This document shows, piece by piece, positions 1-42,240 of a DNA stretch of 42,240 nucleotides (positions are counted from its first letter, which is position 1; each line of letters begins with the position of its first letter). The notes below the pieces were generated by a model. The model ran no database searches. It was not told the origin of the DNA and saw nothing but the letters and a program-made list of their open reading frames with translations. A program made the position numbers and the translations under genes. Origin of the DNA: Deltaproteobacteria bacterium (lineage in GTDB: Bacteria; Desulfobacterota; BSN033; UBA1163); contig JAGVBT010000099.1 in the NCBI GenBank assembly GCA_020059605.1, positions 1 to 42,240 on the forward strand, read 5' to 3'.

Positions 1-118
1 AGTGAAGTCCAAAATAGGCACGCAAAATGGCCTCCATGTCTGATTGCGCAAGCCTTTGGAAGCATTTCGGCATGCCAATTTCTGCAACAACGGGGTTTAT
101 CCAGGAATATGAAAACAT
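1..118 (-). CDS. Possible 5' end of an unknown protein, cut by the left edge
   Basis: Reading leftward from an ATG at 118, 39 codons stay open to the window edge with ordinary amino-acid composition (it begins MFSYSWINPVVAEIGMPKCF). A purine-rich stretch (gtaagga) lies directly upstream of the ATG, as a weak ribosome site would. I do not recognise the family. The + strand is also open in frame 1 from base 1 to a stop at 240, but that translation is Cys/His/Gln-rich and less protein-like. Only a fragment is visible, so the call is tentative. Confidence 0.3.
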   Translation of the reverse strand, partial: MFSYSWINPVVAEIGMPKCFQRLAQSDMEAILRAYFGLH

Positions 119-236
119 TTCCTTACTCTTGCGGATGGGGAGAAGAAAATTTTAGACTATTGTTATTTTGCAACCATCAGGACCCTGGGGTAGATCAAAG
201 TGGGGCGCCAGAAGATAAGAGAGGAGTCTTAAACCA

Positions 237-872
237 TTGATTAATATCTACATTGCGCGGCATGGGGAAACGACTTGGAATGCGGAGGGGAGGATCCAGG
301 GCTGGAGCGATCCGGAACTGAGTCCCCTTGGCTATTCCCAGAGCCTCGCTCTGCTCGAACATCTCAAAGGTCGGCCCATCAGTGCCATTTACAGTAGTGA
401 TCTCCAGAGATCCTATCTCACCGCCCAACCGATTGCCCGGCGTCTTGGCCTTCCAATTTTAAAGCAGGCGGAACTCAAAGAGATTGGTTTCGGGATACTG
501 GAAGGAAAAAACCTGTTCCAATTTGATGAGGAGCTGAAGAATCAATGGAATCGGTTTAAGGATGATCGTTTTTCCTATCGAATTCCAGGAGCAGAGAATT
601 ATTCGGATGTGGCCATTCGGTTAAAACCTTTTATGGAGAAAATTTTACAGCAACATGAAGGGGAAGAGATCCTGATTGTCGGACACAGGGTCGTCAACCG
701 GTTGTTGATCGGGATGTTTCTGGGATTTCCTCTGGAGAAGACACTCAAGATTGAACAGACCAATGATTGTCTCTATTTGATAGAAAGAAATGTCGAAACA
801 AGGGTTTTTCATTACATCGATGGAGAGATCAGAGAAGGGCTTCTTCTCGTGGGCCAGGAGATAAGTTTATAA
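237..872 (+). CDS. Histidine phosphatase family protein (phosphoglycerate mutase / alpha-ribazole phosphatase-like)
   Basis: A 211-residue protein of the branch-1 histidine phosphatase family, which removes phosphate through a phosphohistidine intermediate. The RHGET motif is at residues 8-12, with His9 as the nucleophile. A second Arg lies in the SSDLQRS segment (Arg58), the acid Glu is near residue 82 (LKEIGFG), and the second catalytic His is in IVGHR (His150). Length is normal for the small phosphatases. The start is a TTG at 237 with an agaggag ribosome site about ten bases upstream; no in-frame ATG lies near the conserved N-terminus. The substrate cannot be told from sequence. Alpha-ribazole phosphatase (CobC) would suit a corrinoid-dependent organism, but phosphoglycerate mutase-like or broad-specificity activity fits equally. 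The HAD phosphatase gene follows on the same strand. Confidence 0.85.
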   Translation: MINIYIARHGETTWNAEGRIQGWSDPELSPLGYSQSLALLEHLKGRPISAIYSSDLQRSYLTAQPIARRLGLPILKQAELKEIGFGILEGKNLFQFDEELKNQWNRFKDDRFSYRIPGAENYSDVAIRLKPFMEKILQQHEGEEILIVGHRVVNRLLIGMFLGFPLEKTLKIEQTNDCLYLIERNVETRVFHYIDGEIREGLLLVGQEISL

Positions 873-928
873 CGAGGGATGAGAGACGATGGACGAAGGA
901 CGAGGGACGAAAGGACGAAAAGGGTTTA
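873..928 (+). repeat. Degenerate short tandem purine-rich repeat
   Basis: The gap between the two phosphatase genes is built almost entirely of variants of a seven-base unit close to GACGARG, repeated about seven times. It has no coding signature. It could be a slippage-prone spacer or part of a dispersed intergenic repeat. Confidence 0.5.
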
Positions 929-1576
929 ATGCACATTAAAGCTCAAAACATGAAGATCCGCTGTGCGATTTATGATTGTGATGGGGTTCTTTTCGACTCC
1001 ATTGAGGCCAATATGAGACTCTATAACGATCTCTGTGCCTCCGTAGGCCGAAGTCCGTTGAGGGAGGAGGAGATACAGTATGTTCATACCCATACGGTCT
1101 ATGAGGCCATCCATTTCATCTTCGGCAAGGGGAACGAACTGGAGAAGAAGGCCCTGGAGGCGCTGAAGCAAGTCGATCTGAGAAATTACATCGTCTATCT
1201 GAAGATGGAACCCCACCTTTTTCAGGCTTTAAATCGATTGAAGGAGAATGGGATCCTTCGCGCCATCAATACCAACCGCACGACATCGATGAAGCATATT
1301 ATGGATCGGTTTGACCTATGGCCTTTTTTCGATATGGTCGTCACCGCCCTCGATGTGAAACATCCCAAACCCCATCCCGAATCGATTGAAAAGATCCTCC
1401 AGAACTTCAATTTTAAAAAGGAGGAGGTCATTTTTATAGGTGATTCTGAGGTGGACCAGCAGACGGCACGTTCATCAGGCGTTCCGTTTATCGCTTATAA
1501 AAATGGAGGAATCGAAGCCGATTTCCACATCGACGATCATTTAGGAGTATTGAACTTCCTTCATATTTCCACCTAA
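929..1576 (+). CDS. HAD-superfamily phosphatase, phosphoglycolate phosphatase-like
   Basis: A HAD hydrolase of about 215 residues. Motif I is YDCDGVLFDS, with nucleophile Asp16 and acid Asp18 counted from the ATG at 929. Motif II is the Thr in INTNRTT, motif III the Lys in KHPKPHPES, and motif IV IGDSEVD. A helical cap domain lies between motifs I and II, as in phosphoglycolate phosphatases and beta-phosphoglucomutases. The frame is open back to 767 inside the upstream gene, but that extension translates the tandem repeat, so the ATG at 929 (after aaaaggg) or 950 is the likely start. The stop overlaps the convergent apbE stop by four bases. The substrate is unknown; phosphoglycolate or another small phosphomonoester is likely. 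Confidence 0.82.
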   Translation: MHIKAQNMKIRCAIYDCDGVLFDSIEANMRLYNDLCASVGRSPLREEEIQYVHTHTVYEAIHFIFGKGNELEKKALEALKQVDLRNYIVYLKMEPHLFQALNRLKENGILRAINTNRTTSMKHIMDRFDLWPFFDMVVTALDVKHPKPHPESIEKILQNFNFKKEEVIFIGDSEVDQQTARSSGVPFIAYKNGGIEADFHIDDHLGVLNFLHIST

Positions 1577-2595
1577 GGATTGAAAGAAATACGGTCCTTC
1601 AACCCTGGGGTCATCACAGCCATTCCTTCTCTGTCTACAATGAAACATTGCACATCTTGAAGCCTTTGACATAGAGCGTATCCTTTTTCAGGCCCCAAGA
1701 CAAATACAGCCGTGGCTAATCCATCTGCGGTCATTCCATCTTTTGAAAGGATTGTGACACTCTGGCATCCGACTGCCGGGAAACCCGTATTCGGATTGAG
1801 GATATGATGATACCGTTTGCCCTGATGGAAAAAGAATTTTTCATAATCTCCTGAAGTAGCGATAGCTGAGTCGGACACGGAGACCGTTGCCATGACCTTC
1901 TCGGCTGATCTCGGGTTCTGAATCCCGATCGACCAGGGTTCATAATATTTTAAACCTCCGGTTCTCAAATCTCCGCCGGCATTGACGATCAGGTTTTTAT
2001 ATCCCAGAGACGTTAAGATTTCGAAGGCCCTGTCCACGGCATAACCTTTGGCAATTCCTCCGAGATCAATGGCCATCCCCTTCTTTTTCAAAAAGGCCTT
2101 TCCATCGGATTGGATTAAAAGATTTCTGAAATTGACCAGATTCAAAATCTTCTTTACCTCTTCGGGTGGTGGAGGAACTCCTTTTTCCCTTGCCTTCCTC
2201 CAGAGCTGTGTGAGGGGGGCGATGGTGATGTCAAATGCGCCTTCGGAAAATCCGGAAATTTTCTGTGCCCTCTGAATGACATCAAATGTCTCCGGAGAGA
2301 CCTTGACCCATTCCTTTCCGGCAGAACGGTTGAGACGGGTCACATCACTCGATCCAATCCACGGGCTCATCAATTGCTCGATCCTCTTTATTTCCTGAAA
2401 AGCCTGGAGGGTTGCCTTTTTCGCTGCCTCTTCGTCTTCGCTAAGGAGAGTAATTTCGATCACGGTCCCCATGGAGACTTGATGGTACTTGTTTAAGTTT
2501 GTGGAATGGGAGGGAAGGGGATTAACGAATAGGATGAAGAAGAAGAGAGGAAAAGGAAGGCGAAAAAATCTCCCCTTCATCAAATTATCTAACAT
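1573..2595 (-). CDS. apbE: FAD:protein FMN transferase (ApbE family), exported
   Basis: ApbE proteins use FAD to attach FMN covalently to a Thr or Ser in target flavoproteins outside the cytoplasmic membrane. This 340-residue protein starts with a signal peptide or lipoprotein-like leader (hydrophobic run around residues 13-30). It has the family hallmarks: GTVIEIT near the N-terminus, GGIAKGYAVD in the middle, NAGGDLRTGG, and the C-terminal TADGLATAVFVLG metal/FAD-binding segment. ATGs at 2595 and 2580 are both possible starts; the first overlaps the end of the upstream thioredoxin/FMN-binding gene by 11 bases. That overlap implies co-translation with a protein carrying the type of site ApbE modifies. 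Confidence 0.92.
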   Translation of the reverse strand: MLDNLMKGRFFRLPFPLFFFILFVNPLPSHSTNLNKYHQVSMGTVIEITLLSEDEEAAKKATLQAFQEIKRIEQLMSPWIGSSDVTRLNRSAGKEWVKVSPETFDVIQRAQKISGFSEGAFDITIAPLTQLWRKAREKGVPPPPEEVKKILNLVNFRNLLIQSDGKAFLKKKGMAIDLGGIAKGYAVDRAFEILTSLGYKNLIVNAGGDLRTGGLKYYEPWSIGIQNPRSAEKVMATVSVSDSAIATSGDYEKFFFHQGKRYHHILNPNTGFPAVGCQSVTILSKDGMTADGLATAVFVLGPEKGYALCQRLQDVQCFIVDREGMAVMTPGLKDRISFNP

Positions 2596-3691
2596 ATCCT
2601 TCCTTCTTCAGTTTCTCAAAGATCTCTTTGGCTTTATCGAGGCTGTCGAAAATGAGGACGGCGGTGATTGTTGCTCCTGAAATGGAATCGACTTTGGCGT
2701 CGAAGGAGAAGGGTTTGAGGATCGATTTTCCGACGGTCCGGCTCTTCAATTTTTTGATATCCTCCTCTGTCCAATGGAGATTATCGATCTTAGTGAGCTG
2801 AACAGGGACAATATCGATCACCTTACCCGTTGAATCAAAGGTATAAATGAAAAAGGTGTCATGACAGATATCACAGACGGCTCTGCGGCTTGCCAGTTTT
2901 GAGAAGAAGTTTTCCTGCCGGCCTCCCAGATCGACCTTTCCGGCATAGACTGAGTCGCCATCCTTGAGGGTGATCTTTTCAATCTGAAGGACTTTTCCTC
3001 CGGAGGCCTCCATTCCCTTTCTTGCCCTTTTTAATAACTCTTCTTCTGTAAGGGGAGGTTTCAGAGCATCGCCTTCATAGATGGCGCCTTTCTTAGGCTT
3101 GAGAAGGGCGAGATTATACTGGAGGACGGCTCTTGTTTCAGCAAGGGCATTCTCTGCCGATTCGGTCAGGCCCAGATGGGTGCTTACTACCACTCCGTTT
3201 CCCTGTGCATCCTTTCTCACCCAGATGGTGAAAGGCGTTCGAGGGCCTCCCAGGACCATATGGGCATCGAATTTGGGATCGCTGAAAATGGGATAGGGAA
3301 TTTGATGCGCTTTTTTGAAGGTCTCAACTTCCCCAGGGTTATTGCCAGCGGCAATTCCGATCATCTTCACCTTTCCCTTTAATTTAGGGTCCTTCTCGAT
3401 GGATGAATATAATTTGGTGAAGATCGGGGCCTGCTTCTGACAATTGAAACAGTAAGTACTGATCAATTCAACTAGGATCAAATCTCCTTTGATCTCCCGA
3501 AAAGAGAACCCTTTCTTTTGGGGTATTCCGAGGTAGACCTGTTCTCCTTTAGAGAGGGACTGCGAGAAGGTCAGATTGGGGAAAACGATAGCAAAACCAA
3601 TCGGTTTCGTTTCTCCCGAGGCTGAGGAGAAGAAAAGCAATAGGGAGAGGAAGAAAATCCAAAAGGAAGAAATGAGTATTCGAAAGTACAT
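2585..3691 (-). CDS. Exported thioredoxin-like protein fused to an FMN-binding domain
   Basis: A 368-residue secreted protein with a signal peptide (residues 1-26). Residues about 45-200 resemble a TlpA/AhpC thioredoxin fold with the redox pair Cys81-x-x-Cys84 (TYCFNCQ). Residues about 235-368 resemble FMN-binding domains of the Rnf/Nqr type, with an SGAT motif (residues 338-341) where ApbE would attach FMN to Thr341. Just before it is a second pair, Cys273-x-x-Cys276 followed by His (CDICHD). This motif resembles CxxCH but has Asp after the His and could be a disulphide, metal or haem site. The gene lies directly upstream of apbE and overlaps it. A role in periplasmic thiol-flavin electron transfer is inferred. 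The start has a good ribosome site (gaaaggggaaaagg). Confidence 0.78.
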   Translation of the reverse strand: MYFRILISSFWIFFLSLLLFFSSASGETKPIGFAIVFPNLTFSQSLSKGEQVYLGIPQKKGFSFREIKGDLILVELISTYCFNCQKQAPIFTKLYSSIEKDPKLKGKVKMIGIAAGNNPGEVETFKKAHQIPYPIFSDPKFDAHMVLGGPRTPFTIWVRKDAQGNGVVVSTHLGLTESAENALAETRAVLQYNLALLKPKKGAIYEGDALKPPLTEEELLKRARKGMEASGGKVLQIEKITLKDGDSVYAGKVDLGGRQENFFSKLASRRAVCDICHDTFFIYTFDSTGKVIDIVPVQLTKIDNLHWTEEDIKKLKSRTVGKSILKPFSFDAKVDSISGATITAVLIFDSLDKAKEIFEKLKKEGYVR

Positions 3692-3881
3692 AAACCTTTT
3701 CCCCTTTCACAAATTTGAGGGGATCACTTTAAAATAGATAACGCAAAATACTTAAGAATGCAAAAGAGCGAAAAGATGAAATTTCGGGAAGGGTCGTTAG
3801 ATTGGCGTAGTCCCGGCAAAGTCGGGATTTCCCAAAAGGTGTCAACACCAATCTTGTGTTATCTTCTGTTGTGAGCAGGAA
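3692..3881. other. Intergenic region with a small hairpin
   Basis: No gene is seen. A short inverted repeat TCCCG/CGGGA with a seven-base loop sits at 3811-3827. It resembles the core of common dispersed TCCCG-type palindromes rather than an intrinsic terminator, since no T-run follows on either strand. Confidence 0.35.
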
Positions 3882-4112
3882 TCATTTCATAAGTTCTTTA
3901 AATCTCGCTACCGTCAAATCGGCATCCCTGAGAATGCTTGCCAAAACTTTTGGGTGCAGAATCTTCCCCGAATGATAAGGAACGGTTGCCCTCCTCCCCT
4001 TTTTGTTTTTATAAATCTTGTGGCTTCCACTCTGCCGTGAAAAGGAAAACCCTGCCCTTTCTAACACTCTAATTGCGTCAACAGCGGTTACTCTCGGTAG
4101 TTTTTCACTCAT
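3882..4112 (-). CDS. hicA: HicA-family mRNA interferase toxin
   Basis: A 76-residue protein of the HicA (YcfA-like) family, a small double-stranded RNA-binding fold that cleaves mRNA. The single catalytic His is His31 in the GSHKIYKN motif, followed by a basic loop (NKKGRRATVPYH) and a short C-terminal helix. Its start overlaps the end of the upstream antitoxin gene by four bases, giving the antitoxin-first order common when HicA is tightly repressed. All expected motifs are present, so it looks intact. Confidence 0.9.
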   Translation of the reverse strand: MSEKLPRVTAVDAIRVLERAGFSFSRQSGSHKIYKNKKGRRATVPYHSGKILHPKVLASILRDADLTVARFKELMK

Positions 4113-4333
4113 ACTGCCACTTCCATCATGGTGAGACTTACTGATTCTGCTTGAGGAACTTCTTCTCCGCTTTCAATCCTGTCTTCTATGTGAAGGCGAA
4201 TAGCATCCTTAATATTTTCCAGAACCTCCTCATAAGTATCACCCTGTGTATAGCATCCTTGAAGTTCCGGACAGAGAGCAAAATAGCCATTCATGTCCCT
4301 TTCGATTACCACTGAAAATTTATATGCACTCAT
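4109..4333 (-). CDS. hicB: HicB-family antitoxin
   Basis: A 74-residue HicB-type protein with a partial RNase H fold. It begins YKFSVVIERDMNGYFALCPEL and has the conserved GCYTQGDTYEEVLENIKDAI segment. No C-terminal helix-turn-helix or ribbon-helix-helix is present, so this short form should neutralise HicA directly and may repress the promoter weakly or not at all. It starts at an ATG with a strong ribosome site (aaggggaggt) and is translationally coupled to hicA. Confidence 0.9.
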   Translation of the reverse strand: MSAYKFSVVIERDMNGYFALCPELQGCYTQGDTYEEVLENIKDAIRLHIEDRIESGEEVPQAESVSLTMMEVAV

Positions 4334-4500
4334 CTTTCAACCTCCCCTTTATTGAAATTGTAACAAACATTTCCCCCGTTGCCTTGGGTCACTTTGTTGG
4401 TGAACATAAATATAAAGCATTGATAATGAAAAGATACACTAAAAGGTGTACGAATGCAAAGACAAAAATTGTTCATCGAAGAGGAGAGGAAAAAGGCAGA

Positions 4501-4608
4501 AATACAGAATTACCGTTGCCTGACATCAATTATCTGGTTTTTACAAACGGATGGAGATCTTCGCGATAGTCCTGTCAATACCGAATTACCGATGCCTGGC
4601 ACCAATTT
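4501..4608. repeat. Pair of 31-bp imperfect direct repeats
   Basis: The segments 4501-4531 and 4578-4608 match at 27 of 31 positions (core GAATTACCGNTGCCTGRCA). They lie in the roughly 290-bp gene-free gap between hicB and the small secreted protein. The TGCCTGGCA core is itself palindromic, which recalls REP-type elements mobilised by REP-associated transposases. No transposase is nearby. The rest of the gap shows no gene. Confidence 0.6.
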
Positions 4609-4623
4609 GTTTTAACCTCACAA

Positions 4624-5121
4624 TCACTTGGGGGGCAGAGTGTAGTTTAAAATCCCGTCCCCAAATGACTTCGGATGACTTTCTCCTTTTTCAAGCCGGA
4701 AAAACTTGATTTCAGGGATCATTACCGTTCCTTTGATCCCCTGGAATCGGCCTGTTCCATGAATGATTTCACCAGTAACTTTACCCGTTGTACCGCCAGT
4801 CGTTCCCACAGTATGGGTTACAATTGTTGATCCGTCCCGAAAAGTAAAAGTTCCATACTGATTAAGACTCCCCACTCCTTTAGTCCGATCAAAGAAGACT
4901 ATCGTCGTACCAAAAGCCACATCCCCGTTTTCAAATGCATACACTCCGTCTCTTACATTTAAACCGACTTCATGCCCATCAACATCGGGAATCAAAAAGG
5001 TTTCACTCTTCACAACACGGGTGTAAAATTTGTAGTTAAGTGTTTCTGCCGTCGCTGCCGATGTAATCCCCAGAATCAAAATAGCAATTACCAAACCTGC
5101 GAATAATCTTCGAATTGCCAT
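4624..5121 (-). CDS. Small secreted protein, possibly allene-oxide-cyclase-like barrel
   Basis: A 165-residue protein with a clear signal peptide (residues 1-25, ending SAATA) and a strong ribosome site (aaaaaggagg). The mature part is beta-rich. The stretch IIHGTGRFQGIKGTVMIPE resembles the closing part of allene-oxide-cyclase-like or DUF3224-like barrels (GTGxFxGxxG). No catalytic residues can be named. It is followed 170 bases upstream on the same strand by the exported aldolase gene, so the two may be co-expressed. Function unknown. Confidence 0.6.
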   Translation of the reverse strand: MAIRRLFAGLVIAILILGITSAATAETLNYKFYTRVVKSETFLIPDVDGHEVGLNVRDGVYAFENGDVAFGTTIVFFDRTKGVGSLNQYGTFTFRDGSTIVTHTVGTTGGTTGKVTGEIIHGTGRFQGIKGTVMIPEIKFFRLEKGESHPKSFGDGILNYTLPPK

Positions 5122-5293
5122 GGTCTCTTCCTCCTTTTTAGTTTTGGAAATTTAGTTGACATTTATAAAGCAAGCGCAATTTAAAAACGCAGATAGGAAT
5201 GGCCCGAAAGATTCATTCTTCTGCAACTCGGATATTTCCAGTAAGATTCTCCGCTTTCTGTCCCATTCTCACGGATGGCTTCACTGCTCTTTA

Positions 5294-6262
5294 CTAACGT
5301 CCCAACAATTCTAAACACCTAGCAGGGGCGGCAGGAATTCCAAAATCAAAACCAACAGTTGGCATATTAAATCCTTGCTTAACACGCTGGACTACATCTA
5401 AGGGAGTAGTTGAAATTCCTACAGGAACGTTTCGGCGCTTACAAATGGCCAACGTACGCTGTATGAGTTCCTCTGCCTCAGGTACAACAGTAGCTGCAGG
5501 AGGTGCCCCTACGCCTGGCATGGTTGTGCCCTGCCCACAGTAACCTAAATCACATTGGAGATCTGCCGGTCCAATGTAAACCGCTCCAACCCCGGGTACA
5601 CTTAAGATCTCTTCTAAATTCTCAACTCCCATCTTCGATTCGACCATTACAATCAATAGAAGTTCTCCGTCAGGGTTCAAAGGCCAAAGGTCAGCCCGCT
5701 TGGCATACTCTGCCGGGCTAATTCCCCAAGTTCCCGAAGCAATTGTTGGACCAAAACCCCGTTCCCCCCGTGGCTCTTGATAGGGTGATCCTTTGAAGGG
5801 CGGATAGCGCATCGAAACCACTGCATCATAGGCCTGCTGCTTCGTGTTTATTTTAGGGATCATGATACCCATGGGACCCATATCGAGGGCTTGCTTAACT
5901 ACCCATTGGTTGTATTTAATTTCACTCGGATTAGGCCCAATCCGGATGAAAGGAGTCACTTTGAACTTGCCATCCGGGGTCTTCATGTTTTGTAAAAACT
6001 CCCGAAAGTTCTCCATATTGAATGGCGTGTGCTCTGTATCGTAGATGATGTAGTCGAGATTTGACCTTCCAAGGATACGGGCATTCAGCATGTCATGGTT
6101 ATAAGAAAAAACCCCAAATACAGGCTGGCCGGCTTTAAGCTTAGTAATCGTAAAATTGAGGCGGTCTTGGGCTATTGAGGCCGAGCTGACTGTAAGGAAC
6201 AAAATTGTACCTCCCAGTATCAATGCAAATAGTGAAAAGGATCTTCGCGCTTTGCTGTGCAT
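5294..6262 (-). CDS. HpcH/HpaI aldolase / citrate lyase-family protein with a signal peptide
   Basis: The mature part is a TIM-barrel of the HpcH/HpaI class II pyruvate aldolase family. DYIIYDTEHTPFN holds the usual Asp/Glu/His cluster, GPMGIMIPKI follows, then the metal-binding MVESKMGVENLEEI and VYIGPADLQCDLG segments. The frame is open to 6292, but the ATG at 6262 has an excellent ribosome site (aaaggagg, eight bases upstream), giving 322 residues. Before the barrel lies a Sec-type signal (about residues 1-32, basic start, hydrophobic core, ending ASIAQD). Members of this family are normally cytoplasmic and act on 2-keto acids with pyruvate, so export is unusual. Substrate unknown. Confidence 0.8.
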   Translation of the reverse strand: MHSKARRSFSLFALILGGTILFLTVSSASIAQDRLNFTITKLKAGQPVFGVFSYNHDMLNARILGRSNLDYIIYDTEHTPFNMENFREFLQNMKTPDGKFKVTPFIRIGPNPSEIKYNQWVVKQALDMGPMGIMIPKINTKQQAYDAVVSMRYPPFKGSPYQEPRGERGFGPTIASGTWGISPAEYAKRADLWPLNPDGELLLIVMVESKMGVENLEEILSVPGVGAVYIGPADLQCDLGYCGQGTTMPGVGAPPAATVVPEAEELIQRTLAICKRRNVPVGISTTPLDVVQRVKQGFNMPTVGFDFGIPAAPARCLELLGR

Positions 6263-6390
6263 TGGTTTTACCTCCTTTAAAATGTGATTCATTTATGCTA
6301 ATAAGCATCCCTTTGGGACCTATTTGAGAGCCTTTTTTATATTTAAAAATTTCTTTATTGAATTTATTGTCGCATTTGATAAAATAACTT

Positions 6391-6404
6391 ACGGTCTGGA
6401 CCGT
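6391..6404. promoter_or_regulatory. Palindromic candidate operator between divergent genes
   Basis: ACGGTC-TG-GACCGT is a perfect six-base inverted repeat. It overlaps a second one, GTCTG/CAGAC, spanning 6394-6409. It sits 74 bases before the TolB/TPR gene and 129 bases before the divergent aldolase start, where a shared regulator could bind. No matching regulator is visible in the window. Confidence 0.3.
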
Positions 6405-6477
6405 CAGACATTTTTCAATTATCCCTATCCTTTTAAAAATCTCTTGTCTTTTCAAAGGGATTCGAGAGGATAAAATA

Positions 6478-8466
6478 ATGGCGGAAAATGTTAAACACCC
6501 AATAATAATCGACCTGAATCAATTCAAGCTCCATGTTAATGTAAAAAACAAAATTGCATTGACCCTTCATTTCAACTCGCCTTCCCGTAAGTTTTACCTC
6601 TCCGTAATTGCCTTTGTTGTTTACGAGATGAAAAAAAGAGGGAAAATCATTCCCATCCCCATGGAAGAACACCTCGATCTGCTTGCTCTACTTAATGAAT
6701 CAATTGGAGGCTCAGCTGGATCATCGGAAAGGGAGAACTTGCTGCCAAGGATCTACAGGAAATGGCATCTTGCCCTTCCAAACCTGGAAGAGGCTCCACT
6801 TTTTAAGGTCCTCGGCAGACAAAAAGGATATGGCGAAGGGATTGGTAAGATCTATCCGTTTACGGAAGAGGAGAAAGACTGTTGGGCAAATCTGTTTGAG
6901 TACATAGGAAGCGAAGAGAATGTCAGGCTGAAGTTTGCAATCGATAAGATAGGAGCAGGATTAGATGATGTTGTTATCCTCTTTGAGGATTCCTTAAACG
7001 AAGAGGCATGGGAAAAGTTTGTATTGAGTCTCAAGGGGAAGACAGATGAGAGGCCAAAAACAGAAGACATCGAACCAATCCTTAAAGAACTTGAAGCTCC
7101 TGTATCCCCAAATAGAAAATGGAAAATAACCTGGGCAAGCCGGTATCGCTGGGTGGCCCTGATTGCCGCGGTCATAGTAGTTTTGGGAGCTATCACATTA
7201 GCAATCTGGAAAACCTATTTGAATATTGCTCCAGTTAAGGTCGCTTCTGTGGAAAAGATGGCCTTTCCCCTTCCCGACAAACCTTCCATTGTCGTGCTTC
7301 CATTTGTAAACATGAGCGACGATCCAAAACAGGAGTTCTTCAGCGACGGGATCACCGAAGAGATCATCAATGCCCTTTCAAGGGTTCCTCAAATGTTTGT
7401 AATCGCCCGTCACTCTTCTTTCAACTACAAAGGTAAGTCAATAAAAGTTCAGCAGGTGGCTGAGGAGATGGGTGTACGCTATGTGATGGAGGGAAGCATC
7501 CGCCGCGAAGGGAATCGAGTACGCATCATGGCACAATTCATCGATGCTCTGACAGGTTTTCATTTGTTCTCAGCAAGGTACGACCGGGAGGCAAGAGATT
7601 TCTTTCACTTACATGATGACATCGCCATGAAGATCTTGACCGCTGTGCGCGTTAAATTGTCAGAGGGAGAGGCAGCCCACATTATAGCAAAAGGCACGAA
7701 AAACCTTGATGCCTATTTGAAGATTATGCAGGCACGCGAGTTTGCAAACCAATATAATAAGGAGACCAATATCTTAGCACGACAGTTGACAGAGCAGGCC
7801 ATTTCCCTCGACCCGGGGTATGCCTTTGCATATGCCTCCTTGGCTTATACGCACTTTATGGATGTGTTGCTTGGAGCGAGCAAGAATAGAGGTGAGTCGA
7901 TAGAGCGAGGCATAGAACTGGCTCAAAAGGCCATAGCCATGGATGAATCCCTAGAACGCCCCCATGGAATATTGAGTCTTCTCTACATATTAAAAAGAGA
8001 CTATGATAAAGCCATTATTGAGGCGGAAAAAGCTTTGGCTCTCGAACCCAATTCGGCCCTTGCTCATCACACGTTGGGTACGGCTCTCTTGTATACGGGT
8101 AGACACGAGGAGGCCATTCCTTTTTTTAAAAAGGCTGTGCGGTTTGGTCCCATCCCTTGGTCCATCACCTTGTTGAACATGGCTTCTTGCTATCGTATGA
8201 TGGGTCAATACGAGGAAGCCCTTGTAATTAGTAAAAAGTTGATCCAAAGCCATCCCGATCATTTATTGGGCCACCTTGGACTGACCGCCACCTATACCAC
8301 CTATAGTTTGATGGGTCGCAGGGAAGAGGCCCGTGCCGCGTTTGCGGAGGTCCTGAGGATCGATCCCAAGTTCTCGTTGGAGGATTTTGCAAAAAATAAC
8401 CTATACAAGAACGAAGCTGATTGGAATCGAGGTATCGACGCCCTGCGCAAAGCCGGTTTGAAATGA
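6478..8466 (+). CDS. Membrane protein with TolB-like (FlgO-type) domain and TPR repeats
   Basis: A 662-residue protein. Residues 1-220 are a soluble domain I do not recognise. Residues 224-244 form one transmembrane helix. Residues about 268-395 are a TolB_N/FlgO-like domain (PSIVVLPFVNMS, FSDGITEEIINALSRV, GVRYVMEGSIRREGNRVRI). Residues about 410-640 are tetratricopeptide repeats (for example AFAYASLAYTHFM, ALAHHTLGTALLYTGRHEEAIPFF). The same TM-TolB-TPR output half is common behind adenylate cyclase or CadC-type DNA-binding N-terminal domains. Here the N-terminus lacks an obvious cyclase or winged helix. It is probably a signalling or scaffold protein; its partner is unknown. Confidence 0.75.
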   Translation: MAENVKHPIIIDLNQFKLHVNVKNKIALTLHFNSPSRKFYLSVIAFVVYEMKKRGKIIPIPMEEHLDLLALLNESIGGSAGSSERENLLPRIYRKWHLALPNLEEAPLFKVLGRQKGYGEGIGKIYPFTEEEKDCWANLFEYIGSEENVRLKFAIDKIGAGLDDVVILFEDSLNEEAWEKFVLSLKGKTDERPKTEDIEPILKELEAPVSPNRKWKITWASRYRWVALIAAVIVVLGAITLAIWKTYLNIAPVKVASVEKMAFPLPDKPSIVVLPFVNMSDDPKQEFFSDGITEEIINALSRVPQMFVIARHSSFNYKGKSIKVQQVAEEMGVRYVMEGSIRREGNRVRIMAQFIDALTGFHLFSARYDREARDFFHLHDDIAMKILTAVRVKLSEGEAAHIIAKGTKNLDAYLKIMQAREFANQYNKETNILARQLTEQAISLDPGYAFAYASLAYTHFMDVLLGASKNRGESIERGIELAQKAIAMDESLERPHGILSLLYILKRDYDKAIIEAEKALALEPNSALAHHTLGTALLYTGRHEEAIPFFKKAVRFGPIPWSITLLNMASCYRMMGQYEEALVISKKLIQSHPDHLLGHLGLTATYTTYSLMGRREEARAAFAEVLRIDPKFSLEDFAKNNLYKNEADWNRGIDALRKAGLK

Positions 8467-8577
8467 GAACCCCCAAATTTCTAAGTGTAGTTAGTAGTTC
8501 CAGCCGAGAAATTCGAAACTTTAGAACCTAAACATATCTTGCCACTGTGCACACCTTTCTTCTATAACACAATTGTT

Positions 8578-8709
8578 GATGGTCTCGTAAAAAGTCTGAA
8601 AAGGAGACTTTCTGTCAATCCTGCGCACGCAGGATTCCAGTGTTTTCAGGTAGTTAGAGTTTTCTGGATTCCCGTTTTCACGGGAATGGCGACTTTTTAC
8701 GATTCCATC
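8578..8709. repeat. MITE-like palindromic element with internal hairpins
   Basis: Two 19-base arms (8578-8596 and 8691-8709) are inverted copies with two mismatches, GATGG(N2)TCGTAAAAAGTC. Between them are two hairpins: AATCCTGCG/CGCAGGATT with a two-base loop at 8617-8636, and ATTCCCG/CGGGAAT at 8668-8687. This is the build of small non-autonomous mobile elements common in Desulfobacterota. It fills most of the 328-bp gap between the TPR gene and acsE. The open frame at 8539-8793 reads through it and is not taken as a gene. Confidence 0.7.
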
Positions 8710-8794
8710 ATTGTTGGTAAGGTAGGAGGAAGAAATATCGCAGAGGTAGTTGATAATTATGTTGATTTGGTTAGGAAATTTAATTCTGAATAGA

Positions 8795-9697
8795 TTACAT
8801 CTCCAGCCAGGAGTCGGAGTAGAGGATCTGGCCCATCAGGATTTTCGTGGTTTTGACATAATCAGCTTCTTCTTTGCTTAAGGATTTGAGGTCGATTTGA
8901 TCTTTGTCCATCACGCGATAGATTAATTTTGTAAGATTCTCCCGTTTTCCTCTTGCAAAGATTTTTATTTCCTCATCGAAGGCATCGATGATGGCTGAGG
9001 ACATGCCGTACCGTTCGATCATGATGAGATAGGTCTGATTGAGGATGGGCCTGAGATGATTCGGAGCACCATTGGAAACATTAGAGAGTCCGCAGGTTGA
9101 CCTGATCCCAGGAGCGATCTCCTGGAGGTCTTTGAACATCTTCATAAATTCGATGCAGCCCGGGACCTGAACCTGGCTCTGGGGGCTGGTGATCGGGGTG
9201 ATGATGGGATCGATCCAGATATCTTCATTCGGAATGCCAAATTCCATGGCCTTCTGCATCAGTTCGGCGGCCAGCACGCCCCTCTCATTGGCGTCTCGGG
9301 GAAGGCCGGAAGGGCCCCAGAGGAGGGCAACGACCCCTGCATCGTACTCCTGGGCAAGAGGGAATTTAGCTTCCATGCTCTCGGAACGGGCCATGATGGA
9401 ATTGATGACTGCCTTCCCTTGTTTATTTTTATAGACCCGAAGCCCACCCTCAATGGCTTCGGCATTGATGGTATCGAGAGAGAGGGGGGTGTCCACGACT
9501 TCCTGGACGGTTTTGACGATCCACTCCATCAGTTCTCCACCGCCTTTTCTTGCAGGACCGAGATTGATGTCGAGATAATCCATCCCGGCCCGGGTTTCGG
9601 CGATCGCCATTTCCTGGATGGGACCGGGATCTTTCTCACGCATGGCGGTCCCGATTTTTTTAACGATCACATTGAGGTTTTCACCGATGAGAATCAT
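8795..9697 (-). CDS. acsE: Methyl-THF:corrinoid iron-sulfur protein methyltransferase (AcsE), copy 1
   Basis: AcsE moves the methyl group of methyl-tetrahydrofolate to the cobalt of the corrinoid Fe-S protein. This 301-residue TIM-barrel has the pterin-binding family signatures: MILIGENLNV at the start, YLDINLGPARKGG, TPLSLDTINAEAIEGGL, IWIDPIITP, and GLSNVSNGAPNHLRP with the conserved Asn. The frame is open to 9721, but the ATG at 9697 matches the start of the second AcsE copy and follows a tggag site. It is the last gene of the bacterial-type CODH/ACS operon. Copy 2 at 40726-41598 is clearly divergent, so the pair is not a recent duplication. Confidence 0.93.
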   Translation of the reverse strand: MILIGENLNVIVKKIGTAMREKDPGPIQEMAIAETRAGMDYLDINLGPARKGGGELMEWIVKTVQEVVDTPLSLDTINAEAIEGGLRVYKNKQGKAVINSIMARSESMEAKFPLAQEYDAGVVALLWGPSGLPRDANERGVLAAELMQKAMEFGIPNEDIWIDPIITPITSPQSQVQVPGCIEFMKMFKDLQEIAPGIRSTCGLSNVSNGAPNHLRPILNQTYLIMIERYGMSSAIIDAFDEEIKIFARGKRENLTKLIYRVMDKDQIDLKSLSKEEADYVKTTKILMGQILYSDSWLEM

Positions 9698-9710
9698 AGA
9701 ATCTCCACGA

Positions 9711-9800
9711 CAAGGGTTCAAGGGTTCGAGGATTCAAGGGCTCAAGGGTCTTGAAAATGTTTTCTCGCTTGTCCCCTCGATCCCTGGACCCCTTGAATCC
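9711..9800. repeat. TTCAAGGG palindromic repeat, copy 1
   Basis: The gap between acsC and acsE consists of variants of GGTTCAAGG/GGATTCAAGGG. Arms 9730-9740 and 9790-9800 pair perfectly over 11 bases. A related element lies at 40635-40720 beside the second acsE, so it is a dispersed family rather than a simple terminator. There is no T-run after the stem in the direction of transcription. Confidence 0.65.
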
Positions 9801-9806
9801 TTTTAT

Positions 9807-11153
9807 TTAATTCCCCATTTTAAGGAAGGCGGGGAGATGGGCGGCTTCCCTTGGTCCGATCTGAACCTTCCAGTCCGGGCCAAGCTCTTCTTCAAGATCT
9901 CCGCTGATGACGGCGACCGCCCCGGGGATGACGACCTGCCGGTGTTTCACTTTGTCGGCAATGCCGCTCTTTTTAATAAAGGTCCCAATGGCATCTCCCA
10001 CAAATTTTCCGGCGGCCCAGGCCGTGAGAACGGAGAGCCCTTCGGTGTCCATCACCAGAAGCCAGCAGGAGACCCTGCTGGCTTCGATCTCACCGGAGAC
10101 GATAAAATAAGTCAATGAAAAGTTGACCGTGACCAATATAGGCGAATCCTCCCCGGGATTACCGATGGGATAGATTCCTTCCTGCATCATCATGGGCCGT
10201 TGAGGATCGGTGTAGATATTGAGCCGTTCAACAAGAAGGGGGAAAAGGGTTTCTCCCCGGAAGTCTGACAGGACGATAATTCCAGCATACTTTGCCACAA
10301 AGGTTGCGGCGATGAGAGCTTCCTTCATCGGATCATTCGTCATTTCACAGGGAAAGGTGATGGTCGGAAACCCGAGGGACCGGTTTTGATGGAGGAGCGC
10401 AGCCCGCCGGATAAGAATCTGGTCCTCGAACGCCCTGCGAAGCGTTCTATAGCCGGGATCAAGAACGAGGTCTTTTAAGCCAGCGGCCATCAGTTTCTCC
10501 GCCAACCCGGAGAGGGCTTCAAGATTGTCGGCCTTCACGGTCAGGGGGCATTTGTATTCCAAGGCAAGGCCGGCCAGGGTTTCAAGGTTCCCTTCGTTCA
10601 CCGAATAGATCAATGGGACACGGTCGGAGGAGGCTTTGACGCCTGCCGTTAAAGCCTCGATCTTTTCACTCATCAAGATCATCGCCGCATCTGTCTCGGA
10701 TTTCACCTTTTTTACCAGGGCTTCAAACTTGACCGGGTCTCCGGATTCATTCTTAATGGCGATCAGTTCCGGTCGAAGGGTGAGCCCTACCCGGTCATAC
10801 CTCAGCCCGTTGAACCGCTTCAGGCGGTTTTCAATTTCAGCTTCGGGCATGGCATCGCTCACCAGGATGGCAAAACCGGGTTTGTTCACGAACGTTTTTT
10901 CGTGGCGGAATTGAACGGTCTCCCCCCCGATTTTCAGCACATTTTCACCCGAGCCGATAGCGAGAGGGCGTATGGGCGGGGCCGAAGCTTCGGAGAGCTG
11001 GGCCTTTGTCTCTTCGGACACATAGGGGCAGGAAGCCAGTTCCGCCTTTCCGGCGGCCAGATTCATGGCAAAAGCAAGGCAGGTCGGGACGCCGCACTCC
11101 TTACAATTCGTTTTAGGCAAGAGTTTAAAGATTTGAATCCCGGTTAAACCCAT
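9807..11153 (-). CDS. acsC: Corrinoid iron-sulfur protein large (gamma) subunit, copy 1
   Basis: The gamma subunit carries a [4Fe-4S] cluster and, with AcsD, the cobamide that shuttles the methyl group between AcsE and acetyl-CoA synthase. The cluster ligands are Cys17, Cys20, Cys25 and Cys42 at the N-terminus (TNCKECGVPTC ... SCP). A TIM-barrel fills the middle. The C-terminal part (about residues 320-448) is the corrinoid-binding domain with FSLTYFIVSGEIEASRVSCWLL and TEGLSVLTAWAAGKFVGD. The ATG at 11153 is preferred to the one at 11174 because aaaggag precedes it at the right distance; it gives 448 residues, the usual length. Confidence 0.95.
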   Translation of the reverse strand: MGLTGIQIFKLLPKTNCKECGVPTCLAFAMNLAAGKAELASCPYVSEETKAQLSEASAPPIRPLAIGSGENVLKIGGETVQFRHEKTFVNKPGFAILVSDAMPEAEIENRLKRFNGLRYDRVGLTLRPELIAIKNESGDPVKFEALVKKVKSETDAAMILMSEKIEALTAGVKASSDRVPLIYSVNEGNLETLAGLALEYKCPLTVKADNLEALSGLAEKLMAAGLKDLVLDPGYRTLRRAFEDQILIRRAALLHQNRSLGFPTITFPCEMTNDPMKEALIAATFVAKYAGIIVLSDFRGETLFPLLVERLNIYTDPQRPMMMQEGIYPIGNPGEDSPILVTVNFSLTYFIVSGEIEASRVSCWLLVMDTEGLSVLTAWAAGKFVGDAIGTFIKKSGIADKVKHRQVVIPGAVAVISGDLEEELGPDWKVQIGPREAAHLPAFLKMGN

Positions 11154-11192
11154 GGATGACTCCTTTCCTTTCACATGCCGGATAGCCCTTTA

Positions 11193-11280
11193 AAGTGCCT
11201 AAAGTTATGAGTGCCTAAAGTGCCTAAAATATTTTAAACAAACTTTAGTTCACTTGTAACTTTAGCTCACTTTAGTCACT
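11193..11280. repeat. AGTGCCTAAAGT-type repeats between acsB and acsC
   Basis: The left half has overlapping copies of AGTGCCTAAAGT. The right half has inverted relatives (ACTTTAGTTCACT, ACTTTAGCTCACTTTAGTCACT), so the region can fold into a long imperfect hairpin. It lies in the gap after acsB (read leftward) and might affect mRNA stability or relative expression. No gene. Confidence 0.55.
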
Positions 11281-11281
11281 T

Positions 11282-13489
11282 CTACTCAAGAATCGGATCC
11301 ATCGAAAGGGCAGGGTGATTCTTTTCCGTGAGGAAAGGGAGAATCTCCTCTTCGGTGGTGCCGATGGACTCATCCGCAATCCTATCGATGAAATCAGGAA
11401 TGCCAACCTCCTGTGATCGTTTGATCAAACGATCCCTGATCTCATCCTTGAGCATTTTAGGCATCCAGACGAGCCGTTTAAGCCCCCCATCCCCGACCAG
11501 CCACTTTCTTTGCGTGATATTATACTTGCTATGACCGACGAAGCCCGGCGTGACCTGCCCCCCTCCCACTGAACCCGCCAGGGTGGTGAACTTCATCCCG
11601 CAAGGAGTCATCCCCGGAAAGTCGCGGTTGACGGTCATCACACCGTTGCACATCGGAAGCACTGCTGCAATGCATTCGCAGCAGCCGCAGGTGGTCATCG
11701 GATCGTACATCAAACTGTAAAAGTTGTAGTGGTCGATTTTTTGACGGGAAGCCTTAAAAACGAATTCGTTTACGCCCTTCCATTGGCCCAGTTTATCATC
11801 GATGACTTCCCCCTTTGGAACGGGCTGGTTTGGCCCTGTGGGATTAATCTCGAAGGACGCTTTGCAATCCATCCAGTTGTAAGCGCCGCAGAGTCCTGTT
11901 CTTTCCGGGCTGATGACGCATACATGGCTGGGCGCAAAGGACTGGCAGAGGGTGCAGGAATAGAAGGTATCGATGGTCTCATCGGTCATTCCTTCGATGC
12001 GGGCATCCCTCTTCTGGTAAACTTCCCTCGCCTGCGCGAGGACGTGATCGACTTTCTCACGGTCCGTGTAAATCGTCACCTGGACTTTATCGAAGATGGC
12101 TCCGAAGTCCTGGTGAAATTTTGCGTGAAGGATTTTACCGAGATGGGAGAAGCGAAATCCCTTCTCCACAGCTCCTTTACTGATCCTTATCCACGCAATA
12201 TCCCTCTGGCCGATATGCATAACCCCCTGGGCGTAGTTGATGAGATGGTGGATCTGCCTTTCGAGAATCGGTTCAAAATCCTCCTGCATCTGCCGGCCCG
12301 CCACCTCGGCGACAATCGCAATGGGAAGCCGCCCAGGAGATTCCACCTGGTCAAGATCGGGTCCAACGAGGATCACCTTGCCGTCCTCTACTTCATCCAT
12401 GGCCCTGGAAGTGACCCATTCGACCGCATGGGTTCTTCCTCCTCCGCATTCCACGGAGATATCCTCACCCCTGACCCTCTCCCCTTCGAAGGCGGGGCCA
12501 TAAGAGACGGGGATCGGGACTTCTGCGACGGTTACCTTCAGTCCCCTCACTTCCACGGCCCTCTGGACAATCTGGTCATGGGGGATGTTTGAAACAACAT
12601 GTTCATAAGTGCAGACACCCGTGGGCAGGATTTCGGGGATGGGAGTGTCGGCGATTGTCGGGAAGCCCCAGTTGATGGCGCCAGCCGCATTGGCATACCA
12701 TTCGTCCGTGACAAAACCGAGGGGCATGACGAAGGCAAAGGTACGGTCCTTGTTGTAGATCAAGTTATTCCGGAAGTCCCCGGGTTTGACTCCTCCGAAC
12801 GCCATGGCGACCCTGCAGGCAAAGCCGATGGCAAAAACAGCCGCAGAGATATCGGGGCCGAAAGAGACGAGTCTCGTGGGCCATCCGATCTGGACGCCTG
12901 CTTCGACCAGCTGTTCGGAAAACCGTTTTCCTTCGTTTTCTGCGCACATAAAGACATAAAGATTCTTCTCCTGGAGCTCGATGGCGATCCTCTTTGCAAT
13001 TTCCGGATTGGGAGCGGCGCCCACGATGGCGGCAAATCCGGGCGCGGTTCCATCCACAAATTCGACCCCCCGTTTCCGAAAGATAACGTCATCCGCCGCC
13101 CCCAGCCAGATATTATCAGGCAGGGGATCTTCCTGCTTCGAATAAAAATTCGGGTTTTCGAGATAGCGGATCGCTTCGATAACTTCCTCGGCGAAGAAGG
13201 CGGCCATCCCCGCGTCGAGAGCCGGCCCCAGGTAGGGAAGGTGGACTTTTTCCTTGACCAGCGGCGGCAGAAGAGACCGCATTCTCTCGAGAACAGGCTT
13301 GACATCGCCCAATTTCCGGATCGGGACTCCGAGAATGGCATAGATGATCGGCAAATAATACGCCGTATTGGGAAAGCCGATCTCCTGATCAGGCCCCCAT
13401 TTCTTCAAAGCCTCTTCATACTTCTTCTCAGCCCTTTCAACAATCTTATGGGCTCCTCTGATAGCGGCAGAAGCAATGATCTTGGACAC
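11282..13489 (-). CDS. acsB: Acetyl-CoA synthase, full-length bacterial type
   Basis: The 735-residue catalytic subunit that condenses CO, a methyl group and CoA to acetyl-CoA at the Ni-Ni-[4Fe-4S] A-cluster. Its ligands are all present: Cys512, Cys515, Cys524, Cys534 (SCTLCQSFAPSHVC ... GLCGAYNW) and the Cys601-Gly-Cys603 motif holding the distal Ni. This is the same spacing as the Moorella enzyme. The first roughly 310 residues are the domain that binds the CODH subunit and forms the CO tunnel; the archaeal-type copy at 34941 lacks it. The start is a GTG at 13489 with a ggaggt site. Its partner is the CooS encoded just upstream, separated by a repeat-filled 296-bp gap. Confidence 0.97.
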   Translation of the reverse strand: MSKIIASAAIRGAHKIVERAEKKYEEALKKWGPDQEIGFPNTAYYLPIIYAILGVPIRKLGDVKPVLERMRSLLPPLVKEKVHLPYLGPALDAGMAAFFAEEVIEAIRYLENPNFYSKQEDPLPDNIWLGAADDVIFRKRGVEFVDGTAPGFAAIVGAAPNPEIAKRIAIELQEKNLYVFMCAENEGKRFSEQLVEAGVQIGWPTRLVSFGPDISAAVFAIGFACRVAMAFGGVKPGDFRNNLIYNKDRTFAFVMPLGFVTDEWYANAAGAINWGFPTIADTPIPEILPTGVCTYEHVVSNIPHDQIVQRAVEVRGLKVTVAEVPIPVSYGPAFEGERVRGEDISVECGGGRTHAVEWVTSRAMDEVEDGKVILVGPDLDQVESPGRLPIAIVAEVAGRQMQEDFEPILERQIHHLINYAQGVMHIGQRDIAWIRISKGAVEKGFRFSHLGKILHAKFHQDFGAIFDKVQVTIYTDREKVDHVLAQAREVYQKRDARIEGMTDETIDTFYSCTLCQSFAPSHVCVISPERTGLCGAYNWMDCKASFEINPTGPNQPVPKGEVIDDKLGQWKGVNEFVFKASRQKIDHYNFYSLMYDPMTTCGCCECIAAVLPMCNGVMTVNRDFPGMTPCGMKFTTLAGSVGGGQVTPGFVGHSKYNITQRKWLVGDGGLKRLVWMPKMLKDEIRDRLIKRSQEVGIPDFIDRIADESIGTTEEEILPFLTEKNHPALSMDPILE

Positions 13490-13575
13490 GGGTGAACCTC
13501 CTATTAATTAAATCAAATTCCAATAACCAAATCTCAATATCCAAATAATAACCAATGACCAAATTCCAATCACCA

Positions 13576-13761
13576 TTATAAAATCCCTCCTAACCTCCCT
13601 TTGCCAAAGGGAGGAATTCCCCTCTTTGGTAATCCTTTCCCTGTCCAAGACAGGCAAAGAGGGGGAAGGGGAGATTTTATAAACAATGTCACTTCAATTT
13701 CGATGCTCTTAATAGTTTGATTATTGGCCTGCCTGCGCGAAGCCGCTTCGGCGAAGGCAGG
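13576..13761. repeat. Island of palindromic repeats between cooS and acsB
   Basis: Arms TTATAAAATC (13576-13585) and GATTTTATAA (13673-13682) bound a 107-bp element holding the hairpin CCTCCCTTT/AAAGGGAGG (13594-13614) and further CCCCTCTTTG/CAAAGAGGGG pairing. A second hairpin at 13728-13761 (CCTGCCT ... AGGCAGG, GC-rich) follows. The stretch 13500-13575 has AT-rich direct repeats of an AACCAAAT-type unit that pair weakly with 13767-13781. The 296-bp gap holds no gene. It looks like several small elements nested in one operon gap. Confidence 0.65.
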
Positions 13762-13785
13762 TGCTTGGAAATTGGTTATTATCCA

Positions 13786-15744
13786 TTAGGCAGCATCCAG
13801 TTCTCTTCGTTTGGCCATATCAAAGAGGACGCGCTCCCTGGCCTTATCGATGCCGAGGGCTTTCCTCTTCTTATCGATATGCTCGATCATCAATTTCGCC
13901 GCTTTCATCGGATCGGGCTCGAACCCCCATTTCCCTTTTAAACTATTTTCAAATTCCTCGAAGAGAAATTTCGTCACCTCCTCGCTTCCGGTGGTCGGCC
14001 AAGTCACGCCGAATACCGTGAAGATCCCTGAAGCGACGAAATAGTGGCCGATGGCGAGTGCCTTTTCGCTCATCCACTCCAGCGCCGCACCGGCCGCAGG
14101 AAGATCACTGATATCATCGCCCAGACCTCCGTCCTTAACGACGGCCGTGGCCGCCATCAAGATCCGGCTGTTGTCCACACAGGCCCCCATGTGGAGAACG
14201 GGCGGGATGCCTACAGCCTCACAAACCGAAGCCAGACCTTCTCCGGCATATTGTCTTGCAGCTTCCGGGGTGAGGAGGCCGCCTTTGCCTGCAGCCATTG
14301 CACTGCAACCGGTGACCAGGACAATGACATCGTTCTTGATCAACTCCTTGATGAGAGTAAAGTTGGGATCATCATGAGTGACGCGGGCATTGTTACAGCC
14401 GACGACACCCGCAATCCCTCGAATGCGGCCGTTGATGATATTGTCATTGAGGGGCCGGTAAGAGGCCCGGAACATACCGCCCAGGAGGTAATTGATCGTC
14501 TCATGGCTGAACCCGACAACCGTATCGGTCGTCTCGGAGGGGATATCCGCATTGGGTTTGCGGTTCTTAAAGTTTTCAATGGCCTCCATTAAAATTTTCT
14601 TTGCCACATCGGGAGCGCGATGCTCATCAAATTCGATATGCATGGCCCCTTCGATCTTGGCCCTGGGAGAGGTGGTGATGAGCTTGGTGTGGTAGCATTT
14701 GGCGACCTGGGCGAGGGACTGCATTTCGCATTGAACATCGACCACCATGGCGTCGACGACACCGGTGACAATGGCCAATTCCTGCTGCAAAAAATTTCCT
14801 CCCACTGGAATGCCATGGCGCATCAAGACCTCATTGGCGGAACAGCACATCCCTGTGAGATTGATTCCTTTTGCGCCCACCGATCGGGCGGCCTTCTGTA
14901 TTTCGGGATCCTGTAACACTCCGACGATGATCTCGGGAAGAAGGGGTTCGTGTCCGTGGATGACCAGATTGACCTCATCCTTTTTAAGGACGCCGAGGTT
15001 CATCTTTCCGTAGACAGGGACGGGTGTTCCGAAAAGGACATCCTGGAGTTCGGTGGAGATCATCGAACCTCCCCATCCATCGGCTAAAGCGCACCGGGCA
15101 GCCGAATGGAGGAGGCTCTTGTATTCCTGGTCCACCCCCATGCAGGTTCGATGCAACAGCTCCACCACCTCCCGATCGATCCCCCGTGGCATGATCCCCA
15201 GATTTCTCCAGATCTCCTGCCTTTTGAGGGGAGCCCTTTTGGCAAGGAGGATTTCCCCTTCCTGGCGTCCGAATTCAGATAGAGCCTTCTGGCCCACATC
15301 GATGGCAATCTCCTGGACGGATCGGTTTCCAATCTCAACCCCGAGGTCCATTGCCAGTTGAAGGAGTTTCTGTTCGTCCTTGATTTGAAAGCCGGGGATT
15401 TTGCCTTTGGCGGTGGCCAGAAAGACTTCGGTCACTCCCCGTGCATGGTCGGAGTGGGCGGCTGTGCCTGCAGCTACCATCCGTGCAAAATTGCGGGCAG
15501 AGATCGTCTCTGCCGTTGCGCCACAAAGGCCCACCCTTCGCGACTTCTCCTCTCCCTTCTTTTTAGGGGCAGGAACACGGCAGGGGCCCATGACACAGGT
15601 TTTACAACAACTTCCCTCTGCCCCGATGGGACAGGGCTTCATCGCGTCGGCACGGTCAAAGATGGTTTCACACCCATCGGCCTGCGCTTTCTTCAACATT
15701 TTGACCGTTGCGGGATCGATACTCTTTTTTTCTATATCAGACAT
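13786..15744 (-). CDS. cooS: Carbon monoxide dehydrogenase catalytic subunit, bacterial type
   Basis: The Ni-Fe CODH (also called AcsA), interconverting CO and CO2. Counted from the ATG at 15744 (aaggagc upstream; the longer frame to 15780 lacks a better site), the C-cluster ligands are His263, Cys300/301, Cys339, Cys450, Cys480 and Cys522. The N-terminal Cys-rich segment (Cys38-Cys74: CPIGAEGSCCKTCVMGPC and GLCG) holds the B and D clusters that carry electrons to the surface. Length is 652 residues, normal for CooS/AcsA. It sits between acsD and acsB, the arrangement expected for a bifunctional CODH/ACS rather than a stand-alone CODH. Confidence 0.96.
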   Translation of the reverse strand: MSDIEKKSIDPATVKMLKKAQADGCETIFDRADAMKPCPIGAEGSCCKTCVMGPCRVPAPKKKGEEKSRRVGLCGATAETISARNFARMVAAGTAAHSDHARGVTEVFLATAKGKIPGFQIKDEQKLLQLAMDLGVEIGNRSVQEIAIDVGQKALSEFGRQEGEILLAKRAPLKRQEIWRNLGIMPRGIDREVVELLHRTCMGVDQEYKSLLHSAARCALADGWGGSMISTELQDVLFGTPVPVYGKMNLGVLKKDEVNLVIHGHEPLLPEIIVGVLQDPEIQKAARSVGAKGINLTGMCCSANEVLMRHGIPVGGNFLQQELAIVTGVVDAMVVDVQCEMQSLAQVAKCYHTKLITTSPRAKIEGAMHIEFDEHRAPDVAKKILMEAIENFKNRKPNADIPSETTDTVVGFSHETINYLLGGMFRASYRPLNDNIINGRIRGIAGVVGCNNARVTHDDPNFTLIKELIKNDVIVLVTGCSAMAAGKGGLLTPEAARQYAGEGLASVCEAVGIPPVLHMGACVDNSRILMAATAVVKDGGLGDDISDLPAAGAALEWMSEKALAIGHYFVASGIFTVFGVTWPTTGSEEVTKFLFEEFENSLKGKWGFEPDPMKAAKLMIEHIDKKRKALGIDKARERVLFDMAKRRELDAA

Positions 15745-15804
15745 GGGATGCTCCTTTATATGCCCCCTGTCCCCCCTCATGATGAAAGGGGGGATTAAGT
15801 TTGA

Positions 15805-16752
15805 TTATTTCGCCATGAAATCGGAGATCATTTCCCGAACCAGTTGGATTGCTTCCGGATGTCTCATAACGAGAATATCCGCCCCTGCAAGAAGGAGGAT
15901 CACTGCCGTTACGGCTTCCATGAGGACCCCTCTCTTTTGGGGATTGCCTAAATCAGGCGCCTCTTCATCCGATGCCTTGGCCTCCTTTGTCTTCCAGACC
16001 TCTTTGGCCATATTACAGATGATGGGAAACTGAAGCCTTTCATCCTGCTGGGTGAGGGCGGCCATTCGATCCCTTTCCATGACGGAATAAGTGTATTCGA
16101 TCCCGTATCCCAGTCCGCCCGTGGTCGGATCGACAATGATCCGGCTGTCGGGAATTCCCAGGTTTCCCAACAGGATGTTGAGTTGTTTGGCGAGGTTGAT
16201 GTCGATGGGAGAAGAAGCGATGACCGTATGACCGTATCCGATGGCTCCTGCTCCGACCTGCTTGTAGTTCCCTTCCACAATGGGCCCGATGATCAGGTTC
16301 ATCCCGTCGCAGACCTCAGCCACCTTTCGAAGGACATCTCCATCTTTGTCCGCATTGCCACTCCCCCATATGATCAAGGGGACATCGATAGAGGCGGCGA
16401 CCTTTTTAGCCGTCTCCGCCGCCTCCTCAGCGGTTCGATTTAAACCATTTGGATCCGTGCTGACCAGCTGTAATGCAATCAGTTCAGCTCCGAATGGTTC
16501 GATACATTTTTTTGCCCAAGCAACCGGATCATGAACCACATCCCTGAACGGTTCAAGGACGGTCTCGGGCCAATCCTCGGGAGGGGCGTCATAGACCTCC
16601 ATGGCAATCCGGGGAGGATGAGGCATCTCTCCCTCAAAGAGATACAAGGGATAGGAAGTTTCTCCTCCGATGGTCACCGCTTTTGGCCCTTTTCCGAGGG
16701 TCACCTTTTTTATCGTTCCCGTATAAGTAATTCTGGGTATCTCGAATGGCAT
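15805..16752 (-). CDS. acsD: Corrinoid iron-sulfur protein small (delta) subunit, copy 1
   Basis: A 315-residue TIM-barrel partner of AcsC in the corrinoid protein. Typical segments are EMPHPPRIAMEVYDAPPEDWP, LIIWGSGNADKDGDVLRKVAE, DINLAKQLNILLGNLGIPDSRIIVDPTTGGLGYGIEYTYS, and the C-terminal ADILVMRHPEAIQLVREMI. It starts at an ATG with a gggagg site and lies 60 bases before cooS, in the same operon. Residues 275-285 contain a short acidic insertion (KASDEEAPD) lacking in the second copy. Confidence 0.95.
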   Translation of the reverse strand: MPFEIPRITYTGTIKKVTLGKGPKAVTIGGETSYPLYLFEGEMPHPPRIAMEVYDAPPEDWPETVLEPFRDVVHDPVAWAKKCIEPFGAELIALQLVSTDPNGLNRTAEEAAETAKKVAASIDVPLIIWGSGNADKDGDVLRKVAEVCDGMNLIIGPIVEGNYKQVGAGAIGYGHTVIASSPIDINLAKQLNILLGNLGIPDSRIIVDPTTGGLGYGIEYTYSVMERDRMAALTQQDERLQFPIICNMAKEVWKTKEAKASDEEAPDLGNPQKRGVLMEAVTAVILLLAGADILVMRHPEAIQLVREMISDFMAK

Positions 16753-16779
16753 GATTTTTTCCTCCCACGGGCAAATGGA

Positions 16780-16995
16780 TTAAGCCTTCGTCTTCCGTTT
16801 CTCACTTCCAAACCATTCGTCGTTGAACCAGTAACGTTCCCCCGTCTTGAGGTAGGCAAGCATCTCTTCCCGGTTTCTTAATTTATTTCTCCAGTTCATC
16901 GGGGTTCCGGGTTTCCCTTCCTCAAATGTGGGACCCAATATCTCCACCCTTTTCCCGTTGAAAGCCACCTTTTCTTCCGTGCAATATTCAGCCAC
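16780..16995 (-). CDS. Small conserved-looking protein leading the bacterial CODH/ACS operon
   Basis: A 71-residue protein starting at a GTG (16995) with an ideal aaaggaggc site, 27 bases before acsD, so it is the first gene of the operon. It is charged, has one Cys (position 5), several Trp/Tyr, and no signal peptide or membrane helix. I do not recognise it. Position and good initiation signals support a real gene. It could be an assembly factor or a regulator of the CODH/ACS complex, but that is only inference from context. Confidence 0.65.
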   Translation of the reverse strand: MAEYCTEEKVAFNGKRVEILGPTFEEGKPGTPMNWRNKLRNREEMLAYLKTGERYWFNDEWFGSEKRKTKA

Positions 16996-17103
16996 AAGAT
17001 GCCTCCTTTTTAAAATCTCCTAAATTTTATCGTAACACTCGATTCTCAAGTTGTCCATGAGTTAGCGTTATGACTTAGCGTATCATATTCCTTCGGCGGA
17101 TCC

Positions 17104-17117
17104 TTGACTTAAATCAA
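17104..17117. promoter_or_regulatory. FNR/CRP-type palindrome upstream of the bacterial CODH/ACS operon
   Basis: TTGAC-TTAA-ATCAA matches the FNR consensus TTGAT-N4-ATCAA at nine of ten fixed bases. It lies about 110 bases upstream of the GTG at 16995 and immediately beside the truncated response-regulator duplicate. Oxygen- or redox-linked control is plausible but no such regulator is visible here. Confidence 0.35.
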
Positions 17118-17268
17118 TTGTTTCCCCTCAATCCTCTATCCTCAAGGCCCGAAGGGCCGCTCCCTAAGTCCTGCTTTGCAGGACGATCCTCATCATGGTG
17201 ACCGCCTCCACCAAATCCGGATCGTCATCCACAATCAATATCTTCTTCGACATCTTCTTCCCCTCCTT
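17115..17268 (-). pseudogene. Internally deleted duplicate of the response regulator at 22577-22960
   Basis: Bases 17115-17191 match 22495-22572 (the downstream flank of that gene) and 17192-17268 match about 22899-22975 (its ribosome site and first codons), nearly identically. The roughly 326 bp between are missing. What remains encodes the first 20 residues (MSKKILIVDDDPDLVEAVTM) and then runs out of family to a stop at 17164, a 29-codon remnant (17164-17253). It includes two hairpins also found at 22528-22567: GGCCC/GGGCC and GTCCTGC/GCAGGAC. The high similarity suggests a recent event. Confidence 0.8.
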
Positions 17269-17547
17269 TAAAATTTAATTGAAATAACGGAATCATCGGA
17301 AAAAATGGCATGTGGTTGAACTTTTTGGGGAATCATCCTGTTTTGGCAAAGATGGTTTTTCTATAATGCATTTTGTGTAACTTGTAAAGCTGGAAGAGGC
17401 GGCCTGAAAAATTCAAATGATACCCAAAAAATATCCGGGAGAATAACTGGCTTAAATACCTGTTATCCGATTGTCTGGCTCTTAAAGAATATAAAAGCCT
17501 TTAATTTCAATAAGTTGATAAAAAAATGCCAACCAAGAATAATTTTC
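17254..17547. other. AT-rich gene-free region
   Basis: Between the response-regulator remnant and the promoter-like sequence before the + strand metF I see no gene, hairpin or repeat beyond general AT richness. Confidence 0.5.
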
Positions 17548-17576
17548 TTGACAAACGGAAATTTTTATAATATTAG
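17548..17576 (+). promoter_or_regulatory. Sigma-70-like promoter for the + strand metF genes
   Basis: TTGACA at 17548-17553 and TATTAG at 17571-17576, 17 bases apart, in an AT-rich region about 130 bases before the metF start. The -35 box is a perfect match; the -10 matches four of six. A TATAAT also occurs at 17566-17571 but only 12 bases from the -35. Confidence 0.45.
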
Positions 17577-17706
17577 TAAATCCTGAAATAACAGTAATTT
17601 CTAAACTTTATTTGCTGCGGTTTAGTTGTTGAAAATTTCTTTCTTGGGGCCGTTCAAATTTTAGGTGTTCCGGTTCCCAGGCCTGAATGGAGAGAAGGAG
17701 GAAGCC

Positions 17707-18582
17707 ATGAAATTGGAGGAATGTCTTAAGAAGAAATTTGTGGTCACCTCTGAGATTCAACCGGCGATCGAAACGGATGTCAATGAACTCATTCGAAATG
17801 TCAATCGTATTCGCGGAAAGATCGATGCCCTTACCGTGCCTGATTTGAATATTGAAGGGTTAGTGACCGATACCATGGGGACCTGTCGTGTTCTGAAGGA
17901 TCAAGCATTTGAGCCCATTTTCCAGACCGCTTGCCGGGAAAAAAATCGGGTGGACATCCAGAGGCAACTCTTGAAAGCCGCAGAATCGGGAATCGACAAT
18001 ATCCTCACTTTCACTCAAGATTACCGGATTACAGGGGACAGCCTTCAGGAGATCATGTACTTCCATGTTGATACGGGAAAACTCTATTCGGTGATCAACA
18101 GCCTCCAGCAAGGATGTGACATCTCTGGAAACGAAATCGGTTTCAAGCCCAAGTTTTGTATCGGCTCCGGGGTGGATTCCAGTTGGGGCAAGAAGGTCCC
18201 GGATATGGAAATAAGGGAGATGGAAATGCTGGCCGACCTGGGAACTCACTATTTTCTGACAACCCCGGTCTTTGACCTCGATTCTTTCCATCAATTTATG
18301 AACCGGGTGGGCCCCATTCAGGTTCCTGTCATCGCAGAGATTATTTTGGTGAGATCGGCAAGCATGGGTCTGTTTTTGAATAAGTATGTGAGACCCGGCT
18401 TGGTGCCAAATCATATCATTGAAAAATTAGCGAAAACCTCTGATAAAGAGGCCACCAGTATTGAAATCGTTCGGGATCTTGTGAAGGGGCTGAAAGAGGT
18501 CTGCCAAGGGGTCCATTTTATCCCTGTCGGGTCAGTGGAGAGGCTTCACCCGTATCTTGAAGCGGCTGCCGAGTCCATCTGA
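17707..18582 (+). CDS. metF: Methylene-tetrahydrofolate reductase family protein (MetF-like), paralogue 1
   Basis: A 291-residue MetF-type TIM-barrel flavoprotein, expected to reduce methylene-THF to methyl-THF. The catalytic Glu lies in FVVTSEIQPAIETD (Glu15). Other family segments are KIDALTVPDLNIEG, PIFQTACREKNRVDIQRQLLKAAESGIDNILTFTQDY (cofactor-binding barrel strand) and HYFLTTPVFDLDSFHQFM. The frame opens at a GTG (17665), but the ATG at 17707 has a gaaggagga site. It lacks the C-terminal NAD-binding extension of eukaryotic enzymes, so electrons should come from a partner. It diverges clearly from the other three MetF homologues in the window, so substrate or partner may differ. Confidence 0.85.
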   Translation: MKLEECLKKKFVVTSEIQPAIETDVNELIRNVNRIRGKIDALTVPDLNIEGLVTDTMGTCRVLKDQAFEPIFQTACREKNRVDIQRQLLKAAESGIDNILTFTQDYRITGDSLQEIMYFHVDTGKLYSVINSLQQGCDISGNEIGFKPKFCIGSGVDSSWGKKVPDMEIREMEMLADLGTHYFLTTPVFDLDSFHQFMNRVGPIQVPVIAEIILVRSASMGLFLNKYVRPGLVPNHIIEKLAKTSDKEATSIEIVRDLVKGLKEVCQGVHFIPVGSVERLHPYLEAAAESI

Positions 18583-18817
18583 AAACTCTGGAAAGAGGGG
18601 TTTGTTTTTTTCCCATTCCATCCGTTGTATCCTTTAGCCATTAGCCATTTTGCGGTTCTTCCTTCTGAGCCTCCTGCCTCCGATCTTCCCATTTAGATAA
18701 GCCTTCGATTGGATGGAAAGTTTTGAATAAATGTTTTATAAAGAACGTTAATTATTTCAGGCCTTCAAACACCATTTCGGCCCGAACCATAGCGGTCCTG
18801 GAGGTTTTTAACCCGGG

Positions 18818-20857
18818 ATGAAAGGCGGAGGGGGGAATGACTGCATTCTTGAGCAAGACGAATCCATCAAGATAGGCGGCTGGGGGACCTCAATGGAGAA
18901 TTCGAAAAACCGCAAAGTACTCGTCATCGGCAGTATCCCAGAGTTTCATGAACTCATCGGAGGGTCACTTCAGGGCCAATTTGAAGTGATGGATGCTTCA
19001 AGCGAAAGCGAAGGACTTGCCAAAGCGAGGGGGGAACGGCCCGACATCATCCTCTTAGGGTATGTTGACCCCCGGGGAAGTTCATTCAGACTTCATAAAA
19101 AATTGAGGGAGGGGTGGATCACCAAACATATCCCCCAACTGATCGTGGATGCGCATTTCCCGGGGCAGCCCCAGAGGGCTTGGACCAGTCAGGAAGCCAT
19201 GCAGATGGATGCGGAAGAGTATCTGATGATTTCTCCTGACGATGCCGGGTCGGTGGCCGAATCGGTCAAGGCCTTGAAGTTGCTTGAAAGAATTGACACC
19301 CGGCTCGGGGAAAAAGCCAACCCGCTTAAAGAAGCCATTCTAAACCCCAACATTTTTTGTGTGACATGGGAGCAGATCCCCGGAAGGGGAGCCTTCGAAA
19401 TACAGCAGGAGCATGTTTTCGACAATATCCGGAAAGCGGCCAACCTGGGAAAGATCCATGCGATCAGCGTCACCGATAACCCGGGAGGAAACCCCGCCAT
19501 CTCGACGGAGATGTTATGTGCGGAGGTTAAAAGGGTAGGCACGGAACCTCTGGTTCATCTGGCCTGCCGGGATAAGAACAGGAGCCAGATTGAAAGTATG
19601 CTCTATGGGCTGGCGGCCAGTGGCGTGAGGAACATCCTTGCCCTTACGGGGGACTATCCCTCTGCGGAGGGGTTTGAGGGGAAGCCCAAGCCTGTTTTCG
19701 ATATGGACCCGGTCAATGTGGTCCGGTTGGTCGAAGCCATGAACAGGGGATTGGAACACCACGCGATGGGCAAGAAGGTGGCCCTTGCTCCCACGGATTT
19801 GTTTGTCGGGGTTTGTGTCTCCCCGTTCAAGCAATTGGAATCGGAGCTGATGGCCCAATACTACAAGCTAAAGAAGAAGATTGAGGCAGGGGCAAAATTT
19901 ATCATCACCCAGATCGGCTATGATGCCAGAAAGTATCATGAGCTTATGCAATGGTTGCGGCTCAATCATTTTGATATTCCGGTTCTGGTGAACGTTTATA
20001 TCCTGCCTTATCCCACTGCCAAGATGATGAATAGCAATAAGATCCCGGGCTGTGTCGTCACCGATAAGTTGGTATCGGAATTAGCGGAGGAGGCAAAGGC
20101 CCCTGATAAGGGAAAAGCCGGGCGGCTCTTGCGGTCGGCAAAGCTTTATGCCATTGCCAAAGGGATGGGATATGCCGGCGCTCATATCGGGGGGCACGGC
20201 ATTTCACCCGATATGGTGGAATACATCATCACCAAGGGCGAGGAACTCTCCAAGGACTGGGAGGAACTGGTTTCCGAGTTCGATTATCCCCAACCGGACG
20301 GGTTCTATCTCTTCGAGAAAGATCCGAAGATCGGCTTGAACACGGACGTATTGGCCAAGAGGCCTTCAAAATCCTCGGTCCCTTTGATTTATAAACTTTC
20401 AAGGATCGCTCATGTGACGCTTTTTGAAGAGAAGAGCCGGGTTTTCAAAATGCTTCGGCCCATTGCCAGGTGGGCTGATGTTTCGCCCAGAGCCAAAGCG
20501 GTTCTGGAATTCTTTGAGCACATGGCAAAGACGGTTCTCTTCCATTGCCTCAATTGTGGCGATTGCGCCCTCTTTGATGTCGCTTTTGTTTGCCCCATGT
20601 CTCAATGCCCGAAGAGCCAGAGAAACGGCGCCTGCGGGGGAAGCTATCAAGGCTGGTGCGAGGTCTATCCGGACAAGCAGAAATGTGTCTGGGTTCAGGC
20701 CTACGATCGGCTCAAAGCCTACCAGGAGGAAAACAGTTTAGAAGAATATATCGTTCCCCCGTGCAACTGGGAGTTGTGGCAGACCTCTTCCTGGCTCAAT
20801 TTCTATATGGGCAGGGATCATACGGCAAAAAGACTTGGCATCAAGCCTCCCTCCTGA
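18818..20857 (+). CDS. Fusion: degenerate receiver domain + MetF + MetV-like Cys domain
   Basis: A 679-residue three-part protein. Residues about 32-155 follow the receiver (CheY) pattern (KVLVIGS, FEVMDASSESEGLAKARGERPDIILLG) but all phosphorylation residues are replaced: no acidic pair after strand 1, Gly81 where the phospho-Asp should be, and no C-terminal Lys. Residues about 178-430 are a MetF barrel (TWEQIPGRG with Glu185, LVHLACRDKNRSQIESMLYGLAASGVRNILALTGDY). Residues about 570-650 carry the MetV-type Cys cluster (CLNCGDCALFDVAFVCPMSQCPK, GACGGSYQGWCEV). It therefore joins both subunits of a MetFV reductase. Alternative start: ATG 18893. It converges on the sensor kinase gene, hinting that the pseudo-receiver may dock a signalling partner. 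Confidence 0.85.
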   Translation: MKGGGGNDCILEQDESIKIGGWGTSMENSKNRKVLVIGSIPEFHELIGGSLQGQFEVMDASSESEGLAKARGERPDIILLGYVDPRGSSFRLHKKLREGWITKHIPQLIVDAHFPGQPQRAWTSQEAMQMDAEEYLMISPDDAGSVAESVKALKLLERIDTRLGEKANPLKEAILNPNIFCVTWEQIPGRGAFEIQQEHVFDNIRKAANLGKIHAISVTDNPGGNPAISTEMLCAEVKRVGTEPLVHLACRDKNRSQIESMLYGLAASGVRNILALTGDYPSAEGFEGKPKPVFDMDPVNVVRLVEAMNRGLEHHAMGKKVALAPTDLFVGVCVSPFKQLESELMAQYYKLKKKIEAGAKFIITQIGYDARKYHELMQWLRLNHFDIPVLVNVYILPYPTAKMMNSNKIPGCVVTDKLVSELAEEAKAPDKGKAGRLLRSAKLYAIAKGMGYAGAHIGGHGISPDMVEYIITKGEELSKDWEELVSEFDYPQPDGFYLFEKDPKIGLNTDVLAKRPSKSSVPLIYKLSRIAHVTLFEEKSRVFKMLRPIARWADVSPRAKAVLEFFEHMAKTVLFHCLNCGDCALFDVAFVCPMSQCPKSQRNGACGGSYQGWCEVYPDKQKCVWVQAYDRLKAYQEENSLEEYIVPPCNWELWQTSSWLNFYMGRDHTAKRLGIKPPS

Positions 20858-20899
20858 TAAACACCATAGCGATGTGAATGAAATGAGGAGGATCCATCG

Positions 20900-20980
20900 A
20901 TGAGCAATATGCAGTTCGAGGATTGCCTTGATGTTTTCCTCAAGAGGTTTGACTCGATTCTTTTGGGAGCAGAACGGTGA
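20900..20980 (+). CDS. 26-codon ORF with a strong ribosome site, possible gene remnant
   Basis: An ATG at 20900 follows gaggaggatcc at good spacing and encodes 26 residues (MSNMQFEDCLDVFLKRFDSI...) before a TGA at 20980. It starts 42 bases after the MetF fusion and overlaps the 3' end of the convergent kinase gene by 41 bases. The opening FEDCL resembles the starts of MetF proteins here (LEECL, FKDQL), so it might be the cut-off start of another metF, broken where the kinase gene begins. It could equally be chance. Confidence 0.3.
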   Translation: MSNMQFEDCLDVFLKRFDSILLGAER

Positions 20981-22439
20981 AGATTGTGCCTCCCCCTTCC
21001 TCACTCTCGACGGAGATGGAGCCGAGATGAGCATCCACGATGCTCTTCACAATGGAAAGGCCGAGGCCTGTTCCGACAATCTGACGGGTCTCAATGGTCT
21101 TTACCCGGTAAAATTTATCGAAGATCCTCGGAAGATCATCCTTCTTGATGCCAATGCCCGTGTCCGAAACCGAGGCTTTGGCAAATCCCCCCTCCTCGCT
21201 CAGGCTCACCCGGACGATGCCTTCCTCCGGGGTATATTTGATCGCATTGGAGATGAGGTTGGTAAAGATTCCCTCCATGCTGTTTCGATCGGCGAGGATG
21301 AGCGGATTTTCAGCAGCCGGAGGGAACTGGAGATCGATCTTCTTGTTTTCAGCCTCCGCTTTCATCAAGTCCACCACTTTCTGGATGATCTCCCGGAGCG
21401 TCAGGGGTTCCTTGTACTGGACCATTCTTCCTGCCTCAATTTTGGAAAGGTCGAGCAGATCTCGAATCAGGTTGAGCAGTCCTTTTGTTCTTTCCTTGGC
21501 GCGGAGAAGCAGTTTTTCCTGTTTTTCCGAGACGTCTCCGGCCACGCGATTGAGGATGACATTCAGTTGCTGTTCGACGGCGGCGATCGGCGCTCGAAGT
21601 TCATGAGCGACCATGGCGATAAACTCCGATTTCATTTTGTCGAGTTCTTTCAGATGGCTGATATCCTGAAGAACGGTGACGGAACCCATGGTTTCGCCAA
21701 GGTCACTCCGAACCGGTGCGGTGTGGGCGCGCAAAAAGGTTTCTCCGGATTCACCGATGCCCAATTCCTGGGACACGGAGGTATAATTCATATCTCCGGA
21801 CTTCAAACTCCCCTCTATGGTCCTGGAAAGTTCCGGATCGAGGTTGCACTGGGAGAGGAAGTTCCCGATCAGGGAGGTTTCGGGGACCTTCAACATCCGG
21901 CTGGCGGCGGGATTGGTGAGCACGATATAACCGTCCCGGTCACAGACCAGGACTCCGTCCCCCATGCAGTTGATGATCGTTTTGATCTTCGACTTTTCCG
22001 TGGCAATATCCCGGAGCGATCTCTCCCGCTCCCGTCGGAGGAAATCCGCCTCTTTTTGAAGACTCCTTTTCTCCAGGGCCCTTCTGACGACAATGCGGAG
22101 CTGGTCGGGAGTGAACGGTTTTGGGATAAAGTCGTAAGCTCCCTTCTTCATTGCTTCCACGGCCGATTCGACCGTGGCATAGCCGGTAATGACGATGACG
22201 AGGAGGTTTGGATCGATTGACCGAATGTGGTCCAGAACTTCCATCCCACTCATCCCCGGCATCATCAGGTCCAGGAGGATGACATCGATCTGGTCGGGCC
22301 GATTCCTGACAATCTCCAGTCCCTGTTGTCCGTTGTCGGCCGTGAAGACTTCCCACCCATTCTTGGAAAGAATGCGGGAAGAGCCATCCCTCATGATCTG
22401 TTCATCATCGACGACAAGAATATTGACTTGGTCCGGCAT
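20940..22439 (-). CDS. Hybrid receiver-PAS-histidine kinase
   Basis: A 499-residue soluble signalling protein. Residues 5-120 are a receiver with Asp11/Asp12, phospho-Asp57, Thr85 and Lys107. About 150-265 is a PAS domain. His279 in MVAHELRAPI is the phospho-accepting His of the HisKA domain. The C-terminal ATPase shows N (FTNLISNAIKY), G1 (DTGIGI), F and G2 (GTGLGLSI) boxes. No membrane segment is present. The start is taken at the ATG at 22439 because gaagggg precedes it; the frame extends to 22490. It probably accepts phosphate from the kinase at 23012 or the receiver at 22577, and it ends 82 bases from the MetF fusion gene. Confidence 0.9.
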   Translation of the reverse strand: MPDQVNILVVDDEQIMRDGSSRILSKNGWEVFTADNGQQGLEIVRNRPDQIDVILLDLMMPGMSGMEVLDHIRSIDPNLLVIVITGYATVESAVEAMKKGAYDFIPKPFTPDQLRIVVRRALEKRSLQKEADFLRRERERSLRDIATEKSKIKTIINCMGDGVLVCDRDGYIVLTNPAASRMLKVPETSLIGNFLSQCNLDPELSRTIEGSLKSGDMNYTSVSQELGIGESGETFLRAHTAPVRSDLGETMGSVTVLQDISHLKELDKMKSEFIAMVAHELRAPIAAVEQQLNVILNRVAGDVSEKQEKLLLRAKERTKGLLNLIRDLLDLSKIEAGRMVQYKEPLTLREIIQKVVDLMKAEAENKKIDLQFPPAAENPLILADRNSMEGIFTNLISNAIKYTPEEGIVRVSLSEEGGFAKASVSDTGIGIKKDDLPRIFDKFYRVKTIETRQIVGTGLGLSIVKSIVDAHLGSISVESEEGGGTIFTVLLPKESSQTS

Positions 22440-22494
22440 GAATTCCCCTTCAAGGAGCAGTTCGTTTGAGGAGCGCCTCGCTTGAGGCAAGAGA

Positions 22495-22572
22495 CAATTG
22501 ATTTCCCCTCAATCCTCTATCCTTAAGGCCCGAAGGGCCGCTCCCTAAGTCCTGCTTTGCAGGACGATCCTC
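22495..22572. repeat. Twin-hairpin spacer downstream of the response regulator
   Basis: Contains GGCCC/GGGCC and GTCCTGC/GCAGGAC hairpins (22528-22567) and is almost identical to 17115-17191. On the transcribed (-) strand the stems are not followed by a T-run, so they are not a classical terminator. They may be a processing or attenuation site, or part of a dispersed repeat. Confidence 0.5.
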
Positions 22573-22576
22573 TGTC

Positions 22577-22960
22577 TTATTTAGAGAGGAGGGCTTCGAT
22601 CCGCCTTACAAGAACCTCAGGCTCGACAGGTTTGTCGATGTAATCGTCCGCCTCGGTCTCCATGCCCATCTGCTGGGTATAACGGGTTGTGGCGATCTTG
22701 GAGATCACCGCCGTCAGAAGAAGGACGGGGATCTTGCTTAACTGAGGATCGGCTTTCAATTCCTTGCAAACCGCATACCCGTCCTTGTCCGGCATCATCA
22801 CATCGAGGACGATGAGATCGGGGTTCTCGGTTTTTGCCTTCTGCAACCCCTCCAAACCGCCGTAAGCAGCCGCAACATCGTAATTCTTCGACTCCAGAAT
22901 CATGGTGACCGCCTCCACCAAATCCGGATCGTCATCCACAATCAATATCTTCTTCGACAT
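22577..22960 (-). CDS. Single-domain response regulator (CheY-like)
   Basis: A 127-residue stand-alone receiver with Asp9/Asp10, phospho-Asp53 (VLDVMMPDKDG), Thr83 and Lys110 (DYIDKP); all active-site residues are present. No output domain follows, so it should act by protein contact or as a phosphate carrier between the two kinases either side. The ribosome site aaggagggg is strong. A segment after the Thr (ISKIATTRYTQQMGMETEAD) is a little longer than in CheY, a trait of receivers near PAS kinases. A deletion-carrying copy lies at 17115-17268. Confidence 0.93.
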   Translation of the reverse strand: MSKKILIVDDDPDLVEAVTMILESKNYDVAAAYGGLEGLQKAKTENPDLIVLDVMMPDKDGYAVCKELKADPQLSKIPVLLLTAVISKIATTRYTQQMGMETEADDYIDKPVEPEVLVRRIEALLSK

Positions 22961-23011
22961 CTTCCCCTCCTTCTGTGATGTTTGACTTGGTCGCTCGTCT
23001 ATCTCTTATCC

Positions 23012-24934
23012 CTAACTTTTTTCGAGGTGAACGGGGAGCTCGATCACAAACGTCGCGCCCTCGCCGATTTTGCTCCTGACACTGATTTTCCCTCCATGTT
23101 CTTCAATGATTCCAAAAGAGGTGGCAAGGCCCAATCCGGTCCCTTTTCCTACGTCCTTTGTCGTGAAAAAGGGGTCAAAGATACGAGAGAGATTTTCTTC
23201 GGGGATGCCTTCGCCGGTATCCTTAAATTCAATCCACACGGTCTTCCTGTCCGTAGAGACCGAGGTCCGGATGGTTAAGGTCCCATTTCCATGCATGGCC
23301 TCTGCCGCATTGACGATGATGTTCATAAAGACCTGTTTCAACTGGCCGGCATTTCCCCGGGCAAAGGGGAGGAAGGAGTCAAACTCCTTAACGATCCGGA
23401 TATTATGGAAAAGGGCCTGATTGACCAGGAAAAAAAGGCCGTCATTGATGGCCCGGTTGATATCCGTGGGTTCCCTCTTCGGTTCGGTCTGGCGGGCAAA
23501 TTCAAGCAGGCCCTTTACAATCTCCTTGCAACGCCCCGCCTCCTGGACAATACGGGCGAGGTCGCCCCGTTTAAGATCTTCCTCCGGCAGGTCCTCCAGC
23601 ATCAGGCTGGAATAAATGAGGATGCCGCCCAGGGGATTGTTGATCTCGTGAGCAATGCCGGCGGCCAGTTTTCCAAGGGAGGCCATCTTTTCGCAGCTGA
23701 CCAGTTGGATGTAGGTTTCCTGGAGTTTCTTCTCCATCAACAGCCGGGGCCTCAAATCCGTAAAAATACCGACGCTTGCCACCTCCTGCCCCGCTCTGTT
23801 GTAAATGAGAGATGCGGAGATCTGTATGGGGATGACTTCTCCCTCCTTACTGACAACGTTGAATTGACAGGGGAGGAGTTTTCCAATGCCTCCGTAGTCC
23901 GGACTTCGAAGCCTATGCATGATCTCCTTGGCAATCCCCGGAGGATAGATCTGGGTAATGTGCATCTTTCCGATGACCTCTTCGGCCTTATATCCGTTCA
24001 GGGTCTCGGCTCCTTTATTAAAGATGAAGATGTTTCCCTTCATGTCGGCGGCGATGATACCATCGACGGAACTCTCAATCAGGTTTGTGAAGAATTCATT
24101 GGCCTCACGGAGTTCGTCCTCAATCCGTTTCCTCTCCGTGATGTCCAGGTTAATGCCTTCATAACCGATGATCTCATCTTTTTCGTTTTTGATGGGATGG
24201 CCGGTTAGCAGGATCGTGATTTTTTCCCCATTCTTCTTATGGAATTCCACTTCCAAGTCCTTGACAAAACCGTCTCTCTCGGTCCTCTCCATGAAAATTT
24301 CACGATCTTTCGGATTGACGTAGAGATCCCGGATGATATCGATTTTGAGAAATTCCTCTTTGTCGGCATAACCCAGCATATCGAGAAGGGCCTGGTTGCA
24401 TTCCAGGAACTTACCCTCCTTCGAGCTGATGAAAAGGCCGTGTCTTACCCTATCGAAAAGCCTCCGGAGCTTTTCTTCGGATTTCTTTAAATCGCTTTCA
24501 AATTTTTTCCGGTCCGTGATATCCTTGAGATAGGCATAGCCTTTATGGATTCCATGAGATGTCTTGGCCAGGGCAATGCAGATTTCGGCTTCCTTGATCT
24601 CACCGGCGGAGGTAATCAGATGGACTTCCGCACAGGTTTTCTCTCCGTATTGCTCCGGATGGATGAAAATATCCTCGACAAAGGATTGATGGGGGTTGTC
24701 CAGGAGCGAGAGCATACTCATCTTGAGCAACGCCGCATTGGGAAAACCGGTGATCTCGGAGGCCATCCGGTTGGCGAATTCTATCCGGTGATTTTTATCG
24801 AAGACAAGGATCCCGTCGTTTCCAAGCTCGGCAATGGCCTGAAACATCCCGGCCTCTCCGTTCCGGTCGACGAGGGTGAGTCCATGGTTCATCTTTTTTT
24901 TCTTTGTCGGTGATGATAATTTCTTCGCCATCAT
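23012..24934 (-). CDS. Cytoplasmic sensor histidine kinase with three PAS domains (NtrB-like)
   Basis: A 640-residue soluble kinase. PAS domains lie at about 30-142, 155-270 and 280-400. Two end in the DITDRKK/DITERKR motif that marks PAS-to-linker boundaries. The HisKA site is His429 (GIAHEINNPLGG), and the ATPase domain has N (FMNIIVNAAEAM), DTGEGIPE, DPFFTTKDVGKGTGLGL and the final strand. No transmembrane helix is present, so the signal is intracellular; a PAS-bound redox cofactor or small ligand is possible but no haem His is evident. It starts a three-gene signalling run with the receiver and the hybrid kinase, downstream of metF in the same direction. Confidence 0.92.
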   Translation of the reverse strand: MMAKKLSSPTKKKKMNHGLTLVDRNGEAGMFQAIAELGNDGILVFDKNHRIEFANRMASEITGFPNAALLKMSMLSLLDNPHQSFVEDIFIHPEQYGEKTCAEVHLITSAGEIKEAEICIALAKTSHGIHKGYAYLKDITDRKKFESDLKKSEEKLRRLFDRVRHGLFISSKEGKFLECNQALLDMLGYADKEEFLKIDIIRDLYVNPKDREIFMERTERDGFVKDLEVEFHKKNGEKITILLTGHPIKNEKDEIIGYEGINLDITERKRIEDELREANEFFTNLIESSVDGIIAADMKGNIFIFNKGAETLNGYKAEEVIGKMHITQIYPPGIAKEIMHRLRSPDYGGIGKLLPCQFNVVSKEGEVIPIQISASLIYNRAGQEVASVGIFTDLRPRLLMEKKLQETYIQLVSCEKMASLGKLAAGIAHEINNPLGGILIYSSLMLEDLPEEDLKRGDLARIVQEAGRCKEIVKGLLEFARQTEPKREPTDINRAINDGLFFLVNQALFHNIRIVKEFDSFLPFARGNAGQLKQVFMNIIVNAAEAMHGNGTLTIRTSVSTDRKTVWIEFKDTGEGIPEENLSRIFDPFFTTKDVGKGTGLGLATSFGIIEEHGGKISVRSKIGEGATFVIELPVHLEKS

Positions 24935-24965
24935 CTCTTTTTAAAAAGTTATGTAAGGGGGGGAA

Positions 24966-25075
24966 GGTTAAGGTGAAGAAGCCCGTTTCGTCATAGGGTT
25001 ACGTCAATCGGTTTTTTGCTTTGGGACTTAACCCTTCGACCTTAAACGAAACTGACATCCTCGCCATAACCCTTT
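24966..25075. repeat. GGTTAAGG...AAGCCCGTTTCGT repeat, copy 1
   Basis: Occupies the gap between metF (25083) and the PAS kinase. Its left part (GGTTAAGGTGAAGAAGCCCGTTTCGT) closely matches 32984-33010 in the gap between the NuoE-like and NuoF-like genes. The right part has inverted relatives (CATAACCCT, CTTAAAC). No gene. Confidence 0.55.
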
Positions 25076-25082
25076 CCCATTT

Positions 25083-25955
25083 TTATCGCCCGATCCGGTC
25101 GAGAAGGGGAATGACCAGGTTCTCCCATCCAAGGGGGATGATCTGAATGCCCTGGCAGAGCGGTTTTACGTCTGCGATGAGATCTCGGGCGATTTCAATA
25201 CTCACGTTCTGTTTATCCGGGGCCCTGAGCAAGCGATCGATGATGGCATCCGGGATGGATGCCCCTTCCACATGTTTATTGATATAACGGGCCATTCCGA
25301 CCGATTTGAGCAGGGTGATGCCCACAATGACAGGGACTTTGAAATGGGCTGCTTTCTTCATGAAGTTTTCAAACAGGCCTGGATCATAGATGGAGCCGGC
25401 GAGGAAGAAATCAGCCCCCTCATGAATCTTCTTCTCCATATTCGTGAGCTCGAGGTCGAGTTGAGGGCCCTGGGCGGCCCCATTGACCTGGGTTCCGACA
25501 AAGAACACGGGTTTTCCCTTGAGGTCATTTCCGGCGAGATCATAGCCTTCCCGGAGACATTTGGCGGCGCCAAGCAAGCCCATCACATCGAGATCAAAGA
25601 CAGGATGAGCGTCAAAATGATCCCCCATGGAGGGAGGGTCGCCCTGGAAAAGGAGAAGATTCTTCAGACCAAGGGCAGCCGCATTGAGAAGCTCCGATTG
25701 AAGGGCCAAGCGGTTTCGATTGGCACAGGAGAGATTGCAGATCACTTCAATTCCTTTTTGCTTCAGGAGGGCGCATGTCGAGAGTGAGCCCAGCCTCATG
25801 ATCCCATTCTGGAGGTCCGGAATCAAGATCGCATCTACCCGGCCCCCCCAGCGTTCCGCATATCCATAGACCTCGGAGGGATCGGTCCCCTTTGGGGGTT
25901 GAAGTTCAGCCGTTAGGGCAAATTTCCCTGAATGGAGTTGATCCTTAAATGACAT
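25083..25955 (-). CDS. metF: Methylene-tetrahydrofolate reductase MetF, the one paired with metV
   Basis: A 290-residue MetF barrel. FALTAELQPPKGTDPSE holds the catalytic Glu, followed by RVDAILIPDLQNG, EVICNLSCANRNRLALQSELLNAAALGLKNLLLFQGDPP and GADFFLAGSIYDPGLFENFMKKA. It starts at an ATG with gagaggag and follows metV by 199 bases on the same strand. MetV-MetF is the usual two-subunit form of the acetogen/sulfate-reducer reductase, in which MetV carries Zn or Fe-S and links to an electron donor. Electrons may come from the cytochrome/HdrC/NarI proteins encoded upstream. Confidence 0.92.
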   Translation of the reverse strand: MSFKDQLHSGKFALTAELQPPKGTDPSEVYGYAERWGGRVDAILIPDLQNGIMRLGSLSTCALLKQKGIEVICNLSCANRNRLALQSELLNAAALGLKNLLLFQGDPPSMGDHFDAHPVFDLDVMGLLGAAKCLREGYDLAGNDLKGKPVFFVGTQVNGAAQGPQLDLELTNMEKKIHEGADFFLAGSIYDPGLFENFMKKAAHFKVPVIVGITLLKSVGMARYINKHVEGASIPDAIIDRLLRAPDKQNVSIEIARDLIADVKPLCQGIQIIPLGWENLVIPLLDRIGR

Positions 25956-26021
25956 GGGTTTTCTCCTCTCGCATCATCTTAAGCTGTAAACGTCCTGCGT
26001 TCCGGATGGATGATCGATCCC

Positions 26022-26038
26022 GACAGAACGATTCTGTC
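26022..26038. other. Hairpin in the metV-metF gap
   Basis: GACAGAA-CGA-TTCTGTC forms a perfect seven-base stem with a three-base loop, in a 199-bp gap otherwise free of genes. Neither side has a T-run, so termination is unlikely. It may be an mRNA-stability hairpin or operator. Confidence 0.35.
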
Positions 26039-26154
26039 CGATGGAGGTCCATTTTACGCCAAGGGGAAAGTCGCCCCATTATATAATTTGGAGAAAAAAA
26101 GTCAATCCTTTGTCCCCGTTCTTGTCCATCAGGCGAAGGTTGGCCTGTTCAATC

Positions 26155-26829
26155 TCATTTGGCATATCTTTCTTGATAGTCTTCGTGGACCATTGTTCCG
26201 CGGGTCTGGTTTCGCCACTCCCTTGCGGGTTTGATCTTCAGGATGTTCTCCAGGCGGTTCTGTTCCTTCAACCGTTTAAAAATTTCAAACCAGGCGCAAG
26301 GGGTGTCTTTGCTCACCTCGCACTTTCCATCCCGGGAGGTTCCTCCGCAGGGCCCATTGAACAGGCTTTTGGCACATCGTGTGATGGGGCAGATCCCCGC
26401 TGTTTCACCGAGAACGCATTCCCTGCAGGTACGGCAATTTTCCTCGAACCAACCGATATCCCGATCGATTCCGACAAACGTGGTGTTTAAGGCTGGGAAA
26501 ACGGGCTTTGATGGGTACCGGTCGGCCAGGAACTGGACGCCGGCGCCGCAGGCCATGGAAAGGATAGCATCATAATCGTTTGCGATCTCATCGAGCTCAG
26601 GATAAAAATCTCCATTGCATTGACGTTCGATCGTGAAGCCGTCCGGCCGGAGCATTTTGCCCTCCTGTTTCAGGGCATTTTCCAGGTCTTCATTCAATTG
26701 GCCGACCTCCCTTTGCCCTCCCGTAAAACAGATGGAGGTGCAACCGCCACAGCCTACATTCAGGACTTTTTTGAAGGTCTTGATCATCTCTTTGATTTCA
26801 TCCAAAGGTTTTCTTTCAGCAACGATCAT
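26155..26829 (-). CDS. metV: Methylene-THF reductase small subunit MetV (MTHFR C-terminal family)
   Basis: A 224-residue protein of the MetV family, the partner that connects MetF to electron donors. It has an N-terminal Cys motif (VGCGGCTSICFTGG), a Rossmann-like middle (AILSMACGAGVQFLADRYPSKPVFPALNTTF), and the Cys-rich C-terminus CRTCRECVLGETAGICPITRC, GPCGGTSRDGKCEV and CAW that binds metal or Fe-S. The ribosome site is ctggaggag. It sits between the tetrahaem cytochrome gene and metF. A fused version of the same domain occurs at the end of the protein at 18818-20857. Confidence 0.93.
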   Translation of the reverse strand: MIVAERKPLDEIKEMIKTFKKVLNVGCGGCTSICFTGGQREVGQLNEDLENALKQEGKMLRPDGFTIERQCNGDFYPELDEIANDYDAILSMACGAGVQFLADRYPSKPVFPALNTTFVGIDRDIGWFEENCRTCRECVLGETAGICPITRCAKSLFNGPCGGTSRDGKCEVSKDTPCAWFEIFKRLKEQNRLENILKIKPAREWRNQTRGTMVHEDYQERYAK

Positions 26830-26856
26830 TTTTCTCCTCCAGTAAGTGGAACGTTT

Positions 26857-26917
26857 CCCCGTTAGAAGTCATGCCTTACTCGGTTTCGAGTTGCAACAAC
26901 TGGAATTTCTAACGGGG
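26857..26917. repeat. CCCCGTTAGAA palindromic element, copy 1
   Basis: A 61-bp element opening CCCCGTTAGAA and closing TTCTAACGGGG, perfectly complementary over 11 bases except for alignment of the flanking base. It lies between the cytochrome and metV. Related copies are at 27809-27873 (degenerate) and 41615-41709, each just before a - strand gene. Confidence 0.7.
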
Positions 26918-26926
26918 TGTCTTCGC

Positions 26927-27331
26927 TCACTTTCGCACATGGCAACCTCCGCAATAACGGGGCGGAGCTTTCTCCCGGTCTTTCAGAGGTTTTTTATGGC
27001 AACCCAGGCATTGCCCATGATAGGCCCGTTCAAGATGAAGCCGGGATTTCGGCCCGTGGCAGGCGGAACACTGAATCTCCTTGTTTCCCTCCTCCAGTGT
27101 GCTTTCGTCCAGGATATTTTCACCCTTCTCGTAGAGATGGTGGCAATCCTTGCAGGACCATCCCTTTTCGACATGAAGGTTATGGGGAAAGGGTACGGGA
27201 GGCCGCTTTTTCCCGGCCCGGCCCTTCGATGAATCGAGAAGCATCATGTCCGATTGGGCCATGAGGGGCGACCCTGCCATCAGGATAAAAGTCAATGCAA
27301 TGAAGAACACCGAGAACCCTAACCTTTTCAT
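26927..27331 (-). CDS. Tetrahaem cytochrome c (class III / c3-like), periplasmic
   Basis: A 134-residue secreted protein with a signal peptide (residues 1-25) and four CxxCH haem sites: Cys60-His64, Cys88-His92, Cys108-His112, Cys127-His131. Extra His residues at 50 and 53 (PFPHNLH) and later ones could be sixth ligands, as in cytochrome c3 and TmcA. It is upstream of metV-metF and downstream of the HdrC-like and NarI-like genes on one strand. With them it would form a membrane-linked electron path between the periplasm and the quinone or cytoplasmic side. The ribosome site is ccggaggtg. Confidence 0.92.
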   Translation of the reverse strand: MKRLGFSVFFIALTFILMAGSPLMAQSDMMLLDSSKGRAGKKRPPVPFPHNLHVEKGWSCKDCHHLYEKGENILDESTLEEGNKEIQCSACHGPKSRLHLERAYHGQCLGCHKKPLKDREKAPPRYCGGCHVRK

Positions 27332-27375
27332 GTCCTGCTCACCTCCGGAATACCCGATTCGTCTTTATTATAGCA

Positions 27376-27789
27376 TTATAGCCAGCTCTCCGAAGAGGCT
27401 TCGTTGTGTTGGGGATGGATGTCCTGAGATCTCAAGACGGCCCGGGCAAATGCGATCATGCTCGGGACATGAATGCCGATCGGACAGTAACAGCGGCCGC
27501 AGAGAACACAGTTTCTCCATACGATTCCCTTGATTTCATTCAAACATTTCCGGTCCACCTTCCCCCTCTTTCGATAGAGTGTTCCCAGGGAATGGATGAC
27601 CTTGTAAGAGGGCATGTACCGGGGATCTTTCTTGTATTTCATATAGAGAAAGCAGCTCTCCGCACAAAGACTGCAGTGGGCGCAATAGGAAAGGAACCGT
27701 TTCATTTTTCCCTTTCTGCGGTTGAGCAACTCCTTGATCTTTTTCGCATCGACCTCTTTCATGTCCTGATTCGAGATGGCTTGATCCAT
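27376..27789 (-). CDS. HdrC-like [4Fe-4S] protein
   Basis: A 137-residue iron-sulfur protein with two cluster motifs: Cys36, 39, 42, 46 (CAHCSLCAESC) and Cys94, 97, 100, 102 (CVLCGRCYCPIGIHVP). This matches HdrC or the Fe-S half of TmcB/DsrK-type subunits, but the CCG-domain catalytic half of HdrD/DsrK is missing. It has no signal peptide, so it acts in the cytoplasm. It should relay electrons between the NarI-like membrane protein encoded before it and a soluble partner; MetV/MetF encoded downstream is the obvious candidate. Confidence 0.85.
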   Translation of the reverse strand: MDQAISNQDMKEVDAKKIKELLNRRKGKMKRFLSYCAHCSLCAESCFLYMKYKKDPRYMPSYKVIHSLGTLYRKRGKVDRKCLNEIKGIVWRNCVLCGRCYCPIGIHVPSMIAFARAVLRSQDIHPQHNEASSESWL

Positions 27790-27808
27790 AGGGCGTCTCC
27801 TTGTCTAC

Positions 27809-27873
27809 TCCGTTACCTATCATGCCCCGCCCGGTTTCTCGTCGCAACGAATCGAATCAAATTTCCAACGGGG
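27809..27873. repeat. CCCCGTTAGAA palindromic element, degenerate copy
   Basis: CTCCGTTACC...CATGCC...GGTTTCTCGTCGCAAC...ATTTCCAACGGGG aligns along its length with 26857-26917. It fills the gap between the NarI-like and HdrC-like genes, again directly upstream of a ribosome site. The terminal arms no longer pair perfectly, so this looks like an older copy. Confidence 0.6.
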
Positions 27874-27874
27874 C

Positions 27875-28540
27875 TTACCAGGTCCTCGCCCCCCGGAGGA
27901 AACCATACTCCCCTCCGAGGAAGAATCGATAAAGAAAGAAAAAAAGCATGTGTCCCAGCTTGGTGAAGGGAATCGTGATGAGCATGATGTTCCCCGAGAG
28001 AATGTGAAGCATCATGACCGTCTCATAATGGAACCACTGACGGTAAGCGAAAAAACCCGTCAAAAAGGGAGCAACGGCGATGAGCAAAACCACGTAGTCG
28101 TAAAGCGTTGTGATCGCCCTGACCCGCGCAACCAAGAGCCGCCGTCCGAGAAAATAGGCTCCGCAAACCAGAACGATCAAGGTCAACCCATCGGACAGAG
28201 CTTCCGGAAGGCTAAACAGACTCCATCCCCAGGATTGGTAAAGAAGGATGTTGTGTCCGAGGAGAAAAAGAGGGGCGCCGATCAGAAGGACATGGAAGAC
28301 CGTGGTGACGACGGTCAGGACAGGATCGGTTTTCCAGAGGGTTCCTTTCAACGAGGTTAGGCAGGAAGCAACGATTTTCCCTGCCGTTTTCTTTTCGGGT
28401 TTGATCTCCCGGGGAAGGGGGGGGTGACCCCATTCCTTCTTCCTGGTCAGCCTGAAAAACTGAATCCACTGGAAGAGGAGCCCCAGGATAAAGACGATGA
28501 AGGCAATCGATATCAGCGGCCCTTGAACAAAATCAACCAT
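27875..28540 (-). CDS. NarI/DsrM/TmcC-like membrane cytochrome b
   Basis: A 221-residue membrane protein with about five hydrophobic helices (roughly 8-30, 75-98, 115-133, 145-165, 172-205). Candidate b-haem ligands are His83 and His96 in helix 2 and His179 and His197 in the last helix; the 18-residue spacing of the latter pair equals that of NarI. This fold oxidises or reduces menaquinone and passes electrons to an Fe-S subunit. It is the first gene of a set with the HdrC-like protein and the tetrahaem cytochrome, resembling a reduced Tmc/Qrc-type transmembrane complex. Confidence 0.87.
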   Translation of the reverse strand: MVDFVQGPLISIAFIVFILGLLFQWIQFFRLTRKKEWGHPPLPREIKPEKKTAGKIVASCLTSLKGTLWKTDPVLTVVTTVFHVLLIGAPLFLLGHNILLYQSWGWSLFSLPEALSDGLTLIVLVCGAYFLGRRLLVARVRAITTLYDYVVLLIAVAPFLTGFFAYRQWFHYETVMMLHILSGNIMLITIPFTKLGHMLFFFLYRFFLGGEYGFLRGARTW

Positions 28541-28589
28541 GACCTTCTCCTTGTATTATTCAAAATAAGTTCCTTCGTTTAACGTTGGC

Positions 28590-28711
28590 GAAGCTCGTAT
28601 CGAGGCTCGTATATAAATACTGGATATTCGAGCTTCCAATTTCGATCTTCCCGTGGTCGGGAGTCGGTACGACAGTGTCGGTACGACAATCGTTCCGATT
28701 CGTACCGACTC
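28590..28711. repeat. Multiple palindromes between metF and the NarI-like gene
   Basis: GAAGCTCG (28590-28597) pairs with CGAGCTTC (28629-28636). GAGTCGGTACGA (28661-28672) pairs perfectly with TCGTACCGACTC (28700-28711). The core GTCGGTACGACA is also directly repeated at 28677-28688. The 233-bp gap holds no gene. It sits downstream of metF and upstream of the electron-transfer genes, so it may separate two transcription units. Confidence 0.6.
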
Positions 28712-28773
28712 TTTTCGACTTGTTACGATACCAGCATCGTCACCGCTTGCCGATTGAAGTTAGACGATGCCTT

Positions 28774-29697
28774 TTAAACCTGGGGCCTGGGCAACAGTTT
28801 TGCGCGTTCTGCAATCTCCGGCACCTTGTGTTCCCATTCGATGGCCATGAGATGAACCCCGTGAACCCCTTTCATCTCCTTCAGCTCCTCGATCTGTTCC
28901 ACGCAGAATTGGATCCCTTCTTCAGCAGGTTTTTTCGCCTGCACAATCCGGTCGATGACCTCATCCGGGATGATGATCCCGGAGACGTTCTTCGCCATAT
29001 ACCGGGCCATACCTCCTGATTTGAGAGGGGTAATCCCGGCTAAGATATGAACCTTTTCCGTTAAGCCCATGTCGTTGGCCTGTTTCACCCACTCGCGGAA
29101 CATCTTCATATCATAGATGCACTGGGTCTGAATAAAATCCGCTCCGGCCTCGACCTTTTTGGCCAGGCGATAGACCCGCCACTCAAAAGGTTCGGCAAAC
29201 GGATTTTCAGCCGCACCGATGAGCATCTGAGGAGCTCCATCGATCTCATCGCCGCTGAGAAATTTTTTTTCATCCCGCATCCTTTTAACGAGACCGATGA
29301 GCTGGATCGAGTCAATATCAAAAACGCCCTTGGTTAAGGGATGGTTTCCGAACTGCTGGTGGTCGCCCGAGAGACAGAGCATGTTCCGGATCCCGTGGGC
29401 ATAAGCGCCGAGAATATCGCTCTGGATGGCAATGCGGTTGCGGTCCCGGCAGACCATCTGGTAGTTGGGCTCCAGGCCCTCCTGGATGGCAATTAAACCG
29501 GCTCCCCAACTCGACATGCGCACCACCGCGGTCTGGTTGTCCGTGATATTCACCGCATCCACGATGCCTTTGAGGTAACTTGCCTTTTTTCTGACGTGGT
29601 CAACATTGGCTCCTTGAGGAGGGCCGAGTTCCCCCGTGAACGCAAACTGTCCGGCTTCCAGGGTTCTTTCAAGACGGCTTCCTGATTTCATAGGCAT
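28774..29697 (-). CDS. metF: Methylene-tetrahydrofolate reductase family protein MetF, paralogue 4
   Basis: A 305-307 residue MetF barrel. FAFTGELGPPQGANVDH holds the catalytic Glu, then GIVDAVNITDNQTAVVRMSSWGAG, YQMVCRDRNRIAIQSDILGAYAHGIRNMLCLSGDHQQFGNHP and GADFIQTQCIYDMKMFREWVKQA. ATGs at 29697 and 29691 are both possible; the second has the better spacing to aaaggg. It follows the small unknown gene and the diaphorase genes on the same strand, so it belongs with the archaeal-type CODH/ACS cluster. This form (GDHxxFG, DMKMF) is the one most often next to HdrA- or diaphorase-type partners. Confidence 0.9.
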   Translation of the reverse strand: MPMKSGSRLERTLEAGQFAFTGELGPPQGANVDHVRKKASYLKGIVDAVNITDNQTAVVRMSSWGAGLIAIQEGLEPNYQMVCRDRNRIAIQSDILGAYAHGIRNMLCLSGDHQQFGNHPLTKGVFDIDSIQLIGLVKRMRDEKKFLSGDEIDGAPQMLIGAAENPFAEPFEWRVYRLAKKVEAGADFIQTQCIYDMKMFREWVKQANDMGLTEKVHILAGITPLKSGGMARYMAKNVSGIIIPDEVIDRIVQAKKPAEEGIQFCVEQIEELKEMKGVHGVHLMAIEWEHKVPEIAERAKLLPRPQV

Positions 29698-29757
29698 TCC
29701 CTTTCTTGATGATGAGTATTTCTTTTATGCTCCTTTGGGTAAGGATTTCACAACTCC

Positions 29758-30162
29758 CTATACAACCTTGCATATCTCGGGCAATGACTGATCGGGGGAG
29801 GAGAGACGGATGTAATGGATCATGTGATTGATCGTAGCGATGGAGAGAACGGCCAGATCATCGCCCTGTAACTCCCTCACCTTTTCTCCCGAAAAGAGAA
29901 CCTGCATGGAGGGGGGGAATTCCTCGTCTTTTCGGTTATAGAGGAAGTGGATCTCCACTCCCGGGTAAAACTGTTTTTTAACCATCCAGTCACACCGGAT
30001 GGGAGGAGAGATCACGCGCTCTGCTCCGATGTATTGAGTCATCTTGTCCACATCATCGAGATATTCAAAGGCCTCCGATCTCCTGGCCACCTCTTTTTTA
30101 AGATACAGATCATGAACCACGACTCCCTCGATCTCCTTCAGGGTTAAGAACTCTTTATCCAT
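29758..30162 (-). CDS. Unrecognised 134-residue protein in the diaphorase/metF operon
   Basis: A soluble protein without signal peptide, membrane segment or Cys cluster (two isolated Cys, one near residue 57 and one near the end). The pattern VKKQFYPGVEIHFLYNRKDEEFPPSMQVLFSGEKVRELQGDDLAVLSIATINHMIHYIRL suggests an alpha/beta fold. Its start overlaps the end of the HoxU-like gene by eight bases, a sign of translational coupling, and metF follows by about 60 bases. I cannot name its family. A role linking the diaphorase to MetF or sensing its redox state is a guess from position only. Confidence 0.75.
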   Translation of the reverse strand: MDKEFLTLKEIEGVVVHDLYLKKEVARRSEAFEYLDDVDKMTQYIGAERVISPPIRCDWMVKKQFYPGVEIHFLYNRKDEEFPPSMQVLFSGEKVRELQGDDLAVLSIATINHMIHYIRLSSPDQSLPEICKVV

Positions 30163-30964
30163 CTCCGCTGCCTCCCTCCTCTTTAAGGGAACCTCCCACG
30201 CCAGGGTCCGGCGACGTCAGAAGTTTCTGGCTGTGCTCGCTCGCTTCGCTCACTCCGCCTCCCTTCGGTCGCCCGGCTGAAGTTAACCCCGTACTTTGAT
30301 ACGGGGCCGGAATGACATTTTTAGAGGTGTCTTTTAGATAGAGGGCGCCCGTGGGACAGACCTTCACACAATCCAGACAGGATTCGCATGCGATGGAAGA
30401 GAGGGGGAGATGATCAAACGTGGTGACCGTCATCTCAAACCCCCGGTGAGCGAAGTCAAGAAAGGATTTCCCGAGTCCCTGGCACAATAAGACGCATTTC
30501 CCGCACTTCACACACTTCCTCGGATCGTAGGCAAAGAGGGGATGAGAGTTGTCAACGGGAAGATCGCGGGCAAGGCTCCTCAGGGTTTTGGGCTGAAGGG
30601 GCATGTTCATTGCCGAGGCGGTCCTGATCAACCCGCAATTTTTTCTCTTCGCGCAATTTTTGCAATCGATATGATGGTCGCTCATGATGAGTTCAAAGGC
30701 CATCCGCCTCATCCTCGCTATCTTTTCCGTGTGGGCGTAGATTTTCATCTTTTCCCGGACGGGTTCCGAGCAGGCAGTGGTCATCTCCCTCCGGCCTCCG
30801 ACTTCCACCTCCACAAGGCAAAGGCGGCAGCCCCCAAAAGGCAGTTCAGCGCCCTCCGTGGCGCAGAGATGGGGGATGTAAATTCCCGAGCGGAGAGCGG
30901 CCCAGAGGATTTTTTCCCCGGAATCTGCGGCAATCTCCCGGCCATCGATGATCAAGGACGGCAT
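30155..30964 (-). CDS. NuoG/HoxU-like iron-sulfur subunit of a diaphorase
   Basis: A 269-residue Fe-S protein like HoxU or the front part of NuoG/HydA. [2Fe-2S] ligands are Cys34, 46, 49, 65. The His-ligated [4Fe-4S] site is His97/98 with Cys101, 104, 110. Two ferredoxin clusters are at Cys151, 154, 157, 161 and Cys193, 196, 199, 203. There is no H-cluster or molybdopterin domain, so it is an electron-transfer subunit, not a hydrogenase or formate dehydrogenase. The last roughly 50 residues (after YLKDTSK) are low-complexity and arise from a repeat inserted at the 3' end. It works with the NuoF- and NuoE-like proteins encoded upstream. Confidence 0.88.
   Translation of the reverse strand: MPSLIIDGREIAADSGEKILWAALRSGIYIPHLCATEGAELPFGGCRLCLVEVEVGGRREMTTACSEPVREKMKIYAHTEKIARMRRMAFELIMSDHHIDCKNCAKRKNCGLIRTASAMNMPLQPKTLRSLARDLPVDNSHPLFAYDPRKCVKCGKCVLLCQGLGKSFLDFAHRGFEMTVTTFDHLPLSSIACESCLDCVKVCPTGALYLKDTSKNVIPAPYQSTGLTSAGRPKGGGVSEASEHSQKLLTSPDPGVGGSLKEEGGSGDG
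30190..30317. repeat. Dispersed repeat embedded in the 3' end of the HoxU-like gene
   Basis: Holds the perfect hairpin CCCCGTA/TACGGGG (about 30286-30305) flanked by GGAATGACA, followed by a run of CTCGCTCGCTTCGCTCACTCCG-like sequence. This composition is typical of intergenic palindromes, yet it is read in frame as the last roughly 50 codons of the upstream gene. The original stop was probably near 30318. Confidence 0.6.
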
Positions 30965-30984
30965 GGTGTTTCCTTAGTCACATG

Positions 30985-31072
30985 GTCTTATAGTCGGGTA
31001 GCGCCCTCATTTATTGAGGGCGAATGATCCTTTTCGTCGGCAATAAATGCCGACGCTACATTTCTATAAGAC
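30985..31072. repeat. Three-way-junction palindrome
   Basis: An outer stem GTCTTATAG/CTATAAGAC (30985-30993 with 31064-31072) and GTAG/CTAC (30998-31001 with 31056-31059) enclose two perfect hairpins: CGCCCTCA/TGAGGGCG (31002-31022) and CGTCGGCA/TGCCGACG (31035-31055). The folded form is a T-shape. It fills the 111-bp gap between the NuoF-like and HoxU-like genes. The GTCGGCA-ATAAA-TGCCGACGCTAC arm is a common type of bacterial dispersed repeat. Confidence 0.75.
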
Positions 31073-31075
31073 TCC

Positions 31076-32959
31076 TTATGCCTTCGCCACAACGATCTTT
31101 GGTGAAACCTTAATAACCGCACTGTACTCCCTGGGGCAGACCTCCAGGCAGATTCCGCATTTCAGGCATTTTGTCTGATCGATGATCTTAATGTTCTTTT
31201 GATCCGGATGGATGGCCTCCGCCGGGCATTTGAGGACGCAGTGCTCACAACTCCTCTGGCATTTATCATAGACGATCAGGTAAGAGATGAGATCATGGCA
31301 GAACAGAGCCGGACATCGCTTTTCAACCACGTGGGCGATGTACTCGTCCTCGAAATATCTCAGAGTGGTGAGGATCGGGTTGGGAGCCGTCTGGCCCAGG
31401 CCGCACAGGGATCCTTCCACAATGGCCTCGGACAGGTCTTTGAGCAACCGGAGATGATCGAGCGTCCCTTCTCCCCGGGTGATCTCCTCGAGCAGGAGGA
31501 GGAGATGTTTGGTTCCGATCCGGCAGAAGGTGCACTTCCCGCAGCTCTCGTTCTGGGTAAAGGCGAGAAAGTATTTGGCGATATCGACCATACACGTCTC
31601 TTCGTCTACGGCGATCAATCCGCCGGAGCCCATCATCGATCCCAGGAATTTCAGGGAATCGAAATCAACCGGCGTATCGATGTATTGGGCGGGGATGCAC
31701 CCGCCCGAGGGGCCTCCCACCTGGATGGCTTTGAGGTTTTTCCCATCTTTCATCCCCCCCCCGATCTGATCGATGACTTCCTTCAGGGTTGTCCCCATTC
31801 TCACCTCGGCGAGCCCCGATTCCCTGATCTTGCCTGCGAGGGCGAAGACGGTGGTCCCCTTCGAACGATGGGTCCCGATTTTTGAAAACCACCCTGATCC
31901 CTTCGACAGGATGGGGGGAATACAGGAAAATGTCTTCACATTATTTAAAAGGGTGGGTTTCCGAAAGAGGCCCTTCCGGGCGGAATGAGGCGGCCTGACC
32001 CTCGGCATCGGTCTTCTGCCTTCGATCGAATACATCAGAGCGGTCGACTCCCCGCAAACAAAGGCTCCCGCTCCGGGAAAGACCTTGATATCGAAGTCAA
32101 CCCCCTTTCCAAGAATGTCTTTCCCCAGAAGGTTGTATTCTCTTGCCTGCGCCAAGCTAAGATTGACCCTTTCGATGGCCAGGGGGTATTCCGAACGGAT
32201 GTAGATATGGCCCTGGTGGCCATCGAGGGCATATCCGGCAATGGCCATCCCTTCGATCACCTGATGGGGGGAACTCTCAAGGATGACCCTGTCCATGAAA
32301 GCTCCGGGATCGCCTTCATCCCCGTTACAGATCACATATTTCGGGCGCTCCTCGGCCCTGAAGCATTCTTCCCATTTTATTCCTGCGGGAAAACCGGCGC
32401 CTCCCAACCCCCTGAGCCCGGATCGCTTCACCTCTTCGAGGATCTCTTCCTTGGCCATGGTCAGGGCCTTGTCAAGCGCTTCATAGCCGCCGAGGGCGAT
32501 ATAATCCCTGATCTCTTCAGGGTTGATGTGACCTGCATACCGGAGGATGATTCGCTCTTCCTTCTCGAATTTTTCGAGCTCGGGGATATAGGGGATGTCC
32601 CCCTCCTTCATCTCCAGGGTGCCGATGGCCAGATCGAAGCAGGGATCATCCTCGATCAGATAGTTGTAAACAATTCTGGAAGCGTCTTGCGGTGTCAGAT
32701 TTTTATAGCAGATCGTGGGATTGCCTTCCTTCAGGATATAGACGAGAGGCTCGGCAAAACAAATTCCCAGGCATCCGACTTTGATGATTTCTCCCGGGAG
32801 ATTATATTTTTTCAAATCGTTCTTAAATGCCTCGGCCACTTCAAGGGCGCCAACCGAGATTCCACAGGTGGCGCTCCCGATAAAGATCTTGGGGACTCCA
32901 TCGTTCATCTTTTCATGATAGAACCGGGTTGCCTGTTCTCTGATCTTTGAATAGGTCAT
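31076..32959 (-). CDS. NuoF/HydB-like NAD(P)H-binding diaphorase subunit
   Basis: A protein of about 627 residues from the ATG at 32959; a GTG at 32995 lies inside a repeat and has no ribosome site. Order: thioredoxin-like [2Fe-2S] domain (TCGISVG ... VGCLGICFAEP); NADH-binding Gly-rich loop (RSGLRGLGGAGFPAGIKWEE) and FMN site (YVICNGDEGDPGAFMDR); SLBB-like region; a [4Fe-4S] cluster (SCGKCTFCRIGT with a later Cys); and a C-terminal two-cluster ferredoxin (CQRSCEHCVLKCP, CLKCGICLEVCP). This build is the HydB/HndC/NfuF type used in bifurcating hydrogenases and formate dehydrogenases. No hydrogenase subunit is nearby, so it may link NAD(P)H to ferredoxin, CODH or MetF. Confidence 0.92.
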   Translation of the reverse strand: MTYSKIREQATRFYHEKMNDGVPKIFIGSATCGISVGALEVAEAFKNDLKKYNLPGEIIKVGCLGICFAEPLVYILKEGNPTICYKNLTPQDASRIVYNYLIEDDPCFDLAIGTLEMKEGDIPYIPELEKFEKEERIILRYAGHINPEEIRDYIALGGYEALDKALTMAKEEILEEVKRSGLRGLGGAGFPAGIKWEECFRAEERPKYVICNGDEGDPGAFMDRVILESSPHQVIEGMAIAGYALDGHQGHIYIRSEYPLAIERVNLSLAQAREYNLLGKDILGKGVDFDIKVFPGAGAFVCGESTALMYSIEGRRPMPRVRPPHSARKGLFRKPTLLNNVKTFSCIPPILSKGSGWFSKIGTHRSKGTTVFALAGKIRESGLAEVRMGTTLKEVIDQIGGGMKDGKNLKAIQVGGPSGGCIPAQYIDTPVDFDSLKFLGSMMGSGGLIAVDEETCMVDIAKYFLAFTQNESCGKCTFCRIGTKHLLLLLEEITRGEGTLDHLRLLKDLSEAIVEGSLCGLGQTAPNPILTTLRYFEDEYIAHVVEKRCPALFCHDLISYLIVYDKCQRSCEHCVLKCPAEAIHPDQKNIKIIDQTKCLKCGICLEVCPREYSAVIKVSPKIVVAKA

Positions 32960-32983
32960 ATTGCTTAGAAAATAGCGTTTAGC

Positions 32984-33098
32984 GGTTAAGGTCACGAAGC
33001 CCGTATCGTTAATAAAAGGTTACGTTTTTCGTCTTTAAATTCTTATTTCATAACCGTTACCGAATGACGAAACGGGCATCGTTACCGTAACCTTAACC
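32984..33098. repeat. GGTTAAGG...AAGCCCGTATCGT repeat, copy 2
   Basis: Ends GGTTAAGGT (32984-32992) and ACCTTAACC (33090-33098) are perfect inverted copies. Inside, ACGAAGCCCGTATCGTT and its inverted relative ACGAAACGGGCATCGTT pair as well. It resembles 24966-25075. It lies between the NuoE-like stop and the NuoF-like start. Confidence 0.65.
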
Positions 33099-33103
33099 GA
33101 GTT

Positions 33104-33577
33104 CTAACTACTTTTGTCCTTGTCACGGAGGTTGATGATCACTTCCTCCACTTTCCCAGGACTCATCTTCGGATAGATTTGGCTATGGATCTTGACCACA
33201 GGGGCCACATTACAACAACCGAAACAGGCCGTGGCATCGAGGCTGAAACTCCGGTCCTCCGTGGTGTCGCCTCTTCCGATCTGGAGTTCCCTTGAAAAGG
33301 CATCGAGGATCAAATTTCCACCCAGGAGGTAGCAGGCCGTTCCCAGGCAAACATGGACGGGATTGCGGCCAGGGGGCTTTCTTCTGAACTGATGATAGAA
33401 GGTGACGATACTAAAAATTTCAGAAGGAGGAAGAAGGAAAAAGTGGGCTACCTTTTCCATGGCTTCTCTTGAGACATAGCCCACCTGTTCCTGAATCTCT
33501 TGCAGCACAGGGAGTAAATTTTCTCTCTCCGGACGGAACCTCCCGAGGGTCTCCTCTATTTGCTTTGACTCTTCCAT
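33104..33577 (-). CDS. NuoE/HoxE-like [2Fe-2S] subunit
   Basis: A 157-residue thioredoxin-like ferredoxin subunit. Helical N-terminus (LLPVLQEIQEQVGYVSREAMEKVAHFFLLPPSEIFSIVTFY), then [2Fe-2S] ligands in HVCLGTACYLLGG and TACFGCCNVAP. The start overlaps the end of the upstream acsC copy by 22 bases, so the diaphorase genes are physically coupled to the archaeal-type CODH/ACS operon. Together with the NuoF-like and HoxU-like proteins it makes a three-subunit NAD(P)H-oxidoreductase module. Confidence 0.93.
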   Translation of the reverse strand: MEESKQIEETLGRFRPERENLLPVLQEIQEQVGYVSREAMEKVAHFFLLPPSEIFSIVTFYHQFRRKPPGRNPVHVCLGTACYLLGGNLILDAFSRELQIGRGDTTEDRSFSLDATACFGCCNVAPVVKIHSQIYPKMSPGKVEEVIINLRDKDKSS

Positions 33578-34926
33578 TTCTCAATCATCTGGGGAAGAAA
33601 GGCTGGCAGATCGCTTGCCTCACGAGGTCCAACGATGACCTCCCAGCCCTGTAATTCTTCTTCAAGCTCTCCCTTAATTCTTGCGGCAAACCCAGGGATG
33701 ATGATCCGCTTGCTCTTGACCTTGTCTCCTATCCCTGTTTTTTTGAGAAATGGTCCGGCCGTGTCCCCGCTGAACTTTCCCGTTGACCAGGCCGCAAGGA
33801 CACACAGACCTTCCGTATCTTTTACACAGAGATAGGCCGGGATTTTACTGTTTTCGATCTCGCTGGCTACGGCAAAATAGGTCAGTGCGAAATTGGTCGT
33901 CAGGAGGACCGGAGATTCCGGGGAGACCGTTCCGATTTCATAAATCTTCTGCTCCACGGCAAGGGGCACCCTCGGATCCGTAAAGATGTTCTGTCTTAAG
34001 ACAAGGAGAGGGTAGAGCATCTCTTTTTCGAAATCGGACAGGACAACGATTCCGGCATATTTGATCACTCCTGCTGATGCCAGCAGAGTTTCCTCCATCT
34101 TATTTTCCGCGAGCATACAGGGGAGAGAAAGGATAGGGTAACCCAGCGGACGGAAGGTCTTCTTGAGGGCCGCCCTCCGGATGAGAGTGTAGTCCCTGAT
34201 CATCTCCTTCAACGATGCGGGGGAAGGATCGAGAACAATATCCAGAATCCCTTCTTCCTTGAGTCGTTTGGTAATGGGAACAATCTCTTCAACCCCGCTG
34301 GTCTTGACTCCGATGGGTGCGGGTTTTGCCTTTAATTTTGGCAGGGCCGCATCCAGATTCTCTTTGGTGATGGGGTAAAGAAGGGGGTTCTTGTCTGCGA
34401 TCAGGTCCCTGGCTTTGAAGAGAGTGTCCAGGTCTTCACAGATTAAAACGATGGGAGACCCTTCCGCTGCCACTCTCTTCACCAAGTCGAGATATTTCTG
34501 AGCATTTCCGGCATACTTCAGTGCAAAGAGATTGGCCCGAAGCGTCTGACCCACCCGGTCAAACTGGAGCGTCTTCAGCTTGTCGATTTTACCGGAGATG
34601 GTCGCTTCCTCTTCCTTTTCGGTGATGAGAAGGGCGATCCCCGAAGGCCTGTAAAAAGTCTTCTCATGCCGGTAGATCACCTCTTCCTCGCCAATGCTCA
34701 GAGCGTTTTCCCCAGCGCCGATGGTCACCAGCCTGATCGGAGGGGCCAATCCCTCCTCAAGCTCGGTTTTTACCTCTGCGGATAAGTACGAACATTTCTG
34801 AACAGATACTGCGCCAGATGCCAGTTTCATTGCAAAGGCGAAACAGGTCGGGAAACCGCACTCCTTACAATTTTTTTTGCCACCTTCCGGTAATTTTTTC
34901 TGTATATCCGATGCTTTGAGTGCCAT
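33556..34926 (-). CDS. cdhE: Corrinoid iron-sulfur protein large (gamma) subunit, copy 2
   Basis: A 456-residue AcsC/CdhE homologue. [4Fe-4S] ligands are Cys20, 23, 28 and 45 (KKNCKECGFPTC ... KCSYLS). The barrel and the C-terminal corrinoid domain (FALTYFAVASEIENSKIPAYLCVKDTEGLCVLAAWSTGKFSGD) are complete. The ATG at 34926 is chosen over 34962 because aaaggaggg precedes it, leaving 14 bases after the CdhC stop. Length and pattern resemble copy 1, but the sequences differ over most positions, consistent with separate histories. It carries the methyl group for the CdhC acetyl-CoA synthase. Confidence 0.94.
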   Translation of the reverse strand: MALKASDIQKKLPEGGKKNCKECGFPTCFAFAMKLASGAVSVQKCSYLSAEVKTELEEGLAPPIRLVTIGAGENALSIGEEEVIYRHEKTFYRPSGIALLITEKEEEATISGKIDKLKTLQFDRVGQTLRANLFALKYAGNAQKYLDLVKRVAAEGSPIVLICEDLDTLFKARDLIADKNPLLYPITKENLDAALPKLKAKPAPIGVKTSGVEEIVPITKRLKEEGILDIVLDPSPASLKEMIRDYTLIRRAALKKTFRPLGYPILSLPCMLAENKMEETLLASAGVIKYAGIVVLSDFEKEMLYPLLVLRQNIFTDPRVPLAVEQKIYEIGTVSPESPVLLTTNFALTYFAVASEIENSKIPAYLCVKDTEGLCVLAAWSTGKFSGDTAGPFLKKTGIGDKVKSKRIIIPGFAARIKGELEEELQGWEVIVGPREASDLPAFLPQMIEKWKSQSK

Positions 34927-34940
34927 TGGAACCCTCCTTT

Positions 34941-36149
34941 TTATGCTTGGCCAGTGACCCAAGGATGACCGACCCGATTCAAGAACTCGGTCAACTCGTC
35001 GACATTTTTCACATCCTCTTCTGTGGCAATCTTATCAAGCATGCCCGCCTCTTCCAGCACATCCTTCACCTGCTCCTTGACTGATTTGGGCAACCAGACG
35101 ATCCTCTTGAGTCCTCCGTCGGTCTTGAGAAATTTTTTCGATCTCATGTAAGAGATCGCCATACCCAGCATTCCCTCATTCTGCCTTCCGCCCGAGGCTT
35201 CCCCCGCGATTCCTGAAAACTTCTGGCCGTTGACCGCCTCACCGAGGAAATCCCGATGGACAATACCAAAGGCATCGACCTCCGGAATGTAGAAGCAAAT
35301 GGCCTGGAAGCATCCGCAGGAAGTGTGAGGGGTTTCCAGCGCGCTATGGAGGCAGAAGACACTGTTTGCCCCGAGGGACTTCTCTGCCACGATGGCATTG
35401 ACCCCAGAATAGATAAACTTCTCTGCATCCAGGAGATCCCCTTTCTGAACGGCGAATTGTGGACCTTCCGGATCCATCTTATAAGCGGCCCTTCCATCGA
35501 ACCAGTTGATGGCCCCGCAAAGAGAGACTCTCTCCGGAGTCACGACGCAGACATGGGTGGGGGCAAAGGATTGACAGAGTGAACATCCATAGAATTCGTC
35601 CACTTCTTCCTCGGTGATCCCTTTCAGTCGGTCATCCCTCTCCTTGTATACCTTCCGCGCCTCAAGGACTTCTTTCTCAACTTTTTCAGGATCGGTGATG
35701 AAGGTGATTTGAATCTTTTCGATGATGGAGAGTTCGTTTTTATAAAGCATGACGAGAACCTTTCCGATCTCCTCAAGGGAGTTGAGGCCCTTTTTAAAAC
35801 TGTCTTTGTGGAGTCTCATCCAGATCTCATCCCTCTGGGCCATGTGCCAGAACCCTTCAATATAGTTGATGTACATGTGAACGCGGCGTTCAAAGACGGG
35901 CTCCATATCTTTTTCCAACTGCTCGCCCGCGACTGCGATCTTGATAAAGATGGGAACGGAAGCCCCCTCTTCAAAATCCTTGATATCCTTTCCGATGATC
36001 TCGACCTTTTCGTCTTCCACTTCGTCGGCGGGTGTGACGGTCACCCATTCGGCTTTGAACTTATGCTTCGGTCCTCCAAATTCGATTTGAAAATCTTCCT
36101 TTCTTACGGTTTCGCCCTCATACTGAGGTCCCACATCGACTGAAAACAT
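34941..36149 (-). CDS. cdhC: Acetyl-CoA synthase, short archaeal-type (CdhC)
   Basis: A 402-residue acetyl-CoA synthase starting at an ATG with an aaaggagga site. Its first residue aligns with about residue 325 of the full-length AcsB at 11282, so the whole N-terminal CODH-binding domain is absent, as in archaeal CdhC. The A-cluster ligands are complete: Cys189, Cys192, Cys201, Cys211 (GCSLCQSFAPTHVC ... SLCGAINW) and Cys278-Gly-Cys280. The C-terminal extension of methanogen CdhC is missing. It must meet its CODH partner (CdhA/CdhB) differently from the bacterial enzyme. Confidence 0.95.
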   Translation of the reverse strand: MFSVDVGPQYEGETVRKEDFQIEFGGPKHKFKAEWVTVTPADEVEDEKVEIIGKDIKDFEEGASVPIFIKIAVAGEQLEKDMEPVFERRVHMYINYIEGFWHMAQRDEIWMRLHKDSFKKGLNSLEEIGKVLVMLYKNELSIIEKIQITFITDPEKVEKEVLEARKVYKERDDRLKGITEEEVDEFYGCSLCQSFAPTHVCVVTPERVSLCGAINWFDGRAAYKMDPEGPQFAVQKGDLLDAEKFIYSGVNAIVAEKSLGANSVFCLHSALETPHTSCGCFQAICFYIPEVDAFGIVHRDFLGEAVNGQKFSGIAGEASGGRQNEGMLGMAISYMRSKKFLKTDGGLKRIVWLPKSVKEQVKDVLEEAGMLDKIATEEDVKNVDELTEFLNRVGHPWVTGQA

Positions 36150-36164
36150 TTTGCTCCTCCTTTC

Positions 36165-36698
36165 TTAATTCAAGCTATTGATTAAAATTTCTAAGTATTC
36201 TTTCCATTTATCGGCCTTCAGATTGGCAAGGGAGAAACTGGCATGGGGATAAACATAGGGGCAGAGCGTGACCGTTTTTAGATGGGGGGCATAGTGTTTC
36301 AAGGTGGAGAGGCCCTGGTTTCCAAAGTCCGTCCTCATCCCCAAAAACATCACCACGTCATGGTTGCCCTGCTTCTTGACTCCCTTCCAGTTAGGATCCT
36401 TCAGATGGTTGATGATCTCAACGGCATCATAAGCCGAATCCGGAACCACGCCGAGCTCGAGCAATTTCTTTTTTGTGTGAGCTGTTGCGCATATGGCGGC
36501 CCCCAGGGCTTTCGCAATTTCCACCCCATATTGGACGGCCAGCTTTTCACCCATTGCGATATCGAGACATCTTGGTCCAAAGACAACCAGGGGTCTCTCT
36601 GCTTTCTTAATAATTTTTCCTAAAGCTTGAGGGTCTTCGATTACTCTGCATCCTTTTAATCCCGTTAAGACATTGACATGATGTAATGGTATGCTCAT
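36165..36698 (-). CDS. cdhB: CODH/ACS epsilon subunit, archaeal-type (CdhB)
   Basis: A 177-residue Rossmann-like (DHS-type) protein matching CdhB, which forms a heterotetramer with CdhA in methanogens and is thought to hold a flavin near the electron exit. Family patterns include PLVVFGPRCLD, AICATAHTKKKLLELGV, HDVVMFLGMRTDFGNQGLSTLKHYAPHLKTVTLCPYVYPHASFSLANL. It has no role in bacterial AcsA/AcsB complexes. It lies between the DUF166-like gene and cdhC with short gaps, so it belongs to the operon. Confidence 0.92.
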   Translation of the reverse strand: MSIPLHHVNVLTGLKGCRVIEDPQALGKIIKKAERPLVVFGPRCLDIAMGEKLAVQYGVEIAKALGAAICATAHTKKKLLELGVVPDSAYDAVEIINHLKDPNWKGVKKQGNHDVVMFLGMRTDFGNQGLSTLKHYAPHLKTVTLCPYVYPHASFSLANLKADKWKEYLEILINSLN

Positions 36699-36714
36699 TT
36701 TTTCTCCTCCATTT

Positions 36715-37407
36715 CTATGGCTTTTTTCTTTTGAGCGCCTCTTCCACGGCCAGCTTAACCTGCAAGCCCGCGTGGTGCATCAGCGTATCTCCCAATTCTT
36801 GATCCATGACCATCGTGGCCATGCAGGGATGGTTGTGGTGAAGGATGCCTGAACTTTCCACGGCATCCTTGATGTGGGTTCCGATCAGATTTTCGGCCAC
36901 GTATCGGGTATTCCCGCAGGGAGCGCCCCGGATGACCCTGACTTCCCTGACTTTATCTTTTTCGATCTCGACCTCCACTTCCGGCCTCCCGAAATATTTG
37001 ACGAATTCGAGGATCAACTCGTTTTTCGTCATTTTCTCAGTCAGGGTGCAGAAGGTCATCGGATGAACGAGTTCGATCCCGTCTTTTTCCAACTTTTTTT
37101 TAATCTGTCGTGCAAGCCCCGTGGTGATAAAAGCCTTGCTGTCGATAGGGGTAATCACTGCACGGGCTCCGATCTCCTTGATGAAGAGGGGGATCATTTC
37201 GGCCACGACCGGATGCTCCTGGACCGAGACCAACAGGTCGCAGGAGGGAAGACCTTCAGGGAGGTAATCCGACAGTTCATCGACAAAGGTGGGCAGCTTT
37301 TTCGTAAAGTGGTAAGCCAAAACCTGCCATCCGGCCGGAGAATGCCCTCCGATATATTCCCAGAATCGCTTTCCGTAATCCCCTTGATACAGGATGAGCA
37401 CTTTCAT
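36715..37407 (-). CDS. DUF166-like protein coupled to CdhA
   Basis: A 230-residue soluble protein of the DUF166 type (in methanogens sometimes annotated as thymidylate synthase-like). Its ATG overlaps the cdhA stop as ATGA, so it is translated with CdhA. Conserved-looking sites are DLLVSVQEHPVVAEMIPLF, RGAPCGNTRYVAENLIG and HHNHPCMATMVMD, each with a Cys and the latter with three His, suggestive of metal or Fe-S binding. The function is unknown. Position between cdhA and cdhB suggests a maturation or assembly role for the Ni-Fe enzyme, but that is inference. Confidence 0.8.
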   Translation of the reverse strand: MKVLILYQGDYGKRFWEYIGGHSPAGWQVLAYHFTKKLPTFVDELSDYLPEGLPSCDLLVSVQEHPVVAEMIPLFIKEIGARAVITPIDSKAFITTGLARQIKKKLEKDGIELVHPMTFCTLTEKMTKNELILEFVKYFGRPEVEVEIEKDKVREVRVIRGAPCGNTRYVAENLIGTHIKDAVESSGILHHNHPCMATMVMDQELGDTLMHHAGLQVKLAVEEALKRKKP

Positions 37408-39701
37408 TTGACCACCGCATCAATCGGGATATTGCTTTCATAAGTGCCGATCAAAGTGGGCAGGGTCAACAGCGGTTTCGGATGCCATCCGACGCTCTTG
37501 AGGTATTCAACGACCTCCTTCTTGTAGACGATCGGGATGTCCTTATCATTTCTTACAAAATTCTGGAGGTCATCCGGAAGGCTTCCCATGTGCTGTTTGT
37601 AGAGGGAGATATAGTGATTCAATTTGAGCTGTCTTCCCTGGGCGGTATCATTCTTCCGGATACAGAGTTTTGCCATGGTGATAATGGCCCTCTCTTTGCT
37701 TTCGACGACGATGGAGAGATGTTCCGGAGAAGGCTCTTCTGTATTGATGAGTTCCCTCTTCCTTCCGTCCATCACGGTCCAGTCGTCTTCTTCCTTTCTG
37801 GAGAGGTAGAGCCTTCGATATTTAGCCGAATGGGGACCGAGGACCACCGGGATGCCGAGCCGGTTGCATCCCGTCCCGATGGAGAAGGCTTTCTGTGAAT
37901 AGGCGCCCCAGGCCAGGCCAACCGCTCCGACCCGGTTCAGGATATAGTCGGCAATCACTTCATAGTTCGCCCGAAGGGGAAGCTTTGCAAAGATGTTGGC
38001 GACCTTCATGGCGGCGCCGGTGATGTGAGCATTGGCCACACAGCTTCCCACATTCAACACTCCGCCCGCATCAAAGTCAGGTTTAAATTTATCGTAGATG
38101 GTTTTCCCTTCGGCGTCTTTCTTCATTCCAGCAGCCATGGCCGCGCATCCCGACAAGACAACAATATATTTTCGCTTGGCAAACTCTTCAGCAATCTCGG
38201 CGATCTCTTCTATCTCTTCGGGATAGTTGGAGCACCCGACAATGGCGATAATTCCCGGGATCGTACCGAGGACAATGGGGGCGCCTACCTTTCTGATTTC
38301 CACATCATGAATGGGGCCTCTTCCCACCCGGATATTAAAGGTGTCCCATGAAGCAGCAGCCTGCATGATCGTAATGATGGGAACTCCTTTCGCGCACTCC
38401 TGCTCGCATTTTCCGCAGCCGATGCATTTTGCGAAGAGATCGGCCATCTTTTCGAATTTTCCCTCTTTAACCTCCGAAACGGCGCCTGAGATATCGAGAA
38501 GGTTGGGGCAGACCCTATCGCAGAGCATACACTTTTTACAAGCATCCGCCAACTCAGTCGCCTTCTCTTTCGTGACGATCTCTTTCTTTCTGCCCTTGGC
38601 CACGATCGGAAGCACCTTTGCAGCCACTTCTCCGGCCTTGTCCACATCGCGAATGAGCACCTGTTTTCCTTCCTGGGTGATCATCCGGACGATTTCGTCG
38701 ATTTCCTTGTGAGTCACATCATCGAGGCCGTAACTGATCTTGTCCGAGGTGGCGATGAGGGCGCTTCCGGAGGCCCTCGCCAGGTCGGGGATATCGCAAC
38801 GGACGCACTGTTCATCCGTGATGATTAAATCGGCAATCCCTGTTTTTAAAAAGAACAACTGCTTGGAGAGCGGGCCGATGATCTTTGTTTTGTCCGAATA
38901 CCGGGTGTTATCGATGGCGGTGCAGCATATGCCCGTAACCTCCACCTGGTCGTAGGTTCCTGCCTTCATAAAATAGTCGATCATGACGGTGGCCACTGCC
39001 GCATTATGGCCTACGCAGGTGACAACCGGTTTTGACTTATCCACCGCCCCCCAGCCCAGAGCGGCAAGGGGAGTCTCCGCCACAGAGGTCGGAAACTTAA
39101 AACCTATGGTCTGGGCGATATCGGCCGCCTCCATAGCAACATGATCCAACATTCCGATATGGAGTGATTTTGATTCAAAATCAAGCTCATTTCCTTCCTG
39201 TCCGAAGTGGGTTGCTGAGACACCATGGATAATTCCCTTTTCGACATATTCAATGGCCTTTTTCAAGTCCCCTAATGTCTCAGGTTTCAGTCCCATGACC
39301 GTTCGGATATGAGGCGCTTCTACGGCAACCTGTCCCCCCAGATCAATTTTATGATTTTCACCATGTTTCTCAATAAGGTAATCAATCAGATGGCGGGCAT
39401 GGGCGCCATGGGCTGAACAACCCATCAGAGCGAACATTAATGCCCATCTTCCCTGCTGGCCGGAAATATTGATACCGCAGGCGCCTTTATTGTCCCCTGT
39501 CAAATCACACTTCCCGTAGGTGCAGAAACAGCAGAGGTCACAAAAAGGCGCATAGAACGGTTTGTAAGTCTTTAACAACCTCATATCCCACCGGCGCAAA
39601 TCGGACATTTCAGGCATGGAAGTCGGGCCAATGGGCTCCCAGTTATCTTCAGCCCTTATCGTCTTATTGATCTCTTCTTGTTTCGACTGTCCTTTACTCA
39701 T
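37404..39701 (-). CDS. cdhA: CODH alpha subunit, archaeal-type (CdhA)
   Basis: A 765-residue Ni-Fe CO dehydrogenase of archaeal type. The N-terminal Cys-rich segment (FCDLCCFCTYGKC ... ACG) holds the B and D clusters. C-cluster ligands are His232, Cys259/260, Cys299, Cys490, Cys519 and Cys554. Unlike bacterial CooS it contains an inserted two-cluster ferredoxin (Cys388, 391, 394, 398 and Cys426, 429, 432, 436), which are the E and F clusters of CdhA. It pairs with CdhB and channels CO to CdhC. The ribosome site is gaaaggag. Comparison with CooS at 13786 shows the same fold but separate families. Confidence 0.96.
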   Translation of the reverse strand: MSKGQSKQEEINKTIRAEDNWEPIGPTSMPEMSDLRRWDMRLLKTYKPFYAPFCDLCCFCTYGKCDLTGDNKGACGINISGQQGRWALMFALMGCSAHGAHARHLIDYLIEKHGENHKIDLGGQVAVEAPHIRTVMGLKPETLGDLKKAIEYVEKGIIHGVSATHFGQEGNELDFESKSLHIGMLDHVAMEAADIAQTIGFKFPTSVAETPLAALGWGAVDKSKPVVTCVGHNAAVATVMIDYFMKAGTYDQVEVTGICCTAIDNTRYSDKTKIIGPLSKQLFFLKTGIADLIITDEQCVRCDIPDLARASGSALIATSDKISYGLDDVTHKEIDEIVRMITQEGKQVLIRDVDKAGEVAAKVLPIVAKGRKKEIVTKEKATELADACKKCMLCDRVCPNLLDISGAVSEVKEGKFEKMADLFAKCIGCGKCEQECAKGVPIITIMQAAASWDTFNIRVGRGPIHDVEIRKVGAPIVLGTIPGIIAIVGCSNYPEEIEEIAEIAEEFAKRKYIVVLSGCAAMAAGMKKDAEGKTIYDKFKPDFDAGGVLNVGSCVANAHITGAAMKVANIFAKLPLRANYEVIADYILNRVGAVGLAWGAYSQKAFSIGTGCNRLGIPVVLGPHSAKYRRLYLSRKEEDDWTVMDGRKRELINTEEPSPEHLSIVVESKERAIITMAKLCIRKNDTAQGRQLKLNHYISLYKQHMGSLPDDLQNFVRNDKDIPIVYKKEVVEYLKSVGWHPKPLLTLPTLIGTYESNIPIDAVVK

Positions 39702-39713
39702 GGGTGACTCCTT

Positions 39714-40607
39714 TCAAGAAATTAATTTTTTAACCAGTTTCATACTTTCCGGGTGCCGCATGATCACCAGGTTTGCCCCGGCTAAAATCAGGGTGAAAGC
39801 CGTCAGGGCTTCCCAAAGTATCCCCTGAGTTTTATCTTCCTTTGCTTCTTTTGTCTTCCAGCAGTCCTTTCCGATATTGGCAACCATAGGAGCCTTCATC
39901 ATCTCGTCATTATGGATGACCGCCACCTGTTTGACCCGCTCCATGATCGAGAAAGAGTAGTCAATCCCATAACCGATGGCTGCGGATAAAGGGTCGATGA
40001 CGACCCGTTCTTTTGGAAAGAACTTGGCGAGCTTCACGTTGAGTTCCTTGCAAAGATTGATATCCAGGGGGCTCTGGGGGATGATGCTGTGTCCTCCCTC
40101 CAGTGCGGCCTTGGCGATTTCCTCATAGTTTTCTTTCACCAGGGGACCGAGGAGGAGGTTTGTACCTGTGCAGACCTTTGCAATTTCCACCAGCGCTTTG
40201 GCATCTTTGTCCTTGTCTCCAACCCCCATCACGATGAGAGGAACGGCGATCTGATCGGCGATCTTCTTCACATTTTCAGCGATTTTGGCTACATCCGCCT
40301 GATCACTGTCAAGGCTCGCCAGGTAGAGGGAGATGAGATCGGCGCCAAACTGTTTGACGGATTTATTGGCCCAGGCGACCGGGTCAGTGAAGACATCCGC
40401 ATAAGCTGATCGAAGGTGTTCGGGCCAACCTTCCGGAGGGGCATCGAAGACTTCGAGAGCAAATCGAACGGGTATTCCCACCTGTCCTTCAAAACCATGA
40501 AAGGGGAGGGTTTTTTCCCCTCCGATCTTCACCGCTTTCCCTTCAGGGCCGATCGCTACCTCTTTAATGTCACCCTTGTAAGGTTCAAAAAAGTCGTTGA
40601 GCTGCAT
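39714..40607 (-). CDS. acsD: Corrinoid iron-sulfur protein small (delta) subunit, copy 2
   Basis: A 297-residue TIM-barrel homologous to AcsD/CdhD. It is shorter than archaeal CdhD (which has extra N-terminal sequence) and close to bacterial AcsD in length, so this cluster mixes archaeal CODH/ACS subunits with a bacterial-sized delta subunit. Family patterns: VRFALEVFDAPPEGWP, PLIVMGVGDKDKDAKALVEIAK, PLDINLCKELNVKLAKFFPKERVVIDPLSAAIGYGIDYSFSIMERV, ANLVIMRHPESMKLVKKLIS. It starts with an aaaggagg site and stops 12 bases before cdhA. Confidence 0.94.
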   Translation of the reverse strand: MQLNDFFEPYKGDIKEVAIGPEGKAVKIGGEKTLPFHGFEGQVGIPVRFALEVFDAPPEGWPEHLRSAYADVFTDPVAWANKSVKQFGADLISLYLASLDSDQADVAKIAENVKKIADQIAVPLIVMGVGDKDKDAKALVEIAKVCTGTNLLLGPLVKENYEEIAKAALEGGHSIIPQSPLDINLCKELNVKLAKFFPKERVVIDPLSAAIGYGIDYSFSIMERVKQVAVIHNDEMMKAPMVANIGKDCWKTKEAKEDKTQGILWEALTAFTLILAGANLVIMRHPESMKLVKKLIS

Positions 40608-40634
40608 ACTTGCCTCCTTTGTTAAAAAATTTTA

Positions 40635-40720
40635 AAGGGTTCAAGGATTCGAGGGTCCTGGGATTCGAGTAAAAAGCAATGAATTACTTGAACCCTTGAA
40701 TGCTTGACCCCTTGAATCCT
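40635..40720. repeat. TTCAAGGG palindromic repeat, copy 2
   Basis: GGGTTCAAG (40637-40645) and CTTGAACCC (40687-40695) pair perfectly. AGGATTCGAGGGTC pairs with GACCCCTTGAATCCT. It resembles 9711-9800 and occupies the gap between acsE and acsD of the second cluster. No gene. Confidence 0.65.
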
Positions 40721-40725
40721 CAAAT

Positions 40726-41598
40726 TTAGGTTTCCAGCCAGGAGTGGGAGTAGAGTGATCTCCCCATCAGCACGTTGACCGTCTTCACAATATCAGCCTC
40801 TTTCTTGGGGAGGCTGGATGGATCAATCTCCTCATCCATGGCTCGATAGACCAGATCCCTGATCTCAGGCAGCTGCCCTTTGGCGAGCTTTACCAGCTCC
40901 TCATCAAAGCTATCCACGATGGCAGAAAAACAATTATACCGATCGAGCATTACCAGGCAGATCCGGTTCAGGATTCCCCTTAAGTGCTCCGGAGCCCCAT
41001 TGGAGAGGTTGGATAGCCCCAGAGTCGATTTAGCTCCCGGACAGACATCCTGGAGAATCTTCATAAACTCAAAGAGCTCTACAACCTGCGGTTGATCGAC
41101 GGAAATGGGCATCATGATGGGGTCCACCCATATCCTTTCATTGGGAATTCCGATCTCATTGGCATAGGCGACCGTCTCCATAATCGCCTCTGCTCTCGAT
41201 GAGGAATCGGTTGGTATCCCTGCATCGATCAACACCGAAAGGACAACATCACAATTATACTTAACTGCCAGGGGAAGCATCTTGTCTTTGCTCTCCTGTT
41301 TGCCTGATGCAGAATTGATCAACGGAGGAATTTTGCAAACAGAGAGGCCAGCTTCCATGGCAACCGGATTGGTCGTATCCAGCGAAAGGGGTTTATTGAC
41401 CGCCTCCTGGATGACCCCTGCGAGCCACTTCATGATATCGGGGTCTTTCCTTGCAGGCCCGACATTAAGATCAATATAATCTGCGCCAGCTTTTGCCTGT
41501 TTGATTGCAAGTTCCTGCAGTGGTTTTTCATCCCTTTCTTTCAGGGCATTTGAGACGACTTTTGACAGAATTTGAATATTTTCCCCAATTAGAATCAT
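40726..41598 (-). CDS. acsE: Methyl-THF:corrinoid iron-sulfur protein methyltransferase (AcsE), copy 2
   Basis: A 290-residue TIM-barrel with the same signatures as copy 1: MILIGENIQIL, YIDLNVGPARKDP, KPLSLDTTNPVAMEAGL, IWVDPIMMP, GLSNLSNGAPEHLRG. An aaaggagg site precedes the ATG. It is placed in front of the archaeal-type genes, so the bacterial folate-linked methyl donor feeds the archaeal-type synthase here, rather than tetrahydromethanopterin as in methanogens. A promoter-like sequence with a Rex-like palindrome lies upstream. Confidence 0.94.
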   Translation of the reverse strand: MILIGENIQILSKVVSNALKERDEKPLQELAIKQAKAGADYIDLNVGPARKDPDIMKWLAGVIQEAVNKPLSLDTTNPVAMEAGLSVCKIPPLINSASGKQESKDKMLPLAVKYNCDVVLSVLIDAGIPTDSSSRAEAIMETVAYANEIGIPNERIWVDPIMMPISVDQPQVVELFEFMKILQDVCPGAKSTLGLSNLSNGAPEHLRGILNRICLVMLDRYNCFSAIVDSFDEELVKLAKGQLPEIRDLVYRAMDEEIDPSSLPKKEADIVKTVNVLMGRSLYSHSWLET

Positions 41599-41614
41599 GC
41601 GTTCCTCCTTTTTA

Positions 41615-41709
41615 CCCCGTTAGAAATAATGCCCCACTGCTCTGCAGCGGTGTTACATTTCAGAACTATTCCGGCGGGACTTAATAGCCTGCTGGAATTT
41701 CTAACGGGG
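41615..41709. repeat. CCCCGTTAGAAAT palindromic element, copy 3
   Basis: A 95-bp element from CCCCGTTAGAAAT to ATTTCTAACGGGG, with 12 to 13 perfectly paired terminal bases and an internal CTGCTCTGCAG palindrome. It lies just upstream of the acsE ribosome site. Its ends match those at 26857-26917. Confidence 0.72.
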
Positions 41710-41731
41710 TTAACGAAATATTTCACAAATA

Positions 41732-41761
41732 GTTGTAAAACTTTTTACAAAGTGTTGTCAA
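41732..41761 (-). promoter_or_regulatory. Candidate promoter with Rex-like palindrome before the second acsE
   Basis: On the - strand TTGACA (41761-41756) and TACAAC (41737-41732) are 18 bases apart, a plausible sigma-70 promoter about 130 bases before acsE. The perfect inverted repeat TTGTAAAA-CT-TTTTACAA (41733-41750) lies in the spacer. It matches the Rex operator form TTGTGAA-N4-TTCACAA except for one symmetric change per half. If bound by the NADH-sensing repressor Rex it would silence this operon when NADH is low. No rex gene is in the window. Confidence 0.45.
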
Positions 41762-41781
41762 TGGAATTAGTACGCTTTTTC

Positions 41782-42240
41782 TCATGAAAATATCTTTGTC
41801 AGGGCCTCCCTTAATTTTGTGACAGAGGGACTTGACTCTTCCAGATTTAACATGGGGATCCCTCTCAGTTCATGGTCAATAATATTGTTATCTTCGGGGA
41901 TGATTTGGAGAAGGTTGAGGTGCAGTTTTTCGACCTCCTCCAAAATCTGTGCAGGAGGGTCATGGGCAACGCGGTTGATAAGCAGGTAGGTCTTTTTGAT
42001 ATTCAAACCCAATTCGCTGACCAGGTCTTCGAGTTTCCTGCATGTCCTGACTCCCTTCATGGATGGGTCGGAGACCAAAAAGAGTACATCGAGACTCCCA
42101 TTGGTCCTCCTTGAGATATGTTCCATGCCGGCTTCGTTGTCGATGACCACATTTTTATAGTTGGAGGCGAGTTTTTCAATGTAATTACGGATGACGGAAT
42201 TCGGATAACAGTAACAACCCGGCCCTTCCCCCTGCCCCAT
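41782..42240 (-). CDS. cooC: CODH maturation ATPase CooC, C-terminal part (runs off right edge)
   Basis: The visible 152 residues are the C-terminal portion of a CooC-type MinD/NifH-like ATPase that helps insert Ni into the C-cluster. GQGEGPGCYCYPN holds the family's CxC motif, then a Walker-like VVIDNEAGMEHISRRT segment, SDVLFLVSDPSMKGVRTC-type strand and IPEDNNIIDHELRGIP. The N-terminal P-loop is beyond the window, so the in-frame ATG here is internal. It is placed upstream of acsE, as expected for a maturation gene of this cluster, though a promoter may separate them. Confidence 0.9.
   Translation of the reverse strand: MGQGEGPGCYCYPNSVIRNYIEKLASNYKNVVIDNEAGMEHISRRTNGSLDVLFLVSDPSMKGVRTCRKLEDLVSELGLNIKKTYLLINRVAHDPPAQILEEVEKLHLNLLQIIPEDNNIIDHELRGIPMLNLEESSPSVTKLREALTKIFS

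Follow-up and report, generated by a model that had tools for sequence, protein, structure and literature searches.

Bacterial and archaeal-type CODH/ACS gene sets in one genome of a Deltaproteobacteria bacterium

Gene content of the two sets

The window, which is the whole analysed stretch of 42,240 nucleotides from one contig of an uncultured bacterium, carries two different CODH/ACS sets, each of which is explained by known families according to profile matches. The first is a complete bacterial CODH/ACS, encoded by open frames in the order acsE-acsC-acsB-cooS-acsD at 8795-16752.

8795..9721, minus strand: acsE1, methyl-THF:corrinoid methyltransferase (NF005719, 231 bits; in the tree with the congeners' bacterial sets)
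9807..11174, minus strand: acsC1, corrinoid Fe-S protein large subunit (NF003195, 621 bits; tree; 4Fe-4S motif at residue 24)
11282..13489, minus strand: acsB, full-length bacterial acetyl-CoA synthase (NF040764, 1115 bits, cut-off 800, positions 1-704 of 705, N-terminal domain included; A-cluster motifs intact, from residue 512 and TTCGC at 599)
13786..15780, minus strand: cooS/acsA, Ni-CODH (TIGR01702, 657 bits, cut-off 478; C-cluster motif, B/D cysteines and catalytic Lys/His motifs present)
15805..16752, minus strand: acsD1, corrinoid Fe-S protein small subunit (NF003377, 574 bits; tree)

The full-length AcsB with its intact A-cluster, and the CooS-type CODH clustered with AcsC, AcsD and AcsE (AcsE1 under the NCBIfam cut-off), identify this set as a bacterial CODH/ACS (AcsABCDE). 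The second set, at 33556-41598, is a complete archaeal-type "hybrid" CODH/ACS.

33556..34962, minus strand: cdhE/acsC2 (NF003195, 547 bits; tree)
34941..36149, minus strand: cdhC, short acetyl-CoA synthase (TIGR00316, 570 bits, cut-off 356; 402 aa; A-cluster motifs intact, from residue 189 and TSCGC at 276; tree)
36165..36698, minus strand: cdhB, epsilon subunit (TIGR00315, 108.8 bits, cut-off 101.2)
36715..37407, minus strand: DUF166 protein, between cdhA and cdhB (PF02593, 196 bits)
37404..39701, minus strand: cdhA, archaeal-type Ni-CODH (TIGR00314, 1034 bits, cut-off 781; C-cluster motif and two extra 4Fe-4S motifs present; B-cluster cysteines conserved in the alignment to PDB 8riu)
39714..40607, minus strand: cdhD/acsD2 (NF003376, 356 bits; tree)
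40726..41598, minus strand: acsE2 (NF005719, 212 bits; tree)

Its hybrid character is given by archaeal-type CdhA, CdhB and CdhC, the last without the N-terminal domain of AcsB, in the same cluster as the bacteria-specific AcsE (under the NCBIfam cut-off). CdhD passed NF003376 and failed TIGR00381, the trees containing no archaeal CdhD/CdhE, and the PDB chains matched by AcsC and AcsD are CoFeSP subunits that we take to be bacterial.

Separate copies of acsC, acsD and acsE belong to each set, and neither AcsE reaches the NF005719 cut-off of 259. All subunits named in a sequence-only reading of this DNA were recovered as open frames essentially where it had placed them, with the bacterial set ending at 16752 and not at 16995, and its statement that the metal-ligand motifs are intact in both sets was borne out by alignments and motif patterns. 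Mutated active sites were rejected as a reading, none being found among the CODH and ACS motifs of both sets. A strict A-cluster pattern matched 54 of 87 AcsB/CdhC proteins. Of the 33 that it missed, 31 were CdhC proteins that keep TSCGC and differ in the exact first motif, and the other two were two copies of the same Dehalococcoidia AcsB. One genome thus holds both complete sets with intact active-site motifs, and both enzymes should, judging from these motifs, be catalytically competent.

Most methyl-branch genes adjoin the archaeal-type set, where electron modules are also found.

17665..18582, plus strand: MTHFR-family protein (PF02219)
18818..20857, plus strand: fusion of a receiver-like domain without the usual Asp, MetF and a MetV C-terminal domain (PF02219, PF12225; weak PhoB-type receiver match; sequence)
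25083..25955, minus strand: MTHFR-family protein of the methyl branch (PF02219; kept beside the archaeal-type set in congeners)
26155..26829, minus strand: MetV-like protein (PF12225)
26927..28540, minus strand: class III-type cytochrome c, HdrC-like ferredoxin and NarI-like membrane protein of an MTHFR module (PF02085; PF13183; PF02665 under cut-off)
28774..29697, minus strand: MTHFR of the methyl branch (PF02219, 137 bits)
30155..33577, minus strand: NuoG-N-terminus-like ferredoxin, NuoF- and NuoE-like proteins, the electron module of the archaeal-type set (profile matches)
41782..42240, minus strand: MinD/CooC-type ATPase, C-terminal part (both MinD matches under cut-off)

NuoE/NuoF-like genes also come after the archaeal-type set in Dehalococcoidia loci. 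The window's contig appears to continue into contig C56 of the same genome, the two being identical over an overlap of 99 bases at the end of the window. Genes for folD, acsV and fhs lie on C56, with AcsV and FolD scoring under the curated cut-offs. The window's genome yielded one fhs; across the 8 genus genomes that have fhs, this one among them, the gene lies next to the archaeal-type set in 6. No formate dehydrogenase was identified at the main Wood-Ljungdahl locus of the hybrid set.

Ancestry and distribution

Identity between the two sets is 46% for AcsC, 45% for AcsD, 47% for AcsE and 40% for AcsB/CdhC, and identity of each set to the corresponding set of congeners is about 83-97% (CdhB down to 70%). 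In four trees built by a quick method, the two sets fell into separate clades (for AcsE, among the rows listed), with warnings for long branches joining loci L114 and L028 in the AcsC tree and for the PDB CdhC row in the AcsB tree. The phylogeny called for by the sequence-only reading thus indicates that the sets are not recent duplicates, a possibility that was rejected on both the 40-47% identity of the four shared subunits and the separate clades. The bacterial set groups with congeners, then with same-family and then with same-class genomes, and the conventional CODH/ACS trees agree with vertical descent in family and class. The closest neighbours of the archaeal-type set are whichever congeners a tree contains, and this group then falls inside other bacterial archaeal-type sets; a single sequence, PDB 9c0s, which we assume to be archaeal, stood for archaea in one of the trees. 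Left out of the trees were duplicates of a G-numbered genome (L016-L019, L022, L035, L043), small loci (L044-L077, L127 on), loci without recognisable cdhA, cdhC, acsB or cooS, hence cdhE of G005, and proteins below 75% coverage, hence genes cut by a stretch end.

CdhC is present in all 10 genomes of the genus, and 5 of them have AcsB in addition, either full or cut by a contig end. The other family members (n = 7) have the archaeal-type set only (4) or the bacterial set only (3). CdhA, CdhC and full AcsB occurred together in 3 of 395 genomes of the sampled phylum, all of this genus; scoring covered the two best candidates of each genome, and joint presence was taken from per-genome counts.

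The bacterial set is a cassette whose ancestral neighbour is an NDP-forming acyl-CoA synthetase gene, the order at the site in G003 being Acd-m244-[acsD-cooS-acsB-acsC-acsE]...tsa-apbE-had-pgm. The cassette is absent from this site in 4 of the 5 genus genomes without AcsB: about 1-1.6 kb separate m244 from tsa in G008 and G004, and m244 adjoins had in G001 and G009, where tsa and apbE are missing as well. G005 gave no Acd match, which places it outside the empty-site comparison.

On the unrooted archaeal-set tree of 10 MAGs, cassette presence required 3 changes (bootstrap 2-3) and was no more clustered than shuffled labels (205 of 500 shuffles as low); a second tree (Acd, m244, HK2, mthfr25), of different and mostly weak branching, gave 4 changes (431 of 500 as low). 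Because changes were counted on an unrooted tree of 10 MAGs, these numbers do not tell loss from gain. In genus g4 of the same family, the bacterial set was located at the MTHFR module (G012, G016, G014), indicating that it moved between sites or was transferred. This different locus, along with the patchy presence across the genus, would suit a gain of the cassette, in which some congeners received it from related genera at the site where it now lies, instead of loss by others. However, flanks and gene order are the same on the acsD side (G002, G003, G006, G007) and on the tsa side (the window, G003, G006, G007), which suggests one insertion event before any loss, and the genus copies group together in trees as sister to same-family copies. 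We consider such a gain unlikely and loss the better account of the empty sites.

The junction between the two loci

The two sets had been described as parts of one locus, an arrangement that none of the four two-set congeners showed (0 of 4); there, the sets lie on separate contigs. Homology to congeners stops at 17057 and restarts at 17493, and another contig of this genome, C5, was found to hold a reciprocal junction in the region around 103000-103250.

17058..17492, no strand: putative inversion junction between the bacterial-set locus and the methyl-branch/archaeal-type locus (congener comparison), with a deleted copy of response-regulator gene ends inside it at about 17115-17268

The separate contigs in congeners and the reciprocal junction on C5, which fits an inversion, indicate that the shared locus is incidental. 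Most likely, the flipping of a chromosome stretch made the two sets neighbours here, as the congener comparison suggests. A false join of two loci during assembly would also explain why the junction is absent in every congener examined, and the junction does hold the copy of a nearby gene's ends, of which at least 60 bases recur exactly elsewhere in the window. Against such a join, the reciprocal junction is present on C5, the regions of 500 and 550 bases compared at the two junctions have no exact match longer than 11 bases in common, and both sets occur in four other MAGs of the genus anyway, which makes an artefact very improbable. Since both sets lie on a single contig without any N and recur together in congeners, a binning artefact or chance fails to explain the two-set organism. 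Contamination or a chimera is likewise disfavoured by the congener recurrence, the absence of N and the reciprocal junction without a shared repeat.

Function of the two sets and comparison with known systems

The suggestion that the sets run in opposite directions, one fixing CO2 and the other oxidising acetyl-CoA, did not find support. The electron modules beside the archaeal-type set (NuoEF-like, and the cytochrome/NarI-like MTHFR module) and the acyl-CoA synthetase as ancestral neighbour of the bacterial set would be in line with it. However, dsrA, looked for as a mark of sulfate-reducing acetate oxidisers, had no match in the window's genome (G000, 93.7% complete), so that one common ground for assuming acetyl-CoA oxidation falls away; within the genus it passed the cut-off in two of 10 genomes, G004 and G008, and in none of the other four two-set genomes. 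In addition, CODH/ACS is reversible with a direction not readable from sequence, a single fhs was found, and the hybrid set stands alone in half of the genus. Opposite directions are accordingly judged quite improbable.

A division of labour by CO2/CO supply in the same direction, with the hybrid enzyme working at low CO2 or high pH through higher affinity and the bacterial one at higher CO2, is rather doubtful. Two congeners have isolate names beginning CROMO, which we take to denote a serpentinisation site, but the names of other congeners begin K_DeepCast and Yes70, presumably lake and mineral-water samples, and CdhC is present in all 10 genus genomes. Such a split was proposed in PMC9751293 for serpentinite homoacetogens, among which the Firmicutes also have both sets; the properties of the hybrid are described as still unknown in PMC7325909.

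The explanation that we favour, as probable, is that the main pathway relies on a hybrid enzyme gained from elsewhere and that the bacterial set is in the course of being lost, both carrying a reversible reaction and an inversion having joined them. The hybrid CODH/ACS (CdhABC with AcsC, AcsD and AcsE) would have been gained by horizontal transfer at the base of the genus, from archaea as the literature suggests, and would now lie within the main Wood-Ljungdahl locus, flanked by fhs, acsV, folD and a CooC-type gene and, at its opposite end, by the NuoEF-like and MTHFR modules. The conventional set would persist elsewhere as a self-contained five-gene cassette beside the NDP-forming acyl-CoA synthetase, which some congeners would have lost and others retained, and in the window's genome an inversion would have put it at the methyl-branch end of the hybrid locus. 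If both sets are expressed, they most likely carry out one and the same reversible reaction, either redundantly or depending on conditions, with one shared methyl branch. It is less likely, and in our view unlikely, that genus and family form a natural swap experiment, with two deeply diverged acetyl-CoA machines and two kinds of methyl-branch reductase module in four combinations across close relatives, in which two-set species use the sets for different conditions or directions via the shared branch.

CODH/ACS is often regarded as a core enzyme of great age that is mostly passed on by inheritance. Of the close relatives compared here, some hold the bacterial type, some the archaeal-type hybrid and some both; an empty site can be pinpointed, and the reductase modules vary too. 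CODH/ACS replacement thereby becomes testable as a process within one genus, and natural pairs are available for asking what the hybrid enzyme does better.

Hybrid CODH/ACS (CdhABC with AcsCDE) is known from NPL-UPA2 Unc8, Chloroflexi RBG_13_51_36 and Ca. Desulforudis audaxviator, the last with two different CODH/ACS clusters, according to PMC6305446. As in these, the window's cluster joins CdhA, CdhB and short CdhC with AcsC, AcsD and bacteria-specific AcsE; it differs in adding DUF166, NuoEF-like genes and a large methyl-branch module, and in belonging to a Deltaproteobacteria/Thermodesulfobacteriota genus. The RBG_13_51_36 locus (L033) sits among bacterial archaeal-type sets in the trees, and NuoEF-like genes follow its set as well. 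Dehalococcoidia were rejected as a second phylum with two working sets: one locus (L028, G065) has CdhC and a full-length divergent AcsB (36% identical; 670 bits, cut-off 800) that lacks the CGC motif and reads as degenerate, and in another (L029, G066) AcsB is in pieces. For bacterial CODH/ACS of Desulfobacterota, vertical inheritance was inferred in PMC12827605, whose main text mentions CdhC and hybrid 0 times; the AcsA-E cluster and, by name, the phylum are the same, and the trees built here fit vertical descent at family and class level. The sequence-only reading had called the pairing unusual, which holds as rarity in the sampled phylum (3/395) and is otherwise overstated, Firmicutes of Hakuba/The Cedars being already in print with one hybrid and one conventional AcsABCDE set per genome (PMC9751293). 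Compared with these and with Ca. Desulforudis, as they are described in those two papers, the window belongs to another phylum, presence or absence among congeners and an empty site are documented, and a probable inversion brought both sets onto one contig. The pairing of hybrid and conventional sets is already known in a few other bacteria, and the window is a new case in another phylum.

The two CODH/ACS sets and the genes between them

The window spans the entire contig C18 (42,240 bases) of genome G000 (4.38 Mb in 167 contigs, 93.7% complete, 3.74% contamination). Its relevant features were as follows.

8795-16752, minus strand: bacterial set, acsE, acsC, acsB, cooS and acsD, by family matches to bacterial CODH/ACS
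17665, 18818 (a fusion), 25083, 26155 (MetV-like) and 28774: five MTHFR-family genes between the sets, interspersed with cytochrome, HdrC-like and NarI-like genes
Between the two sets: two histidine kinases and one response regulator
Low-coordinate flank of the archaeal-type set: NuoE-, NuoF- and ferredoxin-like genes, by family matches
33556-41598: archaeal-type set, cdhE, cdhC, cdhB, a DUF166 protein gene, cdhA, cdhD and a second acsE, by family matches

The coordinates proposed in the sequence-only reading were correct overall; only the end of the bacterial set needs revising, to 16752. Its claim of intact active-site ligands in both sets was borne out by PDB-chain alignments and motif checks: AcsB and CdhC have the A-cluster cysteines, CooS and CdhA have the C-cluster ligands, CdhA retains both of its specific 4Fe-4S motifs, and the corrinoid-protein 4Fe-4S motif was found in each of the two AcsC copies. 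The residues checked are those that we take to be the metal ligands. Both AcsE copies scored under the curated cut-off of their best-matching model.

The DUF166 gene (36715-37407, minus strand) sits between cdhA and cdhB, as in several Dehalococcoidia/Chloroflexi sets (loci L020, L021, L025, L026, L031 and L039), and this recurrent position suggests that its product may have an accessory role for hybrid CODH/ACS. The fusion (18818-20857, plus strand) encodes 679 residues with a receiver-like domain, MetF and a MetV C-terminal domain. Judged by sequence, the receiver-like domain apparently lacks the phospho-acceptor Asp and acidic pocket typical of receivers. The fusion was kept in congeners G002 and G005 at 89-90%, and one search of the published literature returned nothing relevant on a receiver-MetF-MetV fusion.

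Ancestry and distribution

Identity between the two sets was 46% for AcsC, 45% for AcsD, 47% for AcsE and 40% for the C-terminal part of AcsB versus CdhC, and identity to the corresponding sets of congeners was about 83-97% (lower for CdhB, down to 70%). The two copies of the window fell in different clades in all four trees (AcsC, 47 rows; AcsD, 49; AcsE, 46; AcsB/CdhC, 53), confirming that the two sets are truly different, as had been claimed. Recent duplication of one CODH/ACS was ruled out by the 40-47% between-set identity and the separate clades. The bacterial copies grouped first with same-genus, next with same-family (G012, G014 and G016) and then with same-class (G018 and G019) genomes, as expected from vertical descent. 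The archaeal-type copies grouped first with whichever congeners each tree contained, then with further archaeal-type sets of bacteria, many from Chloroflexota. Archaeal-type sets of other genera of the family (G010, G011, G013 and G015) fell in a different clade, near Chloroflexi RBG_13_51_36 and G045; since the sets of its genera occupy two clades, the family seems to have taken up archaeal-type sets at least twice.

Among 59 genomes surveyed, the window's own included, CdhC was found in 10/10 genomes of the genus, accompanied by AcsB in five (G000, G003, G006, G007 and G002, the last copy cut by a contig end); the seven other family members had CdhC only (four) or AcsB only (three). The phylum was also sampled by an even draw of 395 genomes, seven of them belonging to the genus: CdhA (E up to 1e-150) was matched in 29 and AcsB or CdhC (E up to 1e-120) in 250. 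By per-genome counts, CdhA, CdhC and full AcsB occurred jointly only in G000, G003 and G007 (3/395).

In another family, f41, seven genomes (G078, G113, G145, G173, G199, G223 and G245) encode divergent proteins resembling CdhA, about 830-850 residues long; six of the seven have two copies. Each has a single AcsB/CdhC-family match, AcsB-like by score, with no separate CdhC among the matches listed, and an eighth (G266) has CdhA-like matches and none for AcsB/CdhC among those listed; these genomes perhaps represent another mixed CODH/ACS arrangement. Congener G001 (contamination 6%) has a second, different CdhA (C213:3-2228), 63% identical to that of the window and perhaps on a foreign contig. 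In Dehalococcoidia locus L028, a hybrid set is followed by a full-length degenerate AcsB (8648-10864) without the CGC nickel site, with an extra AcsD, an extra AcsC and an enoyl-CoA hydratase family gene; locus L029 holds the counterpart of this AcsB in pieces.

The shared contig and the cassette site

The sequence-only reading placed both sets in one locus, an arrangement seen in none of the four two-set congeners, where they occupy different contigs. The acsD1 neighbours in G002, G003, G006 and G007 are a small ORF, m244 (244 residues; only partly matched in G006) and Acd (693 residues, with the Pfam domains of NDP-forming acyl-CoA synthetases), and the MTHFR-family gene at 17665 adjoins a different conserved gene group in G002 and G005. 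In the window, homology to the congeners' acsD1 locus ends at 17057 and homology to the 17665 gene's locus begins at 17493. The absent neighbours lie adjacent on contig C5 of G000, those of the 17665 gene at 98430-103088 and those of acsD1 at 103190-105898. These reciprocal junctions, which share no exact stretch >11 bases (500 and 550 bases compared), lead us to infer that an inversion in this genome probably brought the sets onto one contig. Within the junction, at 17115-17268, each end of the response-regulator gene region is present as a copy of 77-78 bases, with the middle missing; the two copies match 22495-22572 and 22899-22972 (96-97% identical). Short dispersed repeats (about 23-170 bases) occur throughout many G000 contigs, in the window at 13576-13683 and about 30230-30330, and also near both CODH/ACS sets; they might favour rearrangements.

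The order in G003 is Acd, m244, small ORF, acsD-cooS-acsB-acsC-acsE, about 4.8 kb, tsa, apbE, had and pgm, and the tsa-apbE-had-pgm flank is also in the window (1-3777). Of the five congeners lacking AcsB, four have no cassette at this site: G008 has apbE, tsa, about 1 kb, m244 and Acd; G004 has Acd, m244, about 1.6 kb and tsa; G001 and G009 have pgm, had, m244 and Acd, with tsa and apbE gone as well. The fifth, G005, gave no Acd match. One insertion at the site followed by losses would be the simplest reading. Cassette presence required three changes on the archaeal-type-set tree (bootstrap 2-3) and four on a second, weaker tree, and was not more clustered than shuffled labels on either. Gain by some congeners, instead of loss by others, would be the less likely course.

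Methyl branch, function and known systems

The window end and contig C56 share an overlap of 99 identical bases. On C56 are folD, acsV and fhs; fhs alone passed its curated cut-off, and the scanned C56 frames contained no recognisable formate dehydrogenase. A single fhs copy was present in 8/10 genus genomes, and in six of the eight its coordinates place it next to the archaeal-type set; it is thus the archaeal-type set that adjoins the methyl branch. In another genus of the family (G012 and G016), the bacterial set directly adjoins a MetV-cytochrome-HdrC-NarI-MTHFR module like that of the window. A second kind of module in G003 comprises MetF and MetV of a different type, an FlpD/MvhD protein and two putatively HdrA-like FAD or Fe-S proteins. 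MetF and MetV matches at the same levels were also located next to the archaeal-type sets of G006, G007 and G009 and the bacterial set of G014, where the remainder of the module is inferred from spacing. Because each kind of module adjoins either CODH/ACS type, module and CODH/ACS type seem to vary independently of each other in closely related genomes.

It is well established for the family that CODH/ACS catalyses acetyl-CoA synthesis and cleavage reversibly, and the same activity is expected of both sets. The opposite directions suggested earlier are not readable from sequence. No dsrA match was found in G000 (93.7% complete), and acetyl-CoA oxidation linked to sulfate is therefore not indicated. 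The most economical idea would be that the two sets are used redundantly or depending on conditions; the best-formed alternative, a role of the hybrid set at low CO2 or high pH as hypothesized in PMC9751293, is somewhat doubtful.

In the parts of the sources available, hybrid CODH/ACS sets in bacteria are already described (PMC6305446, PMC7325909 and PMC9751293), as are CdhA-type enzymes in Chloroflexota and Desulfobacteriota (PMC13240472), and PMC11338639 uses CooS OGP75751.1 of RBG_16_49_23 (G003) as a clade reference (clade G by list position). Neither CdhC nor hybrid occurs as a term (0 occurrences) in the available part of PMC12827605, on Desulfobacterota, and a limited search of titles and abstract openings of open papers found no description of the two sets together for this genus or its phylum. 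As in the window's genome, a hybrid and a conventional set in the same organism are described for members of the Firmicutes (PMC9751293), and Ca. Desulforudis audaxviator has two different clusters (PMC6305446). With such combinations in print, and none found for this genus or phylum in that limited search, the two-set organism is of a known kind, and its evolutionary context here exceeds that of the cases available for comparison in these sources.
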